NCBI GenBank assembly: GCA_026545225.1
Contig: CM048848.1
Coordinates: forward strand, 22,174,806-22,238,805
DNA from: Cornus controversa
Taxonomy: Eukaryota > Streptophyta > Magnoliopsida > Cornales > Cornaceae
Direction: 5' to 3'
Length of the DNA: 64,000 nt
The position numbers and the translations under genes were made by a program. The stretch's first letter is position 1. Every line of letters begins with the position of its first letter. The notes beneath the pieces were generated by a model, which had not been told where the DNA came from, did not search any database, and saw only the letters and a list, made by a program, of their open reading frames with translations. Below are positions 1 to 64,000 of this stretch, in pieces.

Positions 1-122
1 AACTCAGACACCAATTTTTTTAATATAACTTGGCTTCTTTAAAATAGAAAAACAATACATAATGCACCATTGACATCTGCAGAAATATGTGAACAAGAAA
101 AATTACACTACATGTATCTAAC

Positions 123-215
123 CTGAGCTGCTAGGGCTGTTCCATCTTTGAAGCCAGCTCTCCCCGTACTTGCTAGTGTACTCACTCTTTTACTAGCTAG
201 ATCTACCTTCTTGAT
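123..215 (-). CDS. Internal exon of an NHL-repeat (SOQ1-like) gene
   Basis: Read on the minus strand, this 93-bp block is preceded by a pyrimidine-rich tract ending TTTCAG and followed by GTTAG, so it has a canonical acceptor and donor. It holds 31 open codons and no partial codon at either end. The peptide includes TLASTGRAGFKDGTALAAQ, which resembles from memory the NHL beta-propeller repeat of SOQ1-type proteins, large thylakoid proteins with hydrolase, thioredoxin-like and NHL parts that affect photoprotection. The assignment rests on one repeat, so another NHL protein is possible. Downstream exons would lie left of the window. I could not find the upstream exon, so the next intron may be long and may contain some of the transposons. 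No promoter or start codon is visible. Confidence 0.55.
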
Positions 216-2222
216 CTGAAATTTGAAAATAAATTCAGTAGTTCACCTAACTTCAACCATTGCATATCATTATCACTACATAATAATTAATCCCCAAAGT
301 AATGTAAAAGTCCACTAGCAAGTTTTATAAAATTAAACTGAAAACAATTAACATCTATATAATCTAACCCCATAAAAGATCATTAAAATGATGCATAGCA
401 TGTATCAACATAGTTTTAAACCTCTCACTATAAGGTACCAAGAAAATAAAAAAAATAAAAAAAAAAAGAAACTTTAATGCAAGAACTTAAAATTTTCAAA
501 CTCAGCAGCAAAAGGATGGAAAGCAGCAGTAACAATTGAGATGAGCAGAATATGTAATTTCAAAATGTAGATGAAGTTGGAGATGAGTAATATTCTTTTG
601 ATGACAGGATAGCAACAAAAGGTTGTTTCCCTTGGAACTGCCAGAATGCAAAACATTTAAAAAATAATAGATGAACATATCTTAAGCAAGATGTGAAAAT
701 ACCAACTTGATTCAATCAGACGAGTATATAAGCATCCATTATATCGAGTTTTCATTAACATAAAAAAATTAAAAGAAGTTTGACAGTGTGATAAAACAGG
801 GATGAATGAATCTCAGGTGCATAAGCCAAGTATGTGCCTAATTTTACTCCAGTAAACATGCTTCGCTATATGATACATGGTGCCTTTTGATTGGAACTTG
901 TTAACCAGACCATTCATCTGTCAATTGACGTTTTGATAGTGATAAGTGGTGCCTTTTGGTTGGAACTTGTTAACCAAACAATTCATCTATTTATTGACAT
1001 TCTGATTAAATTCATAATTCTGTGCCACATTTTAGAAAAGAAACCTCACAAGAGCACGTACAGAATAATGTATTTTTTTTTAATTGTTAATATCTTTTAC
1101 TGTCATAATTTGGGCCAAGGGTGGTACTCCTGGTAGTTCAAACTATTTATTTCAGTTGGCCGTTTCCAATCTCATACTAATAAATAATTCAGTTTATTTT
1201 ACTAAAATGTTATTGCTGCTGAACCAAGGTAGTGAAAAATATAATACCAAAGAAAAAGGTTCACAATAGTATGCTACAGTTGACCAAACTTGATTGCTTC
1301 ATTCTTCTGGAACCTATGTGCTGCATGGACGCAAAGCCTTGCCAACATAATATAAAAACCTTTCCATGAAAGAGCAAGTGTTACTATTAGTTCAACAGCT
1401 AGAATGGCCTGATGGAATGTAGATTTCTAAATAACTAAAGTATCTAAACAATAGTAAAGTTGATAGTCCTAGGATTTAAGACATTAAGTACAACTTCTTG
1501 AATTTTCTTTCCTTCCAAGTGAACAAAACTAATTATGATTTATCATATAGGGTATTTAATTGCATGATAAAAACACAACCTTCACTAGTTTCTGCCATAA
1601 TCATGTAGAGAAAAACCAACTTGACCATAATGCTACTCAATTTCAATCGCTTTGTGTAAGTTTAGCCAAGCTTGAAGATAAGTCAATATGAGCCTAACTG
1701 AGCCCACAAGGCCAAATTAAACAAAAACTCTCAAACATTTCTATTTAAAGAAGGAAAATCATACACTACTAGTGAAGAAAAAACAAGAAAAAGAAACCAG
1801 AAAAACTAACGAATACAAAATGATGGTAGTTGAAAAAAGTTGGTAAAACACAGTTTTAGCATAGAATATTGCTAACCAGAATATCTATAATCTAAAATAT
1901 ATAGTCTAAACTAGGTTACATTGCTACTGTAGAATATTAATTTAACAACTAACAAATTGCTTCTCAATTCTTTTGTCACCTTCCCTTGTAGGCAAAACAG
2001 AAAATAATGTTGCTTTGAAAGCTGAAACAAACTAAAGTTGGAAAAGGGGAAAAAAAATTCAATGGCATACCAAGTGTCAAATTTCAAAACTACATAACAA
2101 AACCAATGCCCTAATATGTTAAAATACTATCCAAAAGGTTTCTTCATGCAAGTACATCAACTTTGTGTGCAACTTAGAAGTTGATTTTTCTTTTTATTTC
2201 TTTTTCTCAAATTAATTCCATC
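216..2222. other. AT-rich host DNA, probably intron or gene flank
   Basis: No convincing exon, RNA gene or transposon end is visible. The sequence is AT-rich with scattered short reading frames that look random. It abuts the splice acceptor of the minus-strand exon, so at least its left part should be intron. It ends at the GTTAC target duplication of element A and continues after that element at 10752. Confidence 0.5.
880..1015. repeat. Imperfect tandem duplication, two units of about 68 bp
   Basis: The phrase GGTGCCTTTTGATTGGAACT near 880 recurs near 948 as GGTGCCTTTTGGTTGGAACT. Both copies continue with TTGTTAACCA and a similar stretch ending near TTGACRTT. The two units differ by several substitutions. 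It is a local duplication with no evident coding role. Confidence 0.7.
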
Positions 2223-2227
2223 GTTAC

Positions 2228-3351
2228 TGTAGAGACCGTGCCCAATTTTGGCCGGTTTTTTAATTTTTGTCATTTATTGCTTTAAGTGCATTTTAAATGA
2301 TGTTTAACATATTTTGAATGCGGGGAACATGTTTAGAGGGTTGGAATAGGGTTTTGGGAAGTTTTGGGGACTTTTGGCAAAAGTTGACTTTTTTGAGTTT
2401 GGTCAACCTAGGGGCATTGGCCTTGTGGGCCCAGAAATTTTAAAAGTGTCGGAATGACTTCAAAATTTGAGGATAGCTTAAATAAAATATTTGACACGCA
2501 ACGGAGTTGATTTCGTGTCAATCTGAGTTACGGAACTCCAAAAATGAGCCCGAGAAGGTTTTGCAAAAAGGTGATGGCAAACTAGTAATTAAGAGGAGGT
2601 CACTTAGCTATAAATACTAAGAGAGATCAGCTCTTCTCTCATTTTCATCCCAGCAGCCGAGAGAGAGAGATATATACGTATATACATACAAGCTTCATCT
2701 TTTCCTTCTTCTTCACTAGATTTGAGGGCCTTAGAGTGGGATTTTGATTTCATCGAAGAAGGAAGAAACAATCTACGCATCGAGGGCTCGAGATTGATCG
2801 GTTCAAAAATCATTTCGGAGGAAGTTGGGTTTTGAGAGATTAGGGGAAATCAATTGGAAGCTCTTCCAATTTGAGGTAGGGGTGCTAGACTCACTTCTAC
2901 TCTGATCTTATGGTCCCTTTCTAAATATCATAAGAGATAGCTTTTGATTTCTTGAACCTAGGTCTATGTATATATATATATTTATACCATGGTGATTTAT
3001 GCCTGTATAAGTGTCCAACATGTTAGTTAGGGCTTATGCATGGTATATTCGTGCAAATGTGACTATAATCCTTTTGGTGAAAAATGTGTTTGTTTGATGA
3101 AAACATGAAAAATATGATTTTCTAACAAAATCCATGAGCATAGTGATTTTCATGATGTGAGTGTGATAGCATTGTGACAATCTTGAGTTGGAAGGAAAAT
3201 GCATTGATTTGATGAAAAATGCATGCATTGTGTGACTATGTGCATCGGTGTGATTATATGCACTATATGATGATTTTGGGGCATGAGTGTGAAATTAAGA
3301 TAAGGGGAAGGCCCCTAGGGTGAAAGACCCAAAACTTGGCCAAGAGGAGGT
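2228..3351 (+). repeat. 5' LTR of element A, 3' part deleted
   Basis: Matches 7856-8979 of the 3' LTR at a constant offset of 5,628 bp with no indels. The match stops after CAAGAGGAGGT. From 3352 the sequence runs directly into gag, so about 1,770 bp of this LTR is missing. Confidence 0.9.
2609..2616 (+). promoter_or_regulatory. TATA box of the element A LTR
   Basis: TATAAATA lies about 380 bp into the LTR and is followed by a CT- and GA-rich stretch typical of a start-site region. The same box is at 8237-8244 in the 3' LTR. The U3 promoter therefore survives although the rest of the 5' LTR is gone. Confidence 0.6.
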
Positions 3352-3363
3352 CCTCCTAGCCGA

Positions 3364-4440
3364 ATGATAACGGCACTGGGACACTTTAAGAATCACAATC
3401 CACCAACCTATTCTGGGGGATCCGATCCCATGGTAGCAGAAAATTGGTTAGATCATATTATCAAGCTTCTCACCGTGCTTGAAATAGAGGAAGAATTGAG
3501 GGTGAAAGTGGCCATGCACTATTTGTTAGACGAGGCTAGTCGTTGGTGGAAGTTCATCGATGATTACCATAACACCGAGATTATGGATTGGGACACATTT
3601 CAAGTACTCTTCCTTGAGAAGTACTTCCCAATGACAGTAAGGGATAGTATGAGGAGAGAATTCCTCAACTTGACTCCGGGCAACAAGACAGTGATGGAAT
3701 ATGAGACTAAGTTCACATCTTTGGCTAGGTTTGCCAAGGAAATAATTCCAACAGAAGGGTTGAAGGTTAAGTAGTTTATTTGGGGCCTACGACCGTATTT
3801 GCGAGATAGAGTTGGACTTCTAGGTCTGACCAACTATGCAGCAGTGGTGGAGAGGGCATTGGTAGCTGAGGGGTTTAGTAATGATAACCAAAGGATTAGG
3901 GAAGCACAAAATCAAGCAAAGGTCACGAGATCTCTTGTGGATAACCGTGCTAAGAAAAAGCGAAAGAATGGTGAGCCATCCTCACAAGGGCCACAAACTC
4001 AATCTGTGACTTCCGTGGCTATACCTTCTGGATCCTTCTGACCTAGAATAGTTTGTTACAATTGTCAGAAGCCAGGACACAGAATGGCTGAATGTACACA
4101 AGGACAAGTTCCTTCAGTGGCAGAGAAGAGGTGCTTTAATTGTCATCAGTTGGGGCATATGAGCTGGAATTGCCCACAGAAGAGCAATGTGCGGGGTAGT
4201 ACTGGTTCTCAGCAGCGTCCTACACAGCCTGTGACTTCACAGTCGGGTTTTAAAGCATTACCACCACAGCAGGCAGCGCCTTCAGTTCAGAGTTCATGGG
4301 CACCTGCTAGAGGAGCCACGTCTAGTGCTCCCAGTCAACAGTCGGGATATCAGGGTCCGGGACAGCAGGGCCAGAGATCCTAAGGCCTTGCTTTTACTCT
4401 TGTTCTGGCAAAGACCTCGACAGGACCGTCAGTGGTCTGA
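3364..4440 (+). pseudogene. gag of element A, N-terminally truncated with four stops
   Basis: Encodes the capsid-forming Gag protein that packages element RNA. One frame continues from 3364 into pol. The first 136 codons carry the retrotransposon Gag core, including ASRWWKFI and FLEKYFP. Two CCHC zinc knuckles follow at about 4051-4095 (CYNCQKPGHRMAEC) and 4132-4173 (CFNCHQLGHMSWNC), then a Gln/Ser/Pro-rich linker. In-frame stops are at 3772 (TAG), 4039 (TGA), 4381 (TAA) and 4438 (TGA). The normal N-terminus is missing because of the deletion at 3352, so the ATG at 3364 is probably only an internal methionine. There is no frameshift. Confidence 0.85.
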
Positions 4441-7400
4441 GGTATATTTCTTATATCTAGCTCGTGGGCTAGGGTTTTAGTAGATTCAGGTGCATCACAT
4501 TCATTCATATCATATGCATTTGCTTGTGCTTTGGGGTTGGAGGTGTCATCATTGGACTCGGTTTTATCCATTGATACACCAGTTGGGGGTAGAGTGGTTT
4601 TGAGTGATGTGTGCCGATCTTGTGAGATCGAGATTTCGGGACATCGACTAGTGTTTGATTTCATTCTTCTTGAGATGTCTAGCTTTGATGTGATCTTGGG
4701 TATGGATTGGCTATCGACCTACAGAGCCAATATTGATTGTCATCGAGGAAGAGTGACCTTGTGTACACCCTCTGGTGTTAGTATATGTTTTGTGGGGGAG
4801 CGGGATGACTTCTACTTGTCATCTTTGCATGGTTTGAGTGATCAGAGAGGGCTTGGGTATTTCTTAGCGAGCCTACTAGTTGATGGTGATGATGAGACAC
4901 TTGGAGAGCTTCCTCGTGTAGTGTGTGAGTTTATGGACGTATTTTCAGGGGAATTGACACAATTGCCTTCGAAACGAGAAGCGAAGTTTGTGATAGATCA
5001 TGCTCCAGGTACTACGCCCATTTCTATGGCACCATACCGAATGGCACCGGCTGAGTTGAAAGAGTTGAAGGACCAATTACAAGAGCTACTAGACAAGGGA
5101 TTTGTACGCCCTAGTACATCGCCTTGGGGGGCTCCGGTTCTTTTTGCTAAGAAGAAGGACGGGTCTTTGCGGCTTTGCATTGACTATAGGAAGTTGAATT
5201 GGGCAACGATCAAAAATAAGTATCCCTTGCCAAGGATAGATGACTTGTTTGATCAACTTAAGGGTTTGAGGTGTTTCTCAAATATAGACTTGAGATTGGG
5301 CTACTATCAGTTGGGGATTAGAGAGGCGGACATTCCAAAAACCACTTTTCGCACACGATATGGGCATTATGAATTTTTGGTGATGCCATTTGGTTTGACA
5401 AATGCACCGACGGCATTCATGGATCTAATCCATAGAGTGTTCAATGCTTACTTGGACAAGTTTGTGGTTGTGTTCGTTGATGACATCCTAGTGTACTCGT
5501 CTTCGGAAGAGGAGCACGAGGGTCACTTGAGGATTGTGTTGCAACTCTTAAGAGAACATCAATTATATGCCAAGTACGAGAAGTGTGAATTTTCGCTAGC
5601 AGAAGTGAAATTTCTTGGGCATGTTGTGTCCGAAGGAGGAGTTTCCGTAGATCCATCCAAGATAGAGGCGGTGATGGGTTGGGAAAGACCTAAGAGCGTA
5701 TTTGAGATACGTAGTTTCTTGGGATTGGCCGGGTATTATCAGAGATTTGTGAAGGACTTTTCGAGGCTAGCTGCACCTATGACGAAGCTTACCCAAAAAG
5801 GAGTGAAGTTTGTATGGGATGATGCTTGCGAGCATGCATTCATGGAATTGAAGAGTCGGTTGACTTCGGCTCCAATTTTGATCATTCTGGAACGTGGGTT
5901 GGGGTACACAATTTATTGTGACGCTTCACGACTCAGTTTGGGATATGTGCTAATGCAAACCGAACGAGTAGTGGCGTATGGTTCGAGGCAATTGAAAACA
6001 CATGAACAGAATTATCCGGTACATGATTTGGAGTTGGCGGCGGTGATATTTGCACTTAAGGTGTGGAGACATTATTTGTATGGCGAGAAGTTTGAAGTGT
6101 TCTCGGACCATAAAAGTCTCAAATACCTTTTCTCACACAAGGATTTGAATATGAGGCAACGGAGGTGGATGGAGTATATGGAGGACTATGACTTCGACTT
6201 ACAATATCATCCGGGAAAGGCCAATGTAGTGGTGGATGCATTGAGTAGGAAGTCACATGGTAGCTTAGCGAGCTTAGCCATACGGGAGTGGAAGATGATG
6301 GAAGACATCTCAGAAATGGGATTACATTTCAGTGAGGATGATGGACCAGCGGTGTTATTTACTCTTATCGCTCAACCAACTCTTATGAGTAGAGTGATTG
6401 AAGAGCAGAGGAAGGATAGTGAGGTTGAGGCTATTCGCACGCGAATTTTGGGTGGCGAAGTAGTGGAAGGATGGACAGTTCATTCAGATGAGAGCATAAA
6501 ATTCCAAGGGAAGATGTTTGTTCCCTTAGCTTGTCGGGATGAGATTCTGAGAGAGTTTCACAACTCGAGGCTAGCAGTACATCCAGGTGGTACCAAGATG
6601 TACCATAACCTATGCCGACAGTATTGGTGGAAGGGTATGAAAAAGGATGTAGCTCAGTTTGTGGCGAGGTGCCTCACTTGTCAACAAGTGAAGGCCGAGC
6701 ATCAGAGACCAGCGGGATTGTTGCAGCCATTGCCTGTGGCCATGTGGAAATGGGAGCATGTCACTATGGATTTTGTGACGGGGCTTCCAAGGTCGAGGAA
6801 GGGTCACGACGCAGTTTGGGTGGTCGTTGACAGATTGACGAAGGTAGCTCACTTTATTCCCATTAGAGTGACAGACGATGTGGATACTCTGAGTAGATTG
6901 TATATTGAGCAGATCCTTAGGCTTCATGGCTTGCCAGTTTCTATTGTTTCAGATAGAGACCCGCGATTTACATCTCGGTTTTGGCAGAGTTTCCAGGCAG
7001 TACTTGATACGGACCTTCACTTTAGTATGACTTTTCATCCCCAGACGGATGGTCAGTCCGAGCGTACTATACAGATTTTGGAGGATATGTTGCGGGCGTG
7101 TGTACTTGATCTTCGGGGCAGTTAGGAGGATCACCTTCCTTTGGTGGAGTTTGCATACAATAATAGCTATCAAGCTAGCATTGAGATGACTCCATTCGAG
7201 GCTTTGTATGGTAGACCGTGCAGGTCACCTGTTTGTTGGACAGAGGTTGGAGAGATAGTTTCTTTGGGAGCGGATTTAGTTCGGGAAACTACGGAGAAGA
7301 TCAAGGTAATCCGGCAGAGATTGCTTACAGCTCAGAGTCGTCAGAAAAGCTATGCCGATAGGAGACGGCGACCTTTGGCATTTGAGATGGGAGATCATGT

Positions 7401-7809
7401 CTTTTTGAAGGTCTCACCACGGAGAGGTTTGATGAGGTTCGGTCGTAGTGGCAAGCTTGCACCATGATTCATCGGACCATTTGAGATTTTGGATCGAGTA
7501 GGAGAGGTTGCTTACCGCTTGGCATTGCCACCGCAATTGTCAAGTGTGCACAACACTTTCCATGTGTCTATGTTGAGGAAGTATGAACCGGACCCTTCAC
7601 ATGTGCTTGATTGGGCAGACCTTGAGGTGGAGGAAGATGTGTCATACGAGGAAAGACCGATTCAGATTTTGGACACTAGAGAGCAAGTGCTTCGGGGAAA
7701 GACCATCCCATTGGTTAAGGTGCTTTGGAGGCATCACGGGGTGGAAGAAGCTACATGGGAGCGAGAACAAGAAGTTCGCTCAAAGTATCCCGAGTTGTTC
7801 ACCACTTGA
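4441..7809 (+). pseudogene. pol of element A: protease, RT, RNase H, integrase, chromodomain
   Basis: Encodes the enzymes for polyprotein cleavage, cDNA synthesis and integration, in the same frame as gag. Protease has [13 protein letters not shown] at about 4474. RT spans about 5030-5680 with the active-site motif [10 protein letters not shown]. RNase H spans about 5900-6255 with DAS, LELAAV, SDHKSL and VDALSRK. Integrase has a paired-His/CxxC zinc-binding region at about 6555-6690 and a D-D-E core ([23 protein letters not shown]). The C-terminal [16 protein letters not shown] looks like the chromodomain-type tail of Tekay-like chromoviruses. Stops at 7123 (TAG) and 7465 (TGA) break it inside and after integrase. 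All motifs are otherwise readable, so decay is limited to point changes. Confidence 0.9.
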
Positions 7810-7842
7810 GGTACATTCTAATTTCGAGGACGAAATTCTTAT

Positions 7843-7855
7843 AAGGGTGGGAGGT
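7843..7855 (+). other. Polypurine tract of element A
   Basis: AAGGGTGGGAGGT immediately precedes the TGTAGAG start of the 3' LTR. Its position and purine content fit the RNase H-resistant primer for plus-strand DNA synthesis. Confidence 0.8.
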
Positions 7856-9119
7856 TGTAGAGACCGTGCCCAATTTTGGTCGGTTTTTTAATTTTTGTCA
7901 TTTATTGCTTTAAGTGCATTTTAAATGATGTTTAACATGTTTTGAATGCGGGGAACATGTTTAGAGGGTTGGAATAGGGTTTTGGGAAGTTTTGGGGACT
8001 TTTGGCAAAAGTTGACTTTTTTGAGTTTGGTCAACCTCGGGGCGTGGGCCTTATGGGCCCAGAAATTTTAAAAGTGTTGGAATGACTTCAAAATTTGAGG
8101 ATAGCTTAAATAAAATATTTGACACGCAACGGAGTTGATTTCGTGTCAATCTGAGTTACGGAACTCCGAAAATGAGCCCGAGAAGGTTTTGCAAAAAGGT
8201 GATGGCAAACTAGTAATTAAGAGGAGGTCACTTAGCTATAAATACTAAGAGAGATCAGCTCTTCTCTCATTTTCATCCCAGCAGCCGAGAGAGAGAGATA
8301 TATACGTATATGCATACAAGCTTCATCTCCTCCTTCTTCTTCACTAGATTTGAGCGCCTTAGAGTGGGATTTTGATTTCACCGAAGAAGGAAGAAACGAT
8401 CTACGCATCGAGGGCTCGAGATTGATCGGTTCAAAAATCATTTCGGAGGAAGTTGGGTTTTGAGAGATTAGGGGAAATCAATTGGAAGCTCTTCCAATTT
8501 GAGGTAGGGGTGCTAGACTCACTTCTACTTTGATCTTATGGTCCCTTTCTAAATATCATAAGAGATAGCTTTAGATTTCTTGAACCTAGGTCTATGTATA
8601 TATATATATTTATACCATGGTGATTTATGCATGTATAAGTGTCCAACATGTTAGTTAGGGCTTATGCATGGTATATTCGTGCAAATGTGACTATAATCCT
8701 TTTGGTGAAAAATGTGTTTGTTTGATGAAAACATGAAAAATATGATTTTCTAGCAAAATCCATGAGCATAGTGATTTTCATGATGTGAGTGTGATAGCAT
8801 TGTGACAATCTTGAGTTGGAAGGAAAATGCATTGATTTGATGAAAAATGCATGCATTGTGTGACTATGTGCATCTGTGTGATTATATGCACTATATGATG
8901 ATTTTGGGGCATGAGTGTGAAATTAAGATAAGGGGAAGGCCCCTAGGGTGAAAGACCCAAAACTTGGCCAAGAGGAGGTGCTCCCTTCGGGTTAGTAACC
9001 CGATAAAGCACAAGCAGAGTTTGGGTGCCGAAGAGACCCTTACTATTGGAGTGATGAGAAAGCCCCTTTGGATTGATTTGGTGTGAGTTATATATATATA
9101 AGTTGTGACTTGTCCAATT

Positions 9120-9121
<2 letters not shown>

Positions 9122-9158
<37 letters not shown>
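9122..9158. repeat. TA microsatellite in the A 3' LTR
   Basis: An uninterrupted run of TA dinucleotides. The paired position in the 5' LTR lies in the deleted part, so length change between the LTRs cannot be judged. Confidence 0.9.
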
Positions 9159-9163
<5 letters not shown>

Positions 9164-10028
9164 GTATTTGCACTTTATGTGAAGCATCATGCATGATTTA
9201 AAAAACGTGGATGTTTGGGTAAAAATGCATGAGCATGTGCATTCATGCATGGCTTACGGGTTAGAGTGGGGATGGGTGGATCATTTCTACTGAGCCGTTG
9301 AGATGCTCACCCCATTATATAAACATTTTCAGATAAGGCGCCAATGGAAGATGAAGCATGATTAGCTCTATGGATATGTTGAGCTTATTTTTGGACTTTT
9401 ACTCTTTTGAGATGTAGATAAATGTCCATGACGGCTTGTGGCATGTAGACAATGGTTGTGGTGTTGCCTTTACATTTGTACCTTCTTATGTATGTGAAAT
9501 CCAAATGTAAGTGCCACACTTGTAGGAAAGTGATTTTTGAGAAATGTATGTATAATGGCTTCCTTCATTTGAGACTTGTAGAATGTATGCAAAAAGGGCC
9601 ATTTGAATTCTTATATGTATGGTTCCGTGGATTATGTATGGATTTGGAATTTAAATGGATGAATGTATTCTTTTGTCCCTTGTATCTTAATTTTATGGAT
9701 ATGAAGGTTTGGAGTTGTGGATTTATGTGGAATCATGGTTGTAGGATCTCAATGTATAAGTTAGATTGCATGGTTGGGTTAATGAAGATCACCTTTGAAA
9801 GAATGAGGATGGGTTGGTTCACTTGAATTTTTATGTGCATGGTGGACTTTGGATGAATTTTCTATGATTATACAAGATTTGAGATTCAAACGTGTAGGTT
9901 GATGTGTGAGTATGATTTTATACCAATGGTAGATGATTTATATGAGATATGAATGATCTAAGGTGGTTTGGTTGAGATTTGAGTTCAATTTGATCTTATA
10001 TAGGTGTTCGGGAGAATCTGGGCAGTGC

Positions 10029-10364
10029 ATTTCGATTAATCGAAATGCCCATTTCGATTAATCGAGATGCCCATCTCGATTGATCGAAATGGTTGCGAGA
10101 TTTTGAGGATTTTTAGACTTTATTTCGATTAATCGAAGTCCCATTTCGATTAATCGAGATTCCCATCTCGATTGATCGAAATGGTTGCGAGATTTTATGA
10201 ATTTTTGAGCTTTATTTCGATTAATCGAAGTCCCAATCTCGATTGATCGAAATATTGCAGGTCCAAGTTACCGAGAGGCTGGTTTCTTCGATTGATGGGG
10301 TCAAAATCTCGATTAATCGAGATGGATCTCGATTGATCGAGATCCAATCTCGATTGATCGAGAT
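10029..10364. repeat. Palindrome array, core ATTAAT/ATTGAT, in the A 3' LTR
   Basis: Eleven copies of TCGATTRATCGA occur in about 335 bp, with flanks alternating between TTTCG...CGAAA and CTCG...CGAG. A higher-order unit of about 93 bp (three palindromes plus GGTTGCGAGATTTT) repeats about two and a half times. Between the 8th and 9th copies, 10264-10278 reads CAAGTTACCGAGAGG, a diverged reverse complement of the 15-bp island seen in elements G and J. Confidence 0.9.
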
Positions 10365-12039
10365 TTCTATTCACAGCAAGGTTCAAAAATTGTCCAGACT
10401 TCGTTTCGATGTAATTTCTTTGTTTTAAATTGGAATTGAGCGTGGTTTTTTTTTTAAATTGGGTATTTTTGAAAGATCTATCCAATGGTGTAGGTTTCAT
10501 AATCAAATTCCATCTGTGTAAAAAGTTGAGGTCCAGAACTTAGTGGTTTATATGTATGGAACCAAAGGTGAAAATCATTTGTAAGGGCCATTGATGATCT
10601 AATGCCACTTGAAGGGTGTGCATATAGAATGCTTCCGCAATAGAAATGATTATAATGAGATTAAGGTGTGGGAACTTGAGGTGAAATTACGGATTCACCC
10701 CCATTTCCCTCGCTCCTAACCGGGTGTCGGAAACCGGGGCGTGACAGTTACAAAGATAATCTTAGTTCACTGTAAATTAGCAATTTAGTATATATATTAC
10801 TAGTCTCAGTGCAATGACTGATATTAGCCTGAATTCATTGGCCTACAATTAGACAAAGTAACCTATCATGACCTGTTCCTGGTCAATGTACCTCAACAAA
10901 ACACATTCTAGATAACTGCAGGTCTGATTATGATAATTGATGAGTTAATATGAACATGACAGTGAAATCCAGATAAGTGCAGGAGAAAGAGAGAGAGAGA
11001 GAGGCATTCTGTGACTTCTCGAGATGTAAGGTAAAACCAAGTTTCTTGAGAAAGTACGGTCCCGTTATATACTGGTGGGAATCTGACAACCTCTAGGTAA
11101 ATACTATTGTGTCAAAATGGTTTTGCCTTTGGGTCAACACAGTTAAGCAGACACATTCAACATGTTAACCGGCAGTGAGGTTTGTCTTGTCAAAAAAGAT
11201 ATCCTCACTGTTATGTGTGGAAGTTCCTATCGAGAAGGCTAGAGCCATTTCGAGATATTTCCTCATGCAAGAATTTTTTGCTTATCTTGAGGTGTACATG
11301 TAGTCTTCAGATGGTATTCACCGAAACATCTCTCAATGCTTTGTGGAGTATCATGTGTCCACAAACTTGTGCTTGAGGTTTTTACAATAAATTTTCCAGC
11401 GAGTACACAGTAATTCCTCTATTAATATTTTACATATGAACACCGTCATGCTTTCACAATACATATCTACAAACCCTACATAAGAAACTACAGAACTATT
11501 TCCATGAGACATCCTAGTTATCCTTCATTTCCAATGGTACAAATATCATGCAAACTGTCCCATCAGAAATTCTCCATCTATCCCCACCAATCCAAAAACT
11601 GAAAAGAAAAGGAAGAAAGGATTCAAAACCATCATTGAAAACGTTTCCCTCTCTAATGTGAATGCCGCTGCTAAGAGAAACTCATTAATAACTAATATAT
11701 CATCACTAGAATGACACAAGTAGGAAATTAAATCAAATATAATAATCAAATAGTACTATACAGATTCCTTAGGTTTTCTCGACTCAAACAACTTGTGTTT
11801 CACTTTTTAAAAAAAAAAAATCAATAACCTAAAGGCTATCTCACAACAATTTTTTTACACAATGAATCAATAATGCACAAAAGCAGAGTTAGAATCATAA
11901 CAGAAGAGGTAAACATACGAATTTGACGACCTGTGAGTACAGGTTTCACTGGGCCGAATGTGATAACTACATTATAGTCTATAAATCTTCTGTAACCTCA
12001 CTATTTTCTCTCAATATTTTGTCAACTGACTCAATCAAC

Positions 12040-12145
12040 GAGTGAGATTAGGTTAGGGCTTTCACCGAAGGGAGTGGGATTGGGTTAGGGTTTCGATCGG
12101 TGAGTGGGATTGGGTTAGGGTTTTGATAGTTGAGTGAGATTGAGT
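12040..12145. repeat. Short imperfect tandem repeat containing TTAGGGTTT
   Basis: About three to four units of roughly 33 bp with the shared phrase GAGTGGGATTGGGTTAGGGTT. Two units contain TTAGGGTTT, the reverse of the plant telo-box AAACCCTAA. Single spaced copies rather than tandem heptamers argue against an internal telomere tract. Confidence 0.7.
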
Positions 12146-12416
12146 TTAAATTTGGTTGAGGAACAAAGATGATGGGTTGAGATTTTGGGTAGATCTGAGG
12201 GAATGAATACGTTGATGAAGACTCCGATTTAGAACTTCAAATCCAAAACGATTTCTTCGAATGCACATAAAGGATCTGAAGGAATAGCTTGAAGAAGCTG
12301 AAGGGTGACGATTTGGTAATAGATTCCCTAAAAGGGAAGGATAGGGTTCGAACTTTGGTAACAGAGGTAGGGGTGGTCGAGGATTCCAAAATGGGCGAAG
12401 CAAATCAAGATCATCA

Positions 12417-12549
12417 GATGGCTTCGATTCGAAAGTCTGAAGTGAGAAAGAAAATTGAACGCATGTGAGCTGAGGGAATGTGTATAATCAAATGGCTTCG
12501 ATCGATTAAAGAAAGTCTGAAGTGAGGGAGAAAATTGAACGCATATGAG
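12417..12549. repeat. Tandem duplication, about 74-bp units
   Basis: ATGGCTTCGATTCGAAAGTC at 12418 recurs near 12492 with a small insertion. Both units continue AGTCTGAAGTGAG and AAAATTGAACGCAT. No coding sense is apparent. It may be internal to the transposon ending at 12840. Confidence 0.7.
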
Positions 12550-12654
12550 AGAGGAAAAGTGTATCTCGCGGGAAACCAAAATAAAAGCACAAAATTATTT
12601 GTTCTTATTTTTAAAAAAACTTTCAATAATGGCCAAAGCCCGTAATAAGAATAA

Positions 12655-12840
12655 ATATTTCTTGGGTGGGCCAATGGCCCGTCGTGGAAACTCACTTTCT
12701 ACGACGGGCCTAACGGCTCGTCGTGGAAACAAACTTTCTAGGGTAGGCTACACGGGCCCGTCATGGAATATACTTTTTACGACGAACTACATGGGCCTGT
12801 TGTAAAAAACCTGTCGTTAAAACCCAAAAATCTTGTAGTG
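12655..12840 (-). mobile_element. CACTA-type transposon terminus with subterminal repeats
   Basis: The block ends TCTTGTAGTG, whose reverse complement CACTACAAGA is a classic CACTA-superfamily terminus. Inside are several diverged copies of a roughly 45-bp unit containing TACGACGGGCC or GGCCCGTCGTGGAAA, the subterminal-repeat style bound by CACTA transposases. The other terminus and any transposase gene were not found, so this may be a non-autonomous or truncated copy. A 3-bp duplication AGT would be expected on the right, but only one side can be seen. It abuts the Copia integrase fragment exactly at 12841. Confidence 0.65.
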
Positions 12841-14010
12841 AGTACTAACAGCTTCAGCCCAACAATGTTTAGCTAACTTACTTTCATGAAGCATAGTACG
12901 TGTCATCTCTGCATTGTCCTATTCTTTCTTTCAACTTCACCATTCTGTTGAGGTGTTTTAGGTGTAAAAAATTCATGACTTATGCCAAGATTATCACAAT
13001 ACTCAATGTAAGGTCTAGGTTCAAACTCACCTCCCCTATCACTCCTAACACGAGTTATTGCATATCCTTTTTTTATTCTGGATCCTTTGGCAAATTGACT
13101 TGAAGAACACAAAAGCATCAGATTTTTCTCTCAAGAAAGCAATAAAAGTAAATCTAGAAAAATCATCAACCATTACAAACATATACTTCTTACCACTTAT
13201 GCTTTGAGTTTTTATTGGACCCATTAAATCCATAAGAATCAGTTCCAATGGTCTTGAAGTGACTTGATGCTTAACTCTCTTACGTGACACTCTAGTTTGC
13301 TTACCTAATTGACATGGTCCACATACCTTATCTGTTGGCCTTTTCAATTTAGGCAAACCTCGAACTCGTTCATGATTAGATAAACTTACCAAATCATTGT
13401 AATTCACATGACCAAGTCTCCTATGCCACAAAATAGCTTCATCAGTCACAGTAGAAAAACACATATGTGAAGGATCTGAAAATATCATATAATAATTTTC
13501 AGGAGTTCTAGATCCTTTCAAAATACAATCACCCTGCTTATTAGTTATAAAACATCCATGTTGAGTAAAATTAACTTGAAAACCACTATCATATATCTGA
13601 CTGATACTCAACAAGTTTGCAGGTAAACCTTTAACATATAGAACATTTTTCAATTCACCAAAAGCAGGAAAATTAATTTTTCCTTTACCACTTACTTTAG
13701 ATACATTGCCATCACCAAAGGTAATAGACCAACCAATATAATCCTTAAAAGTGGTAAACAATGTTCTATCGCCAGTCATATGCCTAGAGCAACCACTATC
13801 AAAGTACCAACATATAGGACCAAGTGCTCTAACTGCAGTGTGCATGACAAAACATTTCAGATTATTCTTTTTCACCCAAACAACTTCAGATTTTTTATCA
13901 AATGATTTCCTAATTGTTTTAGAATCAGAATTATCAGTCTCAGGGGGCTTTTTCTTCTTATTGCCTAGAACAGAATTAAAGCAATTCAATTTATTAAATT
14001 TTTCTTTCAA
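12841..14010 (-). pseudogene. Copia protease and integrase fragment, two frameshifts
   Basis: From high to low coordinates: the protease motif YFDSGCSRHMTG, a GAG-pre-integrase region with ILWHRRLGHVNYNDL and a CxxC, then the integrase core with LMDLMGP, RSDRGGEFE and QQNGEVERKNRT as the D-D-E residues. A homopolymer length change (run of seven T on the plus strand at 13068-13074) shifts the frame before the second Asp. A second one-base shift lies near 12917. The reading continues in the new frame to 12841 and stops at the transposon junction. RT is not found on the other side of that junction. Confidence 0.85.
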
Positions 14011-14013
14011 TTC

Positions 14014-14688
14014 CTATTGCTTCTTTTCAAGCTCTTTTATCTCATTGAGCAAAACTCTTAAACTGTTTAACTTTTTATGCTTTTTTAGTTCAATTTTTCT
14101 CTTCTGAGACTTGTATTTAATATGACCTATTTCTCCACAAAAATGGCATGTTGGAGCAAGTTTTAGAGCATGAGTAATGATAGAAGGCTTAGTCTCAACT
14201 TTTACACAAATCCCTTTTGATTTTAAAAATAAAAATTCCTTTGAAGTTGAAACCAATTCTTCTTTGTTACTCAAGTTTTTTAAAAAATTCATCTTACCAA
14301 ATTTGCAAGTGTCAGAGTTAAATTTCTGGAAAGACTGATTAGATTTAACAAGTTCACAATTCAAGTTATCAATCTTATGCTCAAGTGAATTATTAAACTC
14401 TTTAATCTGTTTAACTTCCTGTTCCAGGAATTCAACTTTTCCAAGAAGATTCATCTTTTCATGCCTAAGTTTTTCTAAATTTTTATTAGTGACTGAAACT
14501 TCCAATTTATAAATATTTCTCTCAAGCTCAGCAAGTTTCAATTTTTTCAATAAATTTTCATAGTCACTTTTCAACTTAGACCACTCAAGATGCATGGTAG
14601 TTAAAGAATTAGAAAACTGAGGTAAGACAATTTCATCATCAAAGGACACAATATGAGAGATCATAAAATTCACAACTAAATTAACCAA
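14014..14688 (-). pseudogene. Copia gag fragment with coiled coil and damaged zinc knuckle
   Basis: A 224-codon frame rich in Lys, Glu, Asn and Leu. The middle (about residues 30-130) has heptad-like spacing of hydrophobic residues and should form a coiled coil. Near residue 181 is CHFCGEIGHIKYKS, a CCHC knuckle in which the fourth ligand is Ser instead of Cys, so zinc binding is probably lost. A stop codon separates it from the protease-integrase frame. The normal Gag N-terminus is missing. Confidence 0.75.
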
Positions 14689-14731
14689 AAAAAATCTAAC
14701 TCAGAATTGAGCAACCCGCTCTGATTCAAAA

Positions 14732-15860
14732 TGTGAGTTACGCGGTGTAGAAACGGTTTAGTTAATTTAGAGTGAAATGCTAATCCTTAAATCTAGAGGG
14801 GGGTGAATAGGTCTTCTTGCCCAATTTTTATGATTGATTAATTACCCACAATTATTATCAATTAAGCATCCAAACCAATCACAAAATAAATCAAGAAAGT
14901 AAGGAAAAGTTAGAGATGACACCGAAAATTTTATGTGGAAACCCAAGACGAGAAAAACCACGGGGGTGAGTCAGAAACCCCAGAGAAACCAATCCATTAT
15001 CTCGAAGCAAAGTACATCAAACTCTGTTCCAGACTCACACCCACTCCACTCTGACATGAACTTGATGTGGAACACCTCAGACTTACAATTGCGACAACAG
15101 GTCCAACTGCTGCAGATTCCCGGCTAACGTCACAATTCTTCCAGAAGGATTGCTGAATGAACAATAATACTCAGCAAGTATTTTGTTCCCTTCATAGTGA
15201 GCTGCTCTTGATCAACTGTGTAGACTGATGATGTCTTGAAGATTCCGTTTATCAGATGAAGAAGAACATCACAACTTAAACACTCCGGGTGTGTGTGCTC
15301 TCAAAAATAAAAATCAATGAAGATTTTCTCTCATAAATTCTTCTTTTAGCTCTCAAAAATATATTCCTGTCTCTAACAGTTAAATCATTGAGTCTCTTAT
15401 GTCCCCTATTTTGATTAAAGCATAAAGAGGTATTTATAAGGTTTAGAATCCTTAGTCTACATGGAAAATAAGTTTAAAACACCTAAGGAAAGTTTTTAAA
15501 GAAATTTTGGTTGACCAGGAAATCAATTTGGATCAAAAAGGAAGTTTCCGCGCACATTAGCTAAGTCGGACCGGTCCTAAAAATTGGGGACCGGTGGGAC
15601 ATTTACAAACACATAGAAATTCTAAAGTCTTGAGAAAAGTCAGACCAGTACTAATACTTGGGGACCGGTGGGACTTTTTAGACATGTTGAGTTTTGAAAG
15701 TCCTGAGAGAAGTTGGACCGGTCCTCATATATGGGGACCTGTGGGACTTAGCAAAAATTCAATTTTTACATTTAAAGCATATTTTTCAAGTCCTAAGCCC
15801 AATAAACTTCAAAACATAGTGTCCTCACTCTCATACTTGTTCTAAGTGATGTCCACATCA
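14732..15860 (-). repeat. 5' LTR of the Copia remnant
   Basis: On the minus strand it starts TGATGTGGACATCA and ends GTAACTCACA, 1,129 bp. A minus-strand TATAAATA lies at 15431-15438. The phrase CTATTCACCCCCCTCTAGA near the end is common in plant Copia elements, from memory. A degenerate initiator-Met primer site, TGAATCAGAGCGGG, lies just inside the element at 14715-14728. No second LTR is present, so the boundaries rest on the TG/CA ends and the primer site. Confidence 0.6.
15566..15748. repeat. GGACCGGTCC palindrome array in the Copia LTR
   Basis: Repeated GGACCGGTCC and GGGACCGGTGGGAC motifs (15568, 15588, 15658, 15715, 15735) are spaced through the U3 part. Between them are AAAGTCTTGAGA (15624) and AAAGTCCTGAGAGA (15697). 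The latter is one mismatch from the reverse complement of CTCTCGGGACTTT, the core of the island found in G and J. Confidence 0.75.
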
Positions 15861-15974
15861 AATTCATGGTATCGAGACACTTTTCGTTCAGCTCCGAAGA
15901 TCGAGACACAAGATCAAACAAAAATTACAACTCGATCAACAAGTTTTGACAACGAAATTTGCCAATTACAATTG
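15861..15974. other. Short unassigned stretch with a primer-site-like motif
   Basis: TGGTATCGAGAC at 15867-15878, followed by CTTTTCGTTCAGCTCCGAAG, looks like a plus-strand Copia primer site and leader. It points away from the minus-strand Copia remnant and is followed within 100 bp by element C sequence. It may be a scrap of an older Copia element. Confidence 0.35.
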
Positions 15975-16502
15975 TATATATCACAAACTGTCCATACTTC
16001 ATGAGACACAAAGGCCCGATTTAATAGGTGAGAAGGATTATTGCATTGATTTATCAATTTCATTCTTTTTTTTTTTTTTTTTATATCATTGGCATGCCAC
16101 AGGAATTTGTTGTCCAAGTTGTTAAAAAAGAAAACGGACATTGTCAAAACTTTTTGTATGAAGTATACCTCACAATAAGATACATGAGTGCATGTTTATG
16201 CTGTCAACGATAAATTTAGGGCAAGAACTGTACAATATTCAAAAACTGAGCAAAAATGTAGACCGTTCTAACCTAACATTTTTCAAAAGTTAGGGCAGTT
16301 TAAGATGTCTAAGCTCTTAATTACATGATGCATTTACCTTTGACATTTATTGAGATCTCACACCCTCAAAAGAAAGACATCATGGCAAACATGAAATAAA
16401 CATTGTCCTCAATGGTTGAAAATAATAAAAGTTAGAACAATGTTACGGACAAGGTTGATGGGTTTCAAAAAGTCAAAACACCAATCCCTTTAGGGTAGTG
16501 GG
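15975..16502 (-). other. Post-ORF3 tail of element C, distal part
   Basis: Non-coding. Parallel phrases occur in J (about 19040-19400) and G (about 52270-52640): the AGTGAGAAGG-type start, a T-rich run, GACAAATTTAGGGCAAG and TGCATTTACCT. It ends in the GTGGG duplication (16498-16502) of solo LTR I. Confidence 0.65.
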
Positions 16503-16773
16503 TGATAAGCGTTGAATGTTATACATTCTCGCTCTTTTACTTATGTATTCTGATCCCATAGTTGCACATATTGTATAGTTTTTATATTTTTTTATATTCT
16601 TGATGATTTCAGGTTCAAACTCAGAATGTGGCGAAGTTCGACTCCTTTATCAGTTCAACAATGCATCATATTTCTTACCACACTTCATGCAAAGTCTTCA
16701 ACAAAGAATAGTGAAAGGAATGTCAAGACCAGAGTCGAAAAGATAGAAAGTTGAAGATCTGTAGAAGAATGAA

Positions 16774-16826
16774 GATCGATGCATCGAACTCTCTAGATCG
16801 ATGCATCGCAACTTCGATGCATTGTC
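16774..16826. repeat. Palindrome units with ATGCAT core in LTR I
   Basis: Three units, GATCGATGCATCGAA, GATCGATGCATCGC and TTCGATGCATTG. The same core is used in the H LTR (50020-50090) and in the element C spacer (41412-41597). Confidence 0.75.
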
Positions 16827-17096
16827 CGAACCTGCTGAAAATATTTTTTTGCAGATATTTTCTACACTTGCCACTTGTCCAATTTTGCTTGGATAAATCC
16901 TTGCACAAAATTTCTATGATATTTTGAGCCTCAGATCAGTTATATAGGTAGAGAATATGTAATAATAAACATACACACAATTCTTGTAAAAGATAGCATA
17001 TTTTTAGAATTTTAGAGAGAGAAAGTGAAGTTCTAGAGAGGGAAAACTTTAAAGAGGGCTTTGTAAGGCCTTGAAGACCATTTTGAACATGGGACC

Positions 17097-18445
17097 TGAT
17101 GTGGCCAAATATGTCTTTATTTTTATAACTTACTATTGCCTATCAAAATATAATTTAAACCACTCGCAAGAGAACGAATCTTTGTAGATATGGTTCTTTA
17201 TAGAGGGTATCGATCCCATAAGGAGTTTGGTTGAATTGCACTACGAAGCGAGAATTTCCAATTTAATCCTAAAAACAAAATTTTGGTTTGAGTTTAACAC
17301 TACTTTGTAGAATGTAAAAGCATTAAGTTTAAAACAAGTTATAAAGTTGAGGGAGAAAGAACTAGGGGTGGTTTCCACCTCTAGCCATTTGACATGTTCA
17401 TTTATGTAGCTAATGGGATCTTCTACAAGTATATGCAACACAATGTCATTAGGCTTGTGACCTAGAATGACATATCAAAAGATACATGTGATTTCTAGCT
17501 AAACATAGCCCATCTTTAATAAGCATAGTTTTTCAGCCTATCTATTTATCATACCTTCTAAATGTACCTACATGTGCCCGAACTACCCTATCTTAGCATG
17601 GGCTATATAAGCAAGAAATACCACATTCCATTGAACACCATTACAAAGCCATCATTTATACTTTTTGTGGAAGTTGTAAATGCTGAGCATTCAAAATAAA
17701 GCATTTATACTCTAAGACAAGAGGAAGAAATAAAATCAAATGAATGTATTGAAGAAGTTTACAAGTATTATACAAAACACAAGGCTAAGTAATCAACATA
17801 TACATATAGATCCCAAAATAGCTACAAAATGCACAAGATACATGGTTAGGGGTTCAACCACACCCTAGATGGAAAGTTAGTTGATCATAGTAGACTTGCA
17901 ATCCTTCATGGCTAGAGATGTGAAGCTTCAAAGGTCTAGTTTTAGCTCCCCTTATCTCCTCCCGAAAGTTGTTTCTTCTCTATCCCAAAAACATGCATAT
18001 ATCACCATCCACTTGTGTCCTTGGGTCCCACCTTGCATATAAATATATATATAGTTCACCTACTATATATTTATTCCCCTCACTTAGGTGTTTGAAGTCA
18101 GAAAATCCTCAAAAAGGATGTGCAAAGGTCATTCTTGGAAGCAAGTGGGAAGACAAGTGGGCAAGTGGCAGTCTGCAGAATTTCGATTGTGCGAAATTGA
18201 GGTTTCGCATAATCAAAATCTCGATTGTGCGAAATTGACTTTTCGATTGTGCGAAATACCTTGATGAATTTTTCTTGATTTCTTCACTTTCTCAGCACTT
18301 GATCGGGAACATTGCCCTTCTTTGGGATGAAACCTAATATATAACATAAACACAAAAATGGCATAAAAATATCAAGGTAAACATAAATATGGAATCAACA
18401 TATGCAATTAAGAAGGCATAAATGTGTAACATTTAACGCTTATCA
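17097..18445 (-). repeat. 3' LTR of element J
   Basis: On the plus strand it runs TGATGTGGCC...CGCTTATCA, followed by the polypurine tract complement. It carries palindrome units at 18181-18258 and a short AT run near 18042. It is about 40 bp longer than the other J LTR, partly because that copy has fewer palindrome units. Confidence 0.9.
18181..18258. repeat. Palindrome units with ATTGTG core in the J 3' LTR
   Basis: Four units of the TTTCGATTGTGCGAAAT type, one inverted and damaged (TTTCGCATAATCAAAA). The left flank, GCAGTCTGCAGAA, matches the flank of the G LTR array at 62722, where the core is ATTGAT instead. The other J LTR has only two units (24691-24730). Confidence 0.85.
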
Positions 18446-18460
18446 CACCCCCAAACTTAC
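18446..18460 (-). other. Polypurine tract of element J
   Basis: On the minus strand GTAAGTTTGGGGGTG directly precedes the LTR start TGATAAGCG. The same AAGTTTGGGGGTG is used by element B at 38401. A second copy lies about 1 kb away in the tail, at about 19502. Confidence 0.8.
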
Positions 18461-20205
18461 ATATTGCTAGTCCCTTAGCAATGCAAAATAGAATGATTTA
18501 ATTTATGCAAAAATGGAGCACTTATTAGTCATTAATTGGATAACGGAAGATTTCCCACTCATTTCGTGACAGACAAATGCAACAAGTATTATGGAGCTAC
18601 ACGGATATTTAACAAAAATGAACCTTGAACAAAAATACCAACGCCAACCCTAAAATCCTCTTTGAAAAGTGAACATCCATTATAATGCGTGGCTTATCAT
18701 CAAATTTGGAGAATACAAGAATATATCTATTTTTAGAAGAAAAACTCTTAGAAAGCGCTACACTGTGGTTCATTACCGCAAAGCATGCATGGATGCTTGT
18801 GTGTAGATGACTGTGCAATACTTAAACTCTTTTTGCTTTCTTGAAAGCCCATGTAGCGGTGTTGGGTCAATGACTCCCAAACTAGACGGTTTTGGGGCAT
18901 TAGGTGAAAAGGCACCCTCAAGACTTAATAGCCGAGCTTCTAAGGCGATGAGCTTAAACAAGCCACCCGCTTCAATAAGGCTCAACCTTACACACTTATA
19001 CGCAAAAACTTTATACTTTATGAGGCACAGAGATCCGGTTTATTGAGTGAGAAGGCTTATTGCACAGATGATTTTTTTTTTTCGCAAACAGCCGGAAGAC
19101 TTATTCTTTAAGCTGTTCAAATAAAAATAGAACTTTTACAGGATTCTCCATCAGACCTTACCCAACATCTTAAAATGCATGTGTGCTAGTTTGTGCTGTT
19201 AAGGACAAATTTAGGGCAAGAGCTGCGCCATATTCAAAATTGAACAAAAATGTGGACCATTATAACCTAATACATAACTTGCAAAAGTGCGGGTATTTAC
19301 AATGTCCAAAGCTCCTAACTACCCGCTGCATTTGCCTTGAGCATTAAATGGGATGGTCTTCCCTTAAACAGCATGACATCATGGCTAAAATGCACAAAAA
19401 TTCATTATACTACACAAAAATGCAAAAAAAATTGCATTACAATGTCAATAAGTACCAAAGAATTGAACAATTGCAAGCATATGCCCGTGGTATATCGCAC
19501 ACCCCCAAACTTATATCAAACATTGTCCTCAATGATTGGAAAAGAAGATAAAGGAATGAAATTACCGGGAATGTGGTTACGGATAGAAACAGCAGTCAAT
19601 GACGATCACTGGACCACAAGAGTATCAAAACCTGCATGGATCATCAACAGTATACCACAAGCATTATGGGGAACAAAAATTAAATAAAAGTATAAGGAGA
19701 AAGCAATTATGCAACCATAATGATTTCGTTGCATGTGTAGGATTGTAGGCATCTTTACGCTTCATTCTCAACGCTGAACTACTGGTTCCCAATTTGCTAA
19801 GAGGCATTGACGATAAGATATTGATTATCCAGGCATACTAACGTATAGTATACAAAGGGGCTACCTTTCTCTATTAAAGCCATACTGTGTTGAAGCAATC
19901 TCAACAGTATTGGGAATTGAAACCAGGCTTTAATAAATGAAAATCATCAACTATATCGTGCAAATGCCAAGTATTAAATTGGTACTACATACATAGTCAA
20001 AGCATTGGAGATAGCTATAGCGATGCCAAATGTAAAAGAAAAACAGTGAGAAAAAGTATAATGAAACAAAAAGATATTCCATAGATATGCAAAACATGTC
20101 CAGTACAAAGTAAAACGATGGAATACATAAAAAAAAATTCGAAGACATAGCCTACTGAAAATAAATACAAAACTAAAACTGAAAATCAACTAGAAAATTG
20201 CTAAA
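18461..20205 (-). other. Long non-coding tail of element J between ORF3 and LTR
   Basis: No credible reading frame. It holds a T-rich run (19071), a second polypurine-like block with CATTGTCCTCAATG beside CACCCCCAAACTTAT (about 19500-19535), and phrases shared with the tails of B, C and G. Such long tails are usual for Athila-type elements. Confidence 0.7.
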
Positions 20206-21495
20206 CTAATCAAGGATGGGTGGTGGTGGAGGGGGCTCGGTGGGTGGTGCAGAAGTCGAAACGGCGGCCGGGACGTGCAACAGAGTTTGGAGGTCCTGTC
20301 GGAACAACCTGAACTCATCAAGCAATGCTCTCTGACCCTGAGTCAGATATGTAATATCCCTTCGCATGGCTGCCATCTGGCTCTGAGTCAGACGGACATG
20401 CTCATCAAAACCCTACTACAGCCTCTCTACATCTATCACCAAGCAGGAGTATCCGGTGGCCAGTATATCGAACTGCTCTTGGCTCAGACCGGTTGAATCC
20501 TCCTCCTCATCGTCCTCATCTGAGGGCTCACCCTCTATAGGCTCATCTTCCTCTACCAATGCAAGGGGATCATCCATGTCCATGTTCTCACGCTCCTGGC
20601 CCCAGCTGTCACGCCCCGTTTCCCTCGCTCCTAACCGGAGCGAGGGAAACGGGGCATGACACTGGCGTTGCTGGTGCTCCAAAAGCCTACGGACCCAGAC
20701 CCACTAAGTGTGCTAGAAATGGGGAGGCGGTCCGATCTGGATATTCGTAGAACTGAAAGGGATATTGGCCTCCCTCAGAAAGGTCGTGACCAGGTAGGGG
20801 AACGGTAGCTGCCAAGTAGATGCTCGCTTATTCGTCTTCCGGACGAGAGCATCCCACACTTTATACATCTGCCCCCATATGAGAAATAGGACAGAAAACC
20901 ATGTGCCAGTGTGAGCTGCATATAAGCAGTGAAGAAGATCTCCCCGCCTCTCCGCCACATGTCCTAGAGGGCAGGCGTTCTTGATAAGAACAGTATCCAA
21001 GAACCATAAGTCAGTCGGGCACATGGATTTGCTTGTGCAATTCTGATTGGGGGTGGTAAACTCCCTATCGCATATATCCATGACCATGGAGAAAATGGTG
21101 GTGTAGGCTGGTAGGGACTCCCTGAAAAGCGGACAGCCATCCTGACTGACCGTATCCGGAGGTTGTAAGTGAGGGCAGCCTATAAGCTGCGCTATCCGGC
21201 TCGCTGTGATGGTGATCGTTGTGGCTTCCACCATAGTCTCTAGAGTATCGGGCATGGTGCACGAGTATGTCATGTACTCGTAGAAGACCTGCACCAGCCT
21301 ACTATATACAATGTCAGATGGCGGATGGAGCAGTCTATCAAGCCGGCATCGTCGCAACTTTGCTACAGCCCATGCTGTGTCCCGGCGCCTCTCAAACTCT
21401 GCGGGGTCAAAAATATGCTCGAGATGAAATCCCCGAGTGCGCTAAGCTCTACCCGGTATATCTCGAATCTGAATACCAGTCTTCACACGAGCCAT
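20206..21495 (-). pseudogene. ORF3 of element J (Athila third ORF, unknown function)
   Basis: Starts MARVKTG at 21495 and ends EPPPPPPILD at 20206. It shares RRDTAWAVAKLRR, RLVQVFYEYMTY, WFLDTVLIKNACPLGHV and LIWGQMYKVWDALV with ORF3 of G, and looser versions with B and C. An acidic stretch and a Pro-rich tail follow the conserved domain. Athila and Calypso elements place an env-like gene here; from memory this sequence resembles what databases call a putative plant transposon protein. No signal peptide or membrane segment is evident. A TAG near residue 18, a stop at 20713 and a hairpin insertion at 20608-20661 break it. Confidence 0.75.
20608..20661. repeat. Near-perfect 54-bp hairpin inserted in J ORF3
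   Basis: TGTCACGCCCCGTTTCCCTC pairs with GAGGGAAACGGGGCATGACA across a short CTAACC-containing loop, with one mismatch. The G copy of ORF3 lacks it at the aligned position. The right-hand side resembles the last 48 bp of the element A LTR (CCCTCGCTCCTAACCGG...GGGGCGTGACA). No target duplication flanks it; CCAG/CTGG outside extends the inverted repeat. It could be a relic of an A-like LTR end or a tiny foldback element. Confidence 0.7.
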
Positions 21496-22539
21496 AACCC
21501 GGGACTGTCTACAATTCGTCAAAAATGAAGTAAATATAAAAGAAAAATGCTTGACGTTGGGGCATCAAAACATGCATTCCAAAACATGCTCACGGTGGCT
21601 TAGCAAAAATTACCAGGAATGGCGAAAGCCATTTAAACTGCGGACTTCGTTCACGCTAAAAGCAAAATTGAAATCTCCCATGACTCATATCAATATAAGA
21701 CACACACCCAATCATCCCAATACACCCCAACTGAACAGTTCTCTCATTTGCATCCCACCCCGTGTGTTCGTGTGCACAAGGCATACCCAACATCACCATC
21801 AAATATAGTAATGACATTTATCTATTGAAACACATGCTTCCTCTCCCTAGTCATGACCATGCAATTAACTAACCTAAGGAAAGTGAAAGAGAAGCGATGA
21901 AAAACATGTAACTACACTTACCGGAAGAAACGTTGCCGAATCGTGCGAGAAGAAGGATCACGATGGATGCGCCTTCGCGGATGGTTGAGGATGATGAAGA
22001 ATGGTGTGAGGGGCTTGGGATGCTCGGCCGAGAGGGATGGAAGAGTTGGTCTCACAAATAGGAGTGAAGTGAATGTGAAGGGTCAGTTTTTAAACTTATA
22101 AGTTCGTGCATGTGCTGTCCGCCTGCCCTTTTCGATTGTGCGAAATGTGGATTTTGCACAATCGAGATCTCGATTGTGCGAAATGGACATTTTGCACAAT
22201 CAAAATTTTGTTTGATCGAAGTGCTATCAAAATGCTATCGAAGGAACTCACCTCTCGGGACTTTGCACTCTGTAGAGTTTCTTTAATTTTTCTCCAAATC
22301 TCGATTGTGCAAAATATGGATTTCGCACAATCGAGATTTCGATTGTGCAAAATGGACATTTCCCACAATCAAAATGGTGATTGCAGAATTGCTAATTTCA
22401 CCTCATTTGATACCTAGCTGTCTCTAATTTACAATACTTAGATATAAATTTGATTTGGATTAGAGGGACTTCATGGATGCATGATAGCTACCATGGTTGC
22501 GCCAAATTGTACGTCTATGGCTTGACGCTTCGATCAGCT
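21496..22539 (-). other. Spacer of element J between pol and ORF3
   Basis: Non-coding except for the palindrome array described separately. It includes the ORF3 leader. Confidence 0.65.
22129..22375. repeat. Palindrome array, ATTGTG core, in the J pol-ORF3 spacer
   Basis: About eight units of TTTCGATTGTGCGAAAT or its inverse TTTTGCACAATCGAGAT in two clusters (22129-22210 and 22296-22375). Between them is CCTCTCGGGACTTTG (22251-22265), identical to the island in G at 55411-55425. The core is the one in J's own LTRs. The G spacer at the same relative site uses ATCAAT. Confidence 0.9.
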
Positions 22540-23380
22540 TTACGAGTCAACATAGATGGGATCCATTCTAGCTTGGTCATCCACACATGGTTTTAACCGT
22601 TGTCCACTGACTTTGGAAAATGTGCCGTCTTTAGTGTCCTTTAATTCCACCACACCATGAGGAGCAACAGAATGTACCAGAAATGGGCCATCCCACTGGG
22701 AGCAGAGCTTTCCAGGGAATAAACGGAGCCGTGAATTGTACAACCATACCTTTTGTCCCAGAGAAAATGTTTTGACTCGAATATTGCGATCATGAAAGGC
22801 CTTTGACCTTTCCTTATAGATTTTAACGTTTTCATACGCATCATGTCGTAATTCTTCCAATTCATTAACTTGAAGCCTTCGATTTGAGCCGACTAATTTC
22901 ATGTCAAAGTTGAATGCTTTAGTGGCCCACATAACCTTGTGCTCTAATTCCACCGGGAGATGGCAAACTTTTCCATATACTAACCGGTAAGGTGATATTG
23001 CAATGGGAGTTTTATACGTAGTTCGGTAGGCCCATAGTGCATCATTTAAGCGTAATGACCAATCTTTCCGGTCAGGTCAAACTATCTTTTCAAGAATATT
23101 CTTTATTTCCCTATTGGATAATTCCACTTGTCTACTGGTTTGAGGATGGTAAGGGGTGGCTACTTTATGTGTGACGGAGTATTTGGTGAGAAGGGTTCGG
23201 AGGAATCGATTACAGAAATGCTTACCTCCATCACTGATGAGGGCTCGTGGCATGCCAAATCGACTGAATATATTAGCTTGTATAAACTTTACCACGACTG
23301 CGTGATCATTGGACTTGGTAGCCACAGCCTCTATCCATTTAGATACGTAGTCCACCACCACAAGTATGTACTCATGACAC
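22540..23380 (-). pseudogene. Integrase C-terminal part of element J
   Basis: One frame with one TGA near 23076. It contains the second Asp and the Glu of the D-D-E core ([22 protein letters not shown]) and runs to the Athila-type C-terminus ([31 protein letters not shown]). The first catalytic Asp, the zinc-binding domain and all upstream pol are missing because the sequence switches at about 23381 to copied LTR I flank. Confidence 0.85.
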
Positions 23381-23609
23381 TTGTCACTTGTCCAATTTTG
23401 CTTGGATAAATCCTAGCACATAATTTCTATGATATTTTGAGCCTCAGATCAGTTATATAGGTAGAGAATATGTAATAATAAACATACACACAATTCTTGT
23501 AAAAGATAGCATATTTTTAGAATTTTAGAGAAAGAAACTGAAGTTCTAGAGAGGGAAAGCTTTAAAGAGGGCTTTGTAAGGCCTTGAAGACCATTTTGAA
23601 CATGGGACC
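23381..23609. repeat. Copy of the external target flank inside element J
   Basis: CACTTGTCCAATTTTGCTTG through CATGGGACC matches 16875-17096 outside the element with a few percent difference by eye. It includes the GGACC duplication directly before the second LTR. The join to integrase falls at CATGAC/ACTTG with about two bases of shared sequence. Confidence 0.9.
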
Positions 23610-24918
23610 TGATGTGGCCAAATATGTCTTTATTTTTATAACTTACTATTGCCTATCAAAATATAATTTAAACCACTCGTAAGAGAACGAATCTTTGTAG
23701 ATCTGGTTCTTTATAGAGGGTATCGATCCCATAAGGAGTTTGGTTGAATTGCACTACGAAGCGAGAATTTCCAATTTAATCCTAAAAATAGAATTTTGGT
23801 TTGAGTTTAACACTACTTTGTAGAATGTAAAAGCATTAAGTTTAAAACAAGTTATAAAGTTGAGGGAGAAAGAACTAGGGGTGGTTTCCACCTCTAGCCA
23901 TTTGACATGTTCATTTATGTAGCTAATGGGATCTTCTACAAGTATATGCAACACAATGTCATTAGGCTTGTGACCTAGAATGACATATCAAAAGATACAT
24001 GTGATTTCTAGCTAAACATAGCCCATCTTTAATAAGCATAGTTTTTCAACCTATCTATTTATCATACCTTCTAAATGTACCTACATGTGTCCGAACTACC
24101 CTATCTTAGCATGGGCTATATAAGCAAGAAATACCACATTCCATTGAACACCATTACAAAGGCATCATTTACATTTTTTGTGAAAGTTGTAAATGTTGAG
24201 CATTCAAAATGAAGCATTTCTACTCTAAGACAAGAGGAAGAAATAAAATCAAATGAATATATTGAAGAAGTTTACAAGTATTATACAAAACACAAGGCTA
24301 AGTAATCAACATATACATATAGATCCCAAAATAGCTACAAAATGCACAAGTTACATGGCTAGGGGTTCAACCACACCCTAGATAGAAAGGTAGTTGATCA
24401 TAGTAGACTTGCAATCCTTCATGGCCAGAGATGTGAAGCTTCAAAGGTCTGGTTTTAGCTCCCCTTCTCTCCTCCCAAAAGTTGTTTCTTCTCTCTACCA
24501 AAAATATACATATATCACCATCCACTTGTGTCCTTGGGTCCCACCTTGCATATATATATATATAGTTCACCTACTATATATGTATTCCCCTCACTTGGTT
24601 GTTTGAAGTCAAAAAATACTCAAAAAGGACGTGCAAAGGTCATTCTTGGAAGCAAGTGGCACGACAAGTGGGCAAGTGGTAGTCTGCTGAATTTCGATTG
24701 TGCAAAATTGAGGTTTCGATTGTGGGAAATGCCTTGATGAATTTTTCTTGATTTCTTCACTTCCTCAGCACTTGATCGGGAACATTGCCCTTCTTTGGGA
24801 TAAAACCTAATATATAACATAAACACAAAAATGGCATAAAAATAACAAGGTAAACATAAATATGGAATCAACATATGCAATTAAGAAGGTATAAATGTGT
24901 AACATTTAACGCTTATCA
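23610..24918 (-). repeat. Second LTR of element J (5' side)
   Basis: Matches the left LTR from TGATGTGGCC to CGCTTATCA, followed by GGACC. Palindrome units are reduced to two (24691-24730). It is preceded by duplicated flank rather than by a primer site. Confidence 0.9.
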
Positions 24919-25758
24919 GGACCATCTCTGTCTATCGAGTGCTTCCAGCCCACCATGATCAACTAATCTTCTCTAGGGTTTTGACAAACCCTAGCTTTGT
25001 AAATATGTTCTAACTTCAATGAATTGGGGATTTTTATGTACTTGATGTATATGTCTCTTACCTTGTGCCTTATATAAGTATAAGTTTACAAATTCTTCAT
25101 GTTCATGTGTTATGATTTATCTTCTTGTCTTAGAATGCTTAAATTCCTCACATAATCTTCAAAAACTTGTAAGTTTCACAAAGACTACAAGTGATGGCTT
25201 GAGACTAGTTTTCACTATAACATGCATAGCTAGATTTGCATAGTCCATGCTTAGAAAAGGTGATTTTACTTCAATCAGATAAGTAGGTAGGTAGGGAAAT
25301 CATGTGATGATGATTTTACTACAAGTTGGTAATTAGTAAATAAGGATAATTATGCTTTTCGAAGATAGATTATAGTATATTAAGGTGTGTGTATTTTCTT
25401 GGCCACGTCGTTGTAGGTGGGACTTGTTAACGCGTTATTAGTACACATTTGCATGAATTTCCCCTAATTTGTTATAGGTATGACATATTACGAGGTTAGC
25501 GGGGATGTCTAACCCTAGTCTTTTATTCTTCTCTCTACCTTCGTATTTAAATTACTTTTATGCTTTCAAACTAGAGTAAACACAACCAAAACGGTTGGGG
25601 TTTAAACAAGAAGTAACCCTCAACCTTTACTGAATTATACCTACGTAGTCTCTGTGGGATCAACACCCTCAACTTAGAGCCCTGTCCTTCAAGGATTCGT
25701 TCTATTGCGAGTGGTAAATTTATAAATTGCGAATAGCGCAACTGCACACAACAGTGGG

Positions 25759-26051
25759 TACATGGGTACGTGTCTGACAAATGGGGCAATAAAACCTGCA
25801 CAAGTGCGAAATACATACCAACATAATATACATGAACTGGAAAATATAATAAATGAATAGAAAAGTAAGACAAAATAAATATGTATAGGCAATGAAAAGA
25901 AACTGCAAATATTCCATTAATTCAGAAACTTGTAAATACAACTGCAGTAATTTATGAAATAAAAAATAAATGCTTCAAAAGCAACGAAAGAGTGCCAACA
26001 TGGCATGATAAAAGTACTAAAACTAAAATAAAATAAGCAGGAAAACGGAGA
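25759..26051 (-). other. Post-ORF3 tail of element C, proximal part
   Basis: Non-coding, aligned in position with 19950-20200 of J and 53160-53427 of G. It ends at the stop codon of the C ORF3 fragment (26052-26054). Confidence 0.55.
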
Positions 26052-26177
26052 CTATGGCTGAGGTGGCAGCGGCGGTGGTGCAGTAGACGTAGAAACACCA
26101 TAAGAGCCAAGGGTAGTGCTAAGGAGATGCTAAATGTGCTCAGGTCCCTCCATAAGAGTGATTAGGCAGGCACCAAG
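26052..26177 (-). pseudogene. ORF3 of element C, C-terminal fragment
   Basis: On the minus strand it ends STSTAPPPLPPQP then a stop, the same Pro-rich ending as ORF3 in J and G. It is cut at its upstream end by the A-like solo LTR at 26178; the CCAAG duplication (26173-26177) is the first copy. Confidence 0.65.
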
Positions 26178-26688
26178 TGTCACGACCCGAAATCTGGACA
26201 GCTGGGACTCCCCCGGACTCTCCCCGAATCCCAAGTGTGAACCCGTTCATTCAACCCCATGAATGATCTCAACCACACTCATGCGATAGTATCAAGTTCT
26301 GATACCATGCTATAACGCCCCGATTTCCCGACTTCTGTAAGACCGGAGGTTTACCCATCCATTAAGCCCAATGGACCCTCATTACCCTCAAGTACCATGA
26401 AAGCTTACCACTATTATTGCACATAGGTGTGTACAACTCGATGTCATCTAATCCCATTGGGTCCTGCATCAAACCCTATCACCTTTGTGGGGATATACTT
26501 ATCCACACCCTCTAGAATCACTCATTTCCAAAAATCAACACTTCATATGTTTGGAAAATGAACCTAATACCTATACCATTAGATAGAGAATCCAAAAATA
26601 CTCAATTTTAAAAAAACCACACTCAATTCCTATCTAAAATGAAGAAATTACGTCGAATCAAAGTTTGGACAGATGTTGTGAATTGTAA

Positions 26689-26915
26689 CTTCGATTGTCC
26701 GAAAATGGGATTTTGATTGTGCGAAATTGAGTTCCATTGTGCGAAAATTTCACCCTCTTGGGACCTTGAACTTGCATTATTTCGCATGATCGAGATGGAT
26801 TGTGCGAAATTACCCCTATCTGCACCCTAAAAATCACAATAATTCGCCACCCCCTTCGCACAATCGAAATGGGGGTTCCGATTATGCGAAATGGGCATTT
26901 CGCACAATCGAAATG
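26689..26915. repeat. Palindrome array, ATTGTG core, in the solo LTR
   Basis: About seven diverged units such as TTTCGCACAATCGAAAT (26888) and CATTGTGCGAAA. Next to them is CCCTCTTGGGACCTTG (26753-26768), two mismatches from the island in G and J. Element A, the closest relative here, has the ATTAAT/ATTGAT core at its array. Confidence 0.85.
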
Positions 26916-27689
26916 CCCTCCACAAGGCCTCCATCAACCCTATACATGGTCCTTTTGGAGCCCAATCCACATTCTATCATCCTAGAACCTCTCATACATG
27001 ATCCATAACATAATTGAAAGATGCCAACATCAATCACATACTCAAAATCATATTCATGATTGAATCATACATCATATTGAATCATTCTCTTTCACAACCA
27101 CAATCCGTTCATAATGAAAACTTCATCAAATGAATTAAATGCTACCATGACCATTACATAAACTAATCCACTGTCTTTTTATACCTAACAAGTTTATAAC
27201 ACAATACATACATCAAAGTTACATTTGGCCAAAATATAACTACAACTCAAAAAGGAATCACATGCCACAAGCCGACATGGATAGCCACAAAATGCATAAC
27301 ATCCAAAAGATAGTAAAATGTTACTAGAGTTCCACTTGGACACTCAAGTCCCATCCGTCATCGGCGTCTTATCTATAAAAGAGTTTATAATAAAGGGGTG
27401 AGCACCACTGCGACTCAGTAGAGATACCCCAACCCTCCTAAGTGTCGACTCGACACCAACTTATATGGAATGCATATGCATACACTACATGCCATGTCAA
27501 TGATTTTACAAACAAACCAACAAGTAGTAATTAAAGAGGGTTGCATACTTCACAGTTCTTATAAAAAATTTTAAAGCATACAAGCATTAAGGAAATGCAA
27601 ATGCTCTCTCTCTCTCGACCCTTATCCGATACCTTACATGATTGGTCCACTCCAAGGATCATGTGACCTTAGACAACTATGTTAACCAT

Positions 27690-27915
27690 CTTTGACTGGG
27701 ATAACTCCAAGGGGTCATCCTTTCATGGCAATGTATAGATTTGTCGATTGGTTAGGGGACAACTTCGAGGCTCACAAATCTTGGACATTCTCCGACAACC
27801 ATCCTATGACTGGGACAACTTTGAGAGGTCATTCTACCACAGCCGCAATATATAGGATTGCCATAGAGTGAGGGGACAACTCCGAGGCTCACAAATCTTG
27901 GACATTCTCTGATTC
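27690..27915. repeat. Tandem duplication, units of about 115 bp, in the solo LTR
   Basis: GACTGGGATAACTCCAAGG (27694) and GACTGGGACAACTTTGAGAG (27808) start two units. Both continue to AGGGGACAACT, CGAGGCTCACAAATCTTGG and ACATTCTC. Confidence 0.8.
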
Positions 27916-29171
27916 GAGGCATAAATCCTTGGTATGGCGGGTCCACTCTAAGGACCATACGTAGTGGTTAGTTATACCACAATTCATAACACGGTTGGGC
28001 CACTCCGAAGTCCCGTGTACCTCATTTGCATCATTTTTCCTGCAACCTCCCACATATGCCATATGAATGCATATATGCCTTATATTTTATTTTCATGCAT
28101 TACTCATTCTCAATATTACCAAAAGGAAGTATATGACATATCTCCCAACGTAACATACTACATATAGCACATATATGTACAACACATGCATAATACATCA
28201 CATATGCATACAATTTCAAAATTAGCATACTATACTCATGCTACACTTAATACATAGGTTTAGTACATAGAACTAGCATGCATTCAACAACCACATTCCC
28301 ACAGATAATCACATATATGACACTTGGTACACACTTTTCACATACACAACAAACTAAGTAGATAATGCCTATGTACCAATTTCTTACAATCACACACTTC
28401 AAACCCACATACTACACCCAACATAATAAACATAATTGTGAAATGATAGGACTCTAGAGAAGGAGAAAACACAACCTACACCTCTCATCTTCACTCGAAA
28501 CCCTAGAATCAACAATTAGAAGAGAAGAAGAACCCCTACCTCAAAAATGAAGGCCTTCCAAACACTTTTCAAAATTCCAGCAATGTCAACCTTGTCGAAC
28601 CACAAAGATGTTCAGTTCAAATGAAAGCTCTTGTCATCCCCTACATATCTCCCTCTTTCGGCGAGTCTTGAATCCAAGTCGAACGGGTCTAAAATATAGA
28701 GAGAATGTAGAGAGAAAAAGAAGGAAATGTTAGAGAGAGATGGAACCTTGTAAAATGGCTAGAATCACTCTCAGCCATGTATTTAAAGGCATCTAGGGCA
28801 CAAAAAGACCAAAACGCCCATTGGCCACTTAACTAACGTACCTTCCTAGACTCCGTTTGTGATTTCAAAAACTCCTACAGTCTTGAAATCACTTCCTTAA
28901 TTCTCTAAAAATTTCATCTAAGCCATTTTCAAAAATAAATATTTTCGGGAATTTTTCGAATTATCGGGCTCACTAAAAGTCGCATCTCGGGCCCCGGTTT
29001 AACCAAAAAGTCAAACTCTTCCAAATTTCCCGAAACCTTTCCAAAACCTTTAGAACTCTATCCAAACATGTTCCCCACACCCAAAACATGTTAAACACCA
29101 ATCAAAATGCAATTATGATGCTTATAATGCAAAAAATGCAAAACTAGCCAAAATTGGTCACGGTCTCTGCA

Positions 29172-29270
29172 CCAAGTGTGTCCAGCCAGTCATTTGGCAC
29201 TCTACAGTGGTCTACAGTTGCTGAAGATCCACAGTCAGGCACTCATAGCCTATGGACAGATACTCATACT
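29172..29270 (-). pseudogene. ORF3 of element C, middle fragment
   Basis: The minus strand reads EYLSIGYECLTVDLQQL, parallel to DILAMGYSCLAADVERL in ORF3 of element G. It sits between the solo LTR (ends 29171) and element B (starts 29271), with one copy of each target duplication. Confidence 0.75.
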
Positions 29271-30231
29271 TGATAGGCATTGAATGTTACGCATTCTAGC
29301 CTCTTAACTTATGTATTTTATTCTCTTAGTGATAGATTATTTGATGATTTTACTTTTTTTTAGTGTTTTCTATATTTTTAGGGCCTTAATGATTATTTCA
29401 GTTAAAACCAAGCTTTTGGACTTTTAAAGAAGACATCCAAGATGGGTAGATGAAGCCTACTTCAAGGAGAATCATTCAACCATTTATTTCAACTCAAATC
29501 AGCCCAAGGAAGAGGTCCAAGAGAATTACAGCTGCTTAAGAAGGTTTCAGGCCTGAAGCCCAAATTTGCGCATAATACAGTCTTAATCCCGTTTCGAAAA
29601 ATGGACCAGAAGTCTTATTTTCGAGCCTCAAATCGATATTATTTCTACTTTAAGTTGAACAAAATTTGATTCTGCATACTTTTGTATTTCACGAAAATTC
29701 CGTAAATCGGACTTCTAGTGGGTCAAAAGTTGGGCCGAAGTCAGCAGGAAAAACCCACCTGATTAGTGCTGCGGGAAACCCTAATTTAGAGTAGTTAGGC
29801 AGATGGCCCATGCCAATCGAAAATAGTCCATGGCATAGCCTTAATCATATGTTATCTTCTTGATGGATGAAGGTGAGCTTGTAGCCACCGACACCACTTA
29901 TGCATGATGTAATTCCCTTATAGTTGATTCAATTGACCATTGATTATGCAGTTAGTGGTGAAGTCAAACACCCTAGATTTCTCTCATATTATCTTCATTA
30001 TCTGTTTACTTTGATTTATTTTATTCTATCTTTTTAATTAGTTTAGTTTAAAAATCAGAATTCTTTTCTTAAATTTAATTAGAATTAATTCAGTATTCCA
30101 ACTCATCAGACCATAATCCCTGAGGTACGATACCCCTTTCGATAGCCCTATTCTGCAAGGAATTCGTTCTATTGCGGATTGTGGAAAATTTTAATTGATA
30201 TACTTTTTGAGTCACACTCACACACGAATCA
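29271..30231 (+). repeat. 5' LTR of element B, internally deleted
   Basis: Starts TGATAGGC and ends CACGAATCA. At CCCTAATTTA it jumps to GAGTAGTTAGG, skipping about 560 bp found in the 3' LTR. The missing block contains CTAACAAAGCATC and related phrases seen in other Athila LTRs, so it is ancestral and was lost here. Confidence 0.9.
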
Positions 30232-30236
30232 ATTTT

Positions 30237-30254
30237 TGGCGCCGTTGCCGGGGA
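30237..30254 (+). other. Primer-binding site of element B
   Basis: TGGCGCCGTTGCCGGGGA lies five bases after the LTR end. It is the standard Athila-type site complementary to the 3' end of tRNA-Asp. Element G has the same site at 61586-61603; H has one changed base (63103-63120). Confidence 0.9.
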
Positions 30255-30377
30255 TTATCTATTTGATTGATTGGATTTTACAGAATTAATTTTAACTGGA
30301 TTTTTAGTTTAGGAAATTTTCTTTATTTTATTTTTAACTTTGTTTTTGTTTTCTTTTCAGGTGCTTTTGGCTAATAT

Positions 30378-31840
30378 ATGCAAGTCGTCATTCTGTAACT
30401 GATCCTTTGATACCTCTTGATCCTGAGCCTGAACGTACTCTTAGACAACAGAAGAACATTCCTGTTGATACCATTGTGCAAGAGGAATAATTACTTGAAG
30501 ACATGGCAGAAGAGAGGAATAACAACCTTGTTCCTAATGCTGATGAAGAAAGAGCTAGATTGCTTAGGGACTACTATGTTCCTGAGACATATACCTCGCC
30601 AGCAGGTTTTCAACTGCCCAATGTCACAGCACAGAATTATGAGATCAAGTCTAGCATTATTCAGATGCTACCATCTTATTTTGGGCTGACTCAAGAAGAC
30701 CCTTATAAGCATCTGGATGACTTCATTGAAGTGTGCTCAACTATAAAAATTCACAACTTCTCTGAAGATGCTTTCAGAATGAGACTTTTTCTATTCTCTC
30801 TGAAAGACAAAGCAAAGTATTGGTTCAATTCTCTACCGGCTGGTTCTATCACAACTTGGACTCAGATGCAACATGAGTTTCTCAAGAAGTATTTTCGATA
30901 GGGAAGACCAATCAGTTCAGACGTGCTATCACTGATTTTTCCCAACATGAGGGGGAACAACTTTATGAGACATGGGAAAGATTCAAGGACCTTCTTAGGA
31001 AGTGTCCCCATCATCAAGTTCCTAAGTGGCAACTAGTGCAGAGTTTTCATGAAGGGCTGACAGAAGCCAACAGACAGATGGTTGATGCGTCGTGTGGAGG
31101 TACTTTTATGTTGAAGAGTGAAGAAGAGGCATGGACCTTATTTGAAAATCTTAGTGAGAACTCTCTACAACATGTGTCCTCTACTCGTTCTAGCAGACCT
31201 GCCACTACAAGGAAGACTGATGGGATTTTTGAGGTTGGTGCTTCAGAAGCTATGCCAACCGACATTGATTTAATTGCAAAGAAGGTAGCAGCAATTATGG
31301 CTGCCAATCAAACTCCTTCTACTTCAAATTCTTCATTGCTAGGCCCTTGTGAATTTTGCTCTAGTCCTATGCATAATGTGAGCAATTGTCCTTCGGTGGG
31401 GCAATTTTCTAATATTCAACATGAGCAAGTTCAAGCTACATTCACTGGACCAATGAATCCTCCACGAGGTAATACTTACAATCCCACATGGAGGAATCAT
31501 CCCAGTTTCTCTTATAGTAATCAAGGGGCAGCAATGCAACTATCATATCAACCTAGGACTTTTGTGCCTCAACAACAATATCAAACACAAAATCCTATGG
31601 CCCAAAGAATTTTTGCTATTGAAGACAAGCTAACACTTACCTTGTCTAAATTTGACAAGCTTGATTCTCTTATCGAGACAGTGCAAACTACTGCAGCAAT
31701 AGTACAATCTACAGTTCAGCTAGTGCACTCGCATTCTCAATCCATTGCCAAACTGGAATCTCAGTTTGGACAGCTTGCTACTTCATTGAGTAAAAGATAA
31801 GAAGGGAAGCTCCCTAGTCAACCAATTGTTAATCCTAGAG
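30378..31840 (+). pseudogene. gag of element B
   Basis: Gag polyprotein. The frame opens near PEPERTLRQ, carries a TAA near 30488, then MAEERNN at 30503. The Gag core shows FLFSLKDKAKYWFNSL and FLKKYF. A one-base deletion near 30896 shifts the frame; it continues at 30920-31800 with WERFKDLLRKCPHH and MVDASCGGTF. A CCHC knuckle, CEFCSSPMHNVSNC, is at about 31350-31391. Near its end, HSQSIAKLESQFGQLATSL is a short heptad segment. A TAA at 31798 precedes the protease part. It matches gag of G along its length. Confidence 0.85.
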
Positions 31841-32910
31841 GGATGCAAGCTACCACAAGCAACTCACACCATGAGCAAGTCCAAGCTATTACCACTTTGA
31901 GAAGTGGGAAAATAATTGACAATAAGGTGGGTGAGAAGAAAGAAGAAGAAAAAGTGACCACAAGTTCAAGCGCTGAAATTTCTTATGAGCCTAAGGCTCC
32001 CTTCCCACAACGTTTCCTTGAAGCATCTAGATTGGGGAAGCAAGGGGACAAGCTGCATGACATGATGGAGGTGTTTCGACAAGTGACGATTAATTTGCCA
32101 CTCCTTGATGCCATCAAGCAAATTCCTCCTTATGCTAAATTCTTGAAGGACTTGTGCACTCAAAAAAGGCTTTCTAAAAGCCATGTGCCAAAGAAAGTGA
32201 TGCTGCCACAACAAGTAATTTCGATAATTTAGCAGTGTACTCCTCCCAAGTACAAAGATCCTGGTGCTCCAACTATCTCATGTATCATTGGGGAGCACCA
32301 TGTGGATAAAGCTCTTCTTGATTTGGGTGCAAGTGTGAATTTGCTACCCTACTCAATCTACTTACAATTGGGTTTAGGAGAATTGAAGCCTACCTCGGTG
32401 GTATTGCAATTTGCAGATAGATCAACAAAACAACCCCGAGGAATCATAGAAGATGTGCTCATTAAAGTGGACAAGTTCTACTTTCCTGTTGATTTCATTG
32501 TACTTGACACTGAGTCGGTTCACAATCCAAAGAGGCACATTCCAGTGATCCTTGGTCGACCTTTCTTAGCTACTGCTGATGCTTGCATAAATTGTAGGTC
32601 AGGGATCATGGATATTTCATTTGGCAGCATGAATGTCAAGCTTAATGTGTTCAATACTATCCAACACCCTCCAGATCAGAGTGATGTGTTCTGCATGGAT
32701 GATATTGATGAATGTGTAGAGGAATTTGTTTCATCCTCTATATCTCGAAACTCCTTGGAGGTATGCAAGTCTCTTTATGACTTTGAGAAAATTAATGATG
32801 AAGGGTTGTGCGAAGAGGTGCATTCTATGCTGGAAGTGGATGCTATTTAGAATACTCCACCTTGGAGAATTCCAATTGAGCCACTACCTTCTCTCTCTAG
32901 CACTCCCCTA
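31841..32910 (+). pseudogene. Protease region of element B
   Basis: The frame continues from gag. DLGASVNLLPYS at about 32320 is the aspartic protease motif in its Athila form (DLGA), and VILGRPFLATADAC the second conserved block. Stops at 32230 (TAG) and 32848 (TAG) interrupt it. There is no frameshift in this part. Confidence 0.8.
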
Positions 32911-34640
32911 GTGCATTCATTGGAGTTTCCTCCAGAATTAGAGCTGAAGCCTTTGCTTGACAAATTGAAGTATGTATTTTTAGGGGCACAGAAAACACTT
33001 CCTGTTATAATTGCATCTGATCTGACAGAAATTCAAGAAAAGAGCTTAGTAGAGGTTTTATACCAACATCGTGAAGCAATTGGATGGAGTGTTGCTGATC
33101 TTAAAGGCATTGATCCCTCAATTTGCATGCACAAAATTCATCTAGAAGAAGGATGTAAGCCAGCTAGAGAGGCACAGAGGCGACTGAACCCCAATATGAA
33201 AGAGGTGGTAAAGAAAGAGGTTGTCAAGTTACTTGATGCAGGTATCATTTATCCAATTTTTGACAGCACATGGGTGAGTCCAACACAAGTGGTTCCAAAG
33301 AAGTCTGGCCTTACCACTGTGCCTAACTCTATGGGAGAGCTTGTTCCACAATGTACTGCCATAGGTTGGCGTGTTTGCATTGATTACAGAAAGCTCAATT
33401 CTATGACAAGGAAGGATCACTTCCCTCTTCCATTCATTGATCAAATACTTGAAAGGTTAGCTGGTCAGAGCTATTATTGCTTTCTGGATGGCTACTCTGG
33501 TTATAACCAAGTGGCTATGGATCCAGAAGATCAAGAGAAGACCACTTTCACTTGTCCCTTTGGTACTTTTGCTTATCGTCGTATACCTTTTGGATTATGT
33601 AATGCTACGGCGACATTCCAGAGGTGTATGATGGCCATCTTTTCTAACATGGTGGAAAAATTCTTGGAGGTGTTCATGGATGACTTCTCTATTTTTGGAT
33701 CATCCTTTGAACACTGTCTGAGTAATTTATCACTAGTACTTCAAAGGTGCCGAGAGCGTAATTTGGTACTTAGTTGGGAGAAGAGCCATTTTATGGTGAA
33801 AGAAGGTATTGTATTGGGACATATTGCTTCAGAGAAAGGCATTGAAGTTGATAAAGCAAAGATCCACCTAATTGCAACTCTGTCTCATCCAACTTCGGTA
33901 AGGCAAGTTCGATCTTTCTTAGGCCATGCTGGGTTCTATAGAAGATTTATCAAGGATTTCAGTAAAATTGCTCAACCAATGTGCCATTTGTTATCTAAAG
34001 ATGTTCCCTTTATCTTTGATGAAGAATGTGTGCAAGCTTTTGAAAAGCTTCGGTCTCTATTATCCTCTGCACCAATTATGCAATCGCCAAAATGGGCTTT
34101 ACCTTTTGAAATCATGTGTGATGCCTCTGATTATGCAGTGGGAGCAGTGTTGGGACAAAGAGAAGAGAAACGGCCATATGTCATCTATTTCGCTAGTAAG
34201 ACTCTCTCTGACGCCCAACTCAATTATACAACCACAGAGAAAGAGCTTCTAGCTGTCGTATTTGCCTTGGACAAGTTTCGTTCTTATTTATTGGGGGTCC
34301 AAGGTGGTTGTCTACTCTGATCATGCAGCATTAAGACAATTATTGGAGAAGAAAGAAACCAAACCGCGTCTTATTCGATGGATTTTATTGCTGCAAGAAT
34401 TCGATTTGGAGATAAAAGACAAAAAGGGGACGGAGAATGTGGTTGCGGATCATTTATCTCAGATTGAGTTTGAGCCGGTGATCGATGCATTACCTATTTG
34501 AGACTCATTCCCAGATGAGCAATTGTTTGGAATTGGTTTGATGAAAGTTAATGGGCAAAGGTTGAAGCATTGTGTGGAAGGATGTGTGCCAAAAAGAGAC
34601 GTAGAGTCCGTCGACTTGACGGATCCCGTCTATCCAACTT
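32911..34640 (+). pseudogene. RT and RNase H of element B, integrase removed
   Basis: RT shows [29 protein letters not shown] and the active site FMDDFSIFGS at about 33675. RNase H shows CDASDYAVGAVLGQ and [14 protein letters not shown]. An extra base in a G run near 34293-34297 shifts the frame. The new frame continues [10 protein letters not shown] to [10 protein letters not shown], then a TGA at 34499. Right after DSFPDEQLF the text jumps to [14 protein letters not shown] and DLTDPVYPT, the last residues of Athila integrase. The whole zinc-binding domain and D-D-E core, about 1.2 kb by comparison with G, is missing. Confidence 0.88.
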
Positions 34641-35529
34641 AATCCCTTCAGAGATTTGATCGTCCCCTACGGACGTTAAATTGTAGGTTTTGTATGTATT
34701 TCTATACTTTATTTGTTTTAGTTTTCTTTGATTTTAATTTTTAGTTTTAGTTTCTTAAGTTTTCTTTCAATTCTAGTTACGTTTTAATGTTTTTTCTTTG
34801 AGTTTTTGATGTATAAGTTGCTTTCGAAGGATGCCAAGAGGTGTACCGAGGTATTTGGACTCAAGACGGGTGAAAAATCGTGCTCTCGGTTGACCTTGGG
34901 CGATGGAGACTCAAAAATATCAAGTCTCGATCGACCTTGGGCGATTGAGGGTCCAGCAGGCTACCAGAAAGGGGATCGATCGCCCCAGAGGAGGGGAATC
35001 GATCGCCCCATGATTTTCCAAGAGAACACCCACCAGTAGGTGGGCGATCGATCACCCACCCTAGGGGGGATCAATCGTCCAAGCCCATGGGTGGGCTGGC
35101 CGAAAGTTTATGCTATAAATGGACTCCTTATCCTCCTATGTTACTACTACTTGCATCCTAGACCTCTTTGAGCTCCAATTCAAGTCCTACTTCAACCGGA
35201 AAATTAATTTCTTCAAGTGGTGATTATTAAACAAGAATTCAACATTGGTCATCATCATCATCAACATTAAAACCGGATCAAGAATCACTAGTCTCAAAGG
35301 AAGCTCTCACTTTTTCAAGTTCAACATCAAAGTAAGTGAAGTTTTCCTTTGGTGAAATTGTGCAATTCTTTTTGAGTGCTTTTGAAGACCAAGTTTGGGG
35401 GATCAATTTGGTGTAATTACTTGTTCGATTTGGGTGGAAAATTGCTGAAAAGAGGAGGTTGAAGGTTACAAGTTAATTGTGCACGCCAAGTGTTCGATTT
35501 AATTCCTCAACCACACTTTTTCTACTTCT
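34641..35529 (+). other. Spacer of element B between pol and ORF3
   Basis: Non-coding. It holds the palindrome group at 34971-35082 and T-rich stretches. Confidence 0.65.
34971..35082. repeat. GATCGATC palindrome group with GGGG/CCCC arms in the B spacer
   Basis: GGGGATCGATCGCCCC (34972), GGGAATCGATCGCCCC (34994), GGGCGATCGATCACCC (35042) and GGGGATCAATCGTCC (about 35066). Upstream, CTCTCGGTTGACCTTGG (34883-34899) resembles the 15-bp island with two extra bases. The arms differ from the other arrays, but the location matches the G, J and C spacers. Confidence 0.75.
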
Positions 35530-36753
35530 ATGGCACCAAAGAGAGCAAGTCACCAAGGTGCTTCAAGTTCACGTAATCCTCGCCGAGCGAGGCATGATCC
35601 GACCACAGGTTCTTCACAATCTCGTCGAGAAGGTATTCAAGAGAGATGGCATCCAAGGGCTTTGAACTTTGAAACCACGTTTGACATAGCCGAACTTTAT
35701 GGTATGTTTCCCGAGACACGATGGGGGATTTCTGACATCCGTCGTCGTCGGTCGGCATCCATTTTTGTTCCACTCTCGTCTACTATTTACCCGAGGCTTG
35801 TCAAGGTATTTTATCAGAACTTAATGCCGACACCTGATGAGCGGGATGTGCTTACTTCTTTAGTAGATGGAGCAATAGTTTGAGTGGACATGTCATCCAT
35901 TGCCATTGCCATGGGTTGTCCTCATGAGTGCCCAGATGATTTATCTCATATCTATACTCCTCTACCCGACGATTTGTCAGTGGGTAATTTGGTTGCACGT
36001 TTGTGTGCTAATCAATTTTCTGGGCCGAAAAGGAATGCAGCTTCAAAGTCTTCAATGCCAAATCATTTATGGTTCCTTGACGCTGTTCTACTCAATAATG
36101 TATGTCCAATTAGACATAAGACCGAGAGACGTCAAGAGTTCCTTAGAGCCTTATATGCTATACATTTTGGGCATTGGCTGTCATTCCCACAGATTGTCTG
36201 GGGCCAGATGGAGAAGTTCTATTCCAAGGTTGTAGCCAAGGCACCAGACAGTGCAAGTGACTGAGAGTTTCCATTCTCTACTATTATTCATTAGTTGCTT
36301 GTAGCACAGGGGTATGCAGTCCATGAGGACGAGCTTCCCTTTCCACGTGAACTTCATTATGGCACGCATGACTAGAATTTGAGCTGATCTCACATGCACC
36401 AGAGAGTCATAGCGGCGCCTGGTGAGGTATCTCGGTTGGCCCAGGGAGGAGAGCATATAGATATACCACCACCGGTGGAAGATCCTGATGAGATGGGAGC
36501 AGAGGAAGAGGAGGTGCATGCACAAGCTGGTGGCCATGATTATCAGTATTTAGAGGGACAGATTGCTGGGTTGACAGCTCAGTTTGGCACCCTACAGACA
36601 GAGGTATCCACACAGTTTGGAGCAATGAGGACTGAGATGGCAGATCATTTTCGTGACACTCGCTAAGAGCAACTAGAGATGAGGAGGATGCTGCGTGTAC
36701 TGATGCGCCAAGCAAACTTGGATCCAAATGCTCAGTCACCACCACACCCTTGA
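35530..36753 (+). pseudogene. ORF3 of element B (unknown function)
   Basis: Starts MAPKRASHQGASSSRNPRRA, a basic, Ser-rich N-terminus that could be a nuclear-localisation region. The conserved domain follows: RRRRSASIFVPLSSTIYPRL, MPNHLWFLDAVLLNNVCPI, ALYAIHFGHWLSF and IVWGQMEKF. The C-terminal part has a heptad-like segment (LEGQIAGLTAQFGTLQTEV). All parts are in one frame, with stops at 35881, 36262 and several later, including 36664. No transmembrane segment is visible, so an envelope role is not supported by sequence. Confidence 0.75.
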
Positions 36754-38400
36754 CAAGACGGTAACCATCTTTTGTATTTTATTTTATTTTTAGTTTTTAT
36801 TTTATTTTTATTATTTATTATTTTTCTTTTTTTTGTAGTTAGATTTTTATTGTAAAAAAAAAAAATATTTGAAAAATGAAAAAATATATATATATTTTTT
36901 TTTTAGGATTTTTCTCTTTCATATTTATTTTCACCCATACTATTTCACTTGATCTGTGGGGTATAGTGGTTTGTTTTGACAGGTTTTAACATCCAAGTTT
37001 GGGGGTGTGCTTTCATTGCCTTCTTACAACTTGGTGTGCTCTATTTTCTCGCCACTACTCCTTGGTCCTGGTAACATCGTTCTTATCTCTTCTCGATGCT
37101 TTAATTAGGTGTACATTGAGGACAATATACAGTTTAAGTTTGGGGGTAAGGCGATGCCTATTTTTGTGCTTAGTGCATATGGGAAAATTTGTGTGAAATT
37201 CTTTTTGTATTAGGATTTTATTTTATTTTATTTTCTTAGTTTGTTTATTTTATTTTATTTTGTTTTGTTTTTAGATAGAATGTTTTGACATTATTCAAAG
37301 GATTAATACCTTATGTAGGTGCATAACTTGCAATTTTTGAGTATGTTTTGCATTTTTGGAAACTATGGTTTAAATTAAGTGGTTTTAATCATGGTTTGCA
37401 ATAACATGTTTTGAAGTGATTAATTTTAATTTCCTTACATGCACAGACACACTAGCATAGTCTTGTGGGGTATAAACTTTGGTTTTGAGTTATTAATTTA
37501 CATATGCTTGATATTAATTAGTATCTCTTGAGAATGAGTACCGATAATGTGTTACTTGACTTCAATGAAAAAAAAAAAAAGAAGAGAAAAAAAAGTGATG
37601 AATAAGCAAATCAATTTGATCCTTTTCATGAGTAACTGGGCCTCTATGCCTCGGGAAGCACGGAGTGTTCGCGTCAAAAGTGAAAGGGTGAGAAAAGATG
37701 AGCATTGGTTGTCTTGATTTGTAGCCTGACTGATTCGAGTAATTAGGTCTTCGGGGTATCTTAAAGCCTAGTGCCCTAAAACCATCTGATTTGGGAGTCA
37801 CTGACTGAAAGCTTGCTACATGGATCTTTCAGAAAGCTTAATAAATCAAGACATTGCACAACCAATGAAGCAATGAAAAAAAAGAATGATGAAAAAAAAT
37901 TGATTGAAAAGTCATGTATTCATGTTGGGAAGTATGATTTCAATAAAGGGACCTAGTGAGTTGAAGGGGTATGTGCCTTAATATATTCAGAGCTGAGTTA
38001 TGCTACATGAGAGGACTGCTAGTTCACTTTACACGAGGAGACTAGAGTTGATTATTTTGAGATATGTTGATGTGAATTATGTGTGGGGACCATTGCTTTG
38101 AATTATAGAATTTGAAAGTCTGAAATTATTCTTGAATGCAAGTTTGTAACTATGTATTGTAATATTCTTCTTGAATTGATGTTGAAACAGAATTTTGAAT
38201 GTTTGTGGGTAACATTTCTGGAAACCCTCATGAGACTATACTCGTCCACTAGGGGGAACCTAGGGGTTTAAAGGCTTGTTGCATATGCTAAATGCAATCG
38301 TTTCTCCCATGAAAGTGGAGTTAGGTAGTTTAGTTAGTATTTGTTAGTTTCTTTTGTTTTAGTTTTGTTTTATTCTATTGCTAAGGGACTAGCAATATGT
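36754..38400 (+). other. Long tail of element B between ORF3 and 3' LTR
   Basis: Non-coding, with T- and A-rich runs. CAAGTTTGGGGGTGTGC (36992) and TTAAGTTTGGGGGTAAGG (about 37135, preceded by CATTGAGGACAATATA) are two polypurine-like blocks more than 1 kb before the real tract at 38401. The block near 37600-37860 resembles the tails of J and G (about 18780-19060 and 52030-52290). Confidence 0.75.
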
Positions 38401-38413
38401 AAGTTTGGGGGTG
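38401..38413 (+). other. Polypurine tract of element B
   Basis: AAGTTTGGGGGTG immediately precedes TGATAGGCG, the start of the 3' LTR. Confidence 0.85.
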
Positions 38414-39934
38414 TGATAGGCGTTAAATGTTACGCATTCTAGCCTCTTAACTTATGTATTTTATTCTCTTAGTGATAGATTATTTTGTGATTTTACTTTG
38501 TTTTAGTGTTTTCTGTATTTTCATGGCCTTAATGATTATTTCAGTTAAAACCAAGCTTTTGGGCTTTTAAAGAAGATATCCAAGATGGGTAGATGAAGTC
38601 TAGTTCAAGGAGAATCATTCAACCATTTATTTCAACTCAAATCAGTCCAAGGAAGAGGTCCAAGAGAATTACAGCTGGTTAAGAAGGTTTCGGGCCTGAA
38701 GCCCAAATTTGCGCATAATACAGTTTTAATCCCATTTTAGAAAACGGACCAGAAGTCTTATTTTCGAGCCTCAAATCGACATTATTTCTTTTAAAGGTTG
38801 AACGAAATTTGATTCTGCACACTTTTGTATTTCACGAAAATTCCGTAAATCGGACTTCTAGTGGGTCAAAAGTTGGGCCTAAGTCAGCAGGAAAAACCCA
38901 CCTGATTAGCGATGCGGGAAACCCTAATTTATTCCTAATTGGATTAGGACTTTGGTGTATTCCCTTGGGGAATAAAGTGAAGAATAAGAGGCTGAATTGG
39001 AGGGAGATTACAGAGAGATTACACAGAGATTGGAGAGTCTGAGAGGGTTGACAAGAGAACAGAAACATATTTGCAGAGCCATTGGAGAACGAAGTCATAC
39101 TTGTAATTCAGAAAGATGATGTCTTCTTCCTCAACAGTTGAAGCTTCTTCTTCTACCATAAGCGGCTAGTTCATCCAATAGGGTTTTGACGTAGCCCTAA
39201 CAAAGCATCATTGGTTTGATTGTTTTAATTATTGGGGACCTTTATATACATGCATAGATTGTGTAATTCAGAGGATTCTTATTATAGAATTGAGCAATAA
39301 AAGTCTTGTAAATTCAATCTCAATGATTTCTTATCTTGTCTTAGATATTTAGTTGTTGTTATTGAACTCAATCTCTCTTGTTTTCTGTGATCATGAGAGA
39401 GATTATTACACAATGGTAATCACTGAATATATTGTTAAGAGCTTTGATGGATTATGCCTAGAGAAGATGAACCATACTGCACCTTAGATTAGAGTAGTTA
39501 GGCAGATGGCCCATGCCAATCGAAGATAGTCCATGGCTTAGCCTTAATCATATGTTATCTTCTTGACGGATGAAGGTGAGCTTGTAGCCACCGACACCAC
39601 TTATGCATGATGTAATTCCCCTATAGTTGATTCAATTGACCATTGATTGTGGAGTTAGTGGTGAAGTCAAACACCCTAGATTTCTCTCATATTATCTTCA
39701 TTACCTATTTACTTTGATTTATTTTATTCTATCTTTTTAATTAGTTTAGTTTAAAAATCAGAATTCTTTTCTTAAATTTAATTAGAATTAATTCAGTATT
39801 CCAACTCATCAGACCATAATCCTTGAGGTACGATACCCCTTTCGATAGCCCTATTCTGCAAGGAATTCGTTCTATTACGAAGTGTGGAAAATTTTAATTG
39901 ATATACTTTTTGAGTCACACTCACACACGAATCA
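38414..39934 (+). repeat. 3' LTR of element B, full length (1,521 bp)
   Basis: Starts TGATAGGCG, ends CACGAATCA and is followed by ATACT. It retains the roughly 560-bp middle block lost from the 5' LTR. No clear palindrome array is present, unlike the LTRs of G, J, I and H. Confidence 0.9.
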
Positions 39935-41020
39935 ATACTCTACTCGGATAATGCTTGGCATACCATAGTCCACCTCCTCATCCCCATCCGATATACCCTC
40001 AAATGGAAAATCACTAGTAGCTGGGGTGTCCATATCCATGGCGTCATCCTTAGTTGCCTCGTGGTCACTCTCGCGCTCCTCTCGCTCTGGAGCTACTCAT
40101 GGAAGTTTACTTATGTAAAAGACCATCTTGCTCCAACTCTGGAACATAAAGTGAAGAGGAGTGCCATTGGAGATTTCAGAAGTCACAAAATGATAGCTCG
40201 CCTTCTTCAGCATGATAGCCACTTGAAAAGGAAATGGTTACTTCATCGTAACAGCTCTCGAGTTATTTTTTGTAACCAGTTGCTCCCAGACCTTATGCAT
40301 ATGCCCCCATATAACTGTTAGGATGATGAACCAACTCTCAGAATTGAGGGCATATAAGGCCATCAAGAACTCTCCTCGTCAATCTGTACTATGCCCTAGA
40401 GGATGAGCGTTTTTTTGGAAAATTATATAAAAGAACCACAATCGTTTGGGGCAGAGAGACTTACTCATGCAATTATTCTTCGGGTTGGAGAAACGGTTGT
40501 TGCACATGCCTTAAATCATGTCAAAAACTATAAGGCTCGGATCGAGCTTACGGTACCGGTAATGGTCCTCTGCCATATGAAGATCCTTGAGTTTTGCATG
40601 AGGACACCTGGTAAGGGTAGCTATATCCTCCACTGTGAAGGCAAGAGGGGTGTTATCAATATTGGTCCGCAAAGTACCCATCTCATTGGTATCAAAGGTC
40701 ATGTTCATGAAAAACACACGAACGAGCTGAGGGTAATAAATTTCAGAAGCAGGTACAAGGAGCTCGAGTAATTGGTGCTCTTCCAATACCTTAAGGGACC
40801 ATAACGTGTATGGATCCTCTATGAACGCGTCAATATCTACAATCTACTTGGGGTGGAAATCCCATTTCCCCCAATTGCCCCTCGGGACATTGCCAATGGG
40901 AGAGGATGCAACCTCAGCGCGGGTCATGATGAATCAAAAATTTGATTCAGAAATGTTCTCAAATAGTATGGGTGCACTCAGTTTTGGTAGCCCCTTCTTA
41001 GGGTCACAAATCACCAACAT
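39935..41020 (-). pseudogene. ORF3 of element C, N-terminal fragment
   Basis: Minus frame from MLVICDPKKG (41020), with a stop near 40935, through EIYYPQLVRVFFMNMTF and a degenerate version of the WFLD...KNACPLGH block. It stops at the element B junction, where the frame is resumed at 29270 by EYLSIGYECL. It is closest in pattern to ORF3 of J and G but much more decayed, with several stops and shifts. Confidence 0.7.
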
Positions 41021-41701
41021 AACTTAAACTCACTCAAATCCTCCTATAATGGTGTCTCCAACCTCCAATCCTCAAATCAAAAGCTAACAACTCCCAAAAA
41101 TTGCAACAACCCACAGTGTATTCCACACGCATCCACAAGTCACAATAAAATGGAATCACAAGTGTAACTTAAACCCTTACCGCCAAGATTCTGAATAAGA
41201 TCCTCAAAGTGGGTGTTCAAGTTTGTAATCACTCTTCAAAAATTAAAAATGATGAAGGAAGAGGATTAGAATGTTGATTTGATGATGGAAGGTGTTTTGG
41301 GGCTTTTGGACGAGAGGGAAAGAAGAGTTCGTCATGAGAGAGGGAAAGAAATGAGAGGGAGAAATGAGTGGGTTCGAATTTTAAGTGACTATGCCTGTTG
41401 TCATGTGCCCCACTTCGATGCATCGAAATTACTGGTTCAATGCATCGAAGTGTAGATGCATCGAGCATGTATCGAAAGAAAGTGTGAAAATCACTGGATT
41501 TTGAATGGATATGCGATATTTAATTATTGATGCATCGAAATAGATTTTGATGTATCTAAGGATCAATGCATCAAAATGATCATTTTGATGCATTAAAGTG
41601 CCTTAAGACTATGATGTTGCAAAATTGTCCAAGTATAAAAAAATTTGTTCAGTCGTACAAGTTACACTTCACACACTTAGATACATTTAAAATACATTCC
41701 T
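41021..41701 (-). other. Spacer of element C between pol and ORF3
   Basis: Non-coding; carries the palindrome array at 41412-41597. Confidence 0.65.
41412..41597. repeat. Palindrome array, ATGCAT core, in the C spacer
   Basis: About seven units such as CTTCGATGCATCGAAAT, TTCAATGCATCGAAG and TTTTGATGCATTAAAG. The core agrees with the LTR I and H family, which suggests, but does not prove, that C belongs to that family. Confidence 0.8.
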
Positions 41702-42095
41702 TTGGATTCGAAGGGTCACACAAAACATGATAGGATTGCAGAAATGCCAAGTTTACCGTCTACAACGAGACGTGAAAATGGATCAATTGTCCAAATATAC
41801 GGGATCCGTCAATTCGACGATATTCACGTATTCCATTTGTATTTGACTATTCATGCAAGGTTGCACTCTTTGCCCGTTAACTTTGAAGAACGTTCCATCC
41901 TTGGGATCCTTCAACTCCACTCGGAATGAAGTTTTTTGAAAAATAGGCGAAACCTAGAATTATAAAGCCAAACTCTTTAGCTTGAAGAGAGTGATTTGGC
42001 ACAGTTATGACAGTCATGAAAGGCTTTGGTTTTTGCTTTATAGATTTTCACACATTCGTACGCATCATTCCATATTTCATTCAATTTAATCAATT
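41702..42095 (-). pseudogene. Integrase C-terminus of element C
   Basis: Degenerate match to the end of Athila integrase: NDAYECVKIYKAKTKAFHD and RVWLYNSRFRLF can be read on the minus strand, with stops between. The match to the G copy (about 55710-56060) ends abruptly at 42095, where plus-strand element D begins. Confidence 0.7.
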
Positions 42096-42361
42096 GGAGT
42101 CGTTGCCTGGGACTACAGTTTAATTGCTAAAAGTAGAAGATAGAGTCTAGTTTAATTTTTATCTTAACTCATTCTTTAAATTTATTATTTGTAATTAATT
42201 TAGTTCTTACTTATTAAGTGCTACATTTTTGGTACTAATTACAATCAAAGCTTCGAGACTTAAGCTCGGACCCTTTGTGAGTATAGTATCCAATTTCTTG
42301 CGCTTAAGTGTTTAAATTTTTGTTTTATTTTTGTATATAGTTTAGATTTGGTATTATTCAC

Positions 42362-43770
42362 ATGCAAGGTAGGAGATCGTTATCATTATCTTTATTTTCG
42401 TGTGATCTTGAACTTGAAAGAACTCTCAGACAACTTAGTAGCATTCCTAGGTACACTAATTTGGTAAGAGAACATAGGAGAGAAAACATGACTCATAATA
42501 ATAATCCAAATGTTCAACTAAATCCTATTTTACCACCACCACCCCAATCGGGTGTGGAGGTTCTTCTAGATTTCTATGTTCCATCTACCTTTGCATCTCC
42601 TTCTCATATTCTTTTCTCGAATACGAGAGGAATAACTTTGAAATCCAATCATCCACTATTAATCTTCTAAACTATTTTCACGGGCTTCCTAATGAAGATC
42701 CTTATAAACACATAGATGAATTCTTAGAAGTGTGTTCAACTCTACAGTTGAATACCCAAGCTGAAGACAATTTAAGACTTCATCTTTTCCCCTTTTCACT
42801 CAAGGATAAAGCCAAACAATGGTTTAACTCCTTAGAGCCAAATTCAATTAACTCTTGGGCAAAAATACAATGAAAGTTTCTAAAGAAATACTTTCCAATG
42901 GGAAAGACTAATGATACGCGGAGAGCCATCATTGGTTTCACTCATAGGGATGGAGAAGCTTTTTACCAAACATGGGAAAGAATGAAAGACCTTTTGCGGT
43001 CATGCCCATACCATGGTATTCTCAAATGACAATTGGTGCAAGGATTCTATGATGGTTTAGGTGAGCCCCACAAAGAAATGGTAGATGCTAGTTGTGGAGG
43101 TACATTTTTTCTTAAAAGTCTCGATAAAATGTGGATTTTCTTTGAGAACTTGAGCAAAAATTCATCTCATCATTCTTCTAATGAAAGGAAGAATAAGTTA
43201 GTTGTTCCTCTTAATGCTCAAATTGAAAGTGTCTTTGAATTATGCAAAGAGCAAGCAACCGATCAAAAAATAAAAACTTTAGAAAATAAACTTAACCAAA
43301 TTATGTTGGCAGGGCCTTCTTCCTCTTCTTCTCCTCCCACTCTTCTGAATCCCACTTATGATGTGTGTTTATTCTGTGCTAGTCCTTCTCATTATATTAG
43401 GGATTGTCCTCATGCTAGTCAACATCCTAAATATAGTCAAGATCAAGTGAATGCACTCTATTCTAGGCTGGGTCAAAATTCTTATCAAAAGTCTTATAAC
43501 CTACCCAGGATAGATAGATCAAACACAATCCCAATATGGAAACCAAGGTCACTATCAAGGACCTCGGGGACCGTCAGGACAACAAGGTCCATCTCAATTC
43601 AAGTTTTTATTACACTCCTACGCAACCACCTCTTTGAGATCCCTCTATTGAAGATAAAGTTTTGGCAGCCTTCAGCAATATTGAAAGCAATATCGAAAAG
43701 ATCAATGCCCACTCACAATCCATTACAAAGATAGAATCCCAATTGGGACAACTAGTTAATGTATTGAATT
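42362..43770 (+). pseudogene. gag of element D
   Basis: Starts MQGRRSLSLSLFSCDLELER, like gag of G. A frameshift near 42635 and stops near 42871 and 43027 break it. FSLKDKAKQWFNSLEPNSI and MVDASCGGTFFLK are clear Gag landmarks. A CCHC knuckle, CLFCASPSHYIRDC, lies at about 43375-43416. The Gln/Pro-rich linker after it is frameshifted. Confidence 0.8.
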
Positions 43771-44920
43771 AGAAAGAGGGTGGAAGATTGCCTAGCCAAA
43801 TGGTGGCAAACCCTAAGGGAGGACAAGTAGTTGGTGATGCTTCCAATTCTTTGGAGTTTAATCAAGAACAAGCTAAATCAATTACTACCTTAAGGAGTGG
43901 TAGAATTCTAGAAAATTAGGTTAATAAACGAAGAGAGAAAAAATGTGAGCAACCCAAAAATCCAAAAATTCCCATTTCAAATCCAAATGATCCTCTTAAA
44001 AATCTAAATGTTTTAAAAGACAAAGAAAAGGCAATTGAAGCTGATTTTGCATTTATTCCAAATCAAGAAGCTTCATTTGAATCTTCAGTTCCATTCCCAT
44101 AAAAATTAAGGGAGCTTTCTCATTTTGGGAAGCAAGGAGAGAAACTTAAAGATATGATTGAAATTTTCAAACAAGTAAATATCAATCTTCCTCTCCTAGA
44201 TGCTATAAGGAAAATTCCCTCTTATGCCAAATTTCTTAAGAACCTATGCACGCAAAAACGTAAATCTAGGAACCAAGTTTGTAAGAAGGATCATCTAACT
44301 AAGCAAGTAAGCTTCATTCTTCAATATAACACCCCTCCAAAATTCAAAGATCTGGGTGCCCCGACAATATCTTGTGTCATTAGTGATGAAGAATTCGAGA
44401 GCACCCTCCTTGATTTGGGAGCAAGTGTTTACTTACTTTTTTACTCTGTTTACCATAAATTAGAGCTAGAAGAATTCAAGCCAACTATAGTTGTGTTGCA
44501 ACTTGCTGACCGCTCGGTAAAGCAACTCGTCATATAATTGAAGATGCTCTCATAAAAGTGGACAAATTATATTTTCTAATAGACTTCATAGTCCTTGATA
44601 CCAAACCTGTCTAGGATTCTACTAGGCATATTCCAATGATACTTGGTCATCCTTCCTTGGCTACAGCTAACGCTTGCGTTAACTGCCATACTAGGGTGAT
44701 GGACATCTCTTTTGGGAATATGATTGTAAGGTTGAACATCTTCAACACATCCTATCACACTTCCAATGACGAAAGCGAGTGCTTTTGTGTGGATATTGTG
44801 GATGAGCTGGTTGAAGAAGTGTTTCCCCAAATCTTATCTAAAGATCCTTTGGAGGCTTGTCTAAGTCAATTTAATTTCAAGGAATTTGACATCTAGCAAT
44901 CCATTGAAGATTTAAATACA
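43771..44920 (+). pseudogene. Protease region of element D
   Basis: MIEIFKQVNINLPLLDAIRK (44154) and LLDLGASVYLLFYSVYHKL (about 44408) align with the G protease region. ILGHPSLATANACVNC (44639) is the second block, in a shifted frame. Several stops separate the parts. Confidence 0.75.
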
Positions 44921-47340
44921 ATGCTTGATGCCACTATCATAAATGACTTTCCAATTTGGAAGACACTGATTGAGCCTCTTCTTACTCTTTCAAGTACTCC
45001 TCTAATTCCATCCCTTGTATCTCCCTTACAACCTGAGCTTAAGACTTTACCATCTACTCTCAAGTACATGTTTCTTGTCCCAAGTGACACTTTACCAGTC
45101 ATCAAAACTTCAAATCTAACCGATGACCAAGAGTGTTCATTCATAATGGTAAATGAGCTATAGGGTGGAGCGTTGATAATTTAAAAGGCATTGATCCTTC
45201 CATTTGTATGCACCACATATATTTGGAAGAAAATGCAAATATTTTGAGAGAGGTGCAATGTAGACTTAACCTAATATGAAATAAGTTGTCATATCATGAA
45301 AGAGGTCATCAAATTGCTAGATACCAGTATCATATACCCCATCTCTGATAGCAAGTGGGTAAGCCCCACATAAGTGGTGCCAAAGAAATCCGACATCACC
45401 GTGCTCTTAAATGAACAAGGAGAGTTGGTTCCTCAACACACAATCACCGCCTGGCGGGTGTGTATTGATTATAGGTAGCTAAATTATTCCACTAGGAAAG
45501 TTCATTTTTACTTCTATTCATAGACCAAATCCTAGAGAGGCTTGCGGGCCAAAGCTTCTATTGGTTTTTAGATGGATAATATGGTAATAATCAAGTAGCA
45601 ATAGACCCGCAAGACCAAAAAAAACTACCTTCATATATCCTATGAAACATTTGCTTATAGATGCATGTCCTTTGGGCCATGTAATTCACCGGTAACCTTT
45701 CAACGGTGTATAATGTCTATTTTTTTGGGCATGGTGGAAAAGTTCCTTGAAGTGTTGATGGAGGAATTTTTAGTCTTTGGATCTTCGTTTGAGTCATGCT
45801 TGCAAAATCTTACACTTGTACTTAAGTGTTGTAAAGACACGAATCTCATTCTTAGTTAGAAAAAGAGCCATTTCATGGTTCAAGAGGGAATTGTCCTTGG
45901 GCATATTGTGTCCAAAAAAGGTATAGAAGTTGATAGAGCTAAGGTTGAACTCATCTCTAAACTTCCTCTACCTTCATCGGTGAGGGGCATTTGTCCATTC
46001 CTTGGTCATGCGAGATTTTACCACCATTTCATCAAAGACTTTAGTAAGATTTCTCAACCTTTATGTTAGCTTCTTGAGAAAGACACTCCATTCAACTTTG
46101 ATGAAGCATGCTTTAAGTCTTTGAGACTCTCCTTGCACTTCTATCAACTGCTCCAATTCTTCTCCCTCCAAATTGGGTTCTCCTATTTGAGATAATGTGT
46201 GAGGCATCCAATTATGTGATGGGTGCAGTCCTAGGGTAACGTGTAGACAATTTGCTATATGTTATTTACTATGCAAGTAAATCCCTTTCTGATTCTCAAA
46301 TGAATTATACCACAATGGAAAGGAATTACTTACAATAGTCTATGCTTTGGATAAATTTAGATCATACCTTTTAGGATCCAAAGTAATTATCTTCTCTGAT
46401 CATTCCACCCTAAGGCATTTATTGGCTAGAAAGGATACAAAACCTCAGCTGATCCGATTGGTTCTCTTATTACAAGAGTTTGATTTTGAGATCTAGGACG
46501 AAAAGGGTACCGAGAATGTGGTCGCCGATCATTTATCTCGGGTTCTTGTTGAGTGCCATCAGGATCCCATTCTAGTTTGCTAGTCCTTCCCTGATGAGCA
46601 ACTTTTTGAGGTCACTCATGAGAAACTTCCATGGTATGTTGATATTGTTAATTTCCTAGCTACTGAGAAGATCCCATCTTATTAGTCAAAACAAGAAAAA
46701 AATCGCTTCCATTCCCAAGTCTGTTCATATTTTTGGGATGATCGTCACCTTTTCAAGTATTACCCCAACCAAATATCTGCCGATGTGTGCCCGGGAGTGA
46801 GAGTCATAGAATTCTTACAAAAATTTATGCCATACACTAGAATGTAGAGGTCATTTCAGTGCTCGAAAGACCGCTTCCAAAATTCTTCAATGTGGTTTCT
46901 TCTGGCCAACCATACATTGGGATACATACTTATTTTGCCGCTCGTGTGAACGATGTCAGCGCCTTGGCGTTATGTCCCATAGAGATATGATGCCTTTGAA
47001 CCCTATTCTGATCATTGATATCTTCGATGTTTAGGGCATTGACTTTATGGATCCATTTCCAAAATCCTTCGATTTTGAGTTCATAATCGTGGCAGTGGAT
47101 TATGTATCTAAATGGATTAAGGCCTTGGCTACCAAAACCAATGACCACGCAGTCCTAGTCAAGTTCATTCAAACTAACATATTCAATCATTTTAGTACAC
47201 CCTGAGCCATCATCAGTGACGGAGGTAAACATTTTTGCAACTAGTACCTACGAACCTTGCTACTCAAATACTTTGTCACTCACAAGGTGTGCACACCTTA
47301 CCACCCTCAAACGAGTGGTCAAATGGAAGTATCTAATAGG
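44921..47340 (+). pseudogene. RT, RNase H and partial integrase of element D
   Basis: RT landmarks are readable only in pieces. The active-site motif reads EVLMEEFLVFGSS at about 45750, so the catalytic MDD has become MEE. RNase H (about 46190-46540) and the start of integrase ([15 protein letters not shown] at about 46947) can be followed through stops. The integrase text breaks at QMEVSNREI, at the GGGAAATTACAC junction with LTR sequence. Confidence 0.8.
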
Positions 47341-47735
47341 GAAATTACACTTATCGAAGATGGACTATAGTATTTTAAGGTGTATGTCTCTTCTTGACGG
47401 CGACATTGTGGGCCACAAGCCAAATGCCATTTAGTACACATTTGCATAAATCCCCCAGTTTATTATAAGTTTTGCATATTATGAGGTAAGTGGTCAAGTC
47501 ATAACCCTAGTACTTTATCCTTTTCTCAAACTCTTCTATTTAAATGTCATTTATGTTTTTAAAGTAAAGCAACAAATAACTCAAAACTTATTTGTAAGTT
47601 AAATAAGAACCGAACTTCAATCTTTAGCAAATTAATCCAACGTAGTCTCTGTGGGACCGACACTCTCATCTTAGAACCCTATCCTTCAAGGATTTTTTTT
47701 ATTGCGAGTGGTAAAATATAAATATAAATTTCATA
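47341..47735 (+). repeat. LTR 3' fragment fused to D integrase
   Basis: ATGGACTATAGTATTTTAAG through ATTGCGAGTGGTAAA matches the last third of the H and I LTRs (about 50760-51082 and 25370-25720). The fusion point GGGAAATTACAC resembles GGGAATTTACAC in the intact LTR, so recombination at short homology is likely. Confidence 0.8.
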
Positions 47736-49744
47736 CTCACAACCACCACATCAGTAATGCCTCCAAATTTTCAAAGCAAACACCACAACTGCCAACTCTA
47801 GATCATGAGTCAAGTAATTAAGCTCGAGAGGCTTAAACTTACGTGAAGCATATGATATTGGCCTCTCCTCCAACATCAACACACATCCTAAACCCTGCAA
47901 TGACGCATCGGTATATACCAGGTACTCAATTTTGCTCTGAGGAGTAGCTAGGACAAGTGCAGTTGTCAACCTGCTCTTTAACTTATCAAATGCCACCTGG
48001 CAAGAATCATCCTAAACAAAAGGCACACCTTTTTAGTCAGATGAGTGAGCAGACTAGCAATCTTGGAGAAGCCCTGAATGAACCTATAGTAATAACTAGC
48101 TAATACAAGAAAACTACGAATCTCTGAAGGTGAGGTAGGTTATCCCCACTCTAAATCTGCTGACACTTTACTTGGGTCTATCGTTATCCCATTCTCAGAT
48201 ACTACGTGACCCAAGAACTTCACCTCCCTTTGCCAGAAATCACACTTCTCAAACTTTCCATACAACTGATGGTCTCTCAGTGTCTGCAGAACAATAGTGA
48301 GATGTCTGGCGTGATCCTCCTCTGACCTAAAATAAACCAAAATGTCATTAATGAAATCATTAACAAACTGATCTAAGTAGGCTCTGAACACTCTATTCAT
48401 CAAATCCATGAAAATAGCTAGGGCATTTGTCAAGCCAAAAGGCATAACTCGAAACTTATAAGATCCATATCTAGTAAAAAAGGTTATCTTCAGTACATCT
48501 TGTTCCCTAACTCACAGCTAATGATACCCGGATGTTAAATCTATCTTCGAGAAGTAGGTGGCTACCCTTAGTTGATCGATCAGATCATCAATCCTTGGCA
48601 ACAGGAACTTGTTGCGGATTGTGACCTTATTAAACTCTCTGTAGTCTATACAAAGGCGAATAGACCTATCCTTCTTTTTCATAAACAGCACCGATGTTCC
48701 CCATGGTGAAGTACTCCTGTGAATAAATTTCTGACTAAAAAGTTGTTGAATCTGGTCTTTAATCTCCCTCATTTCCACAGATGTCATTCTGTATGAAGCC
48801 CAAGCAATAGGTCGTGCTTGGGGCTAAATCAATCACAAAATCAATCTCACGACTCGGTGGTAGCTCTAGGATTTCCTGAAACACATCCTGGAGTCTCACA
48901 CCACTATAATGGAATCTATGGAAACTGTAATTTCCTTTGGAGACTCCTCACTAATAAAGAACAAGTGAGTGCCAGACCCTCCATTTGATTGTGGCAGAAT
49001 AACCAAATACATCTCTTAACTCGGTATAGCAAAAATGATTACCTTATTTTGGTAATTAACCTAGGCATGATAGTATGACAACCAATCCATCCCAAGTATG
49101 ACATCATATGAATTCATATCCAAGACCAATAGGTCTGCCATGAATCTGAGTTTGTCAATGTCTATAGTGACCTGACTACAACATTCTTGTAAAATCATAC
49201 TAACCCCCAATGGTGTAGCAATACTAAATGGAGAACTACACTGCTGAATAACTATATCAGATAATCTTACAAATGATCAAGATACAAAAGAGTGAGATGC
49301 ACTAGTGTCAAATGAAACACGAATAAGTTTTTCGTTTATAAAAAACATACCCTCAATTGCTTGGGGAGCTTACACATCATATGGTATGACGTTGTAGACC
49401 CTTCGATGGTGCAATTGTTGAACTGGTTGCCTGCAGGCTATGGTGGTGTTGGTAAAGCTAGACGGTGCTAAGTTTAAATTTGTGGAATCTGTGGTGTCAA
49501 CAAGGGTGGTTGTTATCTCTGTCCCTGCTGGCCAAACTATCCCTAACTAATGTTGGGGCAATATCTAGGTGAATGCCTAAGCTCACCACGCCCATAACAA
49601 TTCCCTCTGAATGTACCAGTAGACCTCCTCAACTCATTACCTTGTGACTGAGTCTGACCCATCTATGGTACTCCATTATGTCTTCTGTGAATAGAGGCTT
49701 CCCATTTCTGAACATCACCGTTACCCCTGTGTTTCTTACATGGC
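47736..49744 (-). pseudogene. Element E: decayed chromovirus gag-pol fragment
   Basis: On the minus strand, from 49744 down: a zinc-knuckle relic CYGRGELRHSPRYC (about 49557-49606) whose second Cys is Arg; a protease relic FDTSASHSFVS (about 49280) with Ser in place of the usual Gly; LGMDW near 49090; RT front half (48518-48787, [29 protein letters not shown]); RT back half (48140-48445) with FINDILVYF, where one catalytic Asp is Asn; RNase H start (47751-47996, [13 protein letters not shown]). It is closer to element A than to the Athila copies. There are no LTRs. It is cut on the right by element H and on the left by D. Confidence 0.85.
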
Positions 49745-50019
49745 TGATAAGTGTTGAATGTTATACATTCTCGCACATTTACTTGCGTATTTTAATCCCT
49801 TAGATGCACATATTGTATAGGTTTTATGTGTTTTTATGTTTATGTTGATTTCAGGTTCAAAGTCAATTGTTGGCGTAATTCGACCAGATTAGTGATTCAA
49901 GAATGTATTCCTATTTCGGATCGTACTTCATTGAGAGTCTACATCAAGGAATAGTGAATGGCATGTCAAGATCGGAGTCAGAAAGCTGAAGAGTTGAAGA
50001 ACGGTAAAGCAAGGGAAAA

Positions 50020-50090
50020 TTGATGCATCAAACTTATAGCTTCAATGGATTGAAGCTTCAATGCATCAAAGTCCCTACTTCAATGCATCG
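50020..50090. repeat. Palindrome units, diverged ATGCAT core, in the H LTR
   Basis: TTGATGCATCAAA, TTCAATGGATTGAAG, CTTCAATGCATCAAAG and TTCAATGCATCG. Arms have drifted from TTCG to TTCA or TTGA, but the two-sided symmetry is kept. The position matches LTR I (16774-16826). Confidence 0.7.
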
Positions 50091-51087
50091 TCCAATCCTG
50101 CAGAAGATATTTGTTGCAAGATATTTTCTTCACTTGCCACTTGTCAAATTCTACTTGGATGAAGCCTTGAATGAAATTTCTGTGATATTTTGAGCCTTAA
50201 GTCAAATATAAAGATAAGAAATATGTAATAGAAGATATACACACAATTCTTGTAAAAAAGAACATATATAGAAAATCTAGAGAAAGAAAGTGAAGTTCTA
50301 GAGAGGGAAAGCTCCAAAAAAGGCTTTGTATGGCCTTGAAGACCATTTTGAGCATGGATGTACCCCTTTCTACGAAATGCATCCAGCCCACCATGATCAA
50401 CTAATCCTTCTATAGGGTTTTGACAAACCCTAGTCATGTAATAGTGTTTTAATTATAGTGAATTGGGATTTTTATACAATCTTTGTGTAATTGTCCCTTA
50501 CCTTGAGCCTTATATCAATATAAGTTTACAAATTCCTTATGATCATGTGTTGTGATTTATCTTCTTATCTTAAAATGCTTAAATTTCTCACATGATTTTC
50601 AAACACTTGTAAGTTCTATGAGTGATAGCTTGAGACTAGTTTTTATTTTCACATGCATAGCTAGATTTGCATAGTCCATGTTAAGAGATGGTAAATTAGC
50701 TACACTTAGTTAATTAGGTATTTGGGTAAGTAGGTAGGTAGGGAATTTACACGTATCAAAGATGGATTATAGTGTTTTAAGGTACATGTATCCTCTTGAT
50801 GGTTGCATTGTAGGTCACAAGCCAAATGCACCAATTAGTACACATTTGTATGAATCCCCAATTTGTTATAAGTTTGACATGTTACGAGGCTAGTCGTGAA
50901 GTCTCGACCCTAGTTCTTTACTCTTCTCTCAAACTCCGTATTTTAATTATCATTTATGCTTTTGAAGTCGCATAAGCAAACAACCCAACACGTGGTTGTG
51001 ATTTAAACAAGAACCAACCTTCGACTTTTAGCAAATTATTCCTAAGTAGTCTCTATGGGATCGACACCCTCAACTTAGAGCCCTATC

Positions 51088-52000
51088 TGATGTGGTCGGA
51101 ACTAAATTATATTGTAAGCTTAATTTTGCCCTTTTTATCAAAATATAATTTAACCACTCGCAAGAGCACGAATCTTTGTAGATAAGGTTCTATATGGAGG
51201 GTATCGATCCCACGAGGACTAGTCGCAATTGTCTTACGGGAAGATTAATTCTACTTTAATTCTAAAAATAGATTTTTGGTTTTGTGTTTAAAAACTATTG
51301 CATGAATGAAATGACAAGAAAATTAAAGAGTTTAAAGTTGGGAGAGAGAACTAGGGTTGGTTTCCACCACTAGCCATTCACATGTTCATAAGTGTAGCAA
51401 GCATGGGATTTATTAATTAAATGCCTAACAATGTCATTAGGCTTGTGACCTCAATGACATATCAAAAGATCAATGTGTGTGCTAACCTATCATAATCCAT
51501 CTTCAACAAGCATAGCTCTTCAACCTAACTACCTACCTAATTACTCTACTCTCTAAGTGAACACTACATGCATCCAAACTACCTTGTCTTGGCATGGTCT
51601 ATACAAATTAACATCACACATTCAATTAAATACCATTATCTAGCCATCATTTGCACTTCTTGTGGAATATGCAAATGTTGTTCATTCAAGTGACAAAATC
51701 TACTCTAAGACAAGAATAAATTCCAAATCAAATGAATATATAAAAGAGATGTATTTGTCTACATAATCACTAGGCTAAATAATCAACATTTAAGTATAAA
51801 TCCCAAGAGCTACAAAGATGAACAAGTTTACATGGCTAGGGGTTGAAACCAACACCCTAGTAGAAGAGTTAGTTGCTCATGGTTGCCTTGCACCCTTCCA
51901 TTGATGAAGAGAATGAAGCTTCTTGGTCTGGTTCAGCTCTCTCTCTTCCTCTCCCGAAGGTCTCTCCTCTGATCTTCTTTGTTGCTTGAGAGATATATGA
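51088..52000 (-). repeat. 3' LTR of element G, truncated
   Basis: Matches 61610-62522 at a constant offset of 10,522 bp. The match ends after AGATATATGA. The remaining 508 bp (start of U3 in element orientation) and the polypurine tract are deleted. Confidence 0.93.
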
Positions 52001-53427
52001 CAAAACATTATCACAAAACATTCATGATTGCTCATGCGCGGATGACCGTGCAATGCTTAGCTCTTTTTGCTTTCTTGCAAGCCCATGTAGCGGAGTTGGG
52101 CCAATGACTCCCAAACCAATTGGTTTTAGGGCATTAGGTGAAGAAGCACCCCTCGGACTTAATGACCGAGCTTACAAGGCGATGAGCGTAAGCAAGCCAC
52201 CCGCTTATTATTGCTCAACCTTACACACTTATACGCGAATATTCCTTGCTTTGAGGCATAGAAATCCAGTTTATTGAGTGAGAAGGCTTATTGCATATTT
52301 TTCTCTTTTTTTTTTTTTTTTTTTTACAACAACCAGAAGAACTTATTCTTTAAGTTGTTCAGATAAAAACAGAAATTTTCAAAAATTCTCCCTCAGACTT
52401 ATACCCCACAATTTAAAATGCATGTGTGCGAATTTGTGCGGTTAAGGACAAATTTAGGGCAAGAACCGTACGCGCTCGAATTTGGACAAAAGTGTAGACC
52501 GTTCTAGCCTACAATAAAGCTTGCAAAAGTGCGGGTATTTACAATGTTAAAGTTCTTAACTACCTGCTGCATTTACCTCGGACATTTATTCGAATGACTT
52601 CCTTTAAAAAGCAAGACATCATAGCAAGTATGCAAAAAATATCAAGAAAAAGAAACTGCTCTACAATGACACTCAATATAATGACTGAACATTGCATGCA
52701 TATGCAAGTGGTATAGCATACCGCACCCCCAAACTTATATGCAACATTGTCCTCAATGTTTGGACAAGAAGAACAAGGAAAGAAGTTACCGGGATGGCAG
52801 AATGCGAGAAAATGTTAGTCCACAGTAGCGGTCATCGTGGAAATAAGGAAAACCTGCACGGAACACCAACTGGATACCACGAGCATTAAAAGGAACAAAA
52901 AGTAGATAAATAGAACATAAATGAAAGAATTATGCGCAAACAGATAATGCCAATATCACTGTATATCTAAGGGTCTGAACTGGTGTTTCCCAATTGTCTA
53001 AGATGTCTATGCGACAAGATATTGACTATCCAGGCACGCTAACGTATAGCACGCAAAGGGGCTGCCTTTCTTTATTACCGCCATACTGTGTTGAAGCAAT
53101 CTCAACAGTATTGGGAATTAAAACCAGGCGGTAATAAACGAAAATCATCAACTGAATCGCATATAACAATTAGACAAGTGGTACTACATACATAGTCAAA
53201 GTATAGAGAACAAGTAGATTGACGGAAAGTAAAAATAAACACAGTAAAGATAATACATGGCAGAAAAGAAAATATAAATGTATTCCATATAAATGAAAAT
53301 GAGTTTCAGTACAAGTGTACATGCAGGTGGAATACTCAAAAAGAAACTAAACATGGCCAACATGGCCTACGAAAAATAAAGAAAGGAAAATACAGAAAAT
53401 AAAACAGAAAAGATGAATAAAATGCAG
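52001..53427 (-). other. Tail of element G between ORF3 and LTR
   Basis: Non-coding. A T run is at about 52307-52325. CACCCCCAAACTTATATGCA with CATTGTCCTCAATG (52724-52760) repeats the polypurine-like block seen in J and B. The left end is cut by the deletion that removed the true polypurine tract. Confidence 0.75.
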
Positions 53428-54481
53428 CTACTCGAGGGCGGGTGGTGGTGGTGGCTCGGTGGGAGCAGAAGTGGAGGTGGAGGATCGACCTGCGAACAGG
53501 AACTGCAGGTCCTGTCGGAAGGCTCAGAACTCGTCTAAGATCGCTCTCTGGCCCTGTGCCAGAGAAGAAATGTCTGACCGAATACCTGCCAACTGACTCT
53601 GCGTCACCTGGACGTGCTCGTCAAAACTCTGCTGGAGCCGCTCTACGTCAGCCGCCAGGCAGGAATAGCCCATCGCTAAGATATCATGCCGCTCTGCAGC
53701 GACATCCATCTCCTCCTCCCCCATCTCCTCGTCCTCTGACGCAGCCTCTGCTGGCTCGCCCTCATCCGCCTCCACTGGGGCATCCATATCGACATCGTCT
53801 GGTGGATCACCCTGGTGGTCCTGTCGCTCTAAGTGTCGCCTCACCCGCTCCCACTGAGTAGATGTGAAGCGGGTGGGCGGTGCCAACCGGACATCAGTCT
53901 GACTGACCAGAATACTGGCACTGCTAAGAAAAGCGGCGATCAGGAAAGGGAAGGGAAGCCGCCAACTCGCTGCTCTCCTCTTCCTCTTGTTGACGAGGCC
54001 ATCCCAGACTTTGTGCATCTGCCCCCAGATCAGCGATGGGACAGAAAACCAAGCGCCCGTATGGAAAGCATAGAGGCAACGGAGGAGGTCGCCCCTGCGC
54101 TCGGCCACGTGCTGCAGCGGACACGCGTTCTTGAGGAGAACGGTGTCCAGGAACCAATATCTGCTCGGGCACATCGATTTGGACGTGCAGTTGTGACTGG
54201 GCGTGGTAAACGCCCCTCCACACATGTCCATCACTATCGAGAAGAGCATAGGTCATGTGCTCATAGAAGACCTGCACTAAGCGCTCGTGTGCCATGTCAG
54301 TAGGAGGCACACATAGTCGGTCGAGGCGACGCCTCCTGAGCTCGGCAACAGTCCACGCGGTGTCGGGACGCCTCTCGAACTCGGCTAAGTCGAAAACCTG
54401 CTCCGGGTGGAACTTCTGAGACCGGAAGGCTCGCCCGGGCACGTCACGAACAGCACCGGCGGCGTTCTTCACCCTCACCAT
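53428..54481 (-). pseudogene. ORF3 of element G (unknown function), GC-rich, internally deleted
   Basis: Starts MVRVKNAAGAVRDVPGRAFR at 54481. It shares FERRPDTAWTVAELRRRRLD, then HMTYA, after which a deletion (about 60 codons by comparison with J) shifts the frame. The second frame resumes at 54249 with FSIVMDMCGGAFTTP, CPSRYWFLDTVLLKNACPL and SLIWGQMHKVWDGLV, then an acidic stretch (SEDEEMGEEEMD), a heptad-like segment, a stop at 53524 and a Pro-rich end TEPPPPPALE. The region is visibly richer in G+C than the neighbouring pol. No membrane or signal segment is seen. Confidence 0.8.
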
Positions 54482-55693
54482 GGTCTCGGAACAGTCTGCA
54501 CTTGATTCCAAAAAGTACGTAAATAAAAGATGAGTAAGAAGAAAGTTAAACTACTAATAGACTAAAAGAATAAAAATAAAAATGAAGTCCTAGTCCATGG
54601 TACTGACAAGAATGCGAAAAGTCGCTCTCGAAGAGGCAATGTGAACGGGTGCAACCGAAACGAAGGTGCCGCGGTTACACACCGTACACTGAGTGTTTGA
54701 AACAAAGAAAATGCCAAATCTCACTCCTACATGAATTCCTACCCCCGAAACCCCCAAAATCTCGTTACAGATATCGCAATCGCAACCATCCACCCCAACA
54801 TGATCTAACTATGTTTATTACGCCGTAAAACTATCAAAAATGGCGAGAAAGTAAACAAAAAATAGCCATGCATCACGTACCTCATGAGGAAGAAGATGAA
54901 AGGCTCAACCGAAGAAAACTCCACTCACAACCGCGAAGAGAAGATCGCGCAAGTGCTAGCGGCGGCTTCGGACTGCGTCGGATGGCGGCGGATGATCGGG
55001 AATGGTAGATCGAGTGCTCGGGAGTGCTTGGAGAAGGTTTGGATCGCACAGAGGGAGAGAAGAATTCGGACAGTTTTTATAAACTGGGAGGGAAGCCCAA
55101 CGGTTTAAATAGATTTTTGGCTCACGTGCAGGCTCCGCTTGCATCTCGATTGATCGAGATGTGCATTTCGATCAATCGAAATTTTGATTGATCAAAATCT
55201 TGCTTCGATCAATCGAAACCAGCTTCGATGGATCGAGATTGTCTCTTCGATCAATCGAGAATTCCTTCACTGAATCACCCTCTTACTTCGATCAATCGAA
55301 CATTTAATTCATTCAATCGAAATTTTATTTCGATCAATCGAAATCCCATTTCGATCGATCGAAATGTTCGATGGATTGAAAACCTATCGAAGTGCAATCG
55401 AAGAATACTACCTCTCGGGACTTTGGAATTGGAAAATCTCTGCAATTTTTCGATCAATCAAAAATGAGATCTCGATCAATCAAAATTTTGATTGATCGAA
55501 GTCTTTGTTTCGATCAATCGAAATGCTCAAAAACAGTCAGCTTGAGTTATGCTCCAGGGACTTGGATATTTGGGAATTAGATACTACATTGCTTAGATAC
55601 ACACCTACTTTGGATTAAAGGGACATCATGGAAGAGTGATAGTTACCATGGCTTCGCCACCTTACACGTCTATGGCGCAACGTCCGTATCGGC
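54482..55693 (-). other. Spacer of element G between pol and ORF3
   Basis: Non-coding, with the palindrome array at 55143-55528. Confidence 0.7.
55143..55528. repeat. Palindrome array, ATCAAT/ATTGAT core, in the G spacer
   Basis: About 14 units such as TTTCGATCAATCGAAAT and CTCGATTGATCGAG. The island CCTCTCGGGACTTTG is at 55411-55425, preceded by ATCGAAGTGCAATCGAAG as in J (ATCGAAGTGCTATC). A weaker second copy, CTCCAGGGACTTGG, is at 55552-55565. The core agrees with G's own LTR array (62731-62845). Confidence 0.92.
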
Positions 55694-58456
55694 TCACGAG
55701 TCAAAATACACGGGATCCGTCAAAGTGACGACATCCACGTATTCGGTGGTGACTTGGTCATCCACGCACACTTTTAAGCGCTGCCCGTTTACTTTGAACA
55801 TCGAGCCATCTTTCAAGTCCTTCAATTTCACCACTCCGTGGGGAGCGACGGAGTTAACCAAAAATGGACCATCCCAACGGGAGCGAAGTTTTCCGGGAAA
55901 CAAATGGAGGCGTGAGTTGTACAACCAAACTTTTTGGCCCGGCGAAAATGTTTTAACTCGAATATTATGATCATGAAAGGCTTTGGACTTTGCCTTATAG
56001 ATTTTCGTATTCTCATACGCGTCATGTCGCAATTCTTCCAATTCATTTAATTGAAGCTTTCGATTAGAACCAGCCTTTTTCATGTCAAAATTGAAAGTTT
56101 TGGTGGCCCACATAGCTTTATGCTCCAATTCAACCGGAAGATGGCACGCCTTGCCATAAACCAACCGATAAGGTGACATTCCAATGGGAGTTTTATATGC
56201 GGTTCGGTATGCCCATAATGCATCCTTTAGTCGCAATGACCAATCCTTCCGGTCGGGCCGAACAGTTTTCTGAAGAATGTTCTTAATCTCCCTATTGGAT
56301 ACTTCTACTTGGCCACTAGTTTGAGGATGGTATGGGGTGGCTACTTTGTGCGTGACGGAGTATTTGAGAAGCAAGGTTCGAAGGAACCGGTTACAGAAAT
56401 GTTTACCTCCGTCACTGATGATGGCCCGAGGCGTACCAAACCGGCTAAAAATGTTAGCTTGAATGAATTTAACCACGACTGCGTGATCATTGGTTTTGGT
56501 AGCAACGGCCTCTATCCACTTAGATACGTAGTCCACCGCCACAAGTATGTACTCATGACCAGTAGAGGGTGGAAATGGTCCCATGAAGTCAATGCCCCAC
56601 ACATCAAATATTTCAATGATAAGAATAGGGTTAAGAGGCATCATGTCCTTCCGAGACATCGCGCCAAGGCGCTGACATCGCTCACAAGAGCGGCAGAATG
56701 AATATGCATCCCGATGAAGTGTCGGCCAGAAAAATCCGCATTGGAGAATTTTTGCTGCGGTTTTCTTAGCACTAAAGTGCCCCCCACAAGCGAGTGTATG
56801 ACAAAACTTGAGAATGCTTTGGAATTCACTGTTGGGCACACACCTTCGAATTATTTGATCGGGGCAATATTTGAACAATTGAGGATCGTCCCAATAATAT
56901 GATCGTGATTGGGAGAGAAAACGATCCTTCTCTTGCTTGGTCCAAGAAGATGGTATCTTACCGGCTGCCAAGTAATTAACCACATCTGCATACCAAGGGA
57001 TACTCTCTTGAGAGATGACAAAGAGTTGTTCATCCGAGAAGGATTCACAAACTGGAATGGAATTATGGAGGGATTCAACAAGAATTCTAGACAGGTGGTC
57101 AGCTACCACATTTTCAGTTCCCTTTTTGTCTCTAATCTCAAAATTGAACTCCTGCAATAAGAGTATCCATCGGATCGACCTAGGCTTGGTGTCCTTTTTG
57201 GCCAAAAGATGCCGGAGGGCAGCATGGTCCGAATAGACAATGACCTTTGAACCCAATAAATAAGCTCGAAATTTGTCCAATGCAAATACTACCGCAAGCA
57301 ATTCCTTTTCCGTGGTGGTATAATTGATTTGAGCCTCGGAAAGGGTTTTACTTGCGTAGTAGATTACATGTGGCAGTTTGTCTATTCGTTGCCCTAAGAC
57401 AGCACCCATGGCATAATCGGATGCATCACACATAATCTCAAATGGGAGAGCCCAATTTGGAGAGATTAGAATTGGAGCAGTTGTAAGCATGGTGCGGAGT
57501 TTTTCAAAAGCGTTAAGGCACGCTTCATCAAAGGTAAAGCAAGACTCTTTTTCAAGAAGGCGACACAAAGGCCGAGAGATTTTGCTAAAGTCTTTGATGA
57601 AACGGCGATAAAAGCCCGCATGCCCAAGGAATGAACGAATCTCTCTCACCGTTGATGGTGGAGGAAGTTTGGAAATGAGTTCAACCTTGGCTTTGTCAAC
57701 CTCTATTCCCCTCTTAGACACAATGTGCCCTAGGACAATACCCTCTTGAACCATAAAATGGCTCTTTTCCCAACTAAGAATTAGGTTGGTCTCTTGACAT
57801 TGTTTGAGAACACAAGTTAGATTTTGGAGGCATGATTCAAATGAAGGCCCAAAAACGGAAAAATCATCCATAAACACTTCCAAGAATTTTTCCACCATGT
57901 CCGAGAAGATAGACATCATACACCGTTGAAAAGTCACCGGTGCATTGCACAACCCAAAGGGCATGCGTCTATAAGCAAATGTGCCGAAGGGACATGTAAA
58001 GGTGGTTTTTTCTTGATCCCTCGGGTCTATAGCAACCTGATTATAGCCGGAATATCCATCCAAAAAACAATAAAAACTTTGCCCGGCTAATCTCTCCAAT
58101 ATCTGATCAATGAATGGGAGGGGGAAGTGATCTTTCTGAGTGGCTGAATTTAATTTCCTATAGTCTATGCACACTCTCCAACCCGTGGTGGTGCGTTGGG
58201 GAACTAATTCACCCTTGTCATTTGTTTGCACCGTAATACCTGACTTCTTTGGAACCACTTGAGTGGGACTAACCCACTTGCTATCAGAGATGGCGTATAT
58301 GATTCCCGCATCTAGTAACTTCACCACCTCCTTTATGACAACGTCCTTCATATTTGGATTTAATCGACGTTGTGCCTCCCTTGAGGTCTTAGCATCCTCT
58401 TCCAAGTGTATGCGGTGCATACAAATAAAAGGATCTATTCCCTTGAGATCTGCCAC
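55694..58456 (-). CDS. pol of element G: RT, RNase H, integrase (intact 920 codons)
   Basis: Same frame as gag; the 920-codon count starts from an internal Met after the nonsense codon at 58472-58474. [21 protein letters not shown] and active site FMDDFSVFG at about residue 200. RNase [36 protein letters not shown] and VADHLSRI at about 365-480. Integrase: zinc-binding region with CRSCERC near 600, D-D-E core [16 protein letters not shown] and QVEVSNREI, then the conserved C-terminus. All catalytic residues are present, which fits the low LTR divergence. Without read-through of the TAA the enzymes would not be made as part of the Gag-Pol polyprotein. Confidence 0.93.
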
Positions 58457-58471
58457 ACTCCAGCCTATTAC

Positions 58472-61327
58472 TTATTTGTGCTCTTTGAGCACCTTAAGAA
58501 GCTCCATCTCTTGATCATTGGTAAGATTGGAAGCAATAATGACTGGAAGGGTCTCATTAGCGCCCAAGAAAATATACTTGAGTGTAGCCGGTAGGGGCTT
58601 GAGCTCAAGTTGTGGTGGGGAAATTAAAGAAGGAGTTTGGGAAGTTTTGGACAAAGGGGGCAAGGGTTCTCCCGGAACTCTCCACTTAGGCAAATCCATG
58701 ACAGTATTAACATCGAGCATGGAATTGACTTCACATATGGATTGCTCAATGTCAAAATCATCACAGTTGAAGTGATTTAGGCATGCCTCTAAAGGGTCCT
58801 TGAAAAGAATAGAAGGTAGCGCTTCTTGAACAAGGTCTTCCACTACATTGACACAAAAGCACTCACTTTCGTTATCGGATGTGTGGTGAGAAGCATTGAA
58901 GATGTTCAAATGGACTTTCATATTCCCAAAAGAGATGTCCATCACTCCGGTACGGCAATTAACGCAAGCGTTTGCCGTGGCCAAGAATGGACGACCTAGA
59001 ATGATAGGGATATGATGCTTCAGATTTTGGACCGGTTCCGTGTCAAGGACTATGAAGTCCACCGGAAAATAGAATTTGTCCACTTGAATGATGACATCCT
59101 CAATGATGCCACGTGGTTGCCTCACCGAACGGTCGGCAAGTTGTAACACAACCGTGGTATGCTTGAGTTCCCCCAAACCTAGTTGTTGGTAAACTGAGAA
59201 TGGAAGCACATTGACACTAGCCCCTAAATCAAGAAGTGCTTTTTCAAAAGATTGATTTCCGATGGTGCACGAAATGGTCGGAGCACCCGGATCTTTGAAT
59301 TTAGGAGGGGCATGGTGTTGGAAAATGGAGCTTATGTGCTCAGTTAAGAGGACTTTCTTAGGAACATTATTCCTAGATTTGCGCTTTTGAGTGCACAAGT
59401 CCTTCAAGAATTTTGCATAGGAGGGAATTTGTCGAATAGCATCAAGGAGAGGGAGATTGATCTTTACTTGTTTGAAGATCTCCATCATGTCTTGGATTTT
59501 CTCTCCTTGCTTCCCGAAATGAGAAGGTTCCTTCAATCTTTGAGGAAAAGGAACCGGAGGTTCATAAGAGGTGTCAAGATTTGGAATCGATGACGACACA
59601 ACTTCACTTGCCTTTCCTTTTGGATTTGAAGGGGTATTTTGCAAATTTGGATTTAACGGAAACGATTTTGGATTTAATTGGGATTCTTTTGGATTTTTAG
59701 GTTGCTCTTGGAATTCCTTTCTCTCTTCCTCCCCTACCTTGGAGTTAATGATTTTGCCACTTCTCAAGGTTGTGATTGATTGAACTTGCTCCGGAGGAGC
59801 ATTACAAGTTGAAGATGATGGATCTTCAATCATATGCACACCTTTGGGGTTCACCACCAGTTGACTCGGCAACTTACCTTCCTCTCTTCTATTTAAGGCA
59901 TTAGCTAGTTGCCCGATTTGAGCTTCTAACCTAGCCATAGATTGAGCATTGGCTTCAAGCTTAGAGATTGATTGAGAGTGAGTTTGCAATAAGCGGGTAT
60001 TGGCCTCAAGATTGCTTATCACTCTTTCTTCAAAGCTTTGGCTTCTCGGAGGAGGTGGTGGTTGTTGGTAATTAGATCTTTGATTGTAAGGTTGAGGGTT
60101 TGGCCTATAATGAGGCTGTTGAGATTGGGAATTAAAAGAACTTTGCCCTTGGAACGAGGGACTTGATTCTTGATTCTTCCATGAGAAAGCCGGATGGTTC
60201 TTGTACCCAGGATTGTACGTGTTCGAATATGGATCATTCAGTTGTTTAGCATACAAGGCATTCGCTTGCTCTTGAGCATAATCGGGAGATTGCCCGGCAA
60301 TAGGACAATCTCGCACGAAATGTGAAGTACTATAGCAAAACGAACAACCTTCCTGATTTTGGACAGATTGGTTTGGAGTAGGCAGCCCATTTTTCATGAT
60401 TAAATCCATTTTTTGGGTTAGGGCTTCTACTTGCATGGCAACCTCATCTACCCGTGAAATCTCATGCACGCCTCTACAAGGTTGGGTGGCCTTCCCTTTC
60501 CTAGTGGAGGAGCGTTGAGCTGAATTGTTGCTTAGGGTTTGAAAAAGTTTCCATGCCTCATCGGGGCTTTTCGAAAGATATCCACCCCCACACGCGGAGT
60601 CTATCATTTGTCTATGTTGCTCACTCACCCCATCATAAAAACTTTGCACTAGCTGCCATTTTGGGATAGCATGATGCGGACAAGATTTTAAAAGATCTTT
60701 TAACCTCTCCCACGTCTCATGGAATTGTTCTTGGTCAATTTGGGTGAATCCGGTGATTGCTCGTCGAATATCACTTGTCTTACCCATTGGGAAGTATTTT
60801 TTCAAGAACTCTATTTGCATCTCCGCCCAAGAATGGATTGAGTTAGGTTCTAAGGAGTTGAACCAACTTCTAGCTTTATCTTTTAGGGAGAAGGGGAACA
60901 TGCGCAGCTTTAGATCATCCTCCGTAAAGTGTGGTACACGAATAGTGGAACACACGGAAAGGAAGTAATCTAAGTGCCGGTACGGATCCTCATTAGGAAG
61001 ACCGTGGAAGCTATTAAGAAGATTGATGGTGGAGGACTTTATTTCGAATTGATTTGCCGCTACATCTGGAAATTGAATACATGAAGGTACTTCAAATGTA
61101 GTCGGAAGGTAAAAGTCCATAAGCAACTCTCCTTGAGGAGGTGGTGGTGGACGTGGTTGTTCATGATTAAAAGGAGGTAGACCGGGAGGTTGTCTCTCAT
61201 TTGGATCCATGTTTTCAGTCCTAGGTAATATAGGGTCCCTAGAGGTTCCTCTACGTTGTCTAAGTGTTCGTTCAAGTTCAATGTTACACGGAAGCAAAGG
61301 AAGTGACAATGACCGTCTACCTAGCAT
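58472..61327 (-). CDS. gag-protease of element G (951 codons)
   Basis: Starts MLGRRSLSLPLLPCNIELER, the same start context as D. The Gag core lies at about residues 95-260 (FSLKDKARSWFNSLEPNSI, FLKKYFPMGKTSDIRR, IDSACGGGYLSK). A CCHC knuckle, CSFCYSTSHFVRDC, is near 328. A Gln/Pro/Asn-rich linker and a short heptad segment (about 430-470) follow, then protease with LLDLGASVNVLPFSVY near 699 and IILGRPFLATANAC. The frame ends at a TAA (58472-58474) 18 bases before the first Met of pol, in the same frame. Element B has a Glu codon at the aligned place, so this is a nonsense mutation rather than a designed boundary. Confidence 0.93.
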   Translation of the reverse strand: MLGRRSLSLPLLPCNIELERTLRQRRGTSRDPILPRTENMDPNERQPPGLPPFNHEQPRPPPPPQGELLMDFYLPTTFEVPSCIQFPDVAANQFEIKSSTINLLNSFHGLPNEDPYRHLDYFLSVCSTIRVPHFTEDDLKLRMFPFSLKDKARSWFNSLEPNSIHSWAEMQIEFLKKYFPMGKTSDIRRAITGFTQIDQEQFHETWERLKDLLKSCPHHAIPKWQLVQSFYDGVSEQHRQMIDSACGGGYLSKSPDEAWKLFQTLSNNSAQRSSTRKGKATQPCRGVHEISRVDEVAMQVEALTQKMDLIMKNGLPTPNQSVQNQEGCSFCYSTSHFVRDCPIAGQSPDYAQEQANALYAKQLNDPYSNTYNPGYKNHPAFSWKNQESSPSFQGQSSFNSQSQQPHYRPNPQPYNQRSNYQQPPPPPRSQSFEERVISNLEANTRLLQTHSQSISKLEANAQSMARLEAQIGQLANALNRREEGKLPSQLVVNPKGVHMIEDPSSSTCNAPPEQVQSITTLRSGKIINSKVGEEERKEFQEQPKNPKESQLNPKSFPLNPNLQNTPSNPKGKASEVVSSSIPNLDTSYEPPVPFPQRLKEPSHFGKQGEKIQDMMEIFKQVKINLPLLDAIRQIPSYAKFLKDLCTQKRKSRNNVPKKVLLTEHISSIFQHHAPPKFKDPGAPTISCTIGNQSFEKALLDLGASVNVLPFSVYQQLGLGELKHTTVVLQLADRSVRQPRGIIEDVIIQVDKFYFPVDFIVLDTEPVQNLKHHIPIILGRPFLATANACVNCRTGVMDISFGNMKVHLNIFNASHHTSDNESECFCVNVVEDLVQEALPSILFKDPLEACLNHFNCDDFDIEQSICEVNSMLDVNTVMDLPKWRVPGEPLPPLSKTSQTPSLISPPQLELKPLPATLKYIFLGANETLPVIIASNLTNDQEMELLKVLKEHK

Positions 61328-61585
61328 GCATTACCAATAGAACAACACCTCAATATACAAGATAAACAAATATATACAAAAGAATGAATGAATTCAAACC
61401 ACTAATTTTAGGCGTTATACTCACAAAGGGTTCCAAGTTTGCTTCTCTTAGATGCCCGTTATGTTGTATACCTAAAATCAAGAAATTTGAGAAATAAAGA
61501 CAAAATATGTACAAAAGAATGAAAGAATTTCTAGCCTAAGAATTAAACCAGATTTAATCTTCCAAAGGCGACAATAAAACCGTAG
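61328..61585 (-). other. Leader of element G between primer site and gag
   Basis: Non-coding, about 260 bp. The equivalent leaders in D and H share phrases such as ACTACRGTTTAATTGC with each other. Confidence 0.6.
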
Positions 61586-61603
61586 TCCCCGGCAACGGCG
61601 CCA
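61586..61603 (-). other. Primer-binding site of element G
   Basis: On the minus strand TGGCGCCGTTGCCGGGGA follows the 5' LTR end, identical to element B and matching the tRNA-Asp 3' end used by Athila elements. Confidence 0.9.
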
Positions 61604-61609
61604 AAATTT

Positions 61610-63030
61610 TGATGTGGTCGGAACTAAATTATATTGTAAGCTTAATTTTGCCCTTTTTATCAAAATATAATTTAACCACTCGCAAGAGCACGAATCTTTG
61701 TAGATAAGGTTCTATATGGAGGGTATCGATCCCACGAGAACTAGTCGCAATTGTCTTACGGGAAGATTAATTCTACTTTAATTCTAAAAATAGATTTTTG
61801 GTTTTGTGTTTAAAAACTATTGCATGAATGAAATGACAAGAAAATTAAAGAGTTTAAAGTTGGAAGAGAGAACTAGGGTTGGTTTCCACCACTAGCCATT
61901 CACATGTTCATAAGTGTAGCAAGCATGGGATTTATTGATTAAATGCCTAACAATGTCATTAGGCTTGTGACCTCAATGACATATCAAAAGATCAATGTGT
62001 GTGCTAACCTATCATAATCCATCTTCAACAAGCATAGCTCTTCAACCTAACTACCTACCTAATTACTCTACTCTCTAAGTGAACACTACATGCATCCAAA
62101 CTACCTTGTCTTGGCATGGTCTATACAAATTAACATCACACATTCAATTAAATACCATTATCTAGCCATCATTTGCACTTCTTGTGGAATATGCAAATGT
62201 TGTTCATTCAAGTGACAAAATCTACTCTAAGACAAGAATAAATTCCAAATCAAATGAATATATAAAAGAGATGTATTTGTCTACATAATCACTAGGCTAA
62301 ATAATCAACATTTAAGTATAAATCCCAAGAGCTACAAAGATGAACAAGTTTACATGGCTAGGGGTTGAAACCAACACCCTAGTAGAAGAGTTAGTTGCTC
62401 ATGGTTGCCTTGCACCCTTCCATTGATGAAGAGAATGAAGCTTCTTGGTCTGGTTCAGCTCTCTCTCTTCCTCTCCCGAAGGTCTCTCCTCTGATCTTCT
62501 TTGTTGCTTTAGAGATATATGAGATATATGTGGCTTTTGGTGCTTTTAGGCTTCTTTTCTTCCTTTGGGGCCCACCATATATATATATATATCATTATAT
62601 ATATCTCTTGTATCAAGAAGGCCCCCAAAAGTCTTGTTCAAGTCAGATAATCCCCCTAAGTCGTGCAAAAAGGGGGATTTTGTTGCAAGTGGGAGAGCAG
62701 GTGAGCAAGTGGCCAAGTGGGCTCTGCAGAATTTCGATTGATCGAAATTGAATCTCGATTGATCGAGATTTCGATCAATCGAAATGAGATCTCGATCAAT
62801 CGAGATTTCGATTAATCGAAATCAACATCTCGATTGATCGAGATGCCTTGGCTGCATTTCCTGATTTCTTCTCTTGATTGCGAAAAGCTTCCAATTTTTG
62901 CTCCATTTACTCCAATACCTGCAAAACATCAAAAACACAAAAATACCGTAAACATATCTCGGTAAACGCAAAAACGGAACCAACGTATGCAATAAAGAGG
63001 GTTCAAATGCATAGAATTGAACACTTATCA
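61610..63030 (-). repeat. 5' LTR of element G, full length (1,421 bp)
   Basis: On the plus strand it starts TGATGTGGTCGG, ends CACTTATCA and is followed by CTATC. It contains an AT microsatellite (about 62576-62600) and a palindrome array (62731-62845). It shares blocks with the J LTR (TAGGCTTGTGACCT, CTACTCTAAGACAAGA), so G and J are related subfamilies. Confidence 0.93.
62731..62845. repeat. Palindrome array, ATTGAT/ATCAAT core, in the G 5' LTR
   Basis: Six units alternate TTTCG...CGAAA and CTCG...CGAG arms, in the order ATTGAT, ATTGAT, ATCAAT, ATCAAT, ATTAAT, ATTGAT. The left flank GGGCTCTGCAGAATTTCGAT is nearly that of J at 18170, where the core becomes ATTGTG. Confidence 0.92.
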
Positions 63031-63102
63031 CTATCCTTCAAGGATTTGTTCTATTGCGAGTGGTAAATATAAATTATAAACTAACCAGACTGTAACAATT
63101 TT

Positions 63103-63120
63103 TGGCGTCGTTGCCGGGGA
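63103..63120 (+). other. Primer-binding site of element H
   Basis: TGGCGTCGTTGCCGGGGA lies five bases after the LTR end at 63097. One base differs from the site in B and G. Confidence 0.85.
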
Positions 63121-63365
63121 CTACGGTTTAATTGCTAAAACTAGAGGATTGAGTCTAGTTTGAATTTTAGCTTAACTCATTCTTTACAATATTTAATTGT
63201 AATTATTTTTGTTCTTGTTTCTTAAGTGTTTTATTTTAGGTACTTATATAATCAAGGTGTCGGGACATAAGCTTGGATCCTTTGTGAGTATAGTACCCAA
63301 TTGTCTTACACTTAGTGTTAAATTTTTTATTTTTGCATATAGTTTAGATTTTGTTCATTCATATT

Positions 63366-64000
63366 CAAGGTAGGAGATTGTTGTCATTATCGTTGTTGTC
63401 GTGTGATATTGAACTCGAAAGAAGTCTTAAACAACATAGTAGCATTCCTAGGGATGCTATATTATTTAAATAACATAGGAGAGAAACCATGGCAAATAAT
63501 GATAACCCAAATGTTCAAAAAAATCCTGTTTTACCACCCCCACCGAGCGGTGAGGTTCTTCAAGATTTTTATGTTCTATCTACCTATGCATCTCCCTCTT
63601 GTATTCATTTTTCAAATGCGGGGAGGAATAATTTCAAAATCAAATCCTCAACAATTAATCTTCTCAATTGTTTTCACGGGATTCATAACCAAGATCCTTA
63701 TAAACATATATATGAATTTTTAGAAGTGTGTTCGACTCTATAACTGAATGCACAAGTGGTAGACAACTTAAGATTTTGTTTTTTCCCCTTCTCACTTAAG
63801 GATAAAGCTAAACAATGGTTTAACTCCTTAGAGCCAAATTTCATTAACTTTTGGACAGAAATACAATGAGAGTTTCTAAAGAAATACTTGTCAATGGGAA
63901 AGACTAATGATGTGTGGAGAGCCATCATCGGTTTCTCTCAAAGGGAAGGAGAAGTTTTTCATAAAACATAAGAAAGGATGAAGGACCTTTTGATGTCATG
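63366..64000 (+). pseudogene. gag of element H, partial at the window edge
   Basis: The frame resembles the start of D gag but the initiator ATG is lost. MANNDNPNVQKNPVLPPPPS at 63489 is the first usable Met. Gag landmarks SSTINLLNCFHGIHNQDPYK and FSLKDKAKQWFNSLEPNF are readable, with stops near 63741 and 63867 and another near 63968. The rest lies outside the window. Confidence 0.8.

Follow-up and report, generated by a model that had tools for sequence, protein, structure and literature searches.

Arrays of short palindromes common to chromovirus and Athila-like retrotransposons in Cornus controversa

Palindromic repeats in previously described elements

The closest described counterparts are the repeated motifs of Sireviruses. 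According to one account (Bousios et al. 2010, PMC2829016), these are CpG-dense, highly repeated boxes of dyad symmetry with intervening bases; one cluster precedes the TATA box of the LTR, and another lies 5' of env. They carry a CGG-CCG signature, except in Tnd-1, and are described there as Sirevirus specific.

The window, that is, the whole 64-kb stretch of DNA analyzed here, holds arrays with much the same layout. Many palindromic dyad units occur per element (in the element we call G, 6 in the LTR and 15 in a spacer), further array copies lie 5' of an env-like gene, and the arrays are CpG dense by plain counts. Compared with the Sirevirus motifs, they differ in showing CGAT..ATCG or TTTCG..CGAAA in place of the CGG-CCG signature, in belonging to Ty3/gypsy rather than Ty1/copia elements, and in having a linker shared across lineages and core dialects that extend over whole arrays. 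The kind is thus already known from Sireviruses, contrary to the original prediction that no such cassette had been described; new are their occurrence in Ty3/gypsy elements, the linker common to two lineages, and the dialects. In the open-access full-text literature, we did not find palindrome arrays of this kind described for Ty3/gypsy elements. A layout much like the one reported for Sireviruses is thus seen in Athila-like elements, with related arrays in chromovirus LTRs.

Three other systems share part of this picture. In the portions available, the VANC target motifs of VANDAL elements are short, lie in tandem arrays in non-coding parts and, like the arrays here, change together between related elements; VANC6 motifs occur also in an unrelated element (PMC5735166, PMC10398659). 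Unlike the arrays here, they belong to DNA transposons, are not described in those portions as palindromic, and have a known element-encoded binding protein. Partner pararetroviruses share non-coding regulatory sequences that are homogenized between elements by recombination (PMC5491270, main text); these are not retrotransposons, and the word “palindrome” is absent from that text. Grande elements, as far as the available descriptions go, have an extra open reading frame (ORF) and tandem repeats after pol, as here, but mainly antisense ORFs and family-specific repeats, whereas ORF3 here is in sense. Judging by the title of a 2013 paper, the Grande accessory gene reportedly has its own promoter.

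Abundance of the arrays and the elements that carry them

The window contains 49 perfect TCG-N6-CGA sites, compared with a mean of 3.2 and a maximum of 9 in 50 dinucleotide shuffles. Ten array regions, delimited after the motif was known and totaling 2,140 bp, hold 43 of these sites. In local shuffles, the observed number of perfect sites was never reached (0/500) for the A LTR, the solo LTR, the J left LTR, the J and G spacers, and the G LTR, and once in 500 for the I LTR. The C spacer count was reached in 20/500 shuffles with perfect units and in 0/500 with one mismatch allowed. The J right LTR has no perfect unit; with one mismatch, its three were reached by 0/500. The H LTR gave zero units in this site test and has only TTGATGCATCAA-like remnants. 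Across the 772-Mb genome, TCGATNNATCGA occurs 52,962 times against 856 for its reversed control, and TCGATTGTGCGA 3,821 times against 10 for its control. The arrays predicted originally are therefore confirmed as real and far above chance, and they are not confined to this locus. In IMG/VR, a two-unit pattern of the AT type matched three contigs, of which two were TCGA microsatellites and the third had a site of another kind; the corresponding TG pattern was too lax, matching at least 120 stretches.

The arrays sit in chromovirus LTRs and in the LTRs and pol-ORF3 spacers of Athila-like elements, two lineages that the original prediction had correctly named as carriers. The array-bearing elements have a Ty3/gypsy domain order, and no Ty1/copia Sirevirus is among them. 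Element A (2228–10746, plus strand; target site duplication [TSD] GTTAC) is a chromovirus with a 3' LTR of 2,891 bp (7856–10746) that matches a truncated 5' LTR (2228–3356) at 98%. Pfam searches identified RVP_2, RVT, RNaseH, and integrase zinc-binding domains and a Tf2-1 SH3 domain, with a chromodomain match below the cut-off. Its LTR array (10027–10366, plus strand) has 11 units with ATTAAT or ATTGAT cores. A solo chromovirus LTR resembling that of A (26178–29171, minus strand; TSD CCAAG) bears an array of ATTGTG-type cores (26689–26913, minus strand) at the equivalent position. In 150-bp bins, these two diverged LTRs mostly show 39 to 55% identity but keep 62 to 73% across the array and the following 150 bp; their first 150 bp are 72% identical.

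In our reading, elements C, E, G, H, I, and J are all Athila-like. The supposedly unrelated families are thus fewer than their letters suggest, the separate lineages coming down to Athila-like elements, chromoviruses, and a Copia element with a different palindrome. Element J (17097–24918, minus strand; TSD GGACC) is apparently nested in the LTR of element I, whose units have ATGCAT cores (16776–16822, plus strand). On the minus strand, J bears a left-LTR array of 4 TG-dialect units (18181–18256), a decayed right-LTR array of 2 units (24692–24729), and a spacer array (22130–22374) in which 8 TG-dialect units alternate in orientation beside one other unit. An open segment of its ORF3 (20716–21441, minus strand) matches PF20167, “Transposase_32,” below the cut-off. 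Element G (51088–63030, minus strand; TSD CTATC), which is apparently nested in the LTR of element H, has gag-pol frames at 55694–61330 and ORF3 pieces at 53524–54550, on the same strand. Its AT-dialect arrays, both on the minus strand, comprise 6 units in the LTR (62732–62843) and, besides a pseudo-unit in the linker, 15 in the spacer (55144–55523). The G LTR array noted originally is present in the right LTR only, the left-LTR match stopping before it. We take the original B array to be the one in the pol-ORF3 spacer of element E (about 29271–39936, plus strand), with GGG..CGATCGATCG..CCC units (34971–35078, plus strand). The C spacer array (41413–41600, minus strand) has an ATGCAT core and is partly decayed. 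Array copies 5' of the env-like gene thus occur in the spacers of G, J, E, and C. The H LTR retains remnant ATGCAT units (TTGATGCATCAA; 50020–50090, plus strand), which look decayed through CpG to TpG changes.

Core dialects and a linker shared between lineages

The units follow a regular grid: 39 of the 40 gaps shorter than 40 nt measure 16, 17, or 20 to 22 nt. The notion of fixed arms around a variable core was half right. The core does vary by array, but arm position 2 is T or C, and the E arms are GGG/CCC. Cores often keep AT..AT, which makes CGAT..ATCG frequently the more constant part, the ATTGTG form being the exception. Heat-shock elements were dropped as an identity for the unit, their half-site grid being unsuited.

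Cores are uniform within arrays, as had been proposed: 32 of 33 arrays hold a single core class, compared with 5.9 when cores were permuted. These arrays are related copies, mostly picked by AT or TG pattern matches; 33 of 264 units, whose cores were of other types, were excluded, and the count covers neither the ATGCAT arrays (C, I, and H) nor E. The AT dialect comprises ATTAAT and ATTGAT cores and the TG dialect ATTGTG-type cores. Each is found in both lineages, and the dialect does not follow the linker.

This linker is a non-palindromic segment within the array, common to chromovirus LTRs and Athila-like spacers and identical in order and orientation in both. It lies at 10251–10289 in A (plus strand; ..CCGAGAGG..), 26743–26781 in the solo LTR, 55400–55438 in the G spacer, and 22240–22279 in the J spacer (the last three on the minus strand), reading CAAAGTCCCGAGAGG in G and J. 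The J and A linkers each recover the other three as top matches in the 64 kb; for the G linker, the third match ties with a chance hit, and for the solo-LTR linker, one chance hit ranks second. All six linker pairs score above 5,000 shuffles. Over the 18 nt beside the anchor, between-lineage identity is 0.577, compared with 0.249 for permuted columns (0/2,000). This ungapped comparison used 13 of 15 rows, leaving out L138 (altered linker) and L137 (mixed array); A is its sole chromovirus row of the AT dialect, and the L162 and L164 linkers are identical. A free-end-gap version was discarded, its null being invalid, as shuffles scored like the data. With units masked, array similarity gave no signal between chromovirus and Athila-like elements, the mask having hidden the linker too.

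The shared linker argues for transfer of the module between lineages rather than convergence alone. The original prediction, which did not mention the linker, had listed transfer as an option, which is now supported, and had judged common descent of the array unlikely, a view that the linker argues against.

Promoter setting and competing explanations

Eight of ten pol-ORF3 spacer copies (7/9 plus L163) have a TATA-like box at a near-constant distance, 28 to 35 nt beyond the array; the box forms were chosen post hoc, and the expectation is 0.014 starts of TATTTAA or TATAA[AG] in each 12-nt slot. In the window, these are TTATAAG about 29 nt past the J array (22095–22101, minus strand), TATTTAA 32 nt past the G array (55105–55111, minus strand), and TATAAA 35 nt beyond the E array, followed by ORF3. 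The C and L135 spacers lack a box by regular expression, and no TATA-like box was found past the C array. Taking the Athila-like arrays of the window together, J right LTR aside, a sense-strand TATA-like box occurs within 140 nt in 7 of 8, against 0.13 expected; the expression was written after looking, the elements are related, and plain TATAWA gives 6/8. Only 3 of 8 have the box within 80 nt, and 4 of 10 arrays have one within 140 nt on the opposite side. The G box in this count is not retained in genome copies of G. Under a strict expression, just 3 of 20 genome arrays have a sense-side box and 2 an opposite one; TATTTAA and an AT tract were recognized only after that count. By eye, an AT-repeat tract stands about 120 to 150 nt from the LTR arrays in 12 of 13 genome copies.

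The chromovirus arrays behave differently. No TATA-like box follows the two arrays of the window on the sense strand, and CCTATAYA, which has 7 sites on both strands of the window, lies 25 to 26 nt off on the antisense side in all five arrays with flank sequence. A promoter role for these arrays is doubtful: in sense orientation this box precedes the array, and what is probably the TATA of the LTR (near 8236, judged by eye) stands about 1.8 kb upstream.

On balance, we think it probable that a dimeric protein binds the arrays as promoter-proximal operators, that the module was transferred between elements, and that its dialects were fixed by binding proteins. The 16-bp unit would be the putative binding site, with half-sites about one helical turn apart and units spaced at about one and a half or two turns. 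The arrays would serve to activate from upstream or to counter silencing. That of Athila-like elements would precede the LTR promoter and also a second, internal promoter driving ORF3; chromovirus LTRs carry a related array. Recombination or template switching may have moved array and linker between Athila-like spacers and chromovirus LTRs. Within arrays, unequal exchange would keep the cores alike, and selection through reliance on the same or allied binding proteins could have fixed one of a few dialects, the change occurring in parallel in both lineages. Such findings suggest that, inside a single genome, regulatory modules move from one retrotransposon lineage to another and evolve together with a factor acting in trans.

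Compatible with these putative operators, though rather unlikely as the explanation, is a role as a hairpin source or target of small RNAs, in which palindromes in read-through RNA are folded, diced, and used in host silencing, the arrays being by-products or decoys. Six array stretches do fold strongly as RNA (z from -4.0 to -9.7), and small RNAs are enriched at palindrome clusters of maize Sireviruses (Bousios 2016, as relayed in the available part of PMC10760457). Yet any palindrome array folds, stems are not clearly kept at arm position 2 (7 C-A and 4 T-G pairs on the sense strand), and the fixed spacing and TATA distance are left unexplained. A further RNA-based proposal, dimerization for packaging through kissing loops of 6 self- or mutually complementary nt on 5-bp stems, seems extremely improbable. 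Cores are indeed self-complementary (ATTAAT and ATGCAT) or paired with their complement, and ATTGTG and CACAAT alternate in the J spacer, but a site read on either strand yields complement pairs regardless, and several arrays precede promoter-like boxes. Kissing loops, an original suggestion, are not favored because C-A mismatches in stems are about as frequent as G-U pairs among imperfect sense-strand arms (18 and 24, numbers too small to tell a DNA from an RNA role).

Neutral, satellite-like expansion of a functionless repeat would account for the tandem duplication in the A array (10029–10160 repeated at 10122–10253, 90%) and for the decay of H. We hold it very improbable: array position is the same in diverged copies, the arrays rank with the best-conserved stretches of diverged LTRs, and 8 of 10 arrays have 4 to 10 CpG per 100 bp (C has 3.6 and decayed H 1.2), although the G spacer flank, at 6.4, is nearly as rich. 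Independent acquisition by unrelated elements of sites for one common host transcription factor fits the GGG/CCC arms of E and the Copia of the same window, where two GGACCGGTCC palindromes (15568–15724, minus strand) precede a sense-strand TTATAAAT box by about 129 nt; set against the non-palindromic linker, it is quite improbable as the sole cause.

A narrower form of the operator model, which we consider unlikely, would have a factor, either the ORF3 protein of Athila-like elements or an allied one, bind the palindromes that precede the ORF3 promoter and the LTR, chromovirus LTRs having captured the operator and all dependent arrays switching dialect at once whenever factor specificity changes. 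If true, unrelated selfish elements would have a regulatory code in common, and chromovirus LTRs would live off an Athila-like factor. The genome holds tens of thousands of sites on which to test directly whether dialect follows an element-encoded protein. ORF3 is a candidate binder by position only; its predicted structure is poor (pLDDT 52) and unfit for a DNA-binding fold search. Database searches returned one and later four relatives of ORF3, one of them from Cornus florida.

Elements and arrays of the window

The window, part of a 771.7-Mb genome, consists largely of nested LTR retrotransposons. Elements A, G, and J show the Ty3/gypsy domain order. Element A (positions 2228 to 10746; LTR of 2.9 kb; target-site duplication GTTAC), a chromovirus that we take to be Tekay, also has a chromodomain, below its cut-off, and a solo LTR like that of A occupies 26178 to 29171 (CCAAG). 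Two minus-strand elements, J (17097 to 24918; GGACC) and G (51088 to 63030; CTATC), are Athila-like, and DNA matches between the two run at 71 to 79%. G contains gag-pol frames, the spacer between pol and ORF3, and pieces of ORF3; J retains a pol remnant, the spacer, and ORF3, which matches PF20167 below the cut-off. One ORF3 relative comes from Cornus florida. Judging from matches, J apparently inserted into an LTR of element I, and G into an LTR of element H. Within the ORF3 region of J, the stretch from 20607 to 20661 (minus strand) is an inverted repeat, each arm about 25 bp long, that resembles a chromovirus LTR end (..GGGGCGTGACA); it may be a relic of chromovirus sequence fused to an Athila-like element.

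Palindromes of the form TCG-N6-CGA occur at 49 sites in the window, against a mean of 3.2 in shuffled sequence. Genome-wide, TCGATNNATCGA has 52,962 occurrences and its reversed control 856; for TCGATTGTGCGA the counts are 3,821 (1,968 on one strand, 1,853 on the other) and 10. The H array is a remnant, and the I array has two units. Spacing between neighboring units is regular: 39 of the window's 40 gaps below 40 nt are 16, 17, or 20 to 22 nt, and in 26 arrays from sampled genome stretches, 120 of 128 gaps are 16, 17, or 19 to 22 nt. Half-site centers lie 11 bp apart within a unit; therefore, units at a spacing of 22 place half-sites evenly every 11 bp. Of three TCGATTAATCGA sites in an IMG/VR contig (L002, 5021 to 5700), two or more are embedded in TGTCGATTAATCGACA, a palindrome that shares their center but is otherwise different.

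Core dialects and the shared linker

We assigned N6 cores to an AT class (ATYRAT) or a TG class (ATTGTG-like, here including ATTATG, ATTGTC, ATCGTG, and ATCATG). Across arrays in which two or more cores could be classed, 264 units comprised 172 AT, 59 TG, and 33 others. Thirty-two of 33 arrays were of a single class (permutation mean, 5.9; maximum, 12), in a nonrandom sample in which most loci were picked by AT hits, five by TG hits, and one 200-kb block, containing one array, regardless of hits. The ATGCAT arrays (C, I, and H) and the E array belong to neither class. The sole mixed array (L137, 5382 to 5558, a copy elsewhere in the genome) is degenerate, with TG and AT cores and a linker-like stretch; it may be an intermediate or belong to an older family.

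Dialect differs between homologous array positions, namely, A (AT) versus the solo LTR (TG) and likewise G (AT) versus J (TG). LTR and spacer share one dialect within G and within J and also, assuming that arrays separated by 4 to 4.6 kb are the LTR and spacer of one element, at the AT loci L132, L133/L134, L136, and L139.

A nonpalindromic linker (TCCAAAGTCCCGAGAGG in G) separates two blocks of units in A, the solo LTR, and the G and J spacers. When the window was searched on both strands, the J and A linkers each returned the other three as top matches; for the G query the third relative tied with a chance match, and for the solo-LTR query a chance match ranked second. Elsewhere in the genome, the linker is present in TG chromovirus LTRs (L162, L164, L165, and L166) and in spacers (L132, L133, L136, and L139, AT; L163, TG), and it is altered in an AT chromovirus LTR (L138); lineages were assigned by reading flanks, the script's flank flag being true for L166 only. 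When up to 4 mismatches are allowed, a linker 16-mer has 24 near-matches in 337 kb; arrays cover 2.7% of this sequence and contain 8 of the near-matches. Over the 18 nt preceding the CCGAGAGG anchor, chromovirus and Athila-like linkers have an identity of 0.577; when columns are permuted, the value is 0.249 (0 of 2,000 as high). Cross-lineage identity is 0.537 for the same dialect and 0.599 for different dialects; within lineages it is 0.857 and 0.707, respectively, with chromovirus AT represented by the A row alone. Since the linker is common to both lineages and cross-lineage pairs of the same dialect are no closer, we infer from these alignments that the array module is of common origin in both, and dialect seems to have changed inside each lineage.

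Array position and putative function

In the spacers, a TATA-like box begins 28 to 35 nt beyond the final unit: TATTTAA at 32 nt in all five G-type spacers, TATAAG at 29 and TATAAA at 28 in J-type spacers, and TATAAA at 35 in the E spacer. The TATTTAA form was recognized only after a stricter regex gave little in genome copies, where 3 of 20 arrays showed a box on their sense side. In the C and L135 spacers the regex finds no TATA-like box; L135 has, by eye, TATTTGAAA near the same place. Past the box, the J leader shows by eye GTAAGT and TTGTAG ahead of the ORF3 ATG, which may be marks of a 5' intron.

Among Athila-like arrays of the window, 7 of 8 have a sense-strand box within 140 nt (0.13 expected); at a limit of 80 nt the count falls to 3 of 8. 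These counts come from a regex built after looking and from related elements, and an opposite-side box accompanies 4 of the window's 10 arrays. By eye, an AT-repeat tract follows 12 of 13 genome-copy LTR arrays at about 120 to 150 nt. The chromovirus LTR array lies about 1.8 kb beyond a TATA-like box, which was placed by eye at about 8236. CCTATAYA stands 25 to 26 nt from the array on the antisense side in all five chromovirus arrays with that flank covered. When two diverged chromovirus LTRs are compared, the roughly 150 bp following the A array (10370 to 10560) are among the best-kept parts (73%).

These array features fit units that would act as putative operators, ahead of promoters, for a dimeric protein presumably encoded by the host or by ORF3. 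Selection on RNA stems is not favored by the arm-pair counts, which are small: 235 standard, 24 G-U, 18 A-C, and 8 other pairs overall, and T-A 19, C-G 7, C-A 7, and T-G 4 at arm position 2, where symmetry is weak (Fisher P = 0.063). RNA folding of the arrays is nonetheless strong.

Relation to known motif arrays

In Sireviruses, palindromic repeated motifs that form CpG islands stand in the LTR upstream of the TATA box and again 5' of env (Bousios et al. 2010, PMC2829016); that study did not conclusively identify the env promoter. The arrays described here lie in comparable positions but lack two defining features given there, the CGG-CCG signature and a Ty1/copia carrier; thus, they are a variant of Sirevirus-type repeated motifs (PMC2829016). 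VANC targets offer a precedent for motif arrays that change together (PMC5735166, PMC10398659), and pararetrovirus partners one for regulatory sequences common to different elements (PMC5491270).

The window's Copia element has three loose tandem units with GGACCGGTCC palindromes (15568 to 15724, minus strand) that come nearer to the Sirevirus pattern than do the Ty3/gypsy arrays. A TATA-like box, TTATAAAT, follows them after about 129 nt, at 15439. The element also has a C-rich tract near 14800.
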